This document shows, piece after piece, positions 1-64,000 of a DNA stretch of 64,000 bases. The number at the start of each line of letters is the position of its first letter. Within the stretch, counting starts at the first letter, position 1. Source of the DNA: Mariniflexile litorale (lineage in GTDB: Bacteria; Bacteroidota; Bacteroidia; Flavobacteriales; Flavobacteriaceae); contig NZ_CP155618.1 of NCBI RefSeq assembly GCF_031128465.2, forward strand, positions 2,117,501 through 2,181,500. The letters run 5' to 3'. Made by a program: the position numbers and the translations under genes. The notes beneath the pieces were generated by a model. It ran no database searches and was not told the DNA's origin. It saw nothing but the letters and a program-made list of their open reading frames with translations.

Positions 1-1
1 A

Positions 2-892
2 CAGTATGTAATCGATTGGAATTTAGGAAATGATTTCAAAAATTGGTTGTTAGAAAGTAATTCTTTTCATAGTACTTTAGTAGATAGAATCGTACCAGGT
101 TATCCAAAAGATGAAATTGAAGCTTATAATGCCCAATTAGATTATGAAGATAATTTAATAGTAGCCGCTGAAGTATTTTTGCTTTGGGTTATTGAAGGAG
201 GCGATGCTTTAAAAGCAAAATTACCATTTAACAAAACAAATTTAGATGTTAAGATTGTTGATGATATGCAACCATACCGTACAAGAAAAGTGCGTATTCT
301 AAATGGTGCACATACTGCCATGGTACCTTTTTCATTACTTTATGGAAACAAAACTGTAAAACAATCTGTAGATAATGAGTTTACAGGACCTTTTATAAAC
401 AAAGCAGTATTTGATGAAATTAGCGATACTTTAGAAATGGATAGAGAGGAGTTAAATAGTTTCTCTGATGAGATTTTCGACCGTTTCAAAAATCCATTCA
501 TTATCCATAATTTATCGAGCATAGCTTTAAATTCAATTTCTAAATTTACGGTGAGAGTGCTACCAAGTTTACTGGGATATGTGAAAATGCATCATAAGGT
601 GCCAACCAACTTAACATTTGCGTTTGCTGCTCTCATACGTTTCTACAAAGGCACATGGAATGGAGAAACGTTACCAGTTCAAGATAGTGACGATATTGTT
701 GCAACCTTTACTAAAATTTGGGAATCTAAAGATTATACTGAAGTTGCTAAAAACACATTAAGTATTAAAGATTATTGGGGTGAAGATTTAACGAAAATTG
801 ATAATCTAACCGAAGCCGTTGCTTTAGCTTTAAAAGAAATTGATGCTAATGGCATTGAAGCAGGATTTGCTAATTATAGCAAAAAGTTTTAA
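2..892 (+). CDS. uxaB: Tagaturonate reductase, C-terminal part (5' truncated by window edge)
   Basis: The reading frame is open from base 2, so only the 3' portion of the gene is present; the TTG at 47 is not a real start. UxaB is a cytoplasmic NAD-dependent reductase of the mannitol dehydrogenase family that converts D-tagaturonate to D-altronate in galacturonate catabolism. The visible part has the family signature around NTLVDRIVPGYP-like residues (here STLVDRIVPGYP), the conserved QPYRTRKVRILNGAHT stretch carrying the substrate-site Lys and His, and a helical C-terminal domain. It lies 27 bp before uxaA in the same direction, the expected next enzyme, so the two are almost certainly co-transcribed. 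Family assignment is from recognised motifs. The start, and probably uxaC and the KDG genes, lie upstream of the window. Confidence 0.93.
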   Translation, partial: QYVIDWNLGNDFKNWLLESNSFHSTLVDRIVPGYPKDEIEAYNAQLDYEDNLIVAAEVFLLWVIEGGDALKAKLPFNKTNLDVKIVDDMQPYRTRKVRILNGAHTAMVPFSLLYGNKTVKQSVDNEFTGPFINKAVFDEISDTLEMDREELNSFSDEIFDRFKNPFIIHNLSSIALNSISKFTVRVLPSLLGYVKMHHKVPTNLTFAFAALIRFYKGTWNGETLPVQDSDDIVATFTKIWESKDYTEVAKNTLSIKDYWGEDLTKIDNLTEAVALALKEIDANGIEAGFANYSKKF

Positions 893-919
893 AAACAGAA
901 CTAATTATAAATTATTAGT

Positions 920-2530
920 ATGCAAAAGAAAATCATGAAAGTAAATGCATCAGATAATGTTGCAGTTGCTTTAGTAAATTTACAAGCAGGAGAAGTTATT
1001 TCCTTTGAAGGTGCAGATGTTAAAGTACTGTCATACACAAAATCGAAGCATAAAATAGCTTTAGAAAAATTTGAATCAGGCGATAGAATCATCATGTATG
1101 GTGTTCTTGTAGGTTCAGCCAATGGAGTTATTGAAAAAGGAGATGTTTTAACAACTGAAAATGTAAAACATCAAAGTGAAAAAGTATTTGGAAGAACAGA
1201 GTCGTTTAGCTGGACAGCTCCAAATGTTGATAAATGGAAAGATAAAACCTTTTTAGGTTATCATAGAGAAGACGGTCAAGTAGGTACAGAAAATGTGTGG
1301 TTGTTTTTCCCATTAGTATTCTGTGAAAATAGAAATATAGAAATTTTAAAAGAAGTTTTTGAAAAAGAACTTTTAAAAGAAAAAGAAACATCACACCAAT
1401 TATTACTTCGTTCATTAGTTAGCGGAGATATACAGGAAGCTGTAGTTGAAAAAGAATCTGAAAAAGTATTTAATAATATCGATGTAAAATTTATTACACA
1501 TCCAGGAGGTTGTGGAGCGATTAGACAAGATTCTGAAAGTTTGGCAAAATTATTAGCTGGTTATGTACACAATCCAAATGTTGCAGGTGTAACAGTTCTA
1601 AGTTTAGGGTGCCAAAACCTTCAAATAAGTGTTTTTAAAGATGCTTTGAATGCTATTAATCCAAATTTGAAAAAGCCAGTCCTTATTTTTGAACAACAAC
1701 AAATGGGAACCGTTAACGAGATGTTAACAGCAATAGTTAAAGAATCTTTCGCAGCAATTAAAGAAGCCAATAATGCTAAGCGTGAGCCAGCTCCTTTATC
1801 TAAACTGCGCGTAGGTTTAGAGTGTGGTGGTTCAGATGGATTCTCAGGGATATCAGCAAACCCAACTTTAGGTGCAGTATCCGATTTATTAGCAGCCCTT
1901 AACGGAACTGCAGTGTTAGCAGAATTCCCAGAATTATGCGGTGTAGAACAAGAGTTGGTAAACCGATGTGTTGACGACGAGGATGGTAAGAAGTTTTTAA
2001 AATTAATGCAAGCTTATGAAAAATCGGTTGTCGATGCAGGCTCAGGGTTTGATATGAATCCATCACCAGGAAACATTAAAGACGGTTTAATAACCGATGC
2101 GATGAAATCTGCTGGTGCTGCTAAAAAAGGAGGTACATCGCCTGTACAAGATGTTTTAGATTATGGGGAGTATATTACTAAACCAGGTCTTAATTTATTA
2201 TGTACTCCAGGTAATGATGTGGAAAGTACAACAGGTTTAGTAGGTTCTGGAGCTAATGTGGTTTTATTCACTACAGGTTTAGGAACTCCAACAGGAAACC
2301 CCATTGCTCCAATTATAAAAGTTTCTTCAAATACTGAACTAGCAGAACGTATGCCCGATATTATTGATATTGAGACAGGAGCGGTAATTCGCGGTGAAAA
2401 AACAATAGAAGAAATGGCTGATGAAATGCTTGAATTCATCATTAAAGTGGCTAGTGGGGAAGTTCAAACTAAAGCAAAATTGTTAAATCAAAATGACTTT
2501 ATTCCTTGGAGACGAGGTGTGTCTTTATAA
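920..2530 (+). CDS. uxaA: Altronate dehydratase
   Basis: This 536-residue cytoplasmic enzyme dehydrates D-altronate to 2-keto-3-deoxy-D-gluconate, the step after UxaB. The N-terminal ~100 residues form the SAF domain typical of UxaA/GarD proteins. The large C-terminal domain carries family motifs such as HPGGCGAIRQDS, SLGCQN, ECGGSDGFSGISANP and FTTGLGTPTGNPIAP, with conserved cysteines expected to hold the metal. The length is slightly above the roughly 490-500 usual for the family. ATG 920 is used, but a second ATG at 935 (MKVNASD) is equally plausible; no strong ribosome-binding site decides it. The gene ends 35 bp before a strong bidirectional terminator shared with the convergent LacI gene. 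Confidence 0.94.
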   Translation: MQKKIMKVNASDNVAVALVNLQAGEVISFEGADVKVLSYTKSKHKIALEKFESGDRIIMYGVLVGSANGVIEKGDVLTTENVKHQSEKVFGRTESFSWTAPNVDKWKDKTFLGYHREDGQVGTENVWLFFPLVFCENRNIEILKEVFEKELLKEKETSHQLLLRSLVSGDIQEAVVEKESEKVFNNIDVKFITHPGGCGAIRQDSESLAKLLAGYVHNPNVAGVTVLSLGCQNLQISVFKDALNAINPNLKKPVLIFEQQQMGTVNEMLTAIVKESFAAIKEANNAKREPAPLSKLRVGLECGGSDGFSGISANPTLGAVSDLLAALNGTAVLAEFPELCGVEQELVNRCVDDEDGKKFLKLMQAYEKSVVDAGSGFDMNPSPGNIKDGLITDAMKSAGAAKKGGTSPVQDVLDYGEYITKPGLNLLCTPGNDVESTTGLVGSGANVVLFTTGLGTPTGNPIAPIIKVSSNTELAERMPDIIDIETGAVIRGEKTIEEMADEMLEFIIKVASGEVQTKAKLLNQNDFIPWRRGVSL

Positions 2531-2565
2531 AAAGAAACAAACTAAATAATTTATTTTTGACATTA

Positions 2566-2611
2566 AAAAGCATAAAAAAACAAGAATTATTTCTTGGTTT
2601 TTTATGCTTTT
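2566..2611. terminator. Bidirectional hairpin terminator between uxaA and lacI-type gene
   Basis: Two 21-nt arms (2566-2586 and 2591-2611) pair with a single mismatch around a 4-nt loop. The stem ends in A/T runs on both sides, so it can act as an intrinsic terminator for uxaA on the plus strand and for the regulator on the minus strand. Confidence 0.85.
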
Positions 2612-2629
2612 CTTATTTTCAATAGCTAG

Positions 2630-3670
2630 TTATTTTTCTGAGACTATAGTCGATTTTAATGAAGAGTCTCTAATTATCAATTCTGGTGATAAAATAACCT
2701 GTTTCTCAGATTTTATTTTTTTACTATTTTTAGCCTCTTCCAAAAACACTTGGGCTGTAATTCTACCCATTTCTATAGGTGATTGATCTACAGAGGTGAT
2801 AGAAAGTTCCATAAATCGAGTAAACGGCTCGTTACTAAAACCAACAACACTAATATCTTCTGGTATTTTAAGTCCATGTGCTTTTATTTCTTCAATGGCA
2901 CCTAATGCGGTAAAATCACTAGAAGAAAATATAGCATCTGGTGGTTTTTCCATGGCTAAAAGTTGTTTAGTGGTTTTGCGGCCTTCTAAAACTTTACTCA
3001 TGGTTTCAATAACAATAGCCTCGTCAAATTCAAGACCATTATCAATAATGGCTTGTTTATAACCTAAATATCTGTTTTTGAAAATTTGTATTTCACGATT
3101 ATTTGATAAATGCGCAATACGTTTACAACCTTGATCTATTAAATGTTGCGTAGCAGTATAGGCGCCTTTAAAGTCATCAATAGTAACCGAACTAACACCA
3201 GAAATTTCTTTTCTTCTATCAAAAAATATTAAAGGAACTCCTTTTTTTAACAATTTTTGAAAGTGTTCATCCGTTTCTAATTTTGAATTAGAAATAGACA
3301 TTAAAATTCCGTCTACTTGCGCATTTAGTAACGAATTAATATTTTCAATTTCAACAGTGTCTTGGTCATGTGTTTGACAAATTATCACATGATACCCATG
3401 TGGATGTAGTTCTTCTTCAATACCTCGTATTACCGAAGCAAAAAAGTTACTGTCTATACGAGGTACAATAACTCCTATGTTAAAACTTTTACCACTTTTA
3501 AGAGCAAGAGCAAGTTTGTTTTGCTCATAGTTCATTTCTTTAGCGGTTTCATTAACTAATTTACGAGTACTTTCACTTATTTTAGAATTACCATTTAAAG
3601 CTCTTGATACTGTAGCTGCCGTTATATTAAGCTTTGCAGCAATATCATAGATAGTTGTTTTTTTACTCAT
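2630..3670 (-). CDS. LacI-family transcriptional regulator
   Basis: The 346-residue protein has the classic LacI layout. A helix-turn-helix covers residues ~5-25 (TIYDIAAKLNITAATVSRAL), followed by a hinge helix and then a periplasmic-binding-protein-like sensor domain from ~60 to 335. It is convergent with uxaA and divergent from the SusC gene at 4108, so it probably controls the uronate genes, the SusCD unit, or both; that is inference from position. A CG-centred near-palindrome upstream of the SusC gene (3885-3900) is of the type LacI proteins bind. A perfect 18-bp inverted repeat (3712-3758) lies 41 bp upstream of its own start and may be involved in autoregulation. The inducer is not visible from sequence; a uronate or unsaturated-uronate product would fit the context. 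Confidence 0.92.
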   Translation of the reverse strand: MSKKTTIYDIAAKLNITAATVSRALNGNSKISESTRKLVNETAKEMNYEQNKLALALKSGKSFNIGVIVPRIDSNFFASVIRGIEEELHPHGYHVIICQTHDQDTVEIENINSLLNAQVDGILMSISNSKLETDEHFQKLLKKGVPLIFFDRRKEISGVSSVTIDDFKGAYTATQHLIDQGCKRIAHLSNNREIQIFKNRYLGYKQAIIDNGLEFDEAIVIETMSKVLEGRKTTKQLLAMEKPPDAIFSSSDFTALGAIEEIKAHGLKIPEDISVVGFSNEPFTRFMELSITSVDQSPIEMGRITAQVFLEEAKNSKKIKSEKQVILSPELIIRDSSLKSTIVSEK

Positions 3671-3711
3671 GAATTAATGGGCTGGTTTTAAGTGAGTACA
3701 AACTTATTTAT

Positions 3712-3758
3712 TTGTATCAATAAAAAATAGTAATAAAGATTATTTTTTATTGATACAA
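3712..3758. repeat. Perfect 18-bp inverted repeat upstream of LacI-type gene
   Basis: Arms 3712-3729 and 3741-3758 are exact reverse complements separated by 11 nt. Each arm ends in a TTGTATCAA or TTGATACAA sequence. It is 41 bp upstream of the regulator start codon. It could be a regulator-binding site or a leader hairpin; there is no T-tract, so a terminator is unlikely. Confidence 0.8.
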
Positions 3759-3876
3759 TATATGACTTTTTCCATTGTATGAAATTTTACACTGTATTTT
3801 TTTTGTCATTTAGAGCTTTTTATTAATTTTTTAAGAAAATTTTAAGAAATGATAGTGCAAGATATATATTTTTTTT

Positions 3877-3900
3877 TATTTTTGTTGTAATCGATTGCAA
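3877..3900 (+). promoter_or_regulatory. Putative -7 box and LacI-type operator for the first SusCD unit
   Basis: TATTTTTG (3877-3884) matches the Bacteroidota -7 consensus TAnnTTTG. It is immediately followed by TTGTAATCGATTGCAA (3885-3900), a 16-bp palindrome with one mismatched pair and the central CG typical of LacI-family operators. The operator would cover the transcription start, consistent with repression. The same core recurs at 45788-45809 and 62593-62608. Confidence 0.65.
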
Positions 3901-4107
3901 TTTTTAATCGTGTCTTTTTCAAAAATAATAGTAAATAATCAAAGTTTTTAGTAAATAAAATAAAGGCTATTTGCTTTGTTTTTGTTTAAATCTATTTAAA
4001 GAGAGTAATAATCGTAAATATTAATTAAATCCAAAATGCCTATGCGCAGAAAAAATTACAACCACATTAAACTAAATAAATAAAAACAAAAGCCAAACTA
4101 AATTAAT

Positions 4108-7100
4108 ATGAAGACAAAACTGAATTTCAAATATTGTTTCCTTTTATTAGGAATAATATTTTACTTGCCAATTCATGGGCAAAACACATCCATAGTAAAA
4201 GGAATCATTTCAGATGAATTTGGAATACCATTACCTGGAGTGTCGGTAATTGTGAAAAACACAACAAAAGGAACTGCAACAGATTTTGATGGGAATTACT
4301 CAATAGCTGTTAATGCTAATGATGTATTAGTATTTAGTTTTCTTGGGTATAAAACTCAAGAAATTGCAGTTAAAGGTCAATCTACAATAGACTTAAATTT
4401 ATTAGAAGATAAAAATGTCTTAGACGAAGTGGTTGTAATAGGATACGGTTCAACCACAAGACGTGATGTTACTGGATCTATTGCTTCAGTCTCGGCCGCA
4501 GACATTGTAAAAGCTCCTGTGGCAAATGTTGCTCAAGCGATACAGGGGCAGTTGCCTGGTGTAAGAATTACAACCCAAGATGGTCGTCCTGGGGCAAGTA
4601 TATCGATACGCGTACGTGGGGGCGGATCGATATCTCAAAGTAATCAACCGCTTATTATAGTTGATGGATTTCCTGTTGATAATTTAGATAACATTCCAGG
4701 TAATCAAATTCAAAGTATTGATGTACTTAAAGACGCTTCTTCTACAGCTATCTACGGAGCACGGGGAGCAAATGGAGTTGTTATTGTAACTACAAAAAGC
4801 GGAAAATCAGGAAAACCAAAAGTTACTTATGATGGGTATACGCAATTTAGTACAATACCAGAATATTTACCAGTAATGAATGGTTATGAATATATTAAAT
4901 ATAATTGGGCATATGCAAGCGCTATTGCAGAGAAATATTCTGAAGCTTGGGAAAGAATGTGGAACATCGGTAACTATAGTGGAAGTAATCCAGAAGGTAT
5001 AGAGCATTATAGAAATGTTGAAAGTCGTGATTACACCAAAGAATTGTTTAACAGTGCGTTTACATATAATCATAATTTTAATATTTCTGGGGGTAGTGAT
5101 AATACCAAATATCTTTTAGCGTTTAATCAGCTTGATCAAGAAGGAAACAAAGTAGCTTCTTATTTTAAAAGAACAAATGTATCTTTAAAATTAGATCAAA
5201 AATTAGGAGATAAAATTAATCTTACATTCAATACGCGATTTTCTCAAACTAGTGAAGGAGATAATGATGGTGATGGTGATGCCTATTATTTCCGTCCCAT
5301 AAACTTTGACGATATCTTAGGAGATTCTGTTGTAACTAGCAACACACTTCTCGGTGATTATCAATCTCTTATATACGAAGAATATAGCCCAATTGCAGAT
5401 TTATTAAACAATCAAACTGATGGAAAAAAACGTAATTTAGTAGCTAACACTGGGTTAAGTTGGGAAATAGTAAATGGACTTACAGTAAACACTGAATTAA
5501 GTTTAACTAATTCTTGGTCAGATTATAAAAAATGGGAAGGAGGTCCTAGACAATCTTTTACAGACCCAATCACAGGAGAACCAACTCAGGGTAAAGCAGA
5601 AGTTAAATTATCTCAAGGGTGGAATTATCGTTGGGCAAATACCTTAAATTATCAGGTGCAAGGTTTAGGTGATGCACATAAATTAAGTGCTTTAGCTGGC
5701 TATGAAGTAGCAGATTCTGGTGGTTTTTTCTCTGAAGTTAAGTCTGAGAGATTTCCTTTGTCATATGATGCTGAACGTGCTTGGAATAATATGCAAGGAT
5801 ATTTTAAAGATTCTGAGGATGGTTCAAAGTATCATTCTTATAAAACTGAAGGAAAGACACCAAGCCGTTTACAATCATTATTTGGGCGTCTTAATTATGG
5901 TTTTAATGATAAATATTTAATTACAGCTACGTTTCGTGCAGATGGTTCATCTAGATTTGCACCAACAAATCAATGGGGGTATTTCCCTGCTGGTGCTATT
6001 GCATGGCGTGCATCTGAAGAAGATTTTTTAAAAGATGTAAGTTGGCTAGACGACCTTAAAGTAAGATTCTCTTATGGTACTGTAGGTAGTGACGGTATTA
6101 ATGCAGAACTATGGAAACAGAATTGGGCAGCAGGTGAAGAAAATACATTTTCAATAAACGAGAATATACAACCTATTTACGAACCAGCTACAGGACAGCT
6201 TGCTAATCCAAACTTAAAATGGGAAACAACTATTACTAGAAACCTAGGTTTTGATTATACATTATTTAATGGTAAATTAAGTGGAGCTGTAGAGTTATAT
6301 AAAAATACAGTTAAAGATTTACTCATATTTATACCTACATCACCTTTCACAAGTTTCACCGATATTACTGATAATATTGGACAAACAAGTAATAAAGGTA
6401 TAGAGGTGTCATTTCGTGGTGATATTATAAATTCAGAAGATTTTAATTTACGAGGAAGTTTTAATATCAACTTTAACAAAGGAAATGTTGACGAATTAAG
6501 TAGTGCTGTAGATGGAAGATATGGTAACTATTTGCTTGAAGTAGGTAGTCCTGTTGGTTTAATACGCGGATACAAAGCAGATGGTATTTATACGACATCA
6601 GATTTTGATTATAATCCTGTTAATCAAGAGTATACAATAAAGCCTGGTGTTGTTGATATTGGGGATGGCGTTATAGCTAATATCTATGGAACTATTGGTT
6701 ATAAACCAGGTTCTCAAACAGCATACCCAGGAGTACAAAAATATAAAGATATAAGTGGTCCTGATGGTAGCGGTCCTGATGGAATTGTAGATATTAATGA
6801 CAAAGGTATTATTGGTGATACTAATCCCATTCATACGGGAGGATTTAGCTTGAGTGGTAATTATAGAGCCTTTGACTTTGGTGCAGATTTCGCATGGAGT
6901 TATGGGAATGACATTGTTAATAGTCAACATCGTGCAGCTTATACAGGAAGTAAAGAATCAGGATTGTTTAGAAACAGAATTAAAGAATTAACAGGACACT
7001 ATAAAATTTATGATGTTATAAACGGACAAATGACTAGAATAACAGAGCCAGCGGCTTTAGATGCTCTTAATGTGAATGCAACTACATATTTACCTTATGG

Positions 7101-7398
7101 TGAAACTGGCGTTTTTTCGGATTACTTTGTTGAAGACGGTTCTTACTTAAGATTAAATACTTTAACGTTAGGATACACACTTCCTGAAAGTGCAACCAAT
7201 AAATTTGGATTGGACAGAATCCGTTTTTATGGGTCTGTTTATAATGTATTTACGTTAACGGGTTATAGTGGTTTTGATCCTGAAATAAATGTAGACGATA
7301 ACGATGACGATAGTAAATCTTATCCAACACCAGGAGATGATTCTAATGCGTATCCTAGACCGCGTACGTTTACTTTCGGTGTAAATATAGAATTTTAA
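4108..7398 (+). CDS. SusC-like TonB-dependent outer-membrane transporter
   Basis: The 1096-residue protein imports oligosaccharides across the outer membrane with its SusD partner, powered by TonB. It has a signal peptide (~1-24), a carboxypeptidase-regulatory-like domain (~29-105, with the PLPGVSV and TDFDGNYSI motifs), the DEVVVIGYG segment at ~106-114, a plug domain (~115-232, with DVLKDASSTAIYGARGANG) and a 22-strand barrel to the C-terminus. It lacks an STN domain, so it should not signal to an ECF sigma factor; control probably comes from the LacI-type site upstream. It is only distantly related to the other two SusC proteins of the window. SusD follows 16 bp later. Substrate is inferred as a pectin fragment from the GH105 neighbour and nearby uronate genes. 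Confidence 0.95.
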   Translation: MKTKLNFKYCFLLLGIIFYLPIHGQNTSIVKGIISDEFGIPLPGVSVIVKNTTKGTATDFDGNYSIAVNANDVLVFSFLGYKTQEIAVKGQSTIDLNLLEDKNVLDEVVVIGYGSTTRRDVTGSIASVSAADIVKAPVANVAQAIQGQLPGVRITTQDGRPGASISIRVRGGGSISQSNQPLIIVDGFPVDNLDNIPGNQIQSIDVLKDASSTAIYGARGANGVVIVTTKSGKSGKPKVTYDGYTQFSTIPEYLPVMNGYEYIKYNWAYASAIAEKYSEAWERMWNIGNYSGSNPEGIEHYRNVESRDYTKELFNSAFTYNHNFNISGGSDNTKYLLAFNQLDQEGNKVASYFKRTNVSLKLDQKLGDKINLTFNTRFSQTSEGDNDGDGDAYYFRPINFDDILGDSVVTSNTLLGDYQSLIYEEYSPIADLLNNQTDGKKRNLVANTGLSWEIVNGLTVNTELSLTNSWSDYKKWEGGPRQSFTDPITGEPTQGKAEVKLSQGWNYRWANTLNYQVQGLGDAHKLSALAGYEVADSGGFFSEVKSERFPLSYDAERAWNNMQGYFKDSEDGSKYHSYKTEGKTPSRLQSLFGRLNYGFNDKYLITATFRADGSSRFAPTNQWGYFPAGAIAWRASEEDFLKDVSWLDDLKVRFSYGTVGSDGINAELWKQNWAAGEENTFSINENIQPIYEPATGQLANPNLKWETTITRNLGFDYTLFNGKLSGAVELYKNTVKDLLIFIPTSPFTSFTDITDNIGQTSNKGIEVSFRGDIINSEDFNLRGSFNINFNKGNVDELSSAVDGRYGNYLLEVGSPVGLIRGYKADGIYTTSDFDYNPVNQEYTIKPGVVDIGDGVIANIYGTIGYKPGSQTAYPGVQKYKDISGPDGSGPDGIVDINDKGIIGDTNPIHTGGFSLSGNYRAFDFGADFAWSYGNDIVNSQHRAAYTGSKESGLFRNRIKELTGHYKIYDVINGQMTRITEPAALDALNVNATTYLPYGETGVFSDYFVEDGSYLRLNTLTLGYTLPESATNKFGLDRIRFYGSVYNVFTLTGYSGFDPEINVDDNDDDSKSYPTPGDDSNAYPRPRTFTFGVNIEF

Positions 7399-7414
7399 CT
7401 CAAAAAAATAAATT

Positions 7415-9544
7415 ATGAAAAAATTGTTTTATTTAATGCTTATCGCTGTGTTTACGTTGGTAAATACAGCTTGCGAAAAAGACTTTTTGGAAGTGGAATC
7501 CCCATCGAGTGTTGATGAAGATTTTGTATTTGGTTCTCCTAGTGAAGCAACCAAGGTGTTGTCTGGTTTTTATGATACGTGGTATGATCTTGATAAAAGA
7601 TTACATTATGTTACAGAAGCCACAGGATCTGATTCTGAATATCATCCTGAAACCTTTGCAGGACAAACTGCTCGCCACATCCCTGAAGGATTGTTTCCTA
7701 GTGAGGGGAGTATTAATGATGGTGATGCGACAGGTACATGGAATGACTGTTTTCTTCTTGTAAATCGAGCTAATATTATGATTGAAGCATTAGAAGAGAA
7801 GCCAGAGGTACAAGCAGCTTTAGCGGCAGGAGTACCGAGTCAATGGTCACAAATTTATGGGGAAGCTGTATGTCATCGTGCCAATGCTTATAGATTGGTA
7901 GTACGATATTTTGGAGATGTTCCATATTATGACTATGCTATTAAAACTAGGTCGCAGTCAGATACTTTAAAATGGTCTTCTCGTGATGTTGTTTATGAGA
8001 AATCGATTGCTGCAGTTCAAAAAGTAATTCCATTAATGTATAGATTAGGAAGTGGAGGTATTCAAGCCGAACGTTTTTCTGGAACTTATGCCGATCATTT
8101 AGTTGCAAGAATGGCATTTGATGCAGGAGGTTTTCAAACCCGTCGTACAGATTTTGATTATGGAAACGTATCTTTTGAACAATGGGGAGTAGATAACGCT
8201 ACTTGGCAAGCCAAGTATGTTAGACGTACCGATTGGAAAGATTTTATGGCTATAGCTAAAACACATTATCTAAATGTTGTTAATAATCCTGGTACTTTAA
8301 AATTAATTGAAACGGATGAGAGAGGACCTAAATTTAATAATCCATTCCAACGTAACTGGCAATATCAAATGGATTTAGAAGTAAGTCCTGAATCAATATA
8401 TGAGTCTGGTTATTCTCAAGGAAACAATTCAGATTTCCCGTATTCATTTGGTCGTGGTTCTGGAGGAGGTGGTTCCAATGCCTATCCATGTAAAGCGTAT
8501 GGGCAGGGGCGCCTTCACGTAACTTACGCTTATGGCGATTTTGATAAAGATGATAAACGTAGAGATGTTACAGTAGTTTTTACAGCTAATTCTGGTGCTG
8601 CTTCTGAAATATTGACAGATTTCAGTCCAGGTAGCCGTGAAAAAGGTAGTTTTACTATGAATAAGTTGGATGAATCTCGAATGAAAGTGCCTTATACTGC
8701 CGCGCAACGTAGATCTGGTATTAACTGGCAACAAGAGCGTATGGGTATTGACATGTTAATGCTTGCATATGTATCTGCAGTTTTAGGTGATGAAGCTACG
8801 GCCAGAACTTACTTTAAAAAAGTACGTAGTCGTGCATTCTCCGCTGCAAACCAAGCAATAAAAGTTGAAGCTTACGTAAATGCTATGTCGGGAGATGCAT
8901 TAATAGAAGGTATTCAGCAAGAACTTAAATTAGAAACAGGTGGCGAAGGAAAAAGACGTTGGGATATGACGCTTATGGGGATCATGCCAAAAAAAATTGT
9001 AGAATTACGCCAAAAACAAAGGGCTATGGTTGCTGGCTTAAAAGCTAATGGTTATTATACATTTGCAAACGGCTTAACTATATCTGATACTATTTGGACT
9101 AAAAAAGTTGATATTAAAGCATTTGCTGCGCTACACGGTACAACATCAAATTTGTTAACAACGCAATCTCCTGAGAATATTACAACAGCAGATCCTATGT
9201 ATCCTGTTTTAGTACCAGGGTGGAGAGGGACAAGTGATACGTTTGCTAGTTATATAGCTACGCTTCCAAGTAATAAAGTTCACCTTGCGATTCGTGGATT
9301 ATTTGAATATATAGCTCCTGGTTCACCAACGGCATTAGCACTTGAGGCTGATGGTTATGTTAAGACTCCATGGGCTGTAAATATTAGAGCTAACGAATCT
9401 CAATATACTGAAGATATTTTTAAAGGATATCCAGATGATTTTTATACATCAGGACAACCACCACGTTATGTGAGAGCGGTTCCTTTTGAAACACTTCAAA
9501 CATCACCTACTTTTACTCAAGGATACGGTCACGCATCTGAGTAA
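7415..9544 (+). CDS. SusD-like surface glycan-binding lipoprotein
   Basis: This 709-residue protein of the SusD/RagB family forms the lid on the SusC transporter encoded 16 bp upstream. The N-terminus is a lipoprotein signal ending at NTAC (Cys ~20), followed by the family start EKDFLEVESPS. TPR-like helices are recognisable around residues 105-170 (WNDCFLLVNRANIMIE and HRANAYRLVVRYFGDVPY). The C-terminal part contains the usual GEGKRRWDM region. It is longer than many SusD proteins (about 500-650) and belongs to a different subgroup from the two SusD proteins at 26368 and 40472. A terminator hairpin follows it before the GH105 gene. Confidence 0.94.
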   Translation: MKKLFYLMLIAVFTLVNTACEKDFLEVESPSSVDEDFVFGSPSEATKVLSGFYDTWYDLDKRLHYVTEATGSDSEYHPETFAGQTARHIPEGLFPSEGSINDGDATGTWNDCFLLVNRANIMIEALEEKPEVQAALAAGVPSQWSQIYGEAVCHRANAYRLVVRYFGDVPYYDYAIKTRSQSDTLKWSSRDVVYEKSIAAVQKVIPLMYRLGSGGIQAERFSGTYADHLVARMAFDAGGFQTRRTDFDYGNVSFEQWGVDNATWQAKYVRRTDWKDFMAIAKTHYLNVVNNPGTLKLIETDERGPKFNNPFQRNWQYQMDLEVSPESIYESGYSQGNNSDFPYSFGRGSGGGGSNAYPCKAYGQGRLHVTYAYGDFDKDDKRRDVTVVFTANSGAASEILTDFSPGSREKGSFTMNKLDESRMKVPYTAAQRRSGINWQQERMGIDMLMLAYVSAVLGDEATARTYFKKVRSRAFSAANQAIKVEAYVNAMSGDALIEGIQQELKLETGGEGKRRWDMTLMGIMPKKIVELRQKQRAMVAGLKANGYYTFANGLTISDTIWTKKVDIKAFAALHGTTSNLLTTQSPENITTADPMYPVLVPGWRGTSDTFASYIATLPSNKVHLAIRGLFEYIAPGSPTALALEADGYVKTPWAVNIRANESQYTEDIFKGYPDDFYTSGQPPRYVRAVPFETLQTSPTFTQGYGHASE

Positions 9545-9570
9545 TTAAGTTAAAATGAATTCATATTAAT

Positions 9571-9603
9571 AACCCGCTTCGTAATGTTGCGGGTTGTTTT
9601 TTT
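9571..9603 (+). terminator. Intrinsic terminator after first SusD gene
   Basis: A GC-containing 7-bp stem (AACCCGC at 9571-9577 with GCGGGTT at 9589-9595) is followed by a run of seven T. It lies between SusD and the GH105 gene and may cut expression of the enzyme relative to the transporter. Confidence 0.8.
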
Positions 9604-9626
9604 ACTACAAATAAAATTATAAATAC

Positions 9627-10856
9627 ATGAAATTTTTAAAGCACATATTCTTTATTGCTCTTATTCTATTTAGTAATAATTTACTTACTAATTGTAAACA
9701 AGAAAAAAAAGAGGGTAATATTTTAGAAGCAACAAAACAGTTAGTTATTTCAGATACATTAAAATGGTCTGAACGTATGGCACTTTCTATTATAAAACGT
9801 AACCCAGAAGCATGGGATATCGATCATATTCCTGAACCAAAATGGGAGTATAAAGTAGGGTTGGTTTTAACGGCTTACGAAAGACTTTATGCCAAAACTA
9901 AAAACGAAAAATATTATAATTATATCAAAGATTTTGTTGATATGATGATTGACAGTACAGGTACTATTAAAGGGTATGAACTAGAAAGTTATAATATAGA
10001 TTTAATAAATTCTGGAAAGCTACTTTTTAATCTATATGATAAAACTAAGGACGAAAGATATTTAAAAGCTTTAAAACTATTAAGAAGTCAATTAGATGGT
10101 CACCCAAGAACAGCTTCTAATGGCTTTTGGCACAAAAATATATATCCTAACCAAATGTGGTTAGATGGTCTATATATGGGTGAGCCTTTTTATGCCCGCT
10201 ATACAATGGAGTTTGAAGAAGGTGAGAATCTTAACGATATAGCTCATCAATTTAAACTCTTACATGACAAAACTTTTGATAAAAATACTGGCTTGTATTT
10301 TCATGCCTGGGATGAAAGTAAAAAAATGCCATGGGCCAATAAAGAAACTGGCTGCGCACCTAATATATGGTTAAGAGCGTTAGGTTGGTATGCTATGGCA
10401 TTAGTTGATGTTTTAGATTATATGCCAAAAGAACACCCTAAACATGAGCAATTGGTTCATTATTTAAATGAATTAGCCGAAGCTGTTAGTGATTTTCAAG
10501 ACGCATCTGGGTTATGGTATCAAGTACCAAATATGCAAGATAGAGAAGGGAATTATTTAGAATCTTCTGGTTCATCCATGTTTGCGTATGCTTTTGCTAA
10601 AGGGGCACACAAAGGATATCTACCTGCCAAATTTGAAGATATAGCCAATAAAGCCTTTGACGGTTTAATAAAAGAACGCATAGAAATTGATGAAGATGGT
10701 GAAATTCATCTTACAAAAACGTGTAAAAGTGCTGGTTTAGGAGGAAATCCTTATAGAGACGGTTCATATGAATATTATCTAAGTGAGCCTATTTTAACAG
10801 ATAATTCTCATGGATTGGGACCATTTATTATGGCTGCTACAGAGTTAAATAGATAA
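9627..10856 (+). CDS. GH105 unsaturated rhamnogalacturonyl hydrolase-like lipoprotein
   Basis: This 409-residue protein resembles YteR/YesR of family GH105, which remove the unsaturated uronic acid left on the non-reducing end of oligosaccharides by pectate or rhamnogalacturonan lyases. A lipoprotein signal ends at TNC (Cys23). The (alpha/alpha)6 barrel contains family motifs NIDLINSGKLLF (~123-134), FWHKN (~167) and MWLDGLYMGEPFYARY (~177-192), with Asp180 in the position of the catalytic acid/base. It lies 82 bp downstream of SusD beyond a terminator, so it is probably expressed by readthrough or from a weak own promoter. It is the first of three GH105-type proteins in the window and is convergent with the esterase-GH43 fusion. 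Confidence 0.88.
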   Translation: MKFLKHIFFIALILFSNNLLTNCKQEKKEGNILEATKQLVISDTLKWSERMALSIIKRNPEAWDIDHIPEPKWEYKVGLVLTAYERLYAKTKNEKYYNYIKDFVDMMIDSTGTIKGYELESYNIDLINSGKLLFNLYDKTKDERYLKALKLLRSQLDGHPRTASNGFWHKNIYPNQMWLDGLYMGEPFYARYTMEFEEGENLNDIAHQFKLLHDKTFDKNTGLYFHAWDESKKMPWANKETGCAPNIWLRALGWYAMALVDVLDYMPKEHPKHEQLVHYLNELAEAVSDFQDASGLWYQVPNMQDREGNYLESSGSSMFAYAFAKGAHKGYLPAKFEDIANKAFDGLIKERIEIDEDGEIHLTKTCKSAGLGGNPYRDGSYEYYLSEPILTDNSHGLGPFIMAATELNR

Positions 10857-10884
10857 AAGGAAACAAACAACATTTGATTATATA

Positions 10885-10920
10885 AATAAGCTATTTCTTT
10901 TTAAAAAGAAATAGCTTATT
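10885..10920. terminator. Perfect 36-nt palindrome, bidirectional terminator
   Basis: The 36 nt from 10885 to 10920 are an exact palindrome that folds into a long hairpin with A/T tracts. It lies between the convergent GH105 (+) and esterase-GH43 (-) genes and should stop both transcripts. Confidence 0.88.
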
Positions 10921-10923
10921 CTG

Positions 10924-12723
10924 TTATAATTTACTCTGAAAAGATTTAAACTCTGATAATGAAATTTTAAAAACACTACCATGTCTTGTGCCTTTTGGAA
11001 ATTCAATTTTATTAGATATATCTTCCCACGTATTTAAATCTTTAGATTGAATGGCACCATATGTATGGTCTTTATATTTATCAAAGTATACAATCCAATT
11101 TCCATCAATATTAATTACTGTTGGTCCTTCTGCCCAATAGTCTCCAGTAATAGGGACGCTTGCCTTAGTGTATGGACCAATTAGGTTGTTACTAAAAGCT
11201 ATTTTTATGTTTTTTTGCGCTGGTTTTTTTGTTTCGTCTTTTAAAAACATAACAAATTTGTTGCCCTGCTTTTGAATGGTAGCATCAATCACATTAAATC
11301 CCGGTTCGTATAATAATTTGGTTTTACTGAAGGTTTTGAAGTCTTTAGTAGTTGTATAATACATTCTATGGTTATAACCATCATCTTCTTTTACCTGAGT
11401 TTCTGGAAAATGTCCTCTAATTGTAGATGCCCAATAAATTATATACTCTTTTGAGTTCTCATCATAAGTGATTTCTGGAGCCCAAGTATTTCTTGTTCCT
11501 GATTCATGCTCCATGACTGGTATAAATTGTTGTTCAGACCAATTGATTAAATCTTTGGAATTAGCATATCCAATACCTTTATCTGTCCAGCTTACCGTCC
11601 ATACCATATGGTATAAACCATCTCCACCTTTTATAATGCAGGGGTCTCGCATTAGTTTATCTTTTCCAACTTGGGGTGTTAAAAAAGAAGTATCGTTTTT
11701 TATAGATTTCCATGTGTAACCATCTTCACTATAAGCTAAATGTAACCCGTCTTCCCCATTTCCTTTGAAGTAGGAGAACATGTAAATTTCTTTTTCAGGT
11801 ATGAATTTATTTGCAATTAACCAATTTTCGCAAGCTTTTGGCCAATTAAGATGCGTGCCGAACCTGCCTAAACCAAAACCATGACCACCATTTTCATAAA
11901 TATGCATTTCAGTTGGTACATTATGCTTTTTTAAAGCTAAATAATAGTTGATGCTATTTTCAACAGGAACAGATTTATCATCGGTAGCATGAATTAGAAT
12001 AGTTGGTGGTGTGTTTTTGTTAACCTGTTTTTCGTTTGAATATTTTTCTATTAATTCTGAGGAAGGATCCTTTCCTAATAAATTTTCTTTTGAACCATTA
12101 TGAGTTATACCATCTTCCATAGAAATCACGGGATAGATTAACATTGAAAAATCTGGTCTAGCACTGGTTTCATCTGAAGCATATACTTTATCATTATAAT
12201 GCGTAGCTGCGGTTGAAGCTAAATGTCCGCCAGCCGAAAAACCAATGATCCCAATTTTATTTGGGTCTAAATTCCAATTTTTAGCATTTCTTTTTACCGT
12301 TCTAATAGCTTCTTGTGCATCTTGAAGAGGCCCAATGGTTTTATCTTCCATAATAGCATCACTAGGTAAGCGGTACTTAAGTACAAAAGCAGAAATACCT
12401 ATAGCGTTTAACCATTCTGCAATTTTATCGCCTTCTTTATCATGCGATAAAACGGAATAACCGCCACCTGGACAAATAATAACTGCAGTATTTTCAAGAT
12501 TATTATTATCCACTAAAAATACTTTTAAAGTGGGTTCTGTCACTTTTCTTATGGCATTAGCTTTTCCATTAGAATCTAATCTAAATTCTTCTTTATAAGA
12601 ATCATTTTTTTTAGTTCCTGGAATCTTTTCCCATAAGGAGATTTCTTTACTCTGAGAAGTAGTTGTTTGAGTGAATAACACTAATGATAGTCCTATAATT
12701 AATACTTTTATGCCTTTGTTCAT
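10924..12723 (-). CDS. Two-domain enzyme: alpha/beta-hydrolase esterase fused to GH43-type glycosidase
   Basis: The 599-residue secreted protein (signal peptide ~1-24) joins two catalytic modules. Residues ~60-308 are an alpha/beta-hydrolase of the acetyl-esterase type: oxyanion motif CPGGGYS (~84-90), nucleophile Ser163 in GFSAGG, acid Asp248/249 in ATDDKSVP, and His281 in GGHGFG. Residues ~315-595 are a five-bladed propeller of the GH43 type with RDP (Asp360), NTWAPE (Glu417), FNVIDAT (Asp480) and WAEGP (Glu532), matching the usual base, modulator and acid. A likely role is to deacetylate and then remove an arabinose, xylose or galactose residue from pectin side chains; the sugar is not predictable. 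It is the last gene of the minus-strand enzyme cluster, 71 bp after the GH105. Confidence 0.88.
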   Translation of the reverse strand: MNKGIKVLIIGLSLVLFTQTTTSQSKEISLWEKIPGTKKNDSYKEEFRLDSNGKANAIRKVTEPTLKVFLVDNNNLENTAVIICPGGGYSVLSHDKEGDKIAEWLNAIGISAFVLKYRLPSDAIMEDKTIGPLQDAQEAIRTVKRNAKNWNLDPNKIGIIGFSAGGHLASTAATHYNDKVYASDETSARPDFSMLIYPVISMEDGITHNGSKENLLGKDPSSELIEKYSNEKQVNKNTPPTILIHATDDKSVPVENSINYYLALKKHNVPTEMHIYENGGHGFGLGRFGTHLNWPKACENWLIANKFIPEKEIYMFSYFKGNGEDGLHLAYSEDGYTWKSIKNDTSFLTPQVGKDKLMRDPCIIKGGDGLYHMVWTVSWTDKGIGYANSKDLINWSEQQFIPVMEHESGTRNTWAPEITYDENSKEYIIYWASTIRGHFPETQVKEDDGYNHRMYYTTTKDFKTFSKTKLLYEPGFNVIDATIQKQGNKFVMFLKDETKKPAQKNIKIAFSNNLIGPYTKASVPITGDYWAEGPTVINIDGNWIVYFDKYKDHTYGAIQSKDLNTWEDISNKIEFPKGTRHGSVFKISLSEFKSFQSKL

Positions 12724-12794
12724 TTCTCTCTTTTAGAAATTTATATTTGTTTCATTAAAATTTCAACTTTAATGAGACAAATATATTAGAATAA

Positions 12795-13919
12795 TTAGTT
12801 TAATCTATAAACTTCTGCGCCAGCTAAAAGAAAACAGCCTAAACCATAATCTTCAAAATCTGGAACTTTATCATACGATAGAGGTTGTCCATCTTTCGGT
12901 TCTTTTCCGGTAGATTGTAAATAACCTAAGAAACCGTTGTCATGCAAAGCGTCTTTTATCATTGCATTCCAAGCTTTTTCTATTACAGGCATATATTTTC
13001 CTTTATCTAAAATACCGTTGTTCACACCATAAGCCATACCATAAACAAATAAAGCGGTGCCCGATGTCTCTTTTCCTCCGTAATGTTTTGGGTCATGTAA
13101 ACTTACATTCCAAAAACCATCTTTTCTTTGAATTGGTACCAATGCTTCTGCCATCGATTTCAAATCAATAATATATTGTTCCCTATGAGGCGCATCTTCT
13201 GGAATAATAGACAATACTTTGGCTAATGCCGCAATTACCCAACCGTTACCACGACTCCAATAGGAGTCTTCACCGTTAGGCTCTGTGTAAGGAGGGTCGA
13301 AGTCTGCATCACGCCACCAAAGACCATCTTTTGGATTATACAAGCCATTATCGCCATGCTTATCCCTAGAATACATGTACATATCATACATTTTGTCAAA
13401 ATAACGATTGTCATTTTCCAGAACACCTAATTTTGCAAAAACAGGCATACCCATTTGTATAGCATCAATCCACGACCAGTCATCTAATTGCGGTGTATTG
13501 AGCAACATATTTATACAGGATTTTGTGTTTTTTAGTTTTTTTGGGTCTGGTTCTAAATTATATAAATCTATATAGGTTTGGGCAGCACAATAATCATCGG
13601 CATTACGATTGGCATTACCGTTTCTAAAACCCCAATTATGGAATTCAGACCATGAATACGCATAATCATAATAGACTTCTTTTGGATATATTTCATATAA
13701 TGCCATCAAACCTTCGTAATATACGCCACGTGTCCAAATATTACTTGGACGTTCTCTGTTAGTTACTATGGTTTTGCCCACATCGGGCCATTTTTCCATA
13801 AAGTATTTGTTGGCTAATTCCATTTGTGCTAATACATCCTTCTTATTAAAAGGTTGTTGTGAAAATGAAATTTGAGCAATTAAGAAGCTTAGGCTTATAA
13901 ATAAAAGTGTCTTTTTCAT
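12795..13919 (-). CDS. GH105 unsaturated uronyl hydrolase
   Basis: This 374-residue secreted protein has a signal peptide cleaved near SFSQ (~20). The (alpha/alpha)6 fold of GH105 is visible through IWTRGVYYEGLMALY (~61-75), NADDYCAAQTY (~107-116), WSWIDAIQMGMPVFAKLG (~149-166) and YWSRGNGWVIAALAKVL. Asp152 sits where the catalytic acid is expected. It should release 4-deoxy-unsaturated galacturonate from lyase products in the periplasm. It lies 17 bp downstream of the GH106 gene and belongs to the unit starting with PL22. It differs clearly from the GH105 proteins at 9627 and 54428, so the three probably prefer different aglycones, such as rhamnose versus galacturonate or decorated ends. Confidence 0.9.
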   Translation of the reverse strand: MKKTLLFISLSFLIAQISFSQQPFNKKDVLAQMELANKYFMEKWPDVGKTIVTNRERPSNIWTRGVYYEGLMALYEIYPKEVYYDYAYSWSEFHNWGFRNGNANRNADDYCAAQTYIDLYNLEPDPKKLKNTKSCINMLLNTPQLDDWSWIDAIQMGMPVFAKLGVLENDNRYFDKMYDMYMYSRDKHGDNGLYNPKDGLWWRDADFDPPYTEPNGEDSYWSRGNGWVIAALAKVLSIIPEDAPHREQYIIDLKSMAEALVPIQRKDGFWNVSLHDPKHYGGKETSGTALFVYGMAYGVNNGILDKGKYMPVIEKAWNAMIKDALHDNGFLGYLQSTGKEPKDGQPLSYDKVPDFEDYGLGCFLLAGAEVYRLN

Positions 13920-13936
13920 ATGTTTATTTTTTTATA

Positions 13937-16660
13937 TTATTCAGTTTTTTTTAAGGGCGTTATTGAAATAGGATCTAGTAAACCAGAAGGCATAGGCTGC
14001 CATTTTGTAGCGTCAAATTTTTTATAATCTTTATCTACCATATTTATTTCGTAGAAAATTTTCCATTCTTCACCTCTCATTTCTTTGGCACGAATTCTAT
14101 TCGCAGCAAGATTGGTAACTTGTATTTTTAATTCGTTTTTTCCTTTTTTAAGTTGCCCTAAGTTTATGTTGAAAGGTACGGACCAAAGATCTCCAATATA
14201 ATTGCCATTAAGCCAAACTTTAGCACTTTCTCTAACGTCGCCTAAATTCAATTTCCAATTATCTGCTTCTACCTCTGGTGCGTTAAATTCCAAAGTGTAA
14301 AGTGCGGTGCCTGAGAAAGCCTCTGCTTCAGGACTTAAACTAGTCCAAGATTTTAAGGTGTTTGTTTTTGCTGAAGCGGGTAATTCAGGTCCTCCTTTTT
14401 CAAAGTTAATTTCCCAAGTACCTTCTAAGTTTATTGGACTTCCAGCTGTCTTGTAATAATTCCAATTTTGATAAGACTTAGTATTTTCTGTTTTAAGAAT
14501 GAACGATTGTCCAGGTTCTATTCGAAGTTTTACTAATGTTGTGTTGTCTTCTTTTTTTACAAGCGCATTGCCATATTTTTTAGTTAAGGGGTCTAAAATA
14601 ATGACTTCCTTGTTTTTTATTGATATCGGAATATACTCGTCTATAACTTTAGAAGTATGATTAACCAAATAGTATATTTTTTCGCCATCCACATCTCTTT
14701 TAATAAATTTCAAACCTGTTTTAACTAAGGTTTCTGGGTGAATTTGAGCATTTTCTAAATCATTGAATAAGTTTGAAGTTAGATTTAAAAAGGAGCTGTT
14801 CTCTGAAATCAGTTGTGATAATTTTAAGTTTTGAGCTTCGTAATTATAAAATCCAGGAACAGAATTAGGCAAGCCTTCAAAAATAATATGAGCGCCCAAT
14901 TTTTTTAATGAAATCAACTTTTCCAAAGTTGCCATGGGCATTTTTTCACAATTAGGAATAATTATCGATTTGTAATTACCTCCAGGAAGCACAATATGTC
15001 CGTCTTTAAAAGTTGCTTGTTTTATGAAGTTGTCAGAAATAAAATCGACTCCATAACCGTTGCTCATTAATTTTTTGGTGGTATGGTAAAAAGGCGTGTT
15101 ATGCAACCACTCATCTAACGAGTGAATTTTAAATTGAAAGAATAAATTACCTCCAAAATTCTTATCCCAAGTATCATAAATAGGCCAGTATAATAAAGTT
15201 TCATTATCTGGTTTTCCAGATTGAAGCATGGATTGGCAATTAGCGATATAAGAAAACAAGGAAGGTGCATCTTCCCATATGGTATTGGTAGCATTAAAAT
15301 TAACCGATGCATAGAATTTCCAACCAGGCCATTCAGCTTGTTTTGGTGAATAAGTTGAACCGTGTAAAAATACATGGTTGATGCCATTTAACAATAAGTC
15401 TTCAACTTCAGGTTTACATTGCGATAAAGCTGTTTTAAAATGGTCGCGTAGCCATGTAAAGGTTTCTGATGAGGTTAGTTGCTTACCTGAAATGTGTGCC
15501 GCTGAAGATGAAAATTTCAGCATAACAGGGTCGGCGTCACCTTCTCGAATGTCTTCCTGCTCTCGTCTAAATCCCGGAATATCATATGGCATTGAACCAA
15601 ATGTTTCACATTCTGGAATGTCGGCCGATGCGTATAAATCAATTAAGTTTCCGGGCGATCCATGTGCTTGTAACTTCGTTTTGTAGTTTTTAGAATTTGC
15701 CCAATTCGTCCAAGGAACATCAAATCTGTTTAATAATAAATCAGATAAGGTTTCTCTGTAATCACTCTTTATTCTATTGCCAATTTCAGAGTCTTCTTTA
15801 TCGAGTAATTGAGATAAGTAGAGTTTTAAATCGTAACCGCGCAGTTTTTCAAATGCTTCTAAAAACATAGGAGTGAAGTCGGTGCCGTAAACCTCGTAAC
15901 TATCGTTAAAAATGGCTCGAAGTTTGCCTTCAAAACCATCAAAAGCTTTGTTGAAAGGTTGTACATAAGCGTTTAATGCTTCGGTTGAATAGTGATCTAA
16001 AGTGTAACCACTTCCGCCAGGAGCTGCTCGTTTTACTTGTTGTCCTGTTTTACCCGCAAAAATGGCGTAAATGGTATAATCGGTATGACTAGCTTGCCAT
16101 TGTAAATGGTTTCCTTTTAGCTTAGGGGTTAAATCTAAATAGGACCCATCACTACCATAAGCAACTACATGAAGTAATTGTGGTGTTACTTTTTCTTTAG
16201 TTGCGGTTATGTCTTTATTAAATGTTTGGTCTTTTTTAATTTGAAAAGTTTCTATAATTAATTTTGTAGCAGCATATGGTGCTGTAACATGACTACCACC
16301 ATAAGGCCAACCTGTACCTAAAACCATGTCAACTTGCATCCCTAAACTATCGGAAACATGTATGGTGTATTTTAGCATATCCATCCATTTAGGCGATAAA
16401 TAATCAATAAAGTTATCTTCTTGTCCTTTAACACCATAAATGGGTGTAATTTCCACACCACCAATACCTGCTTTATGAAAATCTATTAAGCTCGATTTGA
16501 TATTGGGCTTGTCTACCGAACTCCCCATCCACCACCAACGTGTCCAAGGTTTATTTGTATTGTTTTGTTCTGGCCAAGGGGATGTTTTGTCTTGCTCATT
16601 CACTTTACAGGTGAAAAAAGATATAAAAACTAAAAATAAGAGTGCATGATTAAGTTTCAT
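13937..16660 (-). CDS. GH106 alpha-L-rhamnosidase-like lipoprotein
   Basis: The 907-residue protein has a lipoprotein signal ending FFTC (Cys18). It opens with the GH106 hallmark RWWWMGSSVD (~41-50), then GGVEITPIYGVKGQ (~67-80), and later a GWPYGGSHV segment typical of the family's TIM-barrel domain. The C-terminal ~130 residues look like a carbohydrate-binding-type beta-sandwich (GTALYTLEF, WLNGNYIGDLWSVPF). GH106 enzymes hydrolyse terminal alpha-L-rhamnose from rhamnogalacturonan and related glycans. It is a periplasmic or membrane-anchored exo-enzyme here, placed between PL22 and GH105, which fits alternating removal of rhamnose and unsaturated uronate from rhamnogalacturonan-I oligosaccharides. 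The exact linkage is inferred. Confidence 0.88.
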   Translation of the reverse strand: MKLNHALLFLVFISFFTCKVNEQDKTSPWPEQNNTNKPWTRWWWMGSSVDKPNIKSSLIDFHKAGIGGVEITPIYGVKGQEDNFIDYLSPKWMDMLKYTIHVSDSLGMQVDMVLGTGWPYGGSHVTAPYAATKLIIETFQIKKDQTFNKDITATKEKVTPQLLHVVAYGSDGSYLDLTPKLKGNHLQWQASHTDYTIYAIFAGKTGQQVKRAAPGGSGYTLDHYSTEALNAYVQPFNKAFDGFEGKLRAIFNDSYEVYGTDFTPMFLEAFEKLRGYDLKLYLSQLLDKEDSEIGNRIKSDYRETLSDLLLNRFDVPWTNWANSKNYKTKLQAHGSPGNLIDLYASADIPECETFGSMPYDIPGFRREQEDIREGDADPVMLKFSSSAAHISGKQLTSSETFTWLRDHFKTALSQCKPEVEDLLLNGINHVFLHGSTYSPKQAEWPGWKFYASVNFNATNTIWEDAPSLFSYIANCQSMLQSGKPDNETLLYWPIYDTWDKNFGGNLFFQFKIHSLDEWLHNTPFYHTTKKLMSNGYGVDFISDNFIKQATFKDGHIVLPGGNYKSIIIPNCEKMPMATLEKLISLKKLGAHIIFEGLPNSVPGFYNYEAQNLKLSQLISENSSFLNLTSNLFNDLENAQIHPETLVKTGLKFIKRDVDGEKIYYLVNHTSKVIDEYIPISIKNKEVIILDPLTKKYGNALVKKEDNTTLVKLRIEPGQSFILKTENTKSYQNWNYYKTAGSPINLEGTWEINFEKGGPELPASAKTNTLKSWTSLSPEAEAFSGTALYTLEFNAPEVEADNWKLNLGDVRESAKVWLNGNYIGDLWSVPFNINLGQLKKGKNELKIQVTNLAANRIRAKEMRGEEWKIFYEINMVDKDYKKFDATKWQPMPSGLLDPISITPLKKTE

Positions 16661-16711
16661 TTATTTAATACTTTAGAATGTGTTGGTTTCTATAAAAGAA
16701 TGCTTTACAAT

Positions 16712-17971
16712 TTATTTTTCAATATCAACTGCATAAATTTGAGTGCTACCTTCAAAATTTGCTCTAAAAATAATTTGTTTTCCATTAGGTGAAAAATGAA
16801 CGTTAGGTTCTAAATTGTAATCATGATTTTTCATGTTAACTAATTTGCTAGATACTAAACTATCTCCTTTAGGGATGAAATGGTATAGCCACATGCCGTC
16901 TTTTGCATGTGCTACCTGGCCTTCATCACCCCCATCGCCGGCAAAGGTTTTTAAATCGGGAGAGATATTGTAATGAATAGACCATTCATCACGTTTTAAG
17001 GTATATCTGGTTTCTTTTCCGGTATCTAAATGTTTGCCTGTTAAATAAAAGGTTTCTCCTCTAGGAATTTGTAGATCGAACCAAATGGTATTTCCGTTAG
17101 GACTAAAAAATTCATGACCTGCAATTTCTCTGTGAACTGTTCTTTTATGAATGAGTGTGTTCTCTTTGGTTTTTATGTTGATATTCCAAATACGATCTAC
17201 CTTATGCCAAGGTCCTTCGTGGCAATACATCAATAAATCTGGGTTGGTTGGTGAAAATTGAATGTGATTTAACCAGGCATTTTCAGAATATATAGTGTTG
17301 AATTCTTTGGTATTTATATTGATGGTGATGAGACTTCTTTTAAGTTTTGCTTCATAAATTTTGTCAAAATATCCTGATTTTTTAGGATTCTTTTTAAAGA
17401 TATCGTTTTCTTCCTTGGTTATTAATGCACCGCCTAATAATGTTTCATCGGCATTTAAACTGGTAACAGAACCAATAACGTTGTTACTAAATTTGTAAAT
17501 GAATTCCGTTTTATGGGTATCAATATGGGTTGCAAAAACACTGTCTTGTATCATGTAAAATACTTTTCTTGTTTTTGCACCAAGTATTTCACCTTTTTTA
17601 TCACCTTTTTGGGTAGTAATTTGGTCTACAACTTTAGTTTCCAAATTGACTGAGAAGAATTGATTGCCAGTTTCTGTACTTCCAGAAAACACCATTAAAT
17701 AGGCATTGCCATCTTTTGATTTTAAAAAAGGATTGTTATGAAAGTAAAAACTGCGGTTATTACCAGTTCTATCAACTAATTTTTCAATTTTATGCCCAGT
17801 AGTAGCATCAATCCAAACACCCGCAAGTGAACTAGCTTTGCTTGTTTCCATTACTGGAATTTCAATTTTATTTAATTTTAAGCTTTTTGCAGTATTTGAT
17901 TTTGATAGTTTTTCTTTACATGAGAAACTTATTGAAATTAATAAGAATAGAAAAGGTTTAAAAAAATTCAT
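16712..17971 (-). CDS. Oligogalacturonate lyase (PL22), lipoprotein form
   Basis: This 419-residue seven-bladed propeller protein resembles oligogalacturonide lyase, which cleaves short oligogalacturonides to 5-keto-4-deoxyuronate. Family features include TGHKIEKLVDRTGNNRSFYFH near the start, NHIQFSP, MYCHEGPWHKVDRIW, REIAGHEFFSPNG and NVHFSPNGKQIIFRANF, which contain the conserved His and Gln-equivalent positions that hold the metal. The N-terminus is a clear lipoprotein signal (SFSC, Cys18), unlike the cytoplasmic PL22 enzymes of enterobacteria, so it should act in the periplasm. It is preceded by an ACAGGAT-type promoter (18029-18074) and probably starts a unit with GH106, GH105 and the esterase-GH43 gene. 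Confidence 0.87.
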   Translation of the reverse strand: MNFFKPFLFLLISISFSCKEKLSKSNTAKSLKLNKIEIPVMETSKASSLAGVWIDATTGHKIEKLVDRTGNNRSFYFHNNPFLKSKDGNAYLMVFSGSTETGNQFFSVNLETKVVDQITTQKGDKKGEILGAKTRKVFYMIQDSVFATHIDTHKTEFIYKFSNNVIGSVTSLNADETLLGGALITKEENDIFKKNPKKSGYFDKIYEAKLKRSLITININTKEFNTIYSENAWLNHIQFSPTNPDLLMYCHEGPWHKVDRIWNINIKTKENTLIHKRTVHREIAGHEFFSPNGNTIWFDLQIPRGETFYLTGKHLDTGKETRYTLKRDEWSIHYNISPDLKTFAGDGGDEGQVAHAKDGMWLYHFIPKGDSLVSSKLVNMKNHDYNLEPNVHFSPNGKQIIFRANFEGSTQIYAVDIEK

Positions 17972-18028
17972 TTGATTGATTTTTAATGCTTTATTTGATT
18001 GAAATAAAGATTGATATATCTTAATTAG

Positions 18029-18074
18029 TAAAAATAGAATTTGTTATAAAAAACTCTATCCTGTGGCATCCTGT
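18029..18074 (-). promoter_or_regulatory. ACAGGAT tandem-heptamer promoter of the PL22 unit
   Basis: On the minus strand two identical ACAGGAT heptamers (18074-18068 and 18064-18058) are spaced with a 10-bp period. They are followed after exactly 21 bp by TATTTTTA (18036-18029), a near-consensus TAnnTTTG -7 box. The start codon of PL22 is 57 bp further on. Five other promoters in the window share the layout. Confidence 0.75.
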
Positions 18075-18109
18075 AAAGTTTTAATGTTATGTTAAGAGTT
18101 TTTATCTAA

Positions 18110-19189
18110 TTATTTCCAAGCTAAAGAGCATTTTCCAATAGCATAAAAAGAGGTTTCATTAATTTTAGTTCTTGCTGTATAAACAATGGTAAAGCTACCA
18201 TTATCTTCTTCTATGACGCAAAGCGGAGTGCGCATGGAATGATCGCCTTCTTCAACCCAAATATTAGGCTTTTTTTGCACTTTTAGGCGAATTTCTTTGC
18301 TCCAATTGACACCATCTTCAGAGATACTGTAACCTATTTCGTGATCCCCTTTTGAGTCAAAAACGGTTAAATATCTACCATCCTTCATTTTGGTCACTTG
18401 AGGATTTTCCATAAAATTATCTACTATTTTAAGTGGATTTATACCTTCAGGCATTCTATGCCAAGGCCCGTTTAGTTTATTTGAGAATGCTAAACCAGAT
18501 GGCCAGGGGCCTAGAGGTGAATAATTGTGACCATCATAAAAAGCAAACCAAGTATTTCCAACTTTATATGGGTTAAATGTAGCCACAGCCTGTTGTCCTT
18601 CCCATTCTTGAGAATTTTCATCAGGTTGCATGATTACTTCCATGTCTGCATATGGGCCAGCAATACCTTCTTCACCTAAAATAACGGATTTAGCACGCCA
18701 TATTTTACCAGAATAATCGCTGCCTGGTAATTCTCCCTTTTCCTCATCACCTCCTCTGTAAGCTACATAGAATAAATTCCAAGCATTTTCTTCTTCATTA
18801 AATTCCACACCCGTAGCCCAAACTTCCGATAAAGGGTTGCTGTGAGACCTTCCAGGAATACTTTCTTTTATGGTTCCTTTTCTTTCCCAATTTATAGCAT
18901 CTTTACTAGTCCAATATGCAATGCGCATATCTCGGTGCGCGCGAATAAACATTTCGTTAACGAACATATGGTAAGTGCCATTTAATTTAACAACCTGCCC
19001 TGTTTCAAAACCAGAGAGATTTTTAGTCGCTAAAACATCGGGGTGATTATAGTTAACAACTGGTTTTTGATGATCTGATACAACATATAAACTTTGTGCA
19101 AAACAAGTTGAGGTTGTTGCAACGAAAATCATAAGATATAATGAAAAGGTTTTTGCAATTTTATTACTGTCTGTGAAAATTTTATGCAT
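18110..19189 (-). CDS. Secreted five-bladed beta-propeller glycosidase (GH43-superfamily-like)
   Basis: The 359-residue protein has a signal peptide (cut near CFAQ, ~32). Repeated blade motifs of the GH43/GH32/GH117-type propeller follow: GTYHMFVNE (~71-79), AYWTSKDAINWERKG (~91-105), NAWNLFYVAYRGG, NTWFAFYDGHN, and ENPQVTKMKDGRYLTVFDS (~261-279), where Glu261 is a candidate acid. I cannot assign it to a numbered family with confidence; a role in trimming pectin side chains follows only from context. It is 27 bp downstream of the GH28 gene, so the two are co-transcribed from the ACAGGAT promoter at 20605-20650. It is related in fold, not closely in sequence, to the protein at 59234. Confidence 0.75.
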   Translation of the reverse strand: MHKIFTDSNKIAKTFSLYLMIFVATTSTCFAQSLYVVSDHQKPVVNYNHPDVLATKNLSGFETGQVVKLNGTYHMFVNEMFIRAHRDMRIAYWTSKDAINWERKGTIKESIPGRSHSNPLSEVWATGVEFNEEENAWNLFYVAYRGGDEEKGELPGSDYSGKIWRAKSVILGEEGIAGPYADMEVIMQPDENSQEWEGQQAVATFNPYKVGNTWFAFYDGHNYSPLGPWPSGLAFSNKLNGPWHRMPEGINPLKIVDNFMENPQVTKMKDGRYLTVFDSKGDHEIGYSISEDGVNWSKEIRLKVQKKPNIWVEEGDHSMRTPLCVIEEDNGSFTIVYTARTKINETSFYAIGKCSLAWK

Positions 19190-19216
19190 TCGATTTATAT
19201 TTTATATTAATTCTTT

Positions 19217-20581
19217 TTATTTTTCTTCAAAGTTTAAAACATTCTCATGGATGTGTTTCTGATTGGTAATAGAATCGACCACTACATTGTTTAAGAAAAT
19301 ATTTTTTATAGGAAGCTCTTCTTGTCCAAAAATACGTGATAGATATTGAGTTTTGGTTGCTCTTATATTTTTTAAATAAACATCTGTAATAGGCGTTAAT
19401 TTTTTTTCTATCGTAGGAACTAAATCTCGCCATTGGTATAGCACATCGGTTTCAATACCCAGCACCCCATTTTCAATACTTCCAGCTGTTATGTTTTCAA
19501 CAAAAATATTTTTGACATAACCACCTCGGCGTTCGTTTGTTTTTATAAATACCAAATGAAACATTTTTGCTCCGTCAACCACATTACAGTTTTCAACAAA
19601 AACATTTTCAATACCACCAGATAACTCGCTACCTATGGCTAATAATTGGTGACCATTTTTCATAGTGCAATTTCGCATCACTATATTTTTTGATGGGGTA
19701 TTTAGTCTCCAAGCGTCTTGGTTTCTACCCGATTTTACTGCAATGGCATCGTCACCTTGGTCAAAAATACAATTCTCGATTAAGATATTTTGACTCATTT
19801 CTGGGTCTACACCATCATTGTTATGTCCGTGTGCTTTAACTTTAATATTGCGAATAACCACATCTTTTGAAAGGTAAGGGTGAATGGTCCAGAACGGACT
19901 GTTTTCAATAGAAACACCTTCAAGCAAAATATTTTTACTACGATTAAATTGTATAAAATGTGGACGGAAATTTGCAGTATCGTTAACCATCTGGCGTGCT
20001 TCTACTGGTTTGTTATAAGATGCTAAGTTATAAAGTCTTTTTAAGCTGTTCATGTGTGGTTTTGGGCGTGCAAACCATTTTTCCCATACATCCATTTTAG
20101 CTTTTAATTTACCTTCGCCTGTAATGGCAATATTTTCACATCCATAAGCATAAATTAGGGGTGAATAGTTGTAGCATTCCATACCTTCCCAAGTGGTGTG
20201 TACAGGAGGTAAGTAGTCGCTTGGCTTTTCAGAAAAAAGTAAGAGAGCTCCTTTATTTAAATGTAAATTAACGTTGCTTTTAAAATGAATTTTTTTTGTA
20301 AGCCATTCACCTTTGGGAATTATAACGATTCCACCTCCTATTTTATTTGCTTCAGTAATTGCGTTAGAAATGGCTTTGGATATGAGCTCTTTATCGCCTT
20401 GTATTGCTCCGAAATCTGTAATTAAAAATTGCTTACAGTTACTAAAGTCGGGAACTTTAATAGGAGGCATTTCAAATGGTGCATTTACTTTTATTTCGAT
20501 TATTTTAATCTTATTTTCTTCCTTTTTACATGAAAAAACAATTAAAATTAGAATAAGTAAGAATGATTTATTCCCTTTCAT
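19217..20581 (-). CDS. GH28 polygalacturonase-family lipoprotein
   Basis: This 454-residue right-handed beta-helix protein belongs to GH28, which hydrolyses alpha-galacturonosidic bonds in homogalacturonan or rhamnogalacturonan. A lipoprotein signal ends at VFSC (Cys18). Catalytic motifs are visible in order: NNDGVDP (Asp256, the NTD-type motif), QGDDAIAVKSG (Asp277/278), NGHQLLAIGSE (His311, the GHG-type motif) and the IKTNERRGG region that replaces the RIK motif. Many beta-helix coils (ILLEGVSIENSP, ILIENCIFDQG, IFVENITAGS) fill the rest. An exo-acting or rhamnogalacturonan-type GH28 is more likely than an endo-enzyme because of the long loops, but that is inference. It opens the minus-strand cluster and has an ACAGGAT promoter 23 bp upstream. 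Confidence 0.9.
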   Translation of the reverse strand: MKGNKSFLLILILIVFSCKKEENKIKIIEIKVNAPFEMPPIKVPDFSNCKQFLITDFGAIQGDKELISKAISNAITEANKIGGGIVIIPKGEWLTKKIHFKSNVNLHLNKGALLLFSEKPSDYLPPVHTTWEGMECYNYSPLIYAYGCENIAITGEGKLKAKMDVWEKWFARPKPHMNSLKRLYNLASYNKPVEARQMVNDTANFRPHFIQFNRSKNILLEGVSIENSPFWTIHPYLSKDVVIRNIKVKAHGHNNDGVDPEMSQNILIENCIFDQGDDAIAVKSGRNQDAWRLNTPSKNIVMRNCTMKNGHQLLAIGSELSGGIENVFVENCNVVDGAKMFHLVFIKTNERRGGYVKNIFVENITAGSIENGVLGIETDVLYQWRDLVPTIEKKLTPITDVYLKNIRATKTQYLSRIFGQEELPIKNIFLNNVVVDSITNQKHIHENVLNFEEK

Positions 20582-20604
20582 AGGTTAGTACTTTTAGTAT
20601 TTAG

Positions 20605-20650
20605 TAAAAATAGTATCTAACTTAATAAATGCTATCCTGTAGCATCCTGT
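20605..20650 (-). promoter_or_regulatory. ACAGGAT tandem-heptamer promoter of the GH28 unit
   Basis: On the minus strand ACAGGAT occurs at 20650-20644 and again at 20640-20634 (10-bp period). A 21-bp spacer then leads to TATTTTTA at 20612-20605. The GH28 start codon follows 23 bp later. The arrangement equals that of the PL22 promoter apart from spacer sequence. Confidence 0.78.
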
Positions 20651-20675
20651 TTGGATTTAATTATTCAATTTTTAA

Positions 20676-20873
20676 ACAACAACTTGGTTAAAAGCGAGGT
20701 GCCATAAAAAAATCTATCAGCAATTAGTTAGCTATGGGGCTCTGTATTTTCCTTTACAAGAAGAAGGTAAATGGAATCATCACATTTATAAATCATTAAA
20801 GATGATTCTCGATGAATATTTTGGACACGAGGTTGATTATAATAGAGAAAAACACCTTGTTTATTTAACTTGA
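20676..20873 (+). pseudogene. Possible coding remnant without a start codon
   Basis: A 65-codon open stretch runs in the plus direction between the ACAGGAT promoter and the sigma gene, overlapping the sigma 3' end by 13 bp. It is preceded by a stop at 20673 and has no good start. Its translation looks protein-like (for example KKIYQQLVSYGALYFPLQEE and DEYFGHEVDYNREKHLVYL), which suggests the 3' end of a lost gene. I do not recognise the family, and chance remains possible. Confidence 0.35.
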
Positions 20874-21454
20874 TTCATTTCTTTTTTAAAATCATAAAGC
20901 AAAAATAGAATAGCATCAATTTGAGGGTTTAATTTATCTGCGAGGACTTTAAATGCTCTGGTCATATGTCCTTCAACTGTTTTTATAGATATATTTAAAT
21001 ATTCAGATATTTCAATATGTGTTAAACCATCCTTTTTATTAAGTATAAAAATTTCTCTGCATTTTGGAGGCAAGTTCATAATTTCTTTATTTACCAACTG
21101 AGTTAATTCGTTCAAATCTTCATAATCATTTTCAACTACCAAATCAAGGGCTTCTAAATACTTCTTCTCTAAATAAATTACTGGCTTATTTTTTCTAAAT
21201 TGATCTATAAATTGGTTGTAAACTGATTTATAAACATAATTTTTAATAATAAAATGAGAATTAATATTTTTTTTATTCATCCATACTTTTACAAAAACAT
21301 TTTGAACAATATCTTCAGCTTTACCTTTATCATGAGTTAATGTAAAAGCATAGCGACATAAACTTTTATAATAGGTCTCCATTAAAAAATCGTAAGCTTT
21401 TGTATTGCCTAGTTTTAATTGTGTTGCTAATGTAAGGTTATTGTTGAAATCCAA
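20861..21454 (-). CDS. ECF-type RNA polymerase sigma factor
   Basis: The protein has sigma region 2 (AYDFLMETYYKSLCRYAFTLT, then KAEDIVQNVFVKVW) and region 4 (LPPKCREIFILNKKDGLTHIEISEYLNISIKTVEGHM), the two parts of a Bacteroidota RpoE-like factor. Such factors are released when a SusC with an STN domain signals through FecR, and they then activate the SusCD operon. The start is unclear: the open frame extends to a TTG at 21508, an in-frame TTG lies at 21454 (used here), and the natural-looking ATG at 21474 is one frame off, across a run of eight A. One extra A would give an N-terminus beginning MKNRKKKLDFNNN. It is transcribed divergently from FecR, unlike the usual sigma-then-FecR order. 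Confidence 0.85.
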   Translation of the reverse strand: MDFNNNLTLATQLKLGNTKAYDFLMETYYKSLCRYAFTLTHDKGKAEDIVQNVFVKVWMNKKNINSHFIIKNYVYKSVYNQFIDQFRKNKPVIYLEKKYLEALDLVVENDYEDLNELTQLVNKEIMNLPPKCREIFILNKKDGLTHIEISEYLNISIKTVEGHMTRAFKVLADKLNPQIDAILFLLYDFKKEMNQVK

Positions 21455-21562
21455 TTTTTTTTGCGATTTTTCATTAAATGTGCAAACAAATCTAAAAAAA
21501 AATATCAAATAAATAGAGGGGTAAGAAAAATTAGTGCGTAATTAATAATAGAAACATGTGAA

Positions 21563-22726
21563 ATGAAGAAGTCTAAAGCACGTAAAATAATAGTTAAATT
21601 CCTTAATAAGGAAGCTGCGTCACATGAATTGGATAAATTAAATAAGTGGTTAAAAAACAAAAAAAACCAAACTGACTTTAACCATTTTGTAAAGGCAGAA
21701 TATTTAACGATAGCTTGTATGAGTGATTATGATTTGCAAGAAGCAAAAAAAAATATATACAGAAAACTTAAAAAAGTTGAGAAAACACGTAGAATAGTCA
21801 TTTATAAAAAGATTGCTGTTGCAGCTTCTTTTACGCTGTTATTTACATTGGGTTTAATACAAATTAATAAAAAAGAAAAAGGTATTATACAAACTGAAAC
21901 CATAGAAATTGGTTCTAGCAAAGCCATTCTTACCCTAGAAAATGGTAACCAAGTTAGTCTTGAAAAAGGAAAATTATATGCCAATGAAAAAGTGAATAGT
22001 AATGGAGAAGAACTCTTATACATTGCATCTGTAGGATCTCAAACTAAAGATAACAACGAGGAGCCTTCGTACAATTACTTAGCTATTCCTAGAGGAGGAA
22101 AGTTTTTTATTAAGCTTGTAGATGGTACAAAAGTATGGTTGAATTCTGAATCTAAAATAAAATATCCAACAAGATTTATTAAAGGTGAAACACGTATGGT
22201 TGAATTGTTATATGGTGAAGCTTATTTTGAAGTATCACCAAGTACAAAACATAATGGAGATGCATTTAAAGTAATCACTAAAAATCAAGAAGTTAATGTA
22301 TTAGGTACAGAATTTAATATAAAAGCCTATAGCGACGAAGATGAAATTGCTACAACCTTAGTAAATGGTAGTGTTGAAATTAATAATGGAAAGGTGAAAA
22401 AGACTATAAAACCTAATCAACAGTCTGTACTAAATAGCAAAAACCCTAGTTTAATAAAAATAGTAGAAATAGACGCAGCACAAGAAACCTCTTGGGTTAA
22501 AGATGTTTTTTCTTTTAATGAAGAAACCTTAGGAGAAATGATGCAGGTTTTATCTCGGTGGTATAATGTTGATGTTGTTTTTGAAACAGCAGAACGAAAA
22601 AATTATGTGTTTACGGGAGTCTTAGAACGTACCAAATCTATTCATGATATTTTAAAACTTATAGAAGGTACGAGTGAAGAGGATATAAAATTTGAAATTA
22701 ACCAAAAAATAATTATAGTAAAATAA
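21563..22726 (+). CDS. FecR-like anti-sigma factor
   Basis: The 387-residue inner-membrane protein has a cytoplasmic N-terminal region (~1-75) that should bind the sigma factor. It has one transmembrane helix (~83-100, IAVAASFTLLFTLGLIQ), a periplasmic FecR domain (~110-270, with AIPRGGKFFIKLVDGTKVWLN and YGEAYFEVSP) and a C-terminal DUF4974 domain (~318-387) that meets the STN domain of the transporter. It is divergent from the ECF sigma gene and 93 bp upstream of the STN-bearing SusC gene, making a complete sigma/anti-sigma/transducer set. Identity is secure; which sugar triggers it is unknown. Confidence 0.93.
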   Translation: MKKSKARKIIVKFLNKEAASHELDKLNKWLKNKKNQTDFNHFVKAEYLTIACMSDYDLQEAKKNIYRKLKKVEKTRRIVIYKKIAVAASFTLLFTLGLIQINKKEKGIIQTETIEIGSSKAILTLENGNQVSLEKGKLYANEKVNSNGEELLYIASVGSQTKDNNEEPSYNYLAIPRGGKFFIKLVDGTKVWLNSESKIKYPTRFIKGETRMVELLYGEAYFEVSPSTKHNGDAFKVITKNQEVNVLGTEFNIKAYSDEDEIATTLVNGSVEINNGKVKKTIKPNQQSVLNSKNPSLIKIVEIDAAQETSWVKDVFSFNEETLGEMMQVLSRWYNVDVVFETAERKNYVFTGVLERTKSIHDILKLIEGTSEEDIKFEINQKIIIVK

Positions 22727-22819
22727 AAAAGGAAAAGGCTACACGTTCGAAGGTAATAGCCTTATTCCAAGTCGATTAATCAATTAAAACCAAGTTTAAC
22801 TAAAAACCAAGACAAAATT

Positions 22820-25800
22820 ATGAAAATTAATTTTACTAGGGAGAGATCCTGTAAAAAGGATTTACTCCTAAAATCTATTATGAGAACATTTATCTTCTTA
22901 TGTTGTACAATTTCATTCGCCTTTGGGTCTAAAGAGGCATTTTCGCAGAATACTGAAATCATAATTGATTCAGATATGACCTTAAATGTCAAACAATTAT
23001 TTAGGCTCATAAATGAACAAACCGATTACAAGTTTGTTTATAGGCATGATTTGATAAAAAAAGCTCCCGAATTATCGTTAAAAAAAGGAGTTATTAAAGC
23101 TGGTACCTTATTGAATAAATTTTTAGATCCAATAAATTTCACCTTTGAATTCACTAAAAATCAAACTGTAATTGTAAAAAGAAAACTTGTTGCTTTAAAG
23201 GATAATTTAGATTCTAATTCGAAAACAGCTCCTCAAATGCAAATTAGTGGAAATGTAACAGATATGAACAATATCCCGTTGCCAGGAGTAAATATTATAA
23301 TTAAAAACACGAAGATCGGTGCACAAACAGATTTTGATGGTAGTTTTACTATGAAAGCTAATACCGGAGATGTTTTAGTGTTTTCTTATGTTGGAATGAA
23401 GACGACTGAAATGATAGTAGATTCTAAATCTACTTATAATGTCATTATGGAAGAAGATGCATCTCAATTAGAAGAAGTAGTGGTAGTAGGCTACGGAACC
23501 CAAAAAAAATCCGATGTTACTGGTGCCGTTTCGAGCGTGAGTGCTGAAGAGCTAATGATACAACCAGTAAACAACGTTTTTGAAGCTTTACAGGGGAAAG
23601 CCGCTGGTGTGGATATTACGAGTAGCCAGCGTCCTGGAACTGTAGGTTCTATTCGTATTCGTGGTAACCGCTCTTTGACCGCAAGCAACTCGCCTCTTTA
23701 TGTTGTGGATGGTGTGCCGTTAATGTCAAGTTTAGGAATTGAAACTTTAAACCCACGAGATATTGAATCTATTGATGTACTGAAAGATGCTTCTGCTACA
23801 GCAATTTACGGATCACGTGGTGCTAATGGTGTTATTATCGTAACAACCAAACAAGGTAAAGTAGGACAATTCCGTTTAAATTATTCTGGAACGGTTACCA
23901 CATCTAATATTGTTGATAGATCACCATCAATGAGTGCTGCCGATTTTATTGAATTTCGTCGTTGGGCTGCTTACAATCTAGACTCAAATACTTATGCGCA
24001 TCCAGATTCTCCTACCTTAGCAAATGACACATTTATTTTTGATAGTGGTTTGGATGGTCAAACTTCCAGAGATAATGTGTTAAAAGGATGGGAAAATGGC
24101 ACTTGGGATCCATCTAAAGTTACCAATACCGATTGGACAGACTTTGTAACACAAACAGCTATTACTAGCGAACATACCATAAGTGCTAGTGGTGGAACAG
24201 AAAAAATGAAAGCTTACGGTTCCTTTGGATATTTAAATAATGAAGGTACACAGAGAGGACAGTATTATGACCGTTATACTGCAAAGCTTAGTACAACAAT
24301 AGACCCTGTTGATTGGTTTACATTAAACGCTTCAATGAATGTGTCATGGAGTGAACAGGATTATGGTATGTCTACTTTAGGTGGTCGTAGTGGCTCTGTG
24401 CCCGATGCCATATATGGTACTGCTAAAGCTATTTATAACATGGCAGTTCCTTATGATATTAATGGTGATTTAGTTATTAACCCAGGAGGTGAAACGGGTA
24501 TTTACACCATTACAGATGAATGGAACAAAAGTACTCAACTGTCGCAATCCATGCGTGCTTTGGGTAGCTTCTCTGCGACATTCGATATAGGTAAAATAAT
24601 AGATGCTTTAGAAGGTCTTAGTTATAAAATAAACTTTGGCCCCGATTTTCGTCATTGGAGAGAAGGTGTTTATATTGATGGGACATCGGCTCATAAAATA
24701 AATGCTGATGGAAGCGAAGGAACTAATTATGCACGACTTCAAAATCGTCGCGATTTTTCTTGGACTTTAGATAATATGTTAACTTATAATCGCACATTTG
24801 CGGATGTTCATAAAGTTGGTGTTACATTGCTTCAAACAGCATCATCTTGGAATATTGAAAGTTCATCGATGAGTGCTAACAATGTTCCTAAAAAATCAAT
24901 ATTATGGAATAGATTTGGCTCGATAGATATTAATAATACTGCTAACAACGCTAGTTTTGGTTCTGGTATAAATGAGCGCCAACTTAACTCTTATATGGCG
25001 CGTTTAAATTATGGTTTTGATAACCGTTATTTATTAACAGTATCCGGTAGATGGGATGGAGCTTCGCAATTAGCAGAAGGAAATCAATGGGACTTTTTCC
25101 CTTCAGCAGCATTAGCATGGCGTATGGATCAAGAAAACTTTCTAAAAAGTGTAGATTGGATTCAAAACCTAAAACTTCGTTTAGGGTTTGGAACAACTGG
25201 TAACTCATCAGTTGACCCTTATTCAACAAAAGGAAATATTTCTTCAATCTATCTTCCGTTTAATGGGCTAGACAACCAAATTGGTTACACTACCAACGAA
25301 CCTTACTATACTAGAGACCAAACGGCATTGGCTAATAAGCTACTTAGCTGGGAAAAAACAACGCAATATAACATTGGTGTTGATTTTAGCCTATTTAATA
25401 ACCGAGTTAGTGGTAGTCTTGATACTTATAGATCGTTTACAAAAGATTTAATAATGGAGATGAAAATACCTACAGTAACAGGTCACCCAAACACTTTTGC
25501 AAATATTGGTAAAACAAAAAATCAAGGGGTCGAACTTACGCTTAATTTTACTCCAATAGAAACTGTAAGTGGATTTACTTGGGATTCTAATATAAATGTT
25601 GCTTGGCAAAAAGACGAAATTGAAGAATTGGCCTATGGTAAAAACGATATGTTGGATAACTCATGGTTTATAGGCGAATCTTTAAACGTTTATTATGGTT
25701 TTGAAAATGAAGGTATTTGGCAAAATACACCTGAAGATTTAGCTGAAATGGCTTTATGGAATGATAATGGTGAGAATTTCACACCTGGTAATGTACGCCC

Positions 25801-26317
25801 AAAAGATCAAGATGGCGACTATGAAATGACAATTGAAGATCGTGTTATATTAGGCAATAGAAGCCCTAAATGGACCATGGGTTGGAATAATACATTTTCT
25901 TATAATGGCATTGAATTAAGTATGAATACTTACTCACGCTTAGGCTACACAGCTTCATTAGGAGGAGAGGCCATGACTGCTCACAGCAACCAACGAGAAG
26001 TTGATTATTGGACACCAGATAACCCTAATGCAGAATTTCAAAAACCTATTCTTGGTCAAGCTACATCAGGTTCTCAAGATAAGTACTCAGGTCTTTTAGG
26101 GTTCACCAAAGCTTCATTTGTAAAAATCCGTAATATCTCATTAGGGTATAACTTCTCCAAAGAATTTTGTTCTAAAAATGGGTTGGGAAATCTAAAAATT
26201 TATGCACAGGCTATAAACCCTGGAAGCATATACCAATCTGTTGATTGGTATGATTTTGATGTGAGCTCATCAATATTCAACCGTAGTTTTACAGTAGGAA
26301 TTGATATTGGAATTTAA
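22820..26317 (+). CDS. SusC-like TonB-dependent transducer with STN domain
   Basis: This 1165-residue outer-membrane transporter also signals. After a long N-terminus and signal peptide (cut near FSQ, ~43) comes an STN domain (~45-120, VKQLFRLINEQTDYKFVYRHD). A carboxypeptidase-regulatory-like domain (~141-215), the EEVVVVGYG segment (~218-226), a plug (~228-345) and the barrel follow. The STN domain should contact the FecR protein encoded just upstream and release the ECF sigma factor when a glycan is bound. From the regulatory domain onward the sequence is strikingly similar to the SusC at 42470, which has no STN domain, so the two pairs look like duplicates under different control. SusD follows after 50 bp. 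Confidence 0.95.
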   Translation: MKINFTRERSCKKDLLLKSIMRTFIFLCCTISFAFGSKEAFSQNTEIIIDSDMTLNVKQLFRLINEQTDYKFVYRHDLIKKAPELSLKKGVIKAGTLLNKFLDPINFTFEFTKNQTVIVKRKLVALKDNLDSNSKTAPQMQISGNVTDMNNIPLPGVNIIIKNTKIGAQTDFDGSFTMKANTGDVLVFSYVGMKTTEMIVDSKSTYNVIMEEDASQLEEVVVVGYGTQKKSDVTGAVSSVSAEELMIQPVNNVFEALQGKAAGVDITSSQRPGTVGSIRIRGNRSLTASNSPLYVVDGVPLMSSLGIETLNPRDIESIDVLKDASATAIYGSRGANGVIIVTTKQGKVGQFRLNYSGTVTTSNIVDRSPSMSAADFIEFRRWAAYNLDSNTYAHPDSPTLANDTFIFDSGLDGQTSRDNVLKGWENGTWDPSKVTNTDWTDFVTQTAITSEHTISASGGTEKMKAYGSFGYLNNEGTQRGQYYDRYTAKLSTTIDPVDWFTLNASMNVSWSEQDYGMSTLGGRSGSVPDAIYGTAKAIYNMAVPYDINGDLVINPGGETGIYTITDEWNKSTQLSQSMRALGSFSATFDIGKIIDALEGLSYKINFGPDFRHWREGVYIDGTSAHKINADGSEGTNYARLQNRRDFSWTLDNMLTYNRTFADVHKVGVTLLQTASSWNIESSSMSANNVPKKSILWNRFGSIDINNTANNASFGSGINERQLNSYMARLNYGFDNRYLLTVSGRWDGASQLAEGNQWDFFPSAALAWRMDQENFLKSVDWIQNLKLRLGFGTTGNSSVDPYSTKGNISSIYLPFNGLDNQIGYTTNEPYYTRDQTALANKLLSWEKTTQYNIGVDFSLFNNRVSGSLDTYRSFTKDLIMEMKIPTVTGHPNTFANIGKTKNQGVELTLNFTPIETVSGFTWDSNINVAWQKDEIEELAYGKNDMLDNSWFIGESLNVYYGFENEGIWQNTPEDLAEMALWNDNGENFTPGNVRPKDQDGDYEMTIEDRVILGNRSPKWTMGWNNTFSYNGIELSMNTYSRLGYTASLGGEAMTAHSNQREVDYWTPDNPNAEFQKPILGQATSGSQDKYSGLLGFTKASFVKIRNISLGYNFSKEFCSKNGLGNLKIYAQAINPGSIYQSVDWYDFDVSSSIFNRSFTVGIDIGI

Positions 26318-26367
26318 TTAACAATACATTATATCAAGCATAATGCATAACATTTAAAATTATAAAA

Positions 26368-28464
26368 ATGAATAAAATAAAACATACAAGAATTGGACTT
26401 TTGATAATGATTTCATTGTCAATTAACTCCTGTGCAAAAGACTTTCTTGAAGAAGAGGATACAACGCGATATTCGACAGAATACTTCGAAACAGCTGAAG
26501 GAATTGAAGCCTTGGCTGTATCCCTTTATGGCAACATCCGTTGGCATTTTGGATATGAATGGGCTTATGGAACCACCCTTTATGGAACCGACGAATTCAC
26601 AAATGCCAATGATTTAACGAATGAATTATGGAACACCTACGATAGTCGTTTTGGACCATTAGGAGCATCCCCTGAAACAGGAGCAGCTAACAAAAATGTG
26701 ACATCTCCTAGTGATCTTTGGGATCAATTGTATTATGGCATTGCCTCTTGTAATACCATAATAGCAAACGCTAACAAAATAAGTAATGATGAAATACGCA
26801 ACCGCAGTTTAGCCCATGCCTATTTTTTACGCGGCTACAACTACTATCGTTTAACAGCGCAATACGGAGGTGTGGTTCTTCAAACAGAACCTGCCAAAGG
26901 AGTTATTCGTAATTTTGAACGTGCAAGCGAAGAAGCATGTTGGGAACAAGTTATTTCGGATTTACGTAACGCTTATACTCATTTTGAAGGTGAAATTTTT
27001 ACTTATGGTAAAGGCATTACATGGACTAAAGCTACTGCAGCTCATTTCCTTGCAAAAGCACTATTATTCCGTTCTTCTGAGCGAAATGATTCATGGAATA
27101 GTTCATATAAAGTAGCTGATTTTAATGAAGCCATTGATGTGTGTACTTACGCTATTAATGCTCGTGGACCATTAACAAATAATTACAGTGACCTATATGC
27201 TAATTGGACAGGTATTGACTGTCCAAACGAACAGCTTGATGAAATATTAATGGCTGCTGGTCATAATGCAGATGAGGCCACTAAAGGTCGTTTTGGAAAC
27301 CGTACCTATAATTATTTTACGCCACAATTTTCAAGTTTTTCTGGAGGTTGGGTTAAACGTGGCGTATGGATTGGTGGTATGGATTTTCAACGTTGTCGCC
27401 CTACTGAGTATACCTACTCTGTTTTTAACCATGTAGATGATGCGCGTATGTGGAAAACATTTAAAACCGTTTATGGAACTAACAATGTTGTTAATAATGC
27501 TTTAGGTGTAAACGCTGGAGATCCAGGTATTATAATGATTTTAAATACCAAAGATGATCATACTTATGATGGCTATACTTTTGGTGCCTACGTACAAAGT
27601 CCAAATTGGAAAGATGATAATAGTCGTTTGCCAGAATGGACTGTAGGATCACGTCAAACAAAATCATCTGGGAATTTAACAAGTCAAGTAGGGAAATATG
27701 TTCCAAATGTTTCGGTGCTATATCAAAATGGTCAGTATGTAGCTCCTAATTTCAAGAATCAATCTATTTGTAATTTCTTCGCAGGAATTAATAAAACAGA
27801 TGATGGTTCACGTACTGCTGAAAAAGGGGACGCACATCGTGATGTTACCATGGCGCGTCTTAGCGAAACCTATCTTCTGCGTGCAGAATGCTACGTTCGT
27901 TTGGGACAATATGGAAATGCCATGAGCGATATAAACGTTGTTCGAAACCGTGCACAATGGAAATCAGGAGAAAATAGATCATTTTATAGTGATGGTTCAC
28001 AAGCGTTTGAAAATAATACGTTAAATACTGGATCAGCCGCTACTAATTACACCAATTCGAATTTAAATATGAATACATATTATTTATCGAATCCTACTCT
28101 TCCTGTTACTACAGCTGCATCAAACTTAGAATTAACAGCGTTCCCCAATAACTTGCCAGCTGAAGATGAGGACGTTCTTTCTAAAATAGGAGCTACAACA
28201 GATTACGACCGTGCATTGAATTTTATTCTAAATGAACGTACTCGTGAATTGCTGGGAGAATGGCAACGTTGGGAAACATTATCTCGTACAGGAACTTTAA
28301 TTAAACGAGCAAAAGCTTTTAACCCAGAAGCAGTTAATATTACTGCTAATAAACACGAACTTCGTCCAATTCCTCAAACATTTATTGACGGATTGCTAAA
28401 TGACGATGGAAATAATTTATCTGACGAACAAAAAGCCGCTTGGCAAAACCCAGGATATAACTAA
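26368..28464 (+). CDS. SusD-like surface glycan-binding lipoprotein
   Basis: This 698-residue SusD/RagB-family lipoprotein (signal ending at NSC, Cys ~23, then AKDFLEEEDTTRY) partners the STN-type SusC encoded 50 bp upstream. TPR-like helices are recognisable in WDQLYYGIASCNTIIANA and HAYFLRGYNYYRLTAQYGG. The C-terminal part has the NERTRELLGEWQRWE signature and ends in RPIPQTFIDG and NPGYN. The same closing motifs occur in the SusD at 40472, showing that the two SusCD pairs are paralogous. A near-perfect terminator follows, so the downstream sulfatase unit is a separate transcript. Confidence 0.95.
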   Translation: MNKIKHTRIGLLIMISLSINSCAKDFLEEEDTTRYSTEYFETAEGIEALAVSLYGNIRWHFGYEWAYGTTLYGTDEFTNANDLTNELWNTYDSRFGPLGASPETGAANKNVTSPSDLWDQLYYGIASCNTIIANANKISNDEIRNRSLAHAYFLRGYNYYRLTAQYGGVVLQTEPAKGVIRNFERASEEACWEQVISDLRNAYTHFEGEIFTYGKGITWTKATAAHFLAKALLFRSSERNDSWNSSYKVADFNEAIDVCTYAINARGPLTNNYSDLYANWTGIDCPNEQLDEILMAAGHNADEATKGRFGNRTYNYFTPQFSSFSGGWVKRGVWIGGMDFQRCRPTEYTYSVFNHVDDARMWKTFKTVYGTNNVVNNALGVNAGDPGIIMILNTKDDHTYDGYTFGAYVQSPNWKDDNSRLPEWTVGSRQTKSSGNLTSQVGKYVPNVSVLYQNGQYVAPNFKNQSICNFFAGINKTDDGSRTAEKGDAHRDVTMARLSETYLLRAECYVRLGQYGNAMSDINVVRNRAQWKSGENRSFYSDGSQAFENNTLNTGSAATNYTNSNLNMNTYYLSNPTLPVTTAASNLELTAFPNNLPAEDEDVLSKIGATTDYDRALNFILNERTRELLGEWQRWETLSRTGTLIKRAKAFNPEAVNITANKHELRPIPQTFIDGLLNDDGNNLSDEQKAAWQNPGYN

Positions 28465-28488
28465 AAGTAAGTTTTTTTGATTATTCAT

Positions 28489-28521
28489 AACGCTATAGTA
28501 AATTTTACTATAGCGTTTTTT
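28489..28521 (+). terminator. Strong terminator after the ECF-linked SusCD pair
   Basis: Arms 28489-28502 and 28504-28517 are exact 14-nt reverse complements, and the stem runs into a T-tract (28516-28521). It separates the ECF-controlled SusCD transcript from the ACAGGAT-controlled sulfatase unit. Confidence 0.88.
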
Positions 28522-28537
28522 ATGTCATAAAAGAGGT

Positions 28538-28583
28538 ACAGTATAGTACAGGACACAAATAAAAATTTAAACCAATATCTTTG
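28538..28583 (+). promoter_or_regulatory. ACAGGAT-type promoter of the sulfatase unit
   Basis: Heptamers ACAGTAT (28538-28544) and ACAGGAC (28548-28554) have the 10-bp period. After 21 bp comes TATCTTTG (28576-28583), an exact match to TAnnTTTG. The sulfatase start codon is 40 bp downstream. Confidence 0.75.
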
Positions 28584-28623
28584 AGATTATACCAAATATG
28601 ACCTTATTCAAAAATAATTTTAA

Positions 28624-30006
28624 ATGAAGTTTTTAAAGTATGTTTTTTGCGTTTATATAATTAGTATTCTAAGTGCTTGTAAAAACTTAGAAAATAAAAC
28701 AGCTACGTTGCAACAAGGTGTCAATGTTTTAATAATCATCGCCGATGACGCTGGTTGGAATGATGTAGGCTACAATGGCTCTGAAATCAATACTCCCAAT
28801 ATTGATTGGTTAGCAAATAACGGAGTGCAACTTAATAGGTTTTATGCAAACCCAACGTGTTCACCTTCTCGTGTATCATTGTTAACAGGTATGCCTGCTA
28901 GTAGAATTGGTATTGTTGCCCCAATTAGCGGTAAAAGCAAAAAAACATTGCCAGATTCAATAACAACCTTACCTCAGGCATTAAAAAAACACAATTATGA
29001 AAATGCTCTAATAGGTAAATGGCATTTAGGGTTAGATATCGCAAACGGACCTAATGCATTCGGTTTTGATTATTCTTATGGTTTTTTACATGGGCAAATA
29101 GATCAATATACGCATGTGTACAAAAATGGTGATAAAAGCTGGTATAGAAATGATGCTTTTATAGAGGAGGAAGGACATGCTACGGATTTAATTACAAATG
29201 AAGCCATTAACTGGTTAACTAAAAAGCGAGACACAACCAAAAATTTTTATCTCCAACTTGCCTATAGTGCTCCCCATTATCCATTACAAGAGGAAGAGAA
29301 ATGGAAGGCACCATATTTAAAGAGTATTGAAAATGATTCTCGCAGAGATTATGCAGCGGCCATGTCTCACTTAGATGAAGCTATTGGAAACGTTATGGAA
29401 GCGCTAAAACAATCAAAACTTGATGAAAATACTTTAGTTATATTTTTAAGTGACAATGGAGCGCAAAAAGAATGGTATCCAACCAAAGAATATGATTTAA
29501 AGCATGGTCCAAATCCTGTATTAGGAAGTAACAAGCCTTTACGAGATTTTAAAAAATCTAATTATGAAGGGGCTATTCGCGTACCAGCTATAATGTACTG
29601 GAAAAATCAATTAACATCACAAATAAATACTAACTATATATCTGTTACTGATATTATGCCTACGATTCTTTCTCTTGCTGGGTCAGAAATCTCTAAGGAC
29701 GTAGAGGGTGTCAATATTTGGCCTTCTGTTTTAGATGGTAATGTGGCGACGAATCATGATATATATGTTCGAGGACATATACAAGAAAGCATTATTCACC
29801 AACCATGGAAGTTGGTTAGACAACGAAATAATAAAAATCAACCAACCATTTATCAGCTATTTAATATAGATTCAGACCCTGAAGAAAAGAATAATGTTAG
29901 AGATAAACACCCTGCCGTTTTAGCCGAAATGAAGTTGTTAATTGAAGCGCAATTTGCAAAAGATGATAAACAGGTAAATGCAGGATTCAACCAAGGAGAG
30001 TATTAA
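28624..30006 (+). CDS. FGly-dependent sulfatase (family S1) lipoprotein
   Basis: The 460-residue protein removes sulfate esters from carbohydrates. A lipoprotein signal ends at SAC (Cys19). Metal-binding Asp41-Asp42 lie in IADDAGWNDVGY. The activation motif CSPSR (Cys79, Arg83) carries the cysteine to be converted to formylglycine. GKWHLG (Lys132, His134), PHYP (His218) and FLSDNGA (Asp277, Asn278) complete the S1 active site. The overall pattern is like arylsulfatase-B-type enzymes, but I cannot give the S1 subfamily. No maturation enzyme is in the window. It leads an operon with RhaM, GH2, GH35 and GH115, implying that part of the substrate is sulfated and contains rhamnose and glucuronate; that is inference. 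Confidence 0.93.
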   Translation: MKFLKYVFCVYIISILSACKNLENKTATLQQGVNVLIIIADDAGWNDVGYNGSEINTPNIDWLANNGVQLNRFYANPTCSPSRVSLLTGMPASRIGIVAPISGKSKKTLPDSITTLPQALKKHNYENALIGKWHLGLDIANGPNAFGFDYSYGFLHGQIDQYTHVYKNGDKSWYRNDAFIEEEGHATDLITNEAINWLTKKRDTTKNFYLQLAYSAPHYPLQEEEKWKAPYLKSIENDSRRDYAAAMSHLDEAIGNVMEALKQSKLDENTLVIFLSDNGAQKEWYPTKEYDLKHGPNPVLGSNKPLRDFKKSNYEGAIRVPAIMYWKNQLTSQINTNYISVTDIMPTILSLAGSEISKDVEGVNIWPSVLDGNVATNHDIYVRGHIQESIIHQPWKLVRQRNNKNQPTIYQLFNIDSDPEEKNNVRDKHPAVLAEMKLLIEAQFAKDDKQVNAGFNQGEY

Positions 30007-30035
30007 TTACTAACTAAAATAATTTTTTTAATATA

Positions 30036-30362
30036 ATGAAAAAACAAAGCTATATAAATGCTTTTAAAATGAAATTAAAAGTAGGATTTGAAGAAGAGTA
30101 TAAAAAAAGACATGATGTTATATGGCCTGAGCTTTCAATTTTATTATCAGAATCTGGTATCTCTAATTATTCGATCTTTTTAGATGAAGAAACCTTAACA
30201 CTTTTTGCGGTTCAAAAAATAAGTAAGGACTTTGACGAAGCCTATTTGCCTAACCATCCTATCGTAAAAAAATGGTGGGCATATATGGCAGATATTATGG
30301 AAACCAATCCCGATAATTCACCTGTTACAATCCCTTTAAAAGAAGTTTTTCATTTAGATTAA
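30036..30362 (+). CDS. rhaM: L-rhamnose mutarotase
   Basis: This 108-residue cytoplasmic protein interconverts the alpha and beta anomers of L-rhamnose so that rhamnose isomerase can use it. The family pattern is complete: Tyr22 and His26 in [14 protein letters not shown], Tyr45 in GISNYSIFL, Trp80-Trp81 in [19 protein letters not shown]. The length matches the family (about 104-110). It is 29 bp downstream of the sulfatase and is the only rhamnose-catabolic gene here; the isomerase, kinase and aldolase must lie elsewhere. Its presence in this operon indicates that the sulfatase/GH2/GH35/GH115 set releases rhamnose or works on a rhamnose-containing glycan. Confidence 0.93.
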
Positions 30363-30451
30363 AAATTAATTATTAGAAGTAAAAATTCGTATTTCTTTCC
30401 TGAAAATTAGTAATTAAACCTAACAATTCATTAAAAACACCAAAACTCATT

Positions 30452-33295
30452 ATGTCCATACGAATACTAATAATTTGGTCTGTTTTCATTTTAAGTTGTA
30501 AAAGTAAAACTTCAAATCCAACTATAAGCCTTTCAGATAATTGGGAATATAGGCTGGATAGTGCTAACGTGGGTATAGAAAAAAAATGGTTTTTAGAAAA
30601 ATTTGATAAAACTTTACAATTACCAGGATCATTACGGGATAATGACATCGGAAAGGTTCCTACTCTTAAGACTGAGTGGACAGGTTCCATTTATGATAGT
30701 ACTTGGTTTTTTAACCCAACAATGAAAAAATATAGGCGAGAAGGTGATTTGAAATTTCCTTTTTGGCTAACACCAACAAAGCGGTACGTAGGTGCAGCAT
30801 GGTATCAAAAGGAAGTTGATATTCCTGAAGATTGGGAGAATAAAAGTATCTCATTATTTTTAGAAAGACCACATTGGCAAACTAAAGTTTGGATAGATAC
30901 GTTGTTTTTAGGAAATGAAAATAGTTTGTCTACACCACATGTTTTTACCATTAATAGTAAATTAAAACCAGGGAAGCATCTCGTTACTATTCAGGTGGAT
31001 AATGCGATAAGAGATTTAGATGTTGGAATAAATTCTCATAGTATATCCGACCACACCCAGGGTAATTGGAACGGTGTTGTTGGAGATATTTACCTTGCAG
31101 TAACTAATAAATTTCACATCAATTCAGTAAAAATTATACCAAGTGTTAAAGAATCAAAAGTTTCTGCTAAAATTAGTCTAAGTGAAAAACTTCTGAATAG
31201 ACAAGCGAAGCTGTCTATCAAAATCGAAGGTGTAAATCACAAACATTCTATAGAGTCACAAGATTTTGAAATTGTAAATTCAGAAAACGATATGACAGTT
31301 GCAATTCCAATGGGAAAAGCGTTTAAAACATGGAGTGAATTTAATCCAAATCTTTATAAAATGACTGTAACATTACAAGATGAAAATGATGTTCTTGATG
31401 TGAAAAATGAAATTTTTGGAATGCGAGACTTTGGTATTAAGGAAAAAAAGTTTACGATCAATGGTACGCCTATATTTCTTCGAGGTACAACAGATTGTAG
31501 TGTTTTTCCAAAAACAGGATACCCACCAACTAATGAAAAAGAATGGGCCCGCATTTTTAAAATATGTAAATCCTTTGGATTAAACCATATGCGCTTTCAT
31601 TCATATTGTCCTCCAGAAGCTGCTTTTTTAGCTGCAGATAAAGCTGGTATTTATTTGCAGGTAGAAGGGCCCAGTTGGGCAAAATACTCTGTTACATTAG
31701 GTGACGGAAAGCCAATTGACAACTATTTAATGGACGAAACAAAACGTATCATTGATACATATGGGAATCATCCATCTTTCTGCATGATGGCTTATGGGAA
31801 TGAACCCTCAGGTCATTATGTTGGGTATTTAGAAAATTGGGTAGATCATTTTAGAACCTATGATCCTCAGCGTGTTTTTACAGGGGCTTCTACTGGAAGA
31901 AGTTGGGCCATTATCGAAAATAGTGATTTTATAGTACGTTCTCCACCGCGTGGTTTAGAATGGAAAAGGACGCAACCTGAAAGTGTTTTTGATTATAGGG
32001 ATAAAACCGAAAACCAAAACAGACCTTATGTGACTTTTGAAATGGGACAATGGTGTGCATTTCCAAATTTTAAAGAAATTGAAAAATATACAGGTGTTTT
32101 AAAAGCAAAAAACTTCGAATTATTTAAAGAAGATCTTGCTGATAATGGTATGGGCGATCAAGCTCATGATTTTTTAATGGCATCAGGAAAATTACAAGCT
32201 TCATGCTATAAACAAGAAATCGAAGCAACATTAAGAACTCCTAATTTGGCAGGGTTTCAGCTTTTAGGGTTAAATGATTTTTCGGGTCAAGGGACTGCCT
32301 TAGTAGGTGTTTTAGATGCTTTTTGGGATGAAAAAGGATATATTTCAGCCGAAGAGTTTAAAGCGTTTAACAACCAAGTTGTACCATTGCTCCGGTTACC
32401 AAAATTCACTTTCAGTACTACAGAATTATTGACAGCGTCTGTTGAGGTTGCTAATTTTAGTGGAACAGAACTTACAGAATTGAAACCACAGTGGCAATTA
32501 TCAAATGAGGAGCATACCATCATAAAATCAGGTTTTTTAGATAATAATGCGATTCCTATAGGAAATGGTAATCCTATCGGAAATATAAATCTTCCTTTAA
32601 ATTTCATAAGAAAAGCAGAAAAACTAACGCTAAAAGTAACACTTGGATCGTATTCAAACCAATGGAACATCTGGGTGTACCCTGAAGATAACTCTAAAAT
32701 CAGGATCCCTGAAGTTTACATCTGTAATGAGTTAGATCAAAAAGCTATTGATAAACTTAAAAATGGAGAAAAGGTTTTATTATTGGCTTCTGGTAATATA
32801 GAAAATGGTAAAGATGTGGTGCAATATTTTACACCCGTATTTTGGAACACATCTTGGTTTAAAATGAGACCTCCTCATACAACAGGATTATTAATAAAAG
32901 ATAAACATCCTGTTTTTAAAAATTTTCCAACTGATTATTATTCTGATTTTCAATGGTGGGAAATAGTGAACAATCAGCAGGTTATGAATTTAGAAAACTT
33001 CCCGTCTAATTTTAGACCTATTGTACAGCCTATAGATACATGGTTTCTAAATCGTAAATTGGGAATGCTTTTTGAAGCTAATGTACATAAAGGCAAGCTT
33101 ATAGTATGTAGTGTTAATTTAAATGAAAAAAGCAAAAAAGGAATCGTGTCTCAACAGTTGTATAAAAGTATTTTACAATATATGACATCGGATGCATTTA
33201 AACCGAAAGACGCTATTTCAACAGAGGTAATTCAAGAACTGTTTGAAAAAAAGAATAGAAAAGTGTGGAATTCATACACCAAAGAAAACCCTTAA
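30452..33295 (+). CDS. GH2-family glycoside hydrolase lipoprotein
   Basis: The 947-residue protein has a lipoprotein signal ending at LSC (Cys16). It has an N-terminal sugar-binding jelly roll (~25-220, with WYQKEVDIP and the GNWNGVVGDIYL segment), an immunoglobulin-like domain (~225-325) and a TIM barrel (~330-640). Its acid/base is Glu451 in YGNEPSG and its likely nucleophile is Glu530 in VTFEMGQW. About 300 further residues with beta-structure follow. GH2 enzymes remove beta-linked galactose, glucuronate, mannose or related sugars; the LRGTTDCSVFP start of the barrel differs from classical LacZ, so a beta-galactosidase call would be unsafe. It is 89 bp after RhaM and 44 bp before GH35. Confidence 0.85.
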   Translation: MSIRILIIWSVFILSCKSKTSNPTISLSDNWEYRLDSANVGIEKKWFLEKFDKTLQLPGSLRDNDIGKVPTLKTEWTGSIYDSTWFFNPTMKKYRREGDLKFPFWLTPTKRYVGAAWYQKEVDIPEDWENKSISLFLERPHWQTKVWIDTLFLGNENSLSTPHVFTINSKLKPGKHLVTIQVDNAIRDLDVGINSHSISDHTQGNWNGVVGDIYLAVTNKFHINSVKIIPSVKESKVSAKISLSEKLLNRQAKLSIKIEGVNHKHSIESQDFEIVNSENDMTVAIPMGKAFKTWSEFNPNLYKMTVTLQDENDVLDVKNEIFGMRDFGIKEKKFTINGTPIFLRGTTDCSVFPKTGYPPTNEKEWARIFKICKSFGLNHMRFHSYCPPEAAFLAADKAGIYLQVEGPSWAKYSVTLGDGKPIDNYLMDETKRIIDTYGNHPSFCMMAYGNEPSGHYVGYLENWVDHFRTYDPQRVFTGASTGRSWAIIENSDFIVRSPPRGLEWKRTQPESVFDYRDKTENQNRPYVTFEMGQWCAFPNFKEIEKYTGVLKAKNFELFKEDLADNGMGDQAHDFLMASGKLQASCYKQEIEATLRTPNLAGFQLLGLNDFSGQGTALVGVLDAFWDEKGYISAEEFKAFNNQVVPLLRLPKFTFSTTELLTASVEVANFSGTELTELKPQWQLSNEEHTIIKSGFLDNNAIPIGNGNPIGNINLPLNFIRKAEKLTLKVTLGSYSNQWNIWVYPEDNSKIRIPEVYICNELDQKAIDKLKNGEKVLLLASGNIENGKDVVQYFTPVFWNTSWFKMRPPHTTGLLIKDKHPVFKNFPTDYYSDFQWWEIVNNQQVMNLENFPSNFRPIVQPIDTWFLNRKLGMLFEANVHKGKLIVCSVNLNEKSKKGIVSQQLYKSILQYMTSDAFKPKDAISTEVIQELFEKKNRKVWNSYTKENP

Positions 33296-33339
33296 CATGA
33301 GATGTTAAATTAACAAACTAAATATATTTAATTCGTAAT

Positions 33340-36126
33340 ATGATATTTATTACCAGAAGCATATTTGCATTTTTATTACTGTCTTCTTTCAGCTTTTTTG
33401 GGCAACAAATTAGTATAGACGCTAACATTGAACCACCAATAATTGAAAAAGAACATTTGAATATGGGAAATTCTGGACCTGAAGGAAAAGAAATAACCAT
33501 TAATAATAAATTTTTATCCTTAGGAGGAACGCCCATGGTTCCAGTAATGGGAGAAATACATTATTCTAGATTTAATAAAGAAAAATGGGAGAATGCTATT
33601 TTAAAAATGAAAGCAAATGGTATCAATATCATTGCAACATATGTGTTTTGGATTCATCATGAAGAAACAGAAGGTGAATTTGATTGGAAGGGGAATAATG
33701 ACTTAAGATTATTTATAGAATTATGTAAAAAACATCGTGTTTGGGCGTATCCACGTATTGGTCCTTGGTGTCATGGGGAGGCAAGAAATGGTGGGTTTCC
33801 AGATTGGATCATGAAACATAATGATGTATCACTTCGAACGAATGACCCGAAGTATTTGTTTTATGTAGATAGACTTTACCATGAAATATCTAAACAACTT
33901 GAAGGGTTGTATTATAAAGATGGAGGGCCTATTATTGGTGTACAACTTGAAAATGAATATTGGCGCGGGAAAAAAGGGGAAGAACATATTTTAAAATTAA
34001 AACAGATCGCTTTAAAATATGGTATAGATGTACCCATGTATACAGTAACGGGTTGGAGAAGTGCTTCTGTTCCAGAAAATGAGGTTATTCCATTATGGGG
34101 AGGCTACCCAACGGCACCATGGAATACCAATTTAAATACTATAAAAACAAATGAAAGTTATGTTTTTAATTTGCCTATAAACGACCAAAGTATAGGTAAT
34201 GAAGAATCTACTGGTAAATACAGACCAAATTATTCGTTGTATCCTTATTTAACTTGTGAATTAGGAGTAGGAAATCAAATATCTGAGCATAGACGGCCAA
34301 TAATTGACCCCATGGATGGCGTTACTATTGCAACATCAAGCGTGGCTTCTGGAAGTAATTTGCCAGGATATTATGTGTTTGCAGGTGGGCTTAATCCCAT
34401 AGGTAAATATTCTACGCTTGAAGAAGATAAGTTAGAATCGGGATATTGGAACGAATATCCTGATATTTCTTATGATTTTCAAGCGGCTATTCGAGAAACA
34501 GGAGAAATTGCACCATCTTATCATAAACTAAAACCCTTACACTATTTTTTAAATGAATTTGGGGAACTATTAGCTCCAATGACTCCAATAATTCCTATGG
34601 ATAATAATGCGCCTGATAATTTGCAATATTCATTTAGGGTAAACAAGAGTAGCGGATTTCTTTTTGCATCGAATTACTATCGCGGCCATACCAAGTCGAT
34701 AAAAAAAAATGTACAGTTTACAATTAAATTGAATAAAGATTTGGTTGTATTGCCATCAAAACCAATTAATATTTATGATAAAACCATTTTTATATGGCCA
34801 GTGAATTTGGACATTGGAAAAACAGTTTTGAAATATGCCACAGCACAACCTATTTGTACGATAGATAATAAAAAAACAACGGATTGGTACTTTTTTGAAA
34901 CAAAAGGAATTGATACAGAATATTTATTTGATAATAAAAACATTAAAGAGTTAAAGGTTAACGGAGCGAAACAACCAGAAAGCAGGAAACAGTTTTTAAT
35001 TAATAATATTCAATTAGGTATAGATAATCCAATACTAGTGGAGGCTGTTGATGGGCACCTACATCGAATTTTCACGCTTACTAAAGAGCAATCGGAACAA
35101 TTTTGGTATTTTAAAAATGACAATAATGAATTTGCTTTTCTATCATCAGCAAATTTAGTCATGGATGAAAAACTTCAATTACAAGCATTTTCCACAAATC
35201 AGGAAGATAATATTATAGCATTGAATAGTGACCTTCAACATAAAGGTGAAACATTAAAAAACACAGGTTTTAAAAAATATATAATTAACAATACTGTCGA
35301 TAAAATTGAAAGTAAATTAGAAACTTACGACATTCTTCAAAAAGCAAAAATTTTAAATTTGGCTTCAGAAAATGATATAGCTAAAAACAAATTGTATAAT
35401 AAACAATTCTTTAAAGATTTTAATATTGAAAACACGGCAGATATAAGAAAAGCCACTTTTTATCTTTATACAGAAACAGATTGTAAAATTAGAATTAATA
35501 ACAAATGGTTGAATCAAAATATTCTTCCTGAAGAAAAAAACAGCTTGGATTTTACAGGTTATCTTAAAAAAAATCAGAATAGTGTCCTATTAAATTTTCC
35601 ATACATAGAAAATGATAAAGGTTTTGTGGGCGTTTTGGAAATTGAGTTTTATAATTCGGATAAAATTTACATAACTACCGATAATACATGGTTAACAGCC
35701 GAACAATATAAAATTCCTGCATCATGGGATGTTGTTCAAAATAAAAAAGAACCCGTGTTACTAAATAAAAAAATAGAAAATTTAACTTTTTCAAATTACA
35801 GATATAAACTGTCGCTTGATGAAAATAAATTAAAAAAATATAAAAATGTATATCTCCGAATTGATTATGATGGGGATAAAATACAATGCCGATCTGGAAA
35901 TAAGTTGATTGCAGATAATTTTAATAACCAGACTACTTGGTCTATTAATTTAAACAATATTAAAACCAATTCTAAATTTCCATTATTGTTTGAGTTAAAA
36001 CCTTTTGAAGAAGATCCTTTAATATTTTTTGATGAACAACCATCTTTCAGTGAGGTGAAAATTAAATCGATTGAAATAGTTCCAGAATTTTGGACAAGTT
36101 TTAAAGTAAATAAAAATAACATATGA
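33340..36126 (+). CDS. GH35-family beta-galactosidase-like enzyme
   Basis: This 928-residue secreted protein (signal ~1-22) has the GH35 TIM barrel from ~50 to 400: MGEIHYSRF, NIIATYVFWIHHEE, YPRIGPWCHGEARNGGFPDW, and VQLENEYW with acid/base Glu206. The probable nucleophile is Glu307 in LTCELGVG. C-terminal beta-domains fill the remaining ~500 residues. GH35 enzymes release terminal beta-galactose, as found in galactan or arabinogalactan side chains of pectin. The sequence around the nucleophile is unlike that of classical GH35, so a variant specificity is possible. The stop codon overlaps the GH115 start by 4 bp (ATGA), showing translational coupling. Confidence 0.85.
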   Translation: MIFITRSIFAFLLLSSFSFFGQQISIDANIEPPIIEKEHLNMGNSGPEGKEITINNKFLSLGGTPMVPVMGEIHYSRFNKEKWENAILKMKANGINIIATYVFWIHHEETEGEFDWKGNNDLRLFIELCKKHRVWAYPRIGPWCHGEARNGGFPDWIMKHNDVSLRTNDPKYLFYVDRLYHEISKQLEGLYYKDGGPIIGVQLENEYWRGKKGEEHILKLKQIALKYGIDVPMYTVTGWRSASVPENEVIPLWGGYPTAPWNTNLNTIKTNESYVFNLPINDQSIGNEESTGKYRPNYSLYPYLTCELGVGNQISEHRRPIIDPMDGVTIATSSVASGSNLPGYYVFAGGLNPIGKYSTLEEDKLESGYWNEYPDISYDFQAAIRETGEIAPSYHKLKPLHYFLNEFGELLAPMTPIIPMDNNAPDNLQYSFRVNKSSGFLFASNYYRGHTKSIKKNVQFTIKLNKDLVVLPSKPINIYDKTIFIWPVNLDIGKTVLKYATAQPICTIDNKKTTDWYFFETKGIDTEYLFDNKNIKELKVNGAKQPESRKQFLINNIQLGIDNPILVEAVDGHLHRIFTLTKEQSEQFWYFKNDNNEFAFLSSANLVMDEKLQLQAFSTNQEDNIIALNSDLQHKGETLKNTGFKKYIINNTVDKIESKLETYDILQKAKILNLASENDIAKNKLYNKQFFKDFNIENTADIRKATFYLYTETDCKIRINNKWLNQNILPEEKNSLDFTGYLKKNQNSVLLNFPYIENDKGFVGVLEIEFYNSDKIYITTDNTWLTAEQYKIPASWDVVQNKKEPVLLNKKIENLTFSNYRYKLSLDENKLKKYKNVYLRIDYDGDKIQCRSGNKLIADNFNNQTTWSINLNNIKTNSKFPLLFELKPFEEDPLIFFDEQPSFSEVKIKSIEIVPEFWTSFKVNKNNI

Positions 36127-38579
36127 AACATTCATTTTACTTGTTTTTAGCTATAATGTTTATGAGCATTTTCAATTCTTGTGCTCAAAATTCAAATGAT
36201 TACTTAATAGCAAACAATCAAGAAGCAGCTGATATATTTATTGATAGTGATACAGACCCTTTAATTGTTTGGGCTGTAAATGAATTGGCGAAGGATATTG
36301 AAGACATAACTGGAACGAAGCCAGAAATTATACAATCTAATCAAATTGAAAAGGAAGGTATTTATATTGGAATGATTTCAGATGAGTTATTTAAATCGAC
36401 CACTCAGGAGGGTTTAACAGGTAAATGGGAAAATTTCAGTATAAAAAAAGAGAATGACAATCTTTTGGTTATTGGAAGCGATGTTCGAGGAACAGTTTAT
36501 GCCATTTTTGACATAGCCGAAAAATTGGGGGTTTCCCCTTGGAAATGGTGGGCTGATGTTAATTCGCTAAAAAAAGAATCTTTAACTTTAGAGTTATTAG
36601 AAAGTGAAATTACACAATCACCATCTGTGCAATACCGTGGGGTCTTTTTAAATGACGAAGATTGGGGTTTACAACCATGGGCAGCCAAAACTTTTGAGCC
36701 AGAAACTAATGATATGGGTCCTAAAACATATGAGAAAATTTTTCAATTGTTACTTCGGTTAAAAGCGAACACCATATGGCCCGCCATGCACCCCTCAACA
36801 AAAGGGTTTTTTACTATCGATGGGAATAAAGAAATGGCTCAAAAATACCATATCGTTATTGGTTCATCGCATGCAGAGCCTATGTTAAGAAATAATGTAG
36901 ATGAATGGGACCATGAAGTTTATGGAGATTATAATTATTTCACTAACAGTAAACAAGTTAATAAATATTGGCAAGATAGATTAGATGAAGTAAGCAGTAC
37001 AAACAATCATACAATTATGACTTTGGGTATGAGAGGTGTACATGATAGCAAAATGGAAGGCGCCAAGAGTTTGGAAGAATCTGTAAAAATGATTGACGGA
37101 ATCATTTCTACTCAACGTCAAATGCTATCAAATACTTTTAAGAAACCCTTAATAGAAATACCACAAACGTTCATTCTTTATAAAGAAGTTTTAGAATTGC
37201 ATGATAACGGGCTTAAAGTGCCCGATGATGTTACTTTGATGTGGACGGATGATAATTATGGTTATATTAGACGGTTAAGCAATGAAGAGGAACAAAAGAG
37301 AATAGGTGGTAGTGGTGTTTATTATCATTTAAGTTACTGGGGAAGACCTCACGATTATCTATGGCTTTCAACCACTCAACCAGGATTAATTTGGTATGAA
37401 ATGACTAGGGCTTATGAAAACGGTGCAAAGAAAATGTGGATTGCTAATGTGGGAGATATTAAACCGGCTGAATATAATATTGAATTGTTTCTTGATATGG
37501 CTTGGGATGTTGGTGCTATAAAATCTGATGAAATAAATCAACATCTAGAAAATTGGATCTCAAGAGAATTTACACCTACTGTAGTAGATGAACTCAGTAT
37601 CGTTTTTAAAGAATATCATCGTTTAGCATTTTTGCGAAAACCTGAATACATGGGGTGGAGCCAGACAGAACCTACAACACAGGTAAAACGTTCTGAGTTT
37701 TCAAAGGAAGAAACATTAAGAAGGCTAAATGCGTACAAACAACTAGTCGAAAAAGTGGATAATTTAGCTCAATTTGTTCCTAAAGAAAGGAAAGATGCTT
37801 GGTTTCAATTAGTTGAATACCCTATTAAAGGCGCTGCTTTTATGAATTATAAATTTTTGTATTGGAATTTAGCTGCTAGCACAAATAAAAAAGAAGAGCA
37901 GGTGAAGTTTACACAGTTATCAGCAGAGGCTTATCAAAAAATAAATCAGCTTACTTCGTTTTATAATAATGATATGACTCATGGCAAATGGAAGCATATG
38001 ATGTCTATGAACCCAAGAAATTTACCTGTTTTCGATTCCGTAAAAATAGATTTGCCTTCACCAATAGTAGAAACGAAGACTCATAATAAACGTATCTATA
38101 TACAAGCAAATGAGAGTATTGAAAATAAGGGTGTTAATAATTATGAATGGAAAAGCATTAATGGATTAGGCTATAGTAATAATGCAATGACCTTATTCCC
38201 ATTAAAACATAGTTATTTTAAAAATGAAAAACCATCATTAACATATACATTTGAGGCTGATAATTTAGGGGATTATGAATTAGAAATTCGCTTGATTCCA
38301 ATACATGCAAATAATTTTGACCATGAAATTGAAGTTCAAATAGATTCAAATAAACTACAATCTTTTTCTATCAATACAAAAGGTAGAAGCAATACATGGA
38401 AAGAAAATGTATTAAGAAATAGTGCCATCGTTAAAGTCCCAATTTCAATATTAAAAAAAGGCAAACATACAATCACAATTTCAGTAAATCAAACAGGCAT
38501 TGTTTTGGATCAACTAACGGTGTACCCCGAAAAAATGGGGAGTTCTTATGAAATACCTAATTTTAAAATTAAAAAATAG
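36123..38579 (+). CDS. GH115 alpha-glucuronidase-like enzyme
   Basis: The 818-residue protein (lipoprotein-type signal, NSC at ~20) belongs to GH115. Family features are GSDVRGTVYAIFDIAEKLGVSPWKWWADV (~120-150; described by position), YRGVFLNDEDWGLQPWA, LLLRLKANTIWPAMHP, GSSHAEPMLRNNV, MRGVHDS and LMWTDDNYGYIRRL. The C-terminal beta-domain follows from ~650. GH115 enzymes remove alpha-1,2-linked glucuronate or 4-O-methyl-glucuronate from xylan or related decorations from arabinogalactan. It is the last gene of the sulfatase operon, and its stop is 2 bp from the stop of the convergent esterase gene. With sulfatase and RhaM it points to an acidic, rhamnose-containing side chain or polymer rather than plain homogalacturonan. 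Confidence 0.9.
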   Translation: MKHSFYLFLAIMFMSIFNSCAQNSNDYLIANNQEAADIFIDSDTDPLIVWAVNELAKDIEDITGTKPEIIQSNQIEKEGIYIGMISDELFKSTTQEGLTGKWENFSIKKENDNLLVIGSDVRGTVYAIFDIAEKLGVSPWKWWADVNSLKKESLTLELLESEITQSPSVQYRGVFLNDEDWGLQPWAAKTFEPETNDMGPKTYEKIFQLLLRLKANTIWPAMHPSTKGFFTIDGNKEMAQKYHIVIGSSHAEPMLRNNVDEWDHEVYGDYNYFTNSKQVNKYWQDRLDEVSSTNNHTIMTLGMRGVHDSKMEGAKSLEESVKMIDGIISTQRQMLSNTFKKPLIEIPQTFILYKEVLELHDNGLKVPDDVTLMWTDDNYGYIRRLSNEEEQKRIGGSGVYYHLSYWGRPHDYLWLSTTQPGLIWYEMTRAYENGAKKMWIANVGDIKPAEYNIELFLDMAWDVGAIKSDEINQHLENWISREFTPTVVDELSIVFKEYHRLAFLRKPEYMGWSQTEPTTQVKRSEFSKEETLRRLNAYKQLVEKVDNLAQFVPKERKDAWFQLVEYPIKGAAFMNYKFLYWNLAASTNKKEEQVKFTQLSAEAYQKINQLTSFYNNDMTHGKWKHMMSMNPRNLPVFDSVKIDLPSPIVETKTHNKRIYIQANESIENKGVNNYEWKSINGLGYSNNAMTLFPLKHSYFKNEKPSLTYTFEADNLGDYELEIRLIPIHANNFDHEIEVQIDSNKLQSFSINTKGRSNTWKENVLRNSAIVKVPISILKKGKHTITISVNQTGIVLDQLTVYPEKMGSSYEIPNFKIKK

Positions 38580-38581
38580 TT

Positions 38582-40102
38582 TCATTGTTTTTTAATTTCA
38601 ATAAAACTACGTAAACCCATTTCTTTAGATTCATTGAGTATTTCTGCAATGGTCAAAGCAGTAAAAGTAGCGCCTTCTAAACCTGTGTGGGTATGGTCTT
38701 TTGGGAAGAAAGATTTTATTTTTTCTTTTCCAAGAGATTCATATTTTGTTGCGATCAATTCGGCTACATCAATGTATAATGCATTTTCGGCTTCAGAAGC
38801 TTCTCTCGCCCATTTAATGTATGTGTCAGTTCGTCGTTCTACTTTTCCTGCTGGCCATTCGTTTCTTGGCGTTAAACTTAAAACAATGGGAGTTGCTCCT
38901 TTTTCTTTGGTTTCTCGAATCATTTTTTTCATATACCAACCAAAGGTGTGTACAATTTCCTTTTCGGTAAGGCTGTCCCTAACTATTTCTTGGGTTTCAT
39001 CTCCTATGCCTTTTAACGAGCCTCTGTATTTTTTTTTATCAACATTACCTGCATCGTTATGCCCAAATTGTATGAAAACAATATCTCCTGGTGTAAATTC
39101 AGCTTTGGCAGCATCCCATAAACCTTCATAAATAAACGTTCTAGAACTTCTACCTCCTCTAGCCTTGTTAACAATATTTACTTGTGTTGTATCACAATAT
39201 TGAGGAAAAAGAACACCCCAACCAATAGCATTTTCATTATTGTTTGAAGCCATTGTAGAATCGCCAATTAAGAAGAAATTTTTCTTTTTGGGTAATGCTA
39301 TTTGCGGATTAGCAAGAATATACGTTTTAATAGAATTGGTTGATTTTTTTAATTCGTTTATAATTATTGATGCCGCCATTAAGGCACCTCTTGCAGAAGT
39401 GTGAGTATGATCGCGTTTGTAAAAGTAAGTGCCAGTGACTTTTTCTTCTCCAAATAACTCTAATTTGGAGGCCATTTTATCGTTTAAATCTATAAATGTT
39501 ACATTGTTTCGTTCAGCTATTTGTTTAGCCCATAAACCATACGAGGTATTATTTCTTGGAACTTTGCCATTTTCCCAATCATTTCTTGGAATGGGAGACA
39601 TAATTACTGGAATAGCACCTTTTGCTTTAGCTTCTTTTACAATTTTTTCTATATACCAGCCGTAGCTATGTACAATTTCGTTTTTTTTGGTAATCATGTT
39701 ATCAATTTGCTCTGTTTCATTACCAATACCTTTAATGGTTCCTCTGGCTCTAATAGTGTCATTTATTGGGCCATTGTCGTTATGTCCAAATTGAATTAAA
39801 ACATAATCGCCTTTCTTTAATTTATTATTAACGGCAGTCCATAAACCTAAGTTTTGATAGGTTCTACTACTGGTACCACCTAATGCATGATTTTCAACTG
39901 AAATTTTAGTGCTGTCTAAAAACTGTCCTATAAAATCGCCCCAACCCCAAAGCCCTCCAGCGCCATCACCACGTCCGTTTTTTACGGTTGAATCTCCAAC
40001 TGTGTAAAGAGTCGGTTTGTTTATTGTTGAGGTAGATTCTAATATTGCTGATTTACAATTGAATAAAAGAGTTAAAAAGAAAAAAAATGCTGATTTACTC
40101 AT
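38582..40102 (-). CDS. Tandem two-domain SGNH esterase (CE12-like rhamnogalacturonan acetylesterase)
   Basis: The 506-residue lipoprotein (FNC, Cys16) contains two complete, homologous SGNH hydrolase domains. Domain 1 (~30-255): GDSTV with Ser38, GGTSSRT, QFGHNDNG with Asn108, and RDHTHT with Asp231/His234. Domain 2 (~275-500): GDSTM with Ser282, GGRSSRT, QFGHNDAG with Asn349, and KDHTHT with Asp469/His472. Both catalytic sets are intact, so both halves should be active. CE12 enzymes remove acetyl groups from galacturonate in rhamnogalacturonan. The two halves share long matches, such as the GTIKGIGNETEQ / GSLKGIGDETQE pair, indicating internal duplication. It is transcribed alone, convergent with GH115, and its promoter shows no clear ACAGGAT element. 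Confidence 0.9.
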   Translation of the reverse strand: MSKSAFFFFLTLLFNCKSAILESTSTINKPTLYTVGDSTVKNGRGDGAGGLWGWGDFIGQFLDSTKISVENHALGGTSSRTYQNLGLWTAVNNKLKKGDYVLIQFGHNDNGPINDTIRARGTIKGIGNETEQIDNMITKKNEIVHSYGWYIEKIVKEAKAKGAIPVIMSPIPRNDWENGKVPRNNTSYGLWAKQIAERNNVTFIDLNDKMASKLELFGEEKVTGTYFYKRDHTHTSARGALMAASIIINELKKSTNSIKTYILANPQIALPKKKNFFLIGDSTMASNNNENAIGWGVLFPQYCDTTQVNIVNKARGGRSSRTFIYEGLWDAAKAEFTPGDIVFIQFGHNDAGNVDKKKYRGSLKGIGDETQEIVRDSLTEKEIVHTFGWYMKKMIRETKEKGATPIVLSLTPRNEWPAGKVERRTDTYIKWAREASEAENALYIDVAELIATKYESLGKEKIKSFFPKDHTHTGLEGATFTALTIAEILNESKEMGLRSFIEIKKQ

Positions 40103-40161
40103 TACTAAATTTTTAATTTGTTTGTTAAACAGGAGAGGTGGTTATCCAAATAAAAGCTTGA

Positions 40162-40377
40162 CTAAGTATTTTCTGAACGTATTGAAATGTTGAACGCATA
40201 TTTTTTAAACTCAGATTTAGAGTTAACATTGTTTTGAGCAGATTGATTATCACCTATATTAGGTGAAGTTTTGTTTGTCCGACTAGTGAATAAAACATTT
40301 TTTTCAGAATTCTTATTGCTGCCAATATTTATAGAGAGGATTCCCAAAGCATATAAAAAATATAAATGTTTATTCAT
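40162..40377 (-). CDS. Small hypothetical protein (doubtful)
   Basis: This 71-codon frame begins with ATG and a short hydrophobic N-terminus (HLYFLYALGILSINIG), followed by an Asn/Ser/Lys-rich tail. It could be a small secreted peptide, a degraded gene remnant, or chance. I recognise no family. It lies between the SusD terminator and the tandem esterase gene on the same strand. Confidence 0.25.
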   Translation of the reverse strand: MNKHLYFLYALGILSINIGSNKNSEKNVLFTSRTNKTSPNIGDNQSAQNNVNSKSEFKKYAFNISIRSENT

Positions 40378-40422
40378 AGCTTGATCCCAATGAAGTTTTA
40401 TTATTTAAGATTATAAAAATAA

Positions 40423-40450
40423 AAAAATGGAGGTAATTACCTCCATTTTT
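40423..40450 (-). terminator. Terminator of the SusC/SusD unit at 40472-45565
   Basis: The 28 nt at 40423-40450 are an exact palindrome with a GGAGG/CCTCC core and A/T tracts at both ends. It lies 22 bp past the SusD stop codon. Confidence 0.85.
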
Positions 40451-40471
40451 ATTAACATTTATTAAAACCGA

Positions 40472-42439
40472 CTAGTATCCAGGATTTTGCATTGCATCTT
40501 TTTCACTAGCATTTAAAGGTCTACCTTCTGTATAAACCCCATCAAGAAATGTTTGAGGAATGGGTCTTAAAACATGAAAATCTTTTATGTTTGGTGCAGC
40601 TTCAGGGTTATAAGCTTTAGCTCTAGCTACTAATGTTTTAGTACGACTTAAATCTTCCCAACGATGCCATTCGCCGCAAAGTTCTCTTGTGCGCTCATTT
40701 AATACTAAACAAAGCATACGGTCGTACTGACTAGAGTAACCCAATTTCGTGATTACAGCTTCATCTTCAGCAGGAAGAGCTGCAGTACTTATAATTGTTA
40801 AATTTGTAGCCGTTGTAGTTACAGGAATATTGTTAGATTCGTAATATGAGTTTTCATTCATGTATGAGTTATTAGCAAATGGTTGCGAAAATGGAGAATT
40901 AGGGTATGATTCTGCGCCATCTGTATAATAGCGACGATCTTCTCCATTTTTATAGGTACTACGATTACGAACTTTATTAATATAAATTAAAGCATCAGAA
41001 TAAGTTCCTGATCCTGCCGCTGCTAAACGTATTTTTGCCTCTGCAGCCATTAAATTAGTTTCAGCAGAACGTGCTAAAATTTCGTCACGAACCCCTCTAT
41101 TATCATTTACATTTAATCTGGATGCATCAAAATGTTTTGATAAGGAAGGGAACCTAGGGTTTGCTAATAAACCAACATTATCAGCAGCATGTGCTACATA
41201 AACATGAGGAATTGTTTTTCCAGTAACATCGTATAAAATACTAGGATTGTTATTATTTATAGTAGTGGCAAAACGATTATCTGTAGAAGAATTTATAATA
41301 TACATAATACCTAAATCTACACCAGGCGTATAAGTGATTCCTCCAAACACACCACCTTTGTTTACGCGATGTTTAGTTCTGAAAGTTTTCCAAAAGCGAG
41401 AATCATTTACATGGTCAAAAACATCATAGGTGAAATATGTACTAGCTAAACGACTGTATGGGCGCATGCCTGTTAAATCACGTTGCATCGTTGTCATATC
41501 ATCATAACGCGCTGTAAAAACAACGGTACTAAAATTAGAAGTTTCAAGTGCTTGATCACTACTGAATGAAGCGGATAAAATTATTTCTGGTAAATACTCA
41601 TTTGGACCATCGGGGCCAGTATATGCCCAAAGTTCTTGATAATTAGTTGCTAACGGGTGGTTAGCAATTACTTCATCAGCTAAAGTTACAACTTGTTGTA
41701 AATCTGCTGTTTTTGTAGCAGAGTTCCACGAATCATTAATTTCACTTGCACGAGTTAAATAGGCTTTTGCTAAATAATGAGCCGCGGCATCTTTACTTAT
41801 TCTATGAGGATGTGCTCCTGTATTATCCAATAAATTATAGGCTTTAGTAAAATCACTAATAACTTGAGCTAATACTTCTTCTGCACTAGCACGTGTGAAT
41901 TCGAACTCTACAATTGTACTAACTGTAAGTTTTAAAGGCACCCCACCATATTGTCTAACTAATTTTAAATAGTTATAAGCTCTGAAGAAATAGCCTTCAC
42001 CTAAAGATATATTTTTTATTTCTGGATTTGTAGATTCTATATTTGTAGCAGATTCAATTAATTGATTTGCTAATCCAATACCTATATAAAAATTATCCCA
42101 GGCTTCATTTGCTTGTGTTCTTGTAGTTATTACAATTGAACCAAATCTAGGATCATAATTATTCCAAGGACTATTAGTATCATCACCACCTACATGAAAT
42201 TCATCAGTTCCATAATTAGTTGTTGCAAATTGTTGTTCTGATGGAAATGGAGAGGCTAATACTCTATAGTATGTTCCAATTGCCAAATCTTTAATGCCTT
42301 CTTCGGTATTGTAATATGTATTACCTCTTTTTGTTGTTAATTCTTCATCAAGAAAATTGTCTTTGGAACAAGAAGTAAGACTACCTATTAATGCTAAAGC
42401 ACAAAACAGGTATGTATATAGTTTTTTATAATTTTTCAT
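40472..42439 (-). CDS. SusD-like surface glycan-binding lipoprotein
   Basis: This SusD/RagB-family lipoprotein partners the SusC at 42470. The start is taken at 42439 because MKNYKKLYTYLFCALALIG gives a proper lipoprotein signal ending at TSC (Cys ~24); an upstream in-frame ATG at 42466 would add nine residues (664 in total). Core motifs are WDNFYIGIGLANQLIESA and LGEGYFFRAYNYLKLVRQYGG. The C-terminus has NERTRELCGEWHRWE, RPIPQTFLDG and a closing QNPGY. These match the SusD at 26368 closely in order and wording, supporting duplication of the pair. It lies 30 bp downstream of SusC and ends at a clear terminator. Confidence 0.94.
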   Translation of the reverse strand: MKNYKKLYTYLFCALALIGSLTSCSKDNFLDEELTTKRGNTYYNTEEGIKDLAIGTYYRVLASPFPSEQQFATTNYGTDEFHVGGDDTNSPWNNYDPRFGSIVITTRTQANEAWDNFYIGIGLANQLIESATNIESTNPEIKNISLGEGYFFRAYNYLKLVRQYGGVPLKLTVSTIVEFEFTRASAEEVLAQVISDFTKAYNLLDNTGAHPHRISKDAAAHYLAKAYLTRASEINDSWNSATKTADLQQVVTLADEVIANHPLATNYQELWAYTGPDGPNEYLPEIILSASFSSDQALETSNFSTVVFTARYDDMTTMQRDLTGMRPYSRLASTYFTYDVFDHVNDSRFWKTFRTKHRVNKGGVFGGITYTPGVDLGIMYIINSSTDNRFATTINNNNPSILYDVTGKTIPHVYVAHAADNVGLLANPRFPSLSKHFDASRLNVNDNRGVRDEILARSAETNLMAAEAKIRLAAAGSGTYSDALIYINKVRNRSTYKNGEDRRYYTDGAESYPNSPFSQPFANNSYMNENSYYESNNIPVTTTATNLTIISTAALPAEDEAVITKLGYSSQYDRMLCLVLNERTRELCGEWHRWEDLSRTKTLVARAKAYNPEAAPNIKDFHVLRPIPQTFLDGVYTEGRPLNASEKDAMQNPGY

Positions 42440-42469
42440 AATTTTTATTCTTTTTAAATTTATCATGTC

Positions 42470-45400
42470 TTAAAATTCTACATTCATTCCAAACACAAAG
42501 CCTCTGTTAGATACAGAGCTTCTTACATCTAAGTCAATCCAATCAACTTTAGAAAACAGCATACCAGGGTTCGTTGCTTGAGCATAAAAACGCAGTTTAG
42601 AAATACCCAAACTGCTTGTAACACTTTCAGGAAGATTATAACCTAAAGAAATATTTCTAATTTTCACAAAAGAACCGCTTCTATAACCAAGTGTAGCAAA
42701 AAAAGGATCGCCATTACCAGCTGAATATATTGGCTTTTGGTATTCAGAATTTTTATTGTTTTCGGTATAGTAATTTACAGCTCTAGAATTGTATCTCCCA
42801 ACTAAACCTTCGCCATTTGTATTATAGGTATAACCTAGACGACCATACATGAATATCGATAATTCAAAATCTTTATACGAAAATGTATTTGTTAAACCCA
42901 CAATAAATTTAGGAATTTCACTACCTATAATAACACGGTCGTTATTTGCATCAAGTTCATAATCTCCATTTTGATCTACAGGACGTGCATTTCCTGCTGT
43001 AAAATTTGTGCCATTTGCATTAAATTTGTCCATTTCAGCTTGATCTGATTCTTTCCAAATACCATTTGATTCATACCCGTATATAATCTTTTGGGATTCT
43101 CCAATGAACCATTCATTATTGATATCATCTTCTTTACCGTTAGCTAACGAAACGATTTCATTATCTTGGTATGATCCACTAAAATCTGTAGACCATCTAA
43201 AATTGTCATTTTGAACATTAATAGTATTTAAAGTTAAATCTAAACCTCTAGATTTAGTTTCTCCAATGTTAGCGTATGTTGCATCATAACCATTAATTGG
43301 TAGTATACTTTTTAGAAGTAATAAATCGGTTGTTTTAGAGAGATAGGCATCTAGACCACCAGATAGTCTTCCTTTAAATAATGAAAAATCTAATCCTATG
43401 TTGTATTGGGTCGTTTTTTCCCAGCCTAATTCTTTATTTGCAAAAAGGGTGTAATTTTCATCATCTATTTCTACTAAATTAGCTTGTATGCCGGCAATAG
43501 AAGTGCTTCCAATGGCGTAAAACAAAGGAGATACTCCACCTTTCGTCGCATAAGGATCAATGGCAGAGTTACCAGTAACACCAACTCCTAAACGCAATTT
43601 TAATTGATTAATCCAATCAGAACCTGATAAAAAGTCTTCTTTATCAATACGCCACCCTATTGCAGCACTTGGGAAAAATGCCCATTTATTGCCCTCAGCT
43701 AATTGAGATGCACCATCATAACGACCTGATAAAGTTACCAAGTACTTATTATCAAAGCCATAATTTAAACGGCCCATATATGATAACAATTGTCTCTCAC
43801 TTATATCAGAATCATATCCTGAAAGAGAAACATTTGCACTACTTAAAGCATTCCATTTTTGGCTTGAAAAAGGAATGTTATTTGCATTCATAGAACTCGA
43901 CTCTTCTTTAAATTGTGTTTGACTTTGTAGTAAGGTTACACCAAAATCGTGTTTTTCTAAAGTTTTATTGTAGTATAATAAATTATCTAAAGTATATGAT
44001 AATCTTTGTCTTTTTTCTAAAGAGGCATAGCTAGAACCAGTTCTAATTACAGACTTTCCATCAATATATATACCATCTCTATAAGTTTCAATATCAGGAC
44101 CAAAATTTGTACGTAATTTCAATCCTTCTAAAGCGGGCGAAAAAGCACCGAAATCAAGCTGAGCATAGAAACTACCGAATGCACGTAAAGTTACACGTTG
44201 ATCTTGAGAGTATTTTTCTTCGTCAATAATTGTTTTTACCGCATTATCTCCTCCTGGATTTTCTACTCTATTTCCTGCATCATCATAAGGAAGTGTATAT
44301 TGAAAAATACCTCTAGCACTTTCATATAAACCATCTCGAGCAGATACTGCTACGTTACCTTCTTCAGATTGACCATATTCTTGAATAGCATAAGACGTAT
44401 TAAGATTTCCTCCAAAAGAAAACCATTCGGTAGGCGTAATATCAATACTTAAATTTCCATTATATCTCTTAAACTTTTGACCTAATATTACACCTTTGTT
44501 ATCCGTGTATCCAAAAGATCCATAGGCTTTCATTTTTTCTGTACCACCACTAGCACTTAACGTATGTTGTGTTGTAATACCTGTTCTGGTAACAAAGTCT
44601 GTCCAATCTGTATCGGTAACTTTAGAGCCATCCCAATTTCCACCAACCCAACCTTGGAGTATATTGTTAAAAGCAGTATCATCTCCTGTAAAAATAGCAG
44701 CATCATTAGCTTGAGTCGGCTCATCTCCTCTTGGGAAAGTAGCTGTGTTCGAATAATATTTAGCCCAACGACGATACTCTATAAAGTCGGCTCCACTAAA
44801 ATTAGGGGCAGACTCATGAATATTTTCACTTGTTATAGATGTATTATAACTTAATGTGTATTTCCCACTTTTTCCTCTTTTGGTTGTAATAATAACAACA
44901 CCATTTGCACCTCTAGAACCATAAATAGCAGTTGCTGATGCATCTTTAAGGATATCTATTGATTCAATATCTTGAGGGTTTACATTTTGTATACCCCCAG
45001 TAATTAGCGGAATTCCATCTAATACATAAAGCGGGGAATTTGAAGCAGATAATGAACGTACACCGCGTATAGTAATACTTCCTAGCTGTCCAGGTCTTTC
45101 ATTTGAAGTGATATCAACACCAGCAGCTTTACCTTGTATAGCCTCAATGGCATTGTTAACAGGTCTAGAAGTAATGTCTTCAGCACTTACGCTTACCAAT
45201 GCTCCAGTTACATCTGATTTCTTTTGAGTTCCATAACCTACTACTACAACTTCGTCTAATTGTGAAGCGTCTTCTTGCAAAACAATATTATAGCTAGATT
45301 TTGAATCTACTGTGATTTCGGTTGTTTTCATACCCACAAAAGAAAATACTAAAATTTCGCCTACTTTAGCAGTGATGGTGAAATTACCATCAAAATCTGA

Positions 45401-45565
45401 TTGTGCTCCTCGCGTTGTGTTCTTTACCAAAACATTTACCCCTGGTAAAGGAAGATTATTGGTGTCTTGAATGTTTCCATTTATAGCTTTTTCTTGGGCA
45501 TTGGATGCAAACCCAGAAAAAATAAAGGAAACAATAATTAAATAATTGCATAGAAATTGTTTCAT
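42470..45565 (-). CDS. SusC-like TonB-dependent transporter without STN domain
   Basis: The 1031-residue outer-membrane protein has a signal peptide (~1-23), a carboxypeptidase-regulatory-like domain (~27-100, PLPGVNVLV and QSDFDGNFTI), the DEVVVVGYG segment (~104-112), a plug (~115-235) and a barrel. From the regulatory domain onward it parallels the STN-bearing SusC at 22820 (for example SDVTGALVSVSAED against SDVTGAVSSVSAEE, and both with ASATAIYGSRGANGV). It lacks the STN domain, so regulation must come from DNA-binding regulators. Its 500-bp upstream region carries three CG-centred LacI-type sites and one ACAGGAT pair. Substrate is likely an acetylated pectin-type oligosaccharide, judging by the CE12 and GH2 genes directly upstream. 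Confidence 0.95.
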   Translation of the reverse strand: MKQFLCNYLIIVSFIFSGFASNAQEKAINGNIQDTNNLPLPGVNVLVKNTTRGAQSDFDGNFTITAKVGEILVFSFVGMKTTEITVDSKSSYNIVLQEDASQLDEVVVVGYGTQKKSDVTGALVSVSAEDITSRPVNNAIEAIQGKAAGVDITSNERPGQLGSITIRGVRSLSASNSPLYVLDGIPLITGGIQNVNPQDIESIDILKDASATAIYGSRGANGVVIITTKRGKSGKYTLSYNTSITSENIHESAPNFSGADFIEYRRWAKYYSNTATFPRGDEPTQANDAAIFTGDDTAFNNILQGWVGGNWDGSKVTDTDWTDFVTRTGITTQHTLSASGGTEKMKAYGSFGYTDNKGVILGQKFKRYNGNLSIDITPTEWFSFGGNLNTSYAIQEYGQSEEGNVAVSARDGLYESARGIFQYTLPYDDAGNRVENPGGDNAVKTIIDEEKYSQDQRVTLRAFGSFYAQLDFGAFSPALEGLKLRTNFGPDIETYRDGIYIDGKSVIRTGSSYASLEKRQRLSYTLDNLLYYNKTLEKHDFGVTLLQSQTQFKEESSSMNANNIPFSSQKWNALSSANVSLSGYDSDISERQLLSYMGRLNYGFDNKYLVTLSGRYDGASQLAEGNKWAFFPSAAIGWRIDKEDFLSGSDWINQLKLRLGVGVTGNSAIDPYATKGGVSPLFYAIGSTSIAGIQANLVEIDDENYTLFANKELGWEKTTQYNIGLDFSLFKGRLSGGLDAYLSKTTDLLLLKSILPINGYDATYANIGETKSRGLDLTLNTINVQNDNFRWSTDFSGSYQDNEIVSLANGKEDDINNEWFIGESQKIIYGYESNGIWKESDQAEMDKFNANGTNFTAGNARPVDQNGDYELDANNDRVIIGSEIPKFIVGLTNTFSYKDFELSIFMYGRLGYTYNTNGEGLVGRYNSRAVNYYTENNKNSEYQKPIYSAGNGDPFFATLGYRSGSFVKIRNISLGYNLPESVTSSLGISKLRFYAQATNPGMLFSKVDWIDLDVRSSVSNRGFVFGMNVEF

Positions 45566-45662
45566 AAAAATTGTTTAGTTTTTGTTAATAAATTTGTTTA
45601 GTCGGTTAAGTTTAGTTAATTCAGAAATTGTTAAACCAGTCTTATCTATTTTAATAATAAAT

Positions 45663-45674
45663 GCAATCGGTTGC
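45663..45674. promoter_or_regulatory. CG-centred LacI-type half-palindromic site (variant)
   Basis: GCAATCGGTTGC matches the AATCGATT-type operators with the central TCGA changed to TCGG, so the outer arms (GCAA/TTGC) still pair. It is about 98 bp upstream of the SusC start codon. Confidence 0.45.
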
Positions 45675-45787
45675 TTTTTTTAAAGTGAAAATTGCTTTTT
45701 GTTAGTCAATTATGTTTTTTAGTGGTTTAAACTTAATTAACTCAGATTAGATATTAGTTTTTTCCTCAAACCACATTTAATATTTAT

Positions 45788-45819
45788 AAAATACAATCGA
45801 TTGTATTTTTGTAAATATA
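45788..45819 (-). promoter_or_regulatory. Perfect 22-bp CG-centred palindrome with adjacent -7-like box
   Basis: Positions 45788-45809 are an exact palindrome with core ACAATCGATTGT, the strongest LacI-type operator candidate in the window. On the minus strand it begins 2 bp after TATATTTA (45819-45812), a near-consensus -7 box. The same box-then-operator order is seen at 3877-3900. Confidence 0.65.
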
Positions 45820-45865
45820 AGGTTATTCTTTTTATTATTAGATAAATTACTTAAACTTAATGACG

Positions 45866-45911
45866 TAAATTACACGTTAATTTTTTGTTAAACCATCCTG
45901 TACTTACCTGT
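45866..45911 (-). promoter_or_regulatory. ACAGGAT-type element of the third SusC promoter region
   Basis: On the minus strand ACAGGTA (45911-45905) and ACAGGAT (45901-45895) have the 10-bp period. At the 21-bp spacing the sequence is GTAATTTA (45873-45866), a weaker -7 match than at the other five sites. The distance to the SusC start codon is 300 bp. Confidence 0.6.
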
Positions 45912-45927
45912 TTTTTTACAAAAAAAG

Positions 45928-45939
45928 ACAATCGGTTGT
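45928..45939. promoter_or_regulatory. CG-centred LacI-type site (variant)
   Basis: ACAATCGGTTGT resembles the palindrome at 45788-45809 with one central change and complementary outer arms. It lies 16 bp upstream (minus strand) of the ACAGGTA heptamer. Confidence 0.45.
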
Positions 45940-46065
45940 TTTTGTAGAATAATGTTACTTAATTTTTTTGGTATAGAATCAATTAGTCAAAAGCTTTTGG
46001 ATTTAGTATTAAGCAAGGATTTAAATTCCAAACTATTGCAATCTCATGGAAATAACTTAAAGTTT

Positions 46066-48933
46066 TTAATTATCTCTAAAATCAAACCATAAAGTCATTG
46101 GAATACCATCGTCACCATTTTTAATACGTATGTTGGTTGGTTGACTTTCTGGTCCTTGGTGTTCTAAAGGTTTGAAGGCACGCATGGCTGGTATTTCATA
46201 CATAAAAGATATGTTACCCTCTGGGAATTCGGGTTGCGGATGTGTGCCCTCAAAAGCGTTTTTAGGTAAATCGGGTGTAAATAGTCTTAAAAATAGTTTG
46301 TCATTTTCGCTAAAAAATTTAATATCACCTTTTTCTGTTTTAAGATTGGCGCCTATTAAGTTTGCATGATAACCTTTAAACTCTGGATAGATTAAATTCT
46401 CAAAACTTTCACCCGTTATGGTGTTGTTATAGTCTTTCTCCCAAAGACCAAATGTGGTGCCTTTTATTCTGTTTTTCCAAACATGATAAGGACCATTACC
46501 AAACCATTTTATGCTTTTTACGCCTTCTTCTGGATAATCAAAGGTGATTCCTAGTTTACTAATTTTATCTTCAAAAGCAGATCCATCAAAACCATCATTT
46601 CTACCTGCATCTTTTAATATAACCATTTCCATTTTTAGTCTGCCATCGTTAAATAACGTCCATTTTATAGAATGAATACCACCGAAATAGTTAAAAAAAC
46701 ATACGGCACCATCTATGTTTTGTTCTATGGAAACGTTTTCTATTTTGGCTTTCATACCAATAGGTTTTGGTCCATTGATAAAAGGTACATGACCTTGATT
46801 GTTTTCAATACTTGTAATTTCACCCGTTGTAGTATTAAAATTAACCCGTAACTTTTCGCTAGATAAAAGAATATTGTCTTTTGATTTAGTAGCGGTAGTA
46901 TTTTTTGTTGAAGTTTCTTTAGCTAATAGCTTGTCGGCAAAGTAGGGAGCACGGTGAATTGGCCATGACCAAGTATAAATTTCTCTACCATGTTTGTCGT
47001 TTGCAATAATTTCCAACCAATCGCCTTCAAAAAAGTTGGTAGGTATTCCGAATTGAATTTTCCTAGTTTCACCAGGTTCAATATTCTCAATACGAATGGT
47101 GTTTGAATCAATAACTTCAGTTTTGTCGTTAGTATAAAGAATATTGTTTGCTGCTTTTAAAACGCGATATTCTAATTTACATTCATTTAAATTGGTATAG
47201 ATGTATTCGTTTTTAATGAAAAAAGAGCCATCAAATTTTGATGTTACAAGTTTTGGTTCAAATTGAATGGGCGACCATACTTCTTTTACTGTAAAGAAAC
47301 TACCTTCTTTTTCTCGATGAGGTCCTAACACGCCATCGGCTGCAAGTGATCCTTTTGAGTCGTATTTTTGTTCACCTGTCCAATCGGTTCGTAAAACAGC
47401 TTCATCTAGCATAGCCCAAATAAAGCCTCCGGCAAAAAGCGGACTTTCTTTATAACGTTTCCAAAAATCTTCTAACCCAGCACCAATACCATTATCGTAA
47501 GTACCGTGCATAAATTCGGTTGGAAAAAAAACATTTTCACCATTATTAAAACGATGCATGCCTGTTAAATAAGTAGGATAATGGTGTACGTCCCAACCAT
47601 CAAAATCTGCCCAAGGATGAATAACAATTCGTTTTTGCGGGTCGTATTCATGAAAAACATGGTCTATGTCGTAATTCCAGCCACCTTCATTACCATGATC
47701 CCAAATAATTACCGAGGGATGGTTAACATCACGTTGAACGGTTTCTTTAATTAATTTGGTACCTGTTTTTGTATCATAGCCGTTTTGCCAACCAGCAAGT
47801 TCATTTAAAACAAAAAGACCTAAAGAATCGCAAGCTTCAAGAAAATGAGTGTCGGGCGGATAATGAAAACGCACCGCATTCATATTCATGTCTTTTAATA
47901 AATTAACATCTAAATCACTAATAACTTTATCGGTACTTCTACCTGATTCGGGCCAAATACTATGCCTGTTGATGCCTTTCATGATGATTTTTTTACCATT
48001 CACATAAATACCATCTTTTTTAAGAAATTCTAAAGTTCTAAAACCGATTTTGGTTTTTGAAGTATGCAGGGTTTTACCATCTTTTTTAAGCGATAAATGA
48101 AGCCTATACATATTAGGTGATTCTGGATCCCAGGTTTTTATATGGTTCCATTTTGCCTTGATGGTTTGAACACCCGTTTTAGCATTTGCAGGAATTGTAA
48201 CTGTTTCAAATGTTTCATTACTTCCAATAGGTGTGATACTGGCTTCTATTTTACTGTTTTTAGGAATATTAACAAGTTCTAAATCTGCAGTAAATGAACC
48301 ATCCATTTTAGCGTCAACGGCAACATGTTTTATATATGATTTAGGAGAAACTTCTAACCAAACCGGACGGTAGATACCACCAAATAACCACCAGTCGGTT
48401 TTTCGTTCCGCATTATTAACTGTATTGTTGCTTGAGTGTTTAGATACATGCGCTTCTAAAAGATTTTCTGTACCGTAATTTACTAAGGAGGTGATGTCGA
48501 ATTTAAACTCATAAAATCCACCTTGATGCGTTTCTCCGACCGATTTACCATTTATTTTTACATCAGTATCAGTCATGGCACCTCCAAAAACAAGGGTGAT
48601 GTTTTGTCCTTTATAACTTGCAGGAATATGGAATTTGTATTTATAAAACCCTTCCTCTTTACTTGGTTCTTTTTGGTTTAATTCTTTATACCATCTGCCA
48701 TAAGTATATTCTCCAAAGCCTTCTAATTCCCAGTTGGAAGGCACATTTATGGTGCTCCATTTTTTGCTGTTGTTACCATCGGTACACATAAATTCCCATG
48801 CAACAGGGTTTTTAAAATCTTTACCAGATAAGTATATTTTTTGAGTTTCTTGTGCAGAAATGCTTAAAGAAATAAGAAAAGCAAAAGCTAAAAATGCATT
48901 AAGTTTATTTAGGTATGTAATTCCGTGTATCAT
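46066..48933 (-). CDS. GH2-family beta-galactosidase-like enzyme
   Basis: The 955-residue secreted protein (signal cut near SISAQ, ~28) has the LacZ-like domain order. A jelly roll (~40-195, GFYKYKFHIP and DWWLFGGIYRPVWLEV) is followed by an Ig domain (~200-298) and a TIM barrel (~300-600) with KGINRHSIWPESGR, acid/base Glu416 in DHGNEGGW and nucleophile Glu473 in FPTEFMHG. A second Ig domain and a C-terminal beta-galactosidase small-chain-like domain (~695-955) complete it. The missing Asp in DHGNEGG, compared with the usual SLGNE, points to a substrate other than lactose; beta-galactose or beta-galacturonate/glucuronate on pectin is plausible. It sits 6 bp downstream of the CE12 esterase gene, so the two are one transcript from the promoter at 50259-50294. 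Confidence 0.88.
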   Translation of the reverse strand: MIHGITYLNKLNAFLAFAFLISLSISAQETQKIYLSGKDFKNPVAWEFMCTDGNNSKKWSTINVPSNWELEGFGEYTYGRWYKELNQKEPSKEEGFYKYKFHIPASYKGQNITLVFGGAMTDTDVKINGKSVGETHQGGFYEFKFDITSLVNYGTENLLEAHVSKHSSNNTVNNAERKTDWWLFGGIYRPVWLEVSPKSYIKHVAVDAKMDGSFTADLELVNIPKNSKIEASITPIGSNETFETVTIPANAKTGVQTIKAKWNHIKTWDPESPNMYRLHLSLKKDGKTLHTSKTKIGFRTLEFLKKDGIYVNGKKIIMKGINRHSIWPESGRSTDKVISDLDVNLLKDMNMNAVRFHYPPDTHFLEACDSLGLFVLNELAGWQNGYDTKTGTKLIKETVQRDVNHPSVIIWDHGNEGGWNYDIDHVFHEYDPQKRIVIHPWADFDGWDVHHYPTYLTGMHRFNNGENVFFPTEFMHGTYDNGIGAGLEDFWKRYKESPLFAGGFIWAMLDEAVLRTDWTGEQKYDSKGSLAADGVLGPHREKEGSFFTVKEVWSPIQFEPKLVTSKFDGSFFIKNEYIYTNLNECKLEYRVLKAANNILYTNDKTEVIDSNTIRIENIEPGETRKIQFGIPTNFFEGDWLEIIANDKHGREIYTWSWPIHRAPYFADKLLAKETSTKNTTATKSKDNILLSSEKLRVNFNTTTGEITSIENNQGHVPFINGPKPIGMKAKIENVSIEQNIDGAVCFFNYFGGIHSIKWTLFNDGRLKMEMVILKDAGRNDGFDGSAFEDKISKLGITFDYPEEGVKSIKWFGNGPYHVWKNRIKGTTFGLWEKDYNNTITGESFENLIYPEFKGYHANLIGANLKTEKGDIKFFSENDKLFLRLFTPDLPKNAFEGTHPQPEFPEGNISFMYEIPAMRAFKPLEHQGPESQPTNIRIKNGDDGIPMTLWFDFRDN

Positions 48934-48939
48934 AATTTT

Positions 48940-50244
48940 TTAGTTACCGTCTGGTTTACTGTTTTCAAATCTTGTGCTCATTGGTAAAGTCCAATCGCTA
49001 AAATTGTCGGGTTTTTTAGGATTGTAGTTTGGTAAATTAGGTTTTAAGTATTGAGCAATATCTAATTTTAAATCTTTAATACTTTGCACAACGCCTTTAG
49101 CAATTTCATTAGCGCCAAAACTGTTAAAGTGTGTATTGTCTTCTAGTTTTTCTGCCTGCCCAGGAAATGTGTTAGCAGGGTATTGTACAAATGCATTTCT
49201 TGAACCGTCATTTCCCCAACTTTCATACATATATGTGGTCATTTCTGTAATGTCAATGAGTGGTACTTGTAAATCTATTGCGACTTTTCGCATAGCATCC
49301 GGGAAATCGCCATGTGTTGGCTTTAAGGTGCCATCGTTGTTAAAAGCTCTGCGTTGAGTTGGTGTTACTAATACAGGAGAGCCTCCTTTTTCTCTAAATT
49401 TTGTAATGAATTCTTTTAGAGAGTTTGTGTATAATCCCCAAGCACCATTGCCTTCTCCTTTTATTTTTTCATCATTATGTCCAAATTCTATAAATACATA
49501 ATCGTTTGGCTTCATAAAGGTTAATATTTTATCCAATCGTTTGGTTCCTTTAAATGAACTTAATGTGGCACCCGATTCTGCATAGTTTGCTACAACAATA
49601 TCTGAATTAAAATAATTGGTAATAAATTGTCCCCAAGAGGCCCATGGCTCTAAATCTTGGTCGGTTACGGTAGAATCACCTGCTAAAAACAAGGTTTTAA
49701 CGTTTGAAACAGGGCTGATTTTTACACTTTGAATAACAGGCGTTCCGGAAAATTCCAAAGTTAATTTATCATCCCAATTTAATTGGTTTTTGTCACGGTC
49801 TTTAACTTTAATATATTCGGTAGTATTAATTTTAGGAGACCTAATATTTACGGTAAAGGATTGTTGCGTGGTATTGTTTTTATCTAAAGTTATTTCTTTT
49901 AGCATTAATCTTCTAGATTCTGCTTTTATAGTAGTTGTAGAACATTTTTTACCTCCTAAAACCACATTTATTTTATAATTCCCTTCGGGAAGTTTTACCG
50001 AGAAATAGATACTTTGTTTACTTGTGATGAAGTTTTTTTTGAATTTTATGTTTTGTCCAGATTGAAAATCGAAACCATAACCTAAAGCATCATTATATAA
50101 TATGGGGTTATTTATGTAAGTGGTATTCTTTTCGTTTGTATTAATTCCAAAATTGAAACTTTGACTAAGGTTGTTTTGTGCGGTAGTATTAAATAGAAAA
50201 ACAATGTGTAAAAGCAGGAAAAAAATGTGTTTTAAGGGAATCAT
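48940..50244 (-). CDS. CE12-like rhamnogalacturonan acetylesterase with N-terminal beta domain
   Basis: This 434-residue secreted esterase has a signal peptide (~1-22), a beta-sandwich of carbohydrate-binding character (~28-170, FNFGINTNEK and PEGNYKINVVLGG) and an SGNH hydrolase domain (~183-410). Catalytic residues are Ser191 in LAGDSTVTDQ, Gly in AESGATLSSF, Asn257 in EFGHNDEK, and Asp369/His372 in EDNTHFNSFGA. CE12 enzymes remove acetyl esters from the galacturonate of rhamnogalacturonan, giving lyases and hydrolases access. It is distinct from the tandem esterase at 38582 in having one catalytic domain and the extra N-terminal module. Its promoter is an ACAGGAT element with the -7 box 14 bp from the start codon, and GH2 follows 6 bp downstream. 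Confidence 0.9.
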   Translation of the reverse strand: MIPLKHIFFLLLHIVFLFNTTAQNNLSQSFNFGINTNEKNTTYINNPILYNDALGYGFDFQSGQNIKFKKNFITSKQSIYFSVKLPEGNYKINVVLGGKKCSTTTIKAESRRLMLKEITLDKNNTTQQSFTVNIRSPKINTTEYIKVKDRDKNQLNWDDKLTLEFSGTPVIQSVKISPVSNVKTLFLAGDSTVTDQDLEPWASWGQFITNYFNSDIVVANYAESGATLSSFKGTKRLDKILTFMKPNDYVFIEFGHNDEKIKGEGNGAWGLYTNSLKEFITKFREKGGSPVLVTPTQRRAFNNDGTLKPTHGDFPDAMRKVAIDLQVPLIDITEMTTYMYESWGNDGSRNAFVQYPANTFPGQAEKLEDNTHFNSFGANEIAKGVVQSIKDLKLDIAQYLKPNLPNYNPKKPDNFSDWTLPMSTRFENSKPDGN

Positions 50245-50258
50245 TCATAAATTTTTTA

Positions 50259-50304
50259 CTAAAATATCCTTTTAAAAAAAACAAACCATCCTGTACTATG
50301 ATGA
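50259..50304 (-). promoter_or_regulatory. ACAGGAT-type promoter of the CE12-GH2 unit
   Basis: On the minus strand a degenerate heptamer TCATCAT (50304-50298) precedes ACAGGAT (50294-50288) with the 10-bp period. A 21-bp spacer leads to TATTTTAG (50266-50259). The start codon follows 14 bp later. Confidence 0.7.
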
Positions 50305-50335
50305 ATCTTTAAATATTTGTTCAAAAAAATATATT

Positions 50336-51382
50336 TTAAACTGAATTACGCTTTATATACTCAAAAACATTCTTAATTTTTTCTTTTTTATTATTTAAAA
50401 CTAGATCGGAAGCAGTTTCACCCATGGCTTTAAAATGGGTACTTACTACGTTTATACCTAACAAATCCTTTAAAGGTGTATCGTTATAAGAAATGATACC
50501 AATATCTTTTCCGAGTATTAAGTTTTTTGTGCGAACTTGTCTTACTAAATTAACCAAGTCATTTTCTTCTATAATAACATAAACATCTCTACTTTCAAGA
50601 TCCATGTCATCATATATTTGTTCCAAAATTTCAAAGTCAAAATTATATTTTGAACAGAATTTTCTAAAGCCATGAACAATTCTTAAAGGATAAGGATAAA
50701 CAGATTTTGAAGGATATACTAAAACTAACTTGTCATATTTTTTTAATTTTTCCAAGCCTATTTTTAAAGCATCATATATATCTTCTTGAAAGTCTTGATA
50801 TACAGAGCCATAATTCCCTTTAATATCTAATTTATTGTTGTCTAAGATGATAAGTTTATCTTTAGGAATTTTTTCAATCATTTTTTCTACCACATGAGTG
50901 GTACTTGTATGATTTAAATCGTCTGTTTTAAAATGGGGCATTATCACATAATAATCAAAAGCCCCAAGACTTTTTTCTAAAGTTCTAGTGAAAAGAGATT
51001 CTTCGCAGTGATAAACAGATAAGGTTACATGACCATTAACACCAATACTATTTACAAATGAGTTGTAAATCATCATTTTATAAGAGCTAAGTTTGTTAAT
51101 CATAAAAAAGATATTGATTTTAGAAATCAAATCTGTCTTAGCAGTGTAATAGCCTTTGCCTTTAACCGATACAATTACTTTTTGCTCTTTAAGTTGTTTG
51201 TATGCTTTTTCAACAGTGTCTCTGGAAAGGTAGCAAGATTCGCTTAGTTCATTTATTGACGGGATTTTTTCACCAATTTTTAATTTCCCTTTCGAAATAT
51301 CATTAATAATAGAATCTACAATTTGCTTGTATTTTGGAATACGAGAAGATTCATTAATTTTTATTTCTATTAATTGAGACAT
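50336..51382 (-). CDS. GntR-family regulator with LacI-like sensor domain
   Basis: The 348-residue protein has an N-terminal GntR winged-helix domain (~8-78; PKYKQIVDSIINDISKGKLKIGEKIPS region, then YLSRDTVEKAYKQLKEQKVI). A periplasmic-binding-protein-like effector domain follows (~90-340), as in AraR-type regulators. Proteins of this layout often repress sugar-catabolic genes and respond to the free sugar. It lies between two ACAGGAT promoters, 91 bp downstream of the CE12 start and divergent from the GH28 gene at 51635. It may regulate a sugar released here, such as rhamnose, arabinose or galactose, but no palindromic site is obvious. It is an alternative candidate for binding the ACAGGAT elements, though direct repeats are unusual for GntR dimers. 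Confidence 0.9.
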   Translation of the reverse strand: MSQLIEIKINESSRIPKYKQIVDSIINDISKGKLKIGEKIPSINELSESCYLSRDTVEKAYKQLKEQKVIVSVKGKGYYTAKTDLISKINIFFMINKLSSYKMMIYNSFVNSIGVNGHVTLSVYHCEESLFTRTLEKSLGAFDYYVIMPHFKTDDLNHTSTTHVVEKMIEKIPKDKLIILDNNKLDIKGNYGSVYQDFQEDIYDALKIGLEKLKKYDKLVLVYPSKSVYPYPLRIVHGFRKFCSKYNFDFEILEQIYDDMDLESRDVYVIIEENDLVNLVRQVRTKNLILGKDIGIISYNDTPLKDLLGINVVSTHFKAMGETASDLVLNNKKEKIKNVFEYIKRNSV

Positions 51383-51566
51383 AAAATTGAAATCTTATAG
51401 CTGTTTATTTAATGTTTAGTTAGCAAAATTAGCATAATATTATAAGTGAGGCATTAATCATATCAATTTTTAAAAGCAAAGGAGCCTATTAATCTAGTTG
51501 TTTTATGATTTTTAACTAAATATTAAGAAATAATGCATTGTGTAAATCTTTATTTAAATAGAAACT

Positions 51567-51612
51567 TCATGTATGTACAGGATACATTCCCCTTTTCTTT
51601 ATTATAAATTTA
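51567..51612 (+). promoter_or_regulatory. ACAGGAT-type promoter of the GH28-DUF4861-GH105 unit
   Basis: A degenerate heptamer TCATGTA (51567-51573) precedes ACAGGAT (51577-51583) with the 10-bp period. After 21 bp comes TAAATTTA (51605-51612). This placement argues for the ATG at 51635 as start of the downstream gene, because the TTG at 51623 would leave almost no leader. Confidence 0.72.
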
Positions 51613-51634
51613 CTTTTTATAATTGTATTTATAT

Positions 51635-53113
51635 ATGAAAATTTTAAAACTGTTTCTTATTTCGATCATGTTATTTTCTTGTAAACAAAACAAGAATTTA
51701 CCCAATAAAAATGAACAACTCACTAATGCAATAAAACCTGATTGGGTAGATAAAGTAGGTGCTAAATTAAATAGTTTTAAAAATGAAATATATTTTGTAA
51801 ACGATTTTGGTGCAGTTAACAATGGCATAGTACTAAACACCAAAATGATACAAAATACTATTGATGCTTGTGCAAAAGCAGGTGGTGGTACAGTAACTTT
51901 TAAACCCGGTGTTTATTTAACTGGTTCTGTTTTTCTAAAAGAAGGAATTCAATTTATAGTTCCCAAAGATGTTGTTCTTAAAGGGAGTGAAGATATTAAG
52001 GACTATAAAGAAATTGATACGCGTATTGCAGGTATTGAGATGGTATGGCCAGCAGCTTTAATTAATGTTGATAATCAAAATAATGTGACTATAGGGGGAG
52101 AAGGGACTATTGACGGACAAGGAAAGGTGTTTTGGGATTATTATTGGGATTTAAGAAAGAACGATTACGAACCGAGAGGGTTACGCTGGATAGTGGATTA
52201 TGATGCTAAACGCCCAAGAACTATTTTAGTTTCGAATTCAAAAAATGTTTTTGTTAAAGATTTAAATATTCAAAGAGCAGGTTTCTGGACGGTTCAAGTA
52301 TTGTATTCAGAATATGTTACGGTGGATGGTTTAACAATAAAAAATAACATTGGAGGTCATGGACCAAGTACTGATGGGATTGATATAGATTCGTCTAGAT
52401 GGATATTAGTGCAAAATTGCGATATAGATTGTAACGACGATAATTTTTGCTTAAAAGCAGGAAGAGATTGGGATGGACAACGTGTAAATAAACCAACCGA
52501 GTATATTGTAATAAGAGACTGTATAGCAAGAAAAGGTGCTGGCTTATTTACTTTGGGAAGCGAAACAGCGGGTAGCATCCGTCATGTATATGTATCAAAT
52601 ATTAAAGGATTGGGTACTAAAAACGGTTTGAATATTAAATCGGCAACCAATAGAGGAGGAACAGTTGAAGATATTTATATGGAAAACATTACTATGGAAA
52701 AGGTAGGTACTTTTATGCAAGTGGGTATGAATTGGAATCCAGCATATAGTTATTCGCAATTACCAGAAGAATTTGATGAAAAGACAATTCCAGAACACTG
52801 GAAAAAAATGCTTCATGCCGTAGAACCTCCTTCAAAAGGAATCCCCACTTTTAGAAATATAACCATAAATAATATTGATGTAAAAGGCGCAAAAACAGCT
52901 ATTAATGTAAGTGGGTTAGATAATTCTGTGATAGATAATATTACATTAAGCAATGTACACATTAAATCAGAAACAGCAGGACAGATTAGTTACAGTTCTA
53001 ATTGGAAATTGAATAATGTGAAAATAATAACGAAAGATAGTTCTAAAATATCAATAGAAAATACTACCAAAGTTGATTTTGGAGAATCTGTGTATCTTCA
53101 AGAAATAAAATAA
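51635..53113 (+). CDS. GH28 polygalacturonase-family lipoprotein
   Basis: This 492-residue beta-helix enzyme hydrolyses galacturonan. ATG 51635 is chosen over the upstream TTG at 51623 because MKILKLFLISIMLFSC makes a standard lipoprotein signal (Cys16) and fits the promoter position. GH28 motifs in order: GPSTDGIDID (Asp247), DCNDDNFCLKAG (Asp268/269), LFTLGSETAGS (the GHG-type region, with no His) and GLNIKSATNRGG (the RIK-type motif). GGGTVTFKPGVYLTG near residue 84 is the typical N-terminal coil. The lack of the His in the third motif resembles exo-acting or rhamnogalacturonan-type members. It is the first gene of a six-gene plus-strand run and is followed 11 bp later by the DUF4861 gene. 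Confidence 0.9.
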   Translation: MKILKLFLISIMLFSCKQNKNLPNKNEQLTNAIKPDWVDKVGAKLNSFKNEIYFVNDFGAVNNGIVLNTKMIQNTIDACAKAGGGTVTFKPGVYLTGSVFLKEGIQFIVPKDVVLKGSEDIKDYKEIDTRIAGIEMVWPAALINVDNQNNVTIGGEGTIDGQGKVFWDYYWDLRKNDYEPRGLRWIVDYDAKRPRTILVSNSKNVFVKDLNIQRAGFWTVQVLYSEYVTVDGLTIKNNIGGHGPSTDGIDIDSSRWILVQNCDIDCNDDNFCLKAGRDWDGQRVNKPTEYIVIRDCIARKGAGLFTLGSETAGSIRHVYVSNIKGLGTKNGLNIKSATNRGGTVEDIYMENITMEKVGTFMQVGMNWNPAYSYSQLPEEFDEKTIPEHWKKMLHAVEPPSKGIPTFRNITINNIDVKGAKTAINVSGLDNSVIDNITLSNVHIKSETAGQISYSSNWKLNNVKIITKDSSKISIENTTKVDFGESVYLQEIK

Positions 53114-53124
53114 CCTAATATTCA

Positions 53125-54420
53125 ATGAAGATGAATAAAATAATAAAGATAAATACTCTTGTAATTTTTGTCGTTTTACAATTTATGGCTTGTAAAACAC
53201 AAAAGCATACTGTAACTATCAAGTTAACCAATCCTTCAGATAATTTACTAATTGACAAAGCTATTACTATAAGAAGAAATCAGTTACCTATTATAGATAG
53301 TATTAATAAGTACCCTTTGTTGATTAATAAAACGGATACCATTCCATCTCAAATAAATGATACGAATGATGACGGTGAATGGGATGAATTATTTTTTGTT
53401 ATAGATATTTCTGCTAAAGAAACTAAAAAAATTCGGCTGAAATGGATTGAAAATAAACCAGAGTATGTTATTAGAACTAGTGCGCGTTTTGGAAAACGCT
53501 CGTCAAAAGAGTCTCCAGTACAACCAGCTACCGAAGAAGTATTGTTTGCTAATGGAGTACCTAAGTCTTTGGGATATCAACGCTATCAAACCGATGGACC
53601 ATCATGGGAAAACGATAAAGTAGGTTTTAGGCATTATTTAGATGGTAGAAATGCTAAAGATCTTTTTGGAAAAAAAACATCTCAAATGTCACCAGAAAAT
53701 GTAGGTGTTAATTCTAAAGGAGAAGTTGAAGATAATTACCATGTTATAGAAGCTTGGGGTCGAGATATACTGGCTGTTGGAAATTCTTTAGGTCTTGGAG
53801 GTTATGCTTTAATTACAGATAATGTGTTAATGCGTTTAGGAATTACAGTAAATGACACATTAAATAATGTTGAAAAAACAACTTTTAAAATTCAAGCGGA
53901 AGGCCCTGTAGAATCTGTTTTAAGTTATAACTATCAAAATTGGAAACCTTCTAGCGATAGAACTTATAATGTTAAAGAGAAAACCACTATTTGGCCTGGG
54001 ATGTATGGCTATCAAAATACAGTTGCTATTTCAGGACTTCAAGGTGATGAAAACTTAGCCGTTGGTTTGGTAAATATTAATAACGATAATCCGTTATCAA
54101 TCATTGGAGAAAACGATAAATATATCGTGTTGTATACACATGATCAACAAACTTACGACAAGGGTTGGTGGTTAGGTATGGCGTTAATTCTTCCCAAAGA
54201 CAACTATTTGGGTTACACCGAAGCTCCAAAAACAGGAAATATATCCAATACGTTTTTAGCAAAACTTAGCATTAAAAATAACAAACCAATAAGTTATTAC
54301 GCCATTGCTTGTTGGGAATTAAGCGATTCTGGTTTTGTTGATAAATCCTATTTTGAAACCTATTTAAAAAACGTAACCAATCAATTATCAACCGAGATAA
54401 ACATAAAAATTATAAACTAA
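53125..54420 (+). CDS. DUF4861 lipoprotein of unknown function
   Basis: The 431-residue protein has a lipoprotein signal ending at MAC (Cys ~23) and a body I recognise as the DUF4861 family, often seen in pectin and other uronate-containing polysaccharide loci. It shows beta-rich segments such as DDGEWDELFFVIDI (~80), PSWENDKVGFRHYLDGRNAKDLFG (~148-172), WPGMYGYQNTVAISG and KGWWLGMALILPKDNYLGY. Conserved Trp, His and Asp residues (for example the FRHYLDGRN stretch and YHVIEAWGRDIL) could form an active site. No activity can be given from sequence. It lies between GH28 and GH105, 11 bp and 7 bp away, so it is translated with them and probably acts on the same oligogalacturonide or rhamnogalacturonide products in the periplasm. 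Confidence 0.8.
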   Translation: MKMNKIIKINTLVIFVVLQFMACKTQKHTVTIKLTNPSDNLLIDKAITIRRNQLPIIDSINKYPLLINKTDTIPSQINDTNDDGEWDELFFVIDISAKETKKIRLKWIENKPEYVIRTSARFGKRSSKESPVQPATEEVLFANGVPKSLGYQRYQTDGPSWENDKVGFRHYLDGRNAKDLFGKKTSQMSPENVGVNSKGEVEDNYHVIEAWGRDILAVGNSLGLGGYALITDNVLMRLGITVNDTLNNVEKTTFKIQAEGPVESVLSYNYQNWKPSSDRTYNVKEKTTIWPGMYGYQNTVAISGLQGDENLAVGLVNINNDNPLSIIGENDKYIVLYTHDQQTYDKGWWLGMALILPKDNYLGYTEAPKTGNISNTFLAKLSIKNNKPISYYAIACWELSDSGFVDKSYFETYLKNVTNQLSTEINIKIIN

Positions 54421-54427
54421 ATAAGAT

Positions 54428-55789
54428 ATGAAAATAAATCTCTTAGCTGTCAAAATCAGTTTTACTGTTATGTTTTTGCTGAGTTCATTAAATGTTTTAG
54501 CTCAAGAACTTGTTAATGATGTAACTTCACCTCTTCATGCTATGCAACCAGATTATCCCATTCCCTATGGAGCACAATCTATACAAGAAGTTACAGCGAC
54601 TTTAGATAGAGTTTATAATTTTCTTGAAAGCAAAACAGCCTCTAAATTAATAGATTCTAAAACGAATAAAGAAGTTGTAAATCTTAAAAATTTAGATAAA
54701 AACACAGTTTTCGAACCCGGAGTCTTTAGGTTAACAAGTTACGAATGGGGTGTTACTTATGGAGGTATGTTATTAGCTACTGAGGCAACAGGAAATTCTA
54801 AATATGCCAATTATACCAATAAGCGTTTAAAACTTATTGCTGATATAGCTCCCTTTTATAATAAAATGCTAAAAAAGGATAAAAATTACCCTTCGCCAAT
54901 TATCCAATCATTGCATCCTGAAGCTTTAGACGATGCGGGTGCGGTGTGTGCAGCCATGATTAAGGCACAAAGAGCAGGTTTAAATGCAGATTTAAAACCT
55001 TTAATTGATAATTTTATAGCTTACATAAGCAATAAACAGTTTCGTTTGCCAGATGGAACTTTAGCAAGAAACAGACCCCAACCCAATACTTTGTGGTTAG
55101 ATGATTTATTTATGAGTGTGCCCGCATTGGCACAAATGGGTAAATTAACGGGTGATATAAAATATTTTGATGATGCCGTTAAACAAGTTCGTCAATTTTC
55201 CGAACGCATGTTTAATAATCAAAATGGCTTATATATGCATGGTTGGGTACAATCAATGGAAGAACATCCACAATTTCATTGGGCGAGAGCGAATGGCTGG
55301 GCGGTTATGACTCTTGTTGAGCTATTGGAAGTGTTACCTAAAGATCATTCTGGTTATAAGGATGTTTTAAATCAATTACGTGCCCATATAAAAGGTTTGG
55401 TACATTACCAAGATGGTACTGGTTTCTGGCATCAACTTATTGACCGAAATGATACTTATTTAGAAACTTCAGCTACAGCCATTTATGCTTATTCCATAAC
55501 ACGCGCTATTAATAGAGGGTATATAGACAAAGCTGCATATTCTCCTGTAGCCATGCTTGCTTGGAACGCTGTATCAACAAAAGTAAATGAAAAGGGACAT
55601 GTAGAAGGTACTTGTGTAGGTACCGGTATGGGTTTTGACCCTGCATTTTACTATTACAGACCTATTCATGTTTATGCTGCTCATGGATATGGCCCAGTTA
55701 TGTTAGCTGGTGCAGAAATTATTATGCTTTTAAAGAATAACGACTTTGAAATTAATGATAGTTCATTACAGTTAAAAGCGAATAAATAA
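54428..55789 (+). CDS. GH105 unsaturated uronyl hydrolase
   Basis: This 453-residue secreted GH105 enzyme (signal cut near LAQE, ~26) hydrolyses the unsaturated galacturonate from lyase products. Motifs are RLTSYEWGVTYGGMLLATEATGN (~101-123, given by position), EALDDAGAVCAAMIKA (~165-180), TLWLDDLFMSVPALAQMG (~221-238) with the catalytic Asp225/226, HWARANGWAVMTLVELL, and GTGFWHQLIDRNDTYLETSATAIYAY near the C-terminus. It is longer than the GH105 proteins at 9627 and 12795. It is 7 bp after DUF4861 and 27 bp before the DUF4450 gene in a tight operon. Confidence 0.92.
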   Translation: MKINLLAVKISFTVMFLLSSLNVLAQELVNDVTSPLHAMQPDYPIPYGAQSIQEVTATLDRVYNFLESKTASKLIDSKTNKEVVNLKNLDKNTVFEPGVFRLTSYEWGVTYGGMLLATEATGNSKYANYTNKRLKLIADIAPFYNKMLKKDKNYPSPIIQSLHPEALDDAGAVCAAMIKAQRAGLNADLKPLIDNFIAYISNKQFRLPDGTLARNRPQPNTLWLDDLFMSVPALAQMGKLTGDIKYFDDAVKQVRQFSERMFNNQNGLYMHGWVQSMEEHPQFHWARANGWAVMTLVELLEVLPKDHSGYKDVLNQLRAHIKGLVHYQDGTGFWHQLIDRNDTYLETSATAIYAYSITRAINRGYIDKAAYSPVAMLAWNAVSTKVNEKGHVEGTCVGTGMGFDPAFYYYRPIHVYAAHGYGPVMLAGAEIIMLLKNNDFEINDSSLQLKANK

Positions 55790-55816
55790 ATTAGAGTAAA
55801 CTAGAAAAATTTGTAG

Positions 55817-58800
55817 ATGTATCTCATTAAAAATTATACCAAAATAGTTTGTTTATTTTTATGTTTTGGTTTTGTAATTCAAGGAATCTCTCAAGAAATA
55901 AACACAAGAAAAATCCATTACGTTCCAGATGGCGAAAGTTTCGTTTTAAAGAATGGTTCCAGAAAATTTAATAGAGCTTTATACGGAACCAATACAGGTT
56001 TTAGAGTAGAAGCTGGCGATTTGCCAGAATTCGCACTTTACATGCCTGGTATGGGTGGTAATTTTAAACTGGGAATTTCTACCAATGTTGTTAGCAAATG
56101 GATTACGGATTGTGATTCAATTAAAACACGTTACATTCAAGGCACGATGCATTATGAAATTAGAGATGCATCTTTTTCAAATGGTTTAATCAAAATACAA
56201 GTTATTGCTCATGCTAATAATGAAGCAATGATTTTAAAAGTTGAAACTGAAAATATTCCTAAAAATGTCGATTTAATTTGGCTGTATGGAGGCGCAAGTG
56301 GTAAGAAGTTTAGTCGTGATGGCGATATTGGTGCCGACCCAGAATCAGTGTTTTACTTGCAACCAGAATATTGTGTAAATAATCAATACACCCTTCAAAA
56401 GGACGGTTTTCTATTAAATTTTGGCTCAGAAAACAACAAACAAAAAACAGGAAATAATAGAACCATTTCTGGATATTTCCCTAAGTCCGATATAAAGTTG
56501 GTTGAGGTTAATTCTGAAAAAAATCCTAAAGAATTATTTGAATCTAATGTTGATAAATTACCTGTTGTCATTGGAGAAATCCATTTGAATTCTAATGACA
56601 CATTACTGTGGAAATTAGAAAATAATGAGGCCGTAGTTCCAACAACACAACCACAATTAGAATCTGAATTTGTTGAAGCGATGCAAAAGGTGAAAAAACT
56701 AGCATCGCGAGTTACTTTAAAAACACCCGATCCTTACCTAAATACGTTGGGAGGTGCTTTAGCTATTGCTGGAGATGCTATTTGGGAATCGCCAGCTTTT
56801 TTACATGGTTCCATAGCATGGCGTATGCACTTAAACGCATGGCGAGGTGCTTCTGTTGCAACCCCTTTAGGTTGGCATGATAGAGCAGAAATGCATTTTA
56901 AAAGTTATGGAAATTCACAGGTTATAGAACCCGAAACAGGTCCTGTGGTATTGGATACGTTCCGAAATTTTGCCAGACAAAAAGAAGTGATGGGAACCGC
57001 CATGTTTAGTAGTGGTTATATTAGCAGGCATCCAAATAAGAATACGGTGGCGCACCATTACGATATGAACTCGGTATTCATTAATCAAATCCTTCGTCAT
57101 TATCAATGGACAGGCGATTTGGGTTTTATGAAAGAAATATGGCCTGTTATAAAACGCCACATCGCTTGGGAAAAGCGAAATTTTGATGCGGACAACGATG
57201 GACTTTATGATGCTTATGCCATGATTTGGGCAAGCGACGCCCTGCAATATACTGGTGGTGGTGTTACTTATGCTTCGGCGTATAATTATAGTTGCAATTT
57301 GTTGGCAGCAAGCATTGCAAAGCTTTTGGGTGAAAACCCAGAGCCATATATCAAGGAAGCTAAACACATTAAATCGGCCATTGATAGTAAATTGTGGATG
57401 CCCCAAAAAGGTGTTTTTGCTGAGTATAAAGACTTGTTAGGAAACCAATTGCTACACGATACTCCAGGAATTTGGACGATTTATCATGCTTTAGATGAAA
57501 ACATAGCAAACACATTTCAAGCCTATGAATCTTTAAGATATCTAGATACAGAAATCCCGCATATTCCCGTAAAAGCTGAAGGTTTGCCTTTTGATGATTT
57601 ACAACTTGTTTCAACCACCAATTGGCAACCTTATACATGGTCTGTTAACAATGTTGCTTTGGCTGAAAATTTGCATACAGCTTTGGCTTATTGGCAAGGT
57701 GGCAGAAGCGAAAAAGCGTTTCAGTTATGGCACAGTGCCTTAGTTGAAAGTATGTATTTAGGAGCATCACCAGGGAGTTTTCAGCAGTTATCTTATTATG
57801 ATGCGATTCGTGGCGAATTGTACCGAGATTTTGCCGACCCCATTGCTATGGCTGCTCGTTCTTTGGTAGAAGGTTTGTTTGGAATTCAACCCAATGCTAT
57901 TGAAAATATGTTGTTTATTAAACCAGGGTTTCCTAAAGATTGGAAGTATGCTTTGTTAGATATTCCAGATGTTAAAATCGCTTTCGCGGAAGAGAATAAT
58001 AGTTTAAAATATAATATCGATTCAAAATTTAACAATCAAATGAAACTTCATTTCTCTGTGAATGTTTTAAATGAAGCTGTTGAATACGTTAAAATAAATG
58101 GAAAAAAAGTTGATTGGAAGTTTGATGAAACCGCCATTGGCAATCCTAAAGTTGTTATTGAGAGTCCATATCAAAAACAATATATAATTGAAATTAAATT
58201 AAAAGAAGGAAAACTTGAACAATCTAAATTTGAGTTTGAAGGGTATCAAAACAAACCATTAATCTTTAAAACTTCAAAAGCAGAAATTGTTAAGGTTAAC
58301 GATCCACAAGCTTCAATTTCAGAAGTAAAGAAAACAAAGAATCAATTAGATTTTACAATTAATTCAAAAGAAGGTAATAAAACATTTTTTGTTCAGTTGA
58401 AACAAAAAGATATGATTTGGTGGCAACCTGTGCATTTAAAGGTGTCTCCTCAAAAGGAGGCTATTTCCAAATTCCAAAATTGGGATAAAAAACTCTCGTC
58501 TGAAATGAAGTTTGACAAAATCAACTTAGAAACCATTTTCAACAGCAAAGTAACCGATGTTTTTGAACAGCAATACTTAAGTCCGAGACCAACATCACCA
58601 ACATTACAACTCCCAACTCAAGGAATTGGTAACTGGTGTTATCCGTTTATAAAACCAATTATTGACGATTCTGGTTTGCGTAAAAAAGCAGGCGAAAATA
58701 ACACGATTGTAAGTCCGCAGAATATTCCTTTTAGCACGCCTTCAGAAGCAAATAAAAATAATATTGCCTTTGTCTCACAATGGGATAATTTCCCAACGTC

Positions 58801-59233
58801 TATCGAAATACCGCTTTCTGGTAAAGCAACCCATGCATATTTTATGATGGCAGGAACTACAAACCCGATGCAAAGTCGATTTGTGAATGGTGAAATTATA
58901 GTAACATATACCGACGGAACCATTGAAACCTTAGAATTAAAAAACCCAGAAAACTGGTGGCCTATTGAACAAGATTATTTTGTAGACGGTTTAGCCTTTA
59001 CAACCGATGCGCCAAAACCACCACGAGTTTATTTAAAATCTGGAACTATTACAAGAGGTTTTAAAGATTTTACACCTATAAAAGGTTTTACCGATTTTGG
59101 TATTGATGGCGGAGCAGCAACCATTTTAGATTTACCATTAAATGGAAGTAAAACTTTAAAGAATATTGAAATAAAAGCAATTGCAAATGAAGTGGTTATT
59201 GGGATAATGAGTGTAACTTTAGTAAGAAATTAA
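55817..59233 (+). CDS. Large DUF4450 (six-hairpin glycosidase-like) secreted protein
   Basis: The 1138-residue protein has a signal peptide (cut near GISQ, ~26) and a DUF4450-type beta domain (~35-265, GSRKFNRALYGTNTGFRVEAGDLP region). An (alpha/alpha)6 barrel (~290-720) carries WESPAFLHGSIAWRMHLNAWRG (~323-343, by position), LGWHDRAEMHF, WTGDLGFMKEIWPVIKRHIAWEKRN, DADNDGLYDAYAMIWASD (~457-474) and TTNWQPYTWSVNN. About 400 C-terminal beta residues follow. Acidic residues in the DGLYDAYAMIWASD region are candidates for catalysis. The architecture recalls rhamnosidase or arabinofuranosidase-type inverting enzymes of pectin loci, and I recall DUF4450-like modules in the GH142 area, but this is not certain. 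It is 27 bp after GH105, and its stop directly abuts the start of the next gene. Confidence 0.78.
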   Translation: MYLIKNYTKIVCLFLCFGFVIQGISQEINTRKIHYVPDGESFVLKNGSRKFNRALYGTNTGFRVEAGDLPEFALYMPGMGGNFKLGISTNVVSKWITDCDSIKTRYIQGTMHYEIRDASFSNGLIKIQVIAHANNEAMILKVETENIPKNVDLIWLYGGASGKKFSRDGDIGADPESVFYLQPEYCVNNQYTLQKDGFLLNFGSENNKQKTGNNRTISGYFPKSDIKLVEVNSEKNPKELFESNVDKLPVVIGEIHLNSNDTLLWKLENNEAVVPTTQPQLESEFVEAMQKVKKLASRVTLKTPDPYLNTLGGALAIAGDAIWESPAFLHGSIAWRMHLNAWRGASVATPLGWHDRAEMHFKSYGNSQVIEPETGPVVLDTFRNFARQKEVMGTAMFSSGYISRHPNKNTVAHHYDMNSVFINQILRHYQWTGDLGFMKEIWPVIKRHIAWEKRNFDADNDGLYDAYAMIWASDALQYTGGGVTYASAYNYSCNLLAASIAKLLGENPEPYIKEAKHIKSAIDSKLWMPQKGVFAEYKDLLGNQLLHDTPGIWTIYHALDENIANTFQAYESLRYLDTEIPHIPVKAEGLPFDDLQLVSTTNWQPYTWSVNNVALAENLHTALAYWQGGRSEKAFQLWHSALVESMYLGASPGSFQQLSYYDAIRGELYRDFADPIAMAARSLVEGLFGIQPNAIENMLFIKPGFPKDWKYALLDIPDVKIAFAEENNSLKYNIDSKFNNQMKLHFSVNVLNEAVEYVKINGKKVDWKFDETAIGNPKVVIESPYQKQYIIEIKLKEGKLEQSKFEFEGYQNKPLIFKTSKAEIVKVNDPQASISEVKKTKNQLDFTINSKEGNKTFFVQLKQKDMIWWQPVHLKVSPQKEAISKFQNWDKKLSSEMKFDKINLETIFNSKVTDVFEQQYLSPRPTSPTLQLPTQGIGNWCYPFIKPIIDDSGLRKKAGENNTIVSPQNIPFSTPSEANKNNIAFVSQWDNFPTSIEIPLSGKATHAYFMMAGTTNPMQSRFVNGEIIVTYTDGTIETLELKNPENWWPIEQDYFVDGLAFTTDAPKPPRVYLKSGTITRGFKDFTPIKGFTDFGIDGGAATILDLPLNGSKTLKNIEIKAIANEVVIGIMSVTLVRN

Positions 59234-60310
59234 ATGGATAGGAAGGAGTTTATATCAACATCAATTCTTGCTTCTTTAGGTGCATGTTTGCCTATGCAAG
59301 CGAGTACCTTTTTTAATGGAAATGAACAACAACTACCATTGTCAGATTTTGAAAAACGTTTAACTCCTGTTGGTCGTGCCTTAGAGTTTCAAGATTATTA
59401 TGTGTGGTGCAATAGCCCATTTGAAGGTCCTGATGGTAAAATTCATGTGTTTTTTTCACGATGGCCTAAAGCAAAAAGCATGAGTGGTTGGACAAATAGT
59501 TCGGAAATTGCACATGCAGTAGCCGATAAACCTGAAGGTCCATACGAATATGTGAGTACAGTATTGGCACCACGAGGTGAAGGTTATTGGGATGCAACCA
59601 CCTGTCACAACCCAAGTATTCATTTTGTTGATGGAAAATATGTCTTGTTTTTTATGGGAAACTCCAATAGAAAACTGGATACACAGCGTATTGGGTTAGC
59701 AACATCCGATTCACTCTATGGGCCATGGAAACGTCCAGATGAACCATTATTGCATCCTGGAAATGAAGGGGAATGGGACGACCATTGCACTACAAATCCA
59801 TCCTTTTTAAAACATCCAAATGGCGAATATTGGTTATACTATAAGTCGTTTGATACCGAAGGGTATGTAAACCCTAAGTTTGAAGTTAGAGGCAATCGAA
59901 AATATGGATTGGCCATTGCAAAATCGTTGCAAGGTCCTTATGTTAAATATGAAGGAAATCCAGTGATAGATTATCACTCTATGGGAAATAACCAGCAATG
60001 CGAAGATGCTTTTACGTGGTGTGATGGAGAAACATTTCATATGCTAGCACGAGATCTTGGTGTTTATGGAATTGATAAAGGACTTTATATGAGTTCAAAA
60101 GACGGGAAACAGTGGTCAAAACCATTAATTGGTTATCAAGAACTTAATAAATATGTAAATCAACCACCAGCACCAAAACATTTAAACCGTTATGGACGTG
60201 CAGAACGTCCGCAAATATTGTTTCAAAACGGGACACCAACCTATTTATTTACTGCTTCGCAGGGCGGTAAATATGAAACAGCTTCAGGATTTATATTTAA
60301 AATAAACTAA
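59234..60310 (+). CDS. Secreted five-bladed beta-propeller glycosidase-like protein
   Basis: The 358-residue protein starts at the base after the DUF4450 stop codon, so the two are translationally coupled. A short signal region (FISTSILASLGAC, possibly lipoprotein Cys18) is followed by a propeller with repeating blade motifs. These are YVWCNSPFEGPDGKIHVFFSRW (~57-77, by position), YWDATTCHNPSIHFVDGKYVLFFMG (~118-142, by position), IGLATSDSLYGPWKRP, WDDHCTTNPSFLKHPNGEYWLYYKS, and QQCEDAFTWCDGETFHMLARD (~254-274) with Glu257 a candidate acid. The fold is that of GH43/GH117/GH32-like enzymes. The family number and target sugar are not assignable by eye. It resembles the protein at 18110 in fold only. 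Confidence 0.75.
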   Translation: MDRKEFISTSILASLGACLPMQASTFFNGNEQQLPLSDFEKRLTPVGRALEFQDYYVWCNSPFEGPDGKIHVFFSRWPKAKSMSGWTNSSEIAHAVADKPEGPYEYVSTVLAPRGEGYWDATTCHNPSIHFVDGKYVLFFMGNSNRKLDTQRIGLATSDSLYGPWKRPDEPLLHPGNEGEWDDHCTTNPSFLKHPNGEYWLYYKSFDTEGYVNPKFEVRGNRKYGLAIAKSLQGPYVKYEGNPVIDYHSMGNNQQCEDAFTWCDGETFHMLARDLGVYGIDKGLYMSSKDGKQWSKPLIGYQELNKYVNQPPAPKHLNRYGRAERPQILFQNGTPTYLFTASQGGKYETASGFIFKIN

Positions 60311-60331
60311 ATATTAAAACAATTCTAATTA

Positions 60332-62485
60332 ATGAAAAAAATAAATCTTCTTTCAGTCTTAATTTTAGTTTTTTTGAATTTTCATTCATGTAAAGAGAAA
60401 ACAGAAACACCTCAAAATATAGATAGAAAAGCTGTAGTAACACGCCATAATGTAAAAATAACAGCCGTCGATACGCTTGGTTCATTAAATGTTGGTAATG
60501 GTAAATTTGCTTTTACAGTAGACGCTACAGGATTACAAACATTTCCCGAATTTTACGAAAAAGGTGTGCCCTTAGGAACACAATCAGAATGGGGATGGCA
60601 TACATCTCCAAATCCGGAAAACTATGAATTCAGCGAAACGTTACAGGCCTATAATTTTAATGGAAGCGAAAACAACTTATATGCGGTTCAAATTAAAGCA
60701 CCAGAAAGAAGTGTGAATGCTGTTAATTATTTTAGAGCCAACCCACACCGTCTTCAATTAGGAAATGTGGGTTTAGAAATAATAAAGAAAGACGGAACAG
60801 TTGCTAAACCAGAAGATTTAAAGAACATCAATCAAGAACTAAACCTTTGGACAGGTAAAATTGAAAGTCATTTTACTATTGAAGGTGTTTCTGTAAAAGT
60901 AGTAACATATGGAGATGCTAATAAAGATGCTATTGCAGCGAAAATTGAATCGCCGCTATTAAAAGAAAATCGTATAAAATTAAAATTTAGATTCCCATAT
61001 CCAACCAATCTATTTGAAGATAGAGGTACTAATTATGTTAGTAATGAATTGCATGAAACCACGGTAAACGAACAAACAGGAAAAGTGTTTGTTTTTAATA
61101 GAACTTTAGATAGCGACCACTATTTTGTAAAGGCTAATTTAAATACAGAAGCAACCCTAACAAAAGTTGAAGATCATCATTTTATCATTCAACCAAGTGC
61201 TAAAGATAGTTTTGAAGTTGCAGTAGAATTTTTACAATCTAAAAGTGAAGGAGCAATGGCTTTCAATAATGTTGAAAAAAACAGTATTGAAGGGTGGGAA
61301 AACTTTTGGCAATCGGGAGGTGTTGTAGATTTTTCAGAATGTACCGACACTCGAGCTTTTGAAATTGAAAGACGCGTAGTATTATCACAATATTTAACAC
61401 GTTCGCAATGTGCAGGAAACTATCCAATACAAGAAACAGGTTTAACTTATAATAGCTGGTATGGTAAACCACATATGGAAATGTATTGGTGGCATTCGGC
61501 ACATTATCCGCTTTGGGGAAGAACCAATTTATTGGAAAACAGTATAGGTTGGTATTTTGATGCATATGATAAAGCGAAGTTAATAGCTAAAAGACAAGGT
61601 TATAAAGGGGTGCGTTGGCAAAAAATGACCGACCATAATGCAGATGAAGCGCCATCAGATATAGGGTCGTTTTTAATATGGCAACAACCACATGTTATTT
61701 ATTTATCGGAGTTAATTTATCGAAACAATCCCTCAAAAGAAAATTTAGAAAAGTATAAAAAACTCATTTTTTCAACAGCCGATTTTATGGCATCTTATCC
61801 AAATTATGATGCAGAAAATGACCGATATATTTTAGGAAAAGGTATTATTCCAGCACAAGAATGTTTTAATAAATTAGAAACATTCAACTCGCCTTGGGAG
61901 TTGGCGTATTGGAAATGGGCGTTACAAGTAGCACAACAATGGCGTGAAAGATTAGAGTTAGAACCTGAAGCAGAATGGCAAAAAATTATTGATAAACTAT
62001 CTCCAATGGCTCAAAAAGATGGTGTCTATTTAGCGGCAGAAAGTGTTCCTAATTCATATTCTCCAACAAGTGAGCATACTATTGACCATCCTGCCGTTTT
62101 GGGAGCTATGAGCATGTTACCACATAATAATTTTGTTGATGTATCAATAATGAACCATACTTTTGATATTGTAGATAAAGTTTGGAATTGGGATCATACT
62201 TGGGGTTGGGATTTCCCCTTAGAAGCGATGACTGCTACACGACTTAACAGACCAAAGGATGCTATAAAAGCATTATTAAGAGATCAAATAACAAATACTT
62301 ACCTGCCAAGTGGGCACAATTACCAAACAGAACGGCTAACATTATATCTTCCTGGAAATGGTGGTATACTTTCAGCTATAGCACTTATGTGTGCTGGTTA
62401 TGATGGGAATACTATTAAAAACCCAGGATTTCCAAAAGATGGGACGTGGAACGTTAAATGGGAAGGTTTAAAGCCAATGCCGTAA
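60332..62485 (+). CDS. Uncharacterised (alpha/alpha)6 glycosidase-like lipoprotein (GH65/GH95-like fold)
   Basis: The 717-residue protein has a lipoprotein signal ending HSC (Cys20). Residues ~40-300 are a large beta-sandwich starting with VGNGKFAFTVDATGLQT and SEWGWHTSPNPENY, and ~320-700 form a helical barrel. The layout is that of clan GH-L or GH95-type enzymes. In the barrel, TGLTYNSWYGKPHMEMYWWHSAHYPLWGR (~369-397, by position), MTDHNADEAPSDIGSFLIWQQPH and GKGIIPAQECFN (Glu510) occupy places where related families carry substrate and catalytic residues, and WNWDHTWGWDFP follows near 630. I do not know a characterised member. It ends the six-gene run 21 bp after the propeller gene, so its likely role is removing a terminal sugar from pectin side chains. 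Confidence 0.72.
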   Translation: MKKINLLSVLILVFLNFHSCKEKTETPQNIDRKAVVTRHNVKITAVDTLGSLNVGNGKFAFTVDATGLQTFPEFYEKGVPLGTQSEWGWHTSPNPENYEFSETLQAYNFNGSENNLYAVQIKAPERSVNAVNYFRANPHRLQLGNVGLEIIKKDGTVAKPEDLKNINQELNLWTGKIESHFTIEGVSVKVVTYGDANKDAIAAKIESPLLKENRIKLKFRFPYPTNLFEDRGTNYVSNELHETTVNEQTGKVFVFNRTLDSDHYFVKANLNTEATLTKVEDHHFIIQPSAKDSFEVAVEFLQSKSEGAMAFNNVEKNSIEGWENFWQSGGVVDFSECTDTRAFEIERRVVLSQYLTRSQCAGNYPIQETGLTYNSWYGKPHMEMYWWHSAHYPLWGRTNLLENSIGWYFDAYDKAKLIAKRQGYKGVRWQKMTDHNADEAPSDIGSFLIWQQPHVIYLSELIYRNNPSKENLEKYKKLIFSTADFMASYPNYDAENDRYILGKGIIPAQECFNKLETFNSPWELAYWKWALQVAQQWRERLELEPEAEWQKIIDKLSPMAQKDGVYLAAESVPNSYSPTSEHTIDHPAVLGAMSMLPHNNFVDVSIMNHTFDIVDKVWNWDHTWGWDFPLEAMTATRLNRPKDAIKALLRDQITNTYLPSGHNYQTERLTLYLPGNGGILSAIALMCAGYDGNTIKNPGFPKDGTWNVKWEGLKPMP

Positions 62486-62592
62486 AATTAAATAATCTTA
62501 AGCCTTTTTTATTAAAATAACACACTCAAAAACAAGGGTTATTATGATTTGTCTTGTATTATGTTTAGTTGATTACTAATCACCACTTTTAA

Positions 62593-62608
62593 ATGTAATC
62601 GATTATAA
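62593..62608 (+). promoter_or_regulatory. CG-centred LacI-type site upstream of PL10
   Basis: ATGTAATCGATTATAA contains the exact 10-bp palindrome TAATCGATTA (62596-62605) and shares TGTAATCGATT with the site at 3885-3900. It is 24 bp upstream of the PL10 start codon. A possible -7 box TATGTTTA lies at 62560-62567. Confidence 0.5.
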
Positions 62609-62632
62609 TTAAAACTAAATAAAATAATACAA

Positions 62633-64000
62633 ATGATAATTATGATGAAAAAACTCAAAGGTTTAAAAGCATTTTTTGCTCTAGTTTTTATGATTAGCTG
62701 CTCTAGTGATAATCCTGTAGATGTAAACTCTAAAAATATTCTAGTAAAAAATGTAATAATTAATGGAAGTGATATTGTAGATGGAAAAGCGAAACAATTA
62801 GTTGTTGCTGTGCTTCCAAATAATGCGACTAATAAAACTATAACATGGAGTGTATCAGATGAATCAATAGCTGTCATATCGAGTTCTGGGCTTTTAACAC
62901 CGGTGGAAAACGGAACTGTAACAGTAACTGCAACTACAAATGATGAGTCTGGAATTTCGGCAGAAAAAGTTATTACAATATCAGGTGTATCAGGTCCACC
63001 TGTTTTTGTTGAAAGTATCTCAATTACGGGAACGGATATTTCAGATGGGCAACCACAACAATTATCTGTTCAGGTTTTACCCGTAACTGCTAGTAATAGA
63101 ATTGTTACTTGGGAGGTTTCAGACGCATTATATGCTTCAATATCGAGTACGGGATTATTAACACCTAAACTTAATGGGGTAGTAACCATAACAGCAATAG
63201 CTACTGATGGTAGTGGAAAGGTTGGTCAACTTCAAATAACGATATCTGGTTTAGTACCTGTATATGCTACCATTTTAAAAGCAGAAAACATGCTATTATG
63301 GCAGCGTACTAATGGTGGATGGCCAAAAGAACCTCATAACGATTTCTCTGGTTATGAACGTGTGCAAACATCTAGTGAAATAGCCACAGCTAATAGTGGA
63401 AAAAATAAAACAGATACAACCATAGATAATGGGCATACTATAACAGAAGTTAGATTCTTATTAAGCTCTTATAAGGCTACCCAAAATCCTGAATATTTAG
63501 CTGCAGCCATAAGAGGGATTGATTGGATTTTTGAAGCACAATACGATAATGGTGGATGGCCTCAAGTTTATCCTATAGAGCCAGGTGATTATAGTAGATA
63601 TATTACTTATAATGATAATGCTATGGGAAATGTTATGAATTTAATGAGAGATATCTTCTTAAAGAAAAACAATCTGGATCTAATTGACATACGTTATGTA
63701 AGTCAAGCACAAATAGCATTTGATAAAGGGGTTGATGTTATATTAAAAACTCAAATTGTAGTAAATGGAACAAAAACAGCATGGTGTGCTCAACATGATC
63801 AAGTAACTTTATTACCAGCAGATGCACGGTCTTATGAATTGAAATCAATTAGTGGGTCCGAATCTGTAGGGGTTGTTAGAATTTTAATGACCATAGATTC
63901 TCCGTCATCTGAAGTAATTGATGCTGTTAATAAGGCAGTAGCATGGTTTGAATCTTCTAAAATAGTAGGTTATAATTTGGTAAGTGTAACGGGGGATCAA
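62633..64000 (+). CDS. PL10 pectate lyase lipoprotein with two Ig-like domains (3' truncated by window edge)
   Basis: The frame is open from ATG 62633 to the end of the window (456 codons); in-frame ATGs at 62642 and 62645 are equally good starts. The lipoprotein signal ends at ISC (Cys ~23). Two bacterial Ig-like (Big_2) domains follow at ~36-117 and ~125-206, each with an ITWSVSDESIAVIS-type or VTWEVSDALYASIS-type core and a GLLTP motif. From ~212 the PL10 catalytic domain begins: RTNGGWPKEPH, DTTIDNGHTITEVRFL, NGGWPQVYP, ITYNDNAMGN and AWCAQHD. PL10 lyases cleave polygalacturonate by beta-elimination, giving the unsaturated ends removed by the three GH105 enzymes. The Ig domains probably hold the enzyme away from the cell surface. 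It is separated from the upstream operon by 147 bp with a LacI-type site. Confidence 0.92.
   Translation, partial: MIIMMKKLKGLKAFFALVFMISCSSDNPVDVNSKNILVKNVIINGSDIVDGKAKQLVVAVLPNNATNKTITWSVSDESIAVISSSGLLTPVENGTVTVTATTNDESGISAEKVITISGVSGPPVFVESISITGTDISDGQPQQLSVQVLPVTASNRIVTWEVSDALYASISSTGLLTPKLNGVVTITAIATDGSGKVGQLQITISGLVPVYATILKAENMLLWQRTNGGWPKEPHNDFSGYERVQTSSEIATANSGKNKTDTTIDNGHTITEVRFLLSSYKATQNPEYLAAAIRGIDWIFEAQYDNGGWPQVYPIEPGDYSRYITYNDNAMGNVMNLMRDIFLKKNNLDLIDIRYVSQAQIAFDKGVDVILKTQIVVNGTKTAWCAQHDQVTLLPADARSYELKSISGSESVGVVRILMTIDSPSSEVIDAVNKAVAWFESSKIVGYNLVSVTGDQ

Follow-up and report, generated by a model that had tools for sequence, protein, structure and literature searches.

A GntR/LacI-type protein as the probable activator of rhamnose and rhamnogalacturonan genes in Mariniflexile litorale

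Introduction

AraR of Bacillus subtilis, a member of the AraR subfamily of GntR proteins, combines a GntR winged helix with a LacI/GalR-type sugar domain, and it governs a sugar pathway plus polysaccharide enzymes. L-rhamnose catabolism is controlled by RhaR (AraC family) in Bacteroides and by rhamnose regulators of the DeoR and LacI types. In Bacteroidota, the housekeeping promoter carries a TTTG box at -33, 19–21 bp upstream of the -7 box. To our knowledge, the regulators of pectin and algal-glycan use in Flavobacteriaceae are largely unassigned. In Bacteroides, motifs of hybrid two-component systems (HTCS) are direct repeats of about 21-bp period, composed of two 12–16 bp sites (accessible text of PMC3878776).

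We analyzed one stretch of 64,000 nucleotides of M. litorale (NZ_CP155618.1, positions 2,117,501 to 2,181,500; hereafter the window). It is quite probable that one GntR-family protein encoded in the window responds to L-rhamnose and activates rhamnose and rhamnogalacturonan genes, acting at six promoters of the window and at least four others. The computed basis consists of the motif, its fixed spacing, the co-occurrence of motif and regulator gene, the gene neighborhood and the covariation between motif core and helix type. Our literature search found no publication describing the GntR/LacI-type rhamnose regulator or its system, and for ACAGGAT together with Bacteroidetes no regulation paper was apparent by title among those listed.

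Table 1. Sites and genes of the proposed regulon in the window
Feature	Coordinates	Strand	Description
Site 1	18029..18074	-	ACAGGAT-N3-ACAGGAT-N21-TATTTTTA; 57 bp upstream of PL22-like gene
Site 2	20605..20650	-	ACAGGAT-N3-ACAGGAT-N21-TATTTTTA; 23 bp upstream of GH28 gene
Site 3	28538..28583	+	ACAGTAT-N3-ACAGGAC-N21-TATCTTTG; 40 bp upstream of sulfatase gene
Site 4	45866..45911	-	ACAGGTA-N3-ACAGGAT-N21-GTAATTTA, -7 weak; 300 bp upstream of SusC gene
Site 5	50259..50304	-	TCATCAT-N3-ACAGGAT-N21-TATTTTAG; 14 bp upstream of GDSL/CE12-type gene
Site 6	51567..51612	+	TCATGTA-N3-ACAGGAT-N21-TAAATTTA; 22 bp upstream of ATG 51635 of GH28 gene
Target of site 1	16712..17971	-	Oligogalacturonate lyase-like PL22 (Pfam PF14583)
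Probable operon partner of PL22	13937..16660	-	Alpha-L-rhamnosidase GH106 (Pfam PF17132; NF049897 1016 bits, cut-off 1300 not reached)
Target of site 2	19217..20581	-	GH28
Target of site 3	28624..30006	+	Sulfatase
Target of site 4	42470..45565	-	SusC-type TonB receptor
Target of site 5	48940..50244	-	GDSL esterase (CE12-type)
Following gene	46066..48933		GH2 (BT4156-like, below cut-off)
Target of site 6	51623..53113 (as listed)	+	GH28; then DUF4861, GH88/105-type and more genes
Proposed regulator	50336..51382	-	348 aa; GntR-type winged helix (residues 17–79) and LacI/ribose-binding-protein-type sugar domain

Results

Six promoters share a repeat at a fixed distance from the -7 box

All six sites reported by an earlier, sequence-only reading of the window were found (Table 1), and the distance from the heptamer to the -7 box is 21 bp in every one. 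That reading had also placed a second ACAGG 10 bp upstream in four of them; the copy is present in all four, but ACAGG is exact in only three, since the copies read ACAGGAT (sites 1 and 2), ACAGTAT (site 3) and ACAGGTA (site 4). The upstream copies of sites 5 and 6 are degenerate and of TCAT type, as described; in a genome of the same genus, the counterpart of site 5 also has a degenerate copy, ACATCAT, and the degenerate copy of site 6 is identical. Five of the six -7 boxes depart at most once from TAnnTTTG, again in line with the earlier account, and site 4 (GTAATTTA) departs three times.

The sites stand above chance, as had been claimed. The window contains 19 copies of the heptamer ACAGGAT, versus 6.6 expected. 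When the window was scored with a matrix built from 37 sites of relatives, own genome excluded, exactly the six sites exceeded a score of 8 (38.0, 37.2, 32.8, 24.9, 22.0 and 20.0), and the top score in 200 dinucleotide shuffles of the window was 18.8. Across the 4.52-Mb genome, the pattern ACAGG-N5-ACAGGAT-N21-TAnnTTTG with up to two mismatches gave seven matches, all intergenic by an ORF test, against none for the reversed pattern. Three of the seven are window sites, the remaining three window sites fall below the cut, and at least four more sites lie elsewhere in the genome. A single-heptamer pattern (at most one mismatch) was rejected as a detector: it gave 27 matches genome-wide against 7 for its reverse. 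Nine of these are known sites, all intergenic, and two further matches (1342612 and 2426566) were called intergenic; the other 16 lie within ORFs, so the single-box pattern is unspecific. An Rfam search of the window gave no match.

The operator takes the place of the -33 box

The operator consensus, xCAGkAyAG-T-ACAGGATrG, consists of two 9–10 bp repeats located 10 bp apart on the same helix face. Compared column by column, its similarity is 0.75 as a direct repeat (shift 10) and does not exceed 0.54 about any centre of a palindrome, and the palindromic reading was rejected on this ground; some 5-bp periodicity is also present (similarity 0.64). Among 97 aligned sites, the repeat period is 10 bp and no element above 0.2 bits occurs upstream. 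LacI proteins bind palindromic sites, and the LacI protein encoded at 2630-3670 was set aside as binder for that reason.

The -7 box TAnnTTTG of ordinary Bacteroidota housekeeping promoters is present at these promoters. The -33 TTTG box is absent: the operator lies at about -50 to -32, where that box is expected, and fills its columns. A TTTG is impossible there, because columns 14–19 read GGATRS and columns 20–38 carry at most 0.15 bits. When sites in relatives were located solely from their repeats, 83/90 had the best -7 box at a distance of exactly 21 bp, a count that drew on 66 regulator loci, a subset of the homologue rows. An earlier matrix of relatives used 44 of 49 matches, leaving out G049:C1:121897, G031, G079, G035:C2:94248 and the duplicate G007:C29, and its repeat part was derived from sites picked with the 21-bp spacing.

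The motif follows a GntR/LacI-type protein

The gene of the proposed regulator is located between sites 5 and 6. Pfam assigns the protein to GntR (E 1e-13). Among 48 aligned homologues, the PF00392 winged helix is found in 48 and Peripla_BP_3 in 42, the latter not being listed for the window protein itself. The predicted model (pLDDT 91.6) matches the folds of LacI, RbsR and CcpA; the fold has no membrane segments, which suggests a one-component regulator.

Motif and orthologue occur together. Among 99 relatives, an orthologue (at least 52% identity) is found in 14, and the motif is present in 14/14 of those versus 2/85 of the others. In 397 family genomes, it is present in 73/79 with an orthologue (at least 50%) versus 10/318 without, with 227 and 10 matches, respectively. 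Each of the six genomes with an orthologue but without a match to the strict pattern has, on inspection, a scoring site upstream of rhaD (G119 22.0, G216 16.4, G233 26.6, G299 25.9, G390 17.2 and G340 34.2). The motif tracks more than the pathway, because none of the 16 genomes with rhaD but without such an orthologue carries it. Thus, although the sequence-only reading had placed the regulator outside the window, the best candidate lies within it; judged from sequence data, the GntR/LacI-type protein is very probably the regulator of all six sites.

The same earlier reading had guessed at an AraC-type HTCS outside the window acting on the repeats, which now appears highly improbable. Such systems are common regulators of loci of this kind, and a 1437-aa HTCS is encoded beside the organism's own rhamnose operon. 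However, copies at least 53% identical to it are found in G005 and G019, both motif-free, and none reaches 53% in the motif-bearing G002, G035, G049, G050, G054, G055 and G063; this check scored the best five candidates per genome and concerns one HTCS of several in the genome. Its distribution thus ruled it out as binder, and the repeat period here is 10 bp rather than the 21 bp of known HTCS motifs.

Sixty-six regulator loci were fetched. rhaD is present in 49 of them, and in 48 the regulator is divergent from rhaD and at most 5 kb away. When individual loci were inspected, rhaD could not be read at L201, and contig ends truncate L205 and L213. Forty-eight of the 49 rhaD promoters score at least 16, and 52 of 53 have a site once four loci retrieved through the motif or the operon are included; L185 is a main-class rhaD promoter without one. 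In L262-L267 and L269-L298, mostly from Chryseobacterium and Epilithonimonas, a site was found in 4/36 loci, rhaD being outside every fetched flank. Thirty loci of class-wide homologues gave eight intergenic candidates versus three in reversed sequence (the latter counted without intergenic filter); the operator is therefore mostly not identified beyond Flavobacteriales, L301 being a clear exception.

The core of the operator varies with the recognition helix

In the loci whose regulator has an E58 helix, column 15 is G (CAGGA) in 51/51 rhaD promoters having a site, and with a V58 helix it is A (CAGAA) in 3/3, the sites of this comparison having been chosen by a G-favouring matrix. With the different recognition helix, the core is CAGAAC instead of CAGGAT, and the -7 box again lies 21 bp away. 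Further cores are CAGAA at L199 and L301 and CATAA at L203. Sites were detected in 6 of the 11 V58 loci; at L194 and L196 the ~220 bp nearest to rhaD contain none, and no candidate was seen in the short stretch examined at L299, L300 and L302.

This covariation also bears on a DeoR-family rhamnose regulator as binder. Direct-repeat motifs of 10–11 bp period belong to DeoR regulators elsewhere in bacteria (PMC3870299, accessible part), but the recurrent gene beside rhaD is the GntR gene, and the helix type of its product changes together with the core. The Pfam models matched by the regulator and its homologues are GntR, Peripla_BP_3 and further HTH models, with no DeoR-type domain among them; we regard a DeoR protein as a very unlikely binder.

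The sites precede rhamnose and pectin genes

Six of the seven genome matches adjoin rhamnose/pectin genes, which supports the claim that the GH28, PL22, sulfatase, CE12 and SusC units form one regulon. Outside the window, one site lies ahead of an L-rhamnose operon encoding a RhaD aldolase/dehydrogenase (TIGR02632 above cut-off) and a rhamnose-isomerase-type gene; this position upstream of the catabolic operon is that of a rhamnose regulator (RhaR by function). Another is at a SusC/SusD pair behind two GH78-type rhamnosidases, and a third at an MFS transporter with a rhamnosidase-like gene. The site at 4349694 is 317 bp upstream of a VC_2705-type (acetate-type) symporter/AcsA unit, and is therefore a poor fit to a purely rhamnose regulon.

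That last site would suit a global, Crp-like carbon regulator (BT4338/Cur). However, the consensus of BT4338 is the palindrome wwwTATGTTnTAnAACATAwww (PMC6989115, accessible part), by which it was ruled out, and 308 of the 318 family genomes lacking the GntR orthologue are motif-free; binding by such a protein is scarcely credible.

Discussion

Proposed mechanism

We infer direct binding, its head-to-tail arrangement, activation and the ligand from the observations above. The winged helices would sit head to tail on both 9–10 bp repeats and replace the missing -33 box, the bound operator always lying 21 bp away from the -7 box. The LacI-like domain may bind L-rhamnose or one of its close derivatives, after which the regulator would act as a class II-type activator and recruit RNA polymerase. 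As a result, L-rhamnose catabolism, rhamnosidases, and the uptake and degradation of rhamnogalacturonan I/pectin would be switched on.

The same protein and operator could instead work by repression, occupying -50 to -32 until released by rhamnose, as AraR is by arabinose. The site does overlap the promoter, and repression is the mode of AraR and of many GntR-family proteins (for the family, PMC4494728). A repressor, however, would not need the fixed 21-bp distance, which is also kept with the CAGAAC core, and promoters without a -33 box are expected to be weak without an activator, so we consider repression unlikely. Positive control, as the sequence-only reading had proposed, is the likelier mode given the fixed distance and the absent -33 box. 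Against the activator stand the habits of its family, since GntR proteins usually act on palindromes, as does AraR despite sharing the architecture (in part from PMC4494728), and, in our data, the siteless L185, the V58 loci without a site, the Chryseobacterium/Epilithonimonas-rich loci with few sites, the symporter/AcsA site and the 5-bp periodicity.

Wider reading and significance

In galactose-type paralogues, repeats like ACTAGTAGG-T-ACTAGTAGG occur nearby, in several cases 19–21 bp before a -7-like box, as seen in a survey run with no control. Tentatively, Bacteroidota proteins of AraR architecture may be paralogous one-component sugar activators (for rhamnose, for galactose and perhaps for xylose), whose 10-bp repeats stand in for the -33 box and keep a nearly constant distance from -7; in this promoter code, the repeat core would specify the sugar and be predictable from the recognition helix. 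For rhamnose, our analysis names a regulator of a rhamnose/rhamnogalacturonan regulon in 73 of 397 Flavobacteriaceae genomes (about a fifth; motif plus orthologue). A GntR/LacI hybrid seems to serve as an activator that occupies a direct repeat at a set promoter position; the protein-DNA covariation set makes its recognition code testable, and simple promoters expected to respond to rhamnose become available.

Comparison with known systems

Different from AraR, the operator described here is a 10-bp direct repeat and not a palindrome, it keeps a constant spacing to the -7 box, and the genes concern rhamnose and not arabinose; the sequence match between the two proteins does not extend beyond the helix domain, the similarity of the sugar domains being weak. 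The DeoR-type rhamnose motifs resemble our operator in their 10–11 bp repeat, whereas the RhaR motif of Bacteroides repeats every 21 bp (both from the accessible part of PMC3870299). The RhaR, DeoR-type and LacI-type rhamnose regulators belong to unrelated families, and the regulon here adds rhamnogalacturonan degradation genes. HTCS_Rgu regulons of Bacteroides thetaiotaomicron share rhamnogalacturonan as substrate, but their regulators are AraC-type sensors in the membrane, with DNA repeats spaced by about 21 bp (PMC3878776, in part), whereas the fold predicted here has no membrane segments. In the accessible descriptions, the MocR-type GntR activators (GabR, PdxR and TauR) likewise place a winged helix on direct repeats and are often divergent from the activated gene; different from our regulator, they carry an aminotransferase-like, PLP-dependent sensor and use other or mixed repeats. 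NanR, FarR and NagQ are further GntR winged-helix proteins whose operators are direct repeats; they have other effector domains, and the accessible part of PMC4494728 mentions no fixed promoter position for them.

Operator sites in the window and in the genome

Each of the six window sites has, as the sequence-only reading had described, a downstream heptamer, 21 bp and a -7-like box; a second heptamer copy 10 bp upstream is clear at four sites and TCAT-like at two, and the -7 box shows at most one departure from TAnnTTTG in five sites and three departures in the sixth. The downstream heptamer is ACAGGAT in five sites and ACAGGAC in one. A matrix built from 37 sites of other genomes picked out exactly these six sites in the window, and the weakest of them was never reached in 200 dinucleotide shuffles. 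Because the -7 box is placed at -12 to -5 (PMC9723704), the operator lies at about -50 to -32. In a relative (G001, locus L119), upstream copies closely resembling the degenerate ones at 50259 and 51567 occur, which suggests tuned weaker sites adjoining the regulator gene.

In the 4.52 Mb single contig, the two-box pattern with at most two mismatches gave 7 matches and the reversed pattern none. Since window sites 45866, 50259 and 51567 fall below this cut, the known total is ten. Of the four outside-window sites, 4349694 has no direct rhamnose fit, and may either link acetate use to acetate released from acetylated pectin or be a chance site.

Operator sites and neighbouring features
Feature	Position	Strand	Description
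Window site	18029	-	
Window site	20605	-	adjoins ECF sigma gene, yet directed at GH28
Window site	28538	+	
Window site	45866	-	
Window site	50259	-	
Window site	51567	+	
Probable regulator gene	50336-51382	-	GntR/LacI-type, 348 aa
Outside-window site	152831		precedes SusC/SusD pair behind two GH78-type rhamnosidases
Outside-window site	2289937		precedes MFS transporter, rhamnosidase-like gene, BT4156-like galactosidase (below its cut-off)
Outside-window site	2905287		precedes L-rhamnose operon: RhaD aldolase/dehydrogenase, a kinase-like gene (judged by sequence alone) and a gene of rhamnose-isomerase type (below its cut-off)
Outside-window site, full two-box	4349694 (L038 14694-14739)		317 bp before VC_2705-type symporter and AcsA unit
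SusC leader	window 45566-45865		-7 box to start codon
SusC leader	L035 7877-8166		-7 box to start codon
ECF sigma factor (-), FecR-like gene (+)	window 20861-22726	-/+	FecR-like gene read from sequence; adjoin a SusC
506-aa protein	window 38582-40102		apparently a tandem pair of GDSL/CE12-type esterase domains (read from sequence)
Third GntR/LacI paralogue (L136)	within locus L136 of this genome, 1183400-1203300		33% identity; adjoins FGGY-kinase-like gene and 441-aa gene, xylose-like in appearance (read from sequence)

The leaders of the two SusC genes are about 290-300 bp in length, against 14-57 bp for the remaining five targets in the window; an Rfam search of the window gave no match.

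The motif accompanies the probable regulator gene

The motif gave 49 matches in 16 of 99 relatives (reversed control, 1) and 237 matches in 83 of 397 family genomes (reversed control, 2). The consensus of 97 aligned sites is RCAGKAYAG-T-ACAGGATRG; no column from 20 to the -7 box exceeds 0.15 bits, and upstream of the operator there is a single position of 0.18 bits.

At the loci around motif matches in relatives, homologues of the window GntR-type gene adjoin the sites. Among the 99 relatives its orthologues are set apart from paralogues by an identity gap (at least 52% versus at most 44%); all 14 genomes with an orthologue carry the motif, and 2 of the 85 others have one match each. In the family set the motif is present in 73 of 79 orthologue genomes; of the 318 others 10 have it, with a single match per genome (Fisher p 6e-61, to be read with caution because the genomes are related). 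The six orthologue genomes lacking a strict match all have a site scoring 16 to 34 before rhaD. Among 80 public-genome loci, a site was found in 40 of 44 (L219-L261 and L268) and in 4 of the 36 others. The gene rhaD occurs in 94 of the 397 family genomes and in 78 of the 79 with an orthologue; none of the 16 rhaD genomes without an orthologue has the motif, so the rhamnose pathway alone is no explanation. Some genomes have a tandem regulator pair near the rhamnose operon (L070, L172, L177, L178), and one relative (G007) has four regulator copies genome-wide.

Spacing at rhaD promoters

Of 66 loci chosen by the regulator gene and not by the motif, 49 contain rhaD; in 48 the regulator is divergent from it and less than 5 kb away, mostly 40-330 bp. 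With the fixed-spacing matrix, 48 of the 49 rhaD promoters score at least 16; in 46 of these, 18-46 bp separate the -7 box from the start codon, and in the other two 72 and 83 bp. With sites located from the repeats only, a -7 box at 21 bp scored best in 44 of 49 rhaD promoters and in 83 of the 90 sites of the 66 loci, whose reversed sequence has no such site; 14 paralogue loci gave 2 sites. Near rhaD, L217 and L218 (G354, G159) have a weaker second direct-repeat site (CAGTAT/CAGTAC core), also with 21-bp spacing, before another dehydrogenase-like gene.

Recognition helix and operator core

The recognition helix divides the divergent regulators adjoining rhaD (38-43% identity) into two groups. 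SRDT-VEK/IEK is retained in L189 and L190, with a CAGGAT or CAGGAA core; L192, L193, L195, L199 and L203 have SRDT-[IV]V[RK] and a CAGAAC core (CATAAC in L203), the spacing again being 21 bp. At L301, which belongs to a different family, V58 is accompanied by two CAGAA sites. Across rhaD promoters with a site, E58 goes with G at column 15 in 51 and V58 with A in 3. Since several residues differ between the helix groups, E58 marks its group and need not itself make the contact. Speaking against the covariation, five further V-type loci have no site (L194, L196, L299, L300, L302); the sequence of the last three includes no rhaD promoter.

GntR/LacI paralogues

In a scan without control of 20 paralogue loci (L103-L118, L135-L138), several paralogues adjoin galK/galT-like genes, and ACTAGTAGG-T-ACTAGTAGG-like 10-bp repeats occur in either orientation in nine (L107-L110, L112, L115, L116, L135, L138, of which L112 and L138 represent a single place); in several of them a -7-like box follows at 19-21 bp. 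Because ACTAGT is itself palindromic, the type of repeat is ambiguous.

Proposed mechanism and comparison with known systems

We argue that the regulator is probably an activator, which would touch polymerase from its operator at -50 to -32: the distance is fixed, there is no -33 box, and the spacing stays equal in loci with another core. As the rhamnose operon is the commonest neighbour, the ligand would probably be L-rhamnose or a close derivative.

In searches of open-access papers on rhamnose control by GntR proteins in Flavobacteria and Bacteroidetes, no title or abstract opening described this system. Rhamnose control in Bacteroides is assigned to the AraC-type RhaR (Ravcheev 2013, PMC3878776; Rodionova 2013, PMC3870299). 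Palindromes are usual for GntR proteins, direct-repeat exceptions being NanR, FarR, NagQ and the MocR group (PMC4494728, PMC5320631); our operator has a direct-repeat similarity of 0.75 at shift 10 and 0.64 at shift 5, and its best palindrome reaches 0.54. The regulator model (pLDDT 91.6, pTM 0.74) pairs a winged helix with a domain of two lobes, the latter matching LacI, RbsR, CcpA and ribose-binding protein; this is the architecture of AraR, which likewise joins a winged helix to a LacI-type domain.
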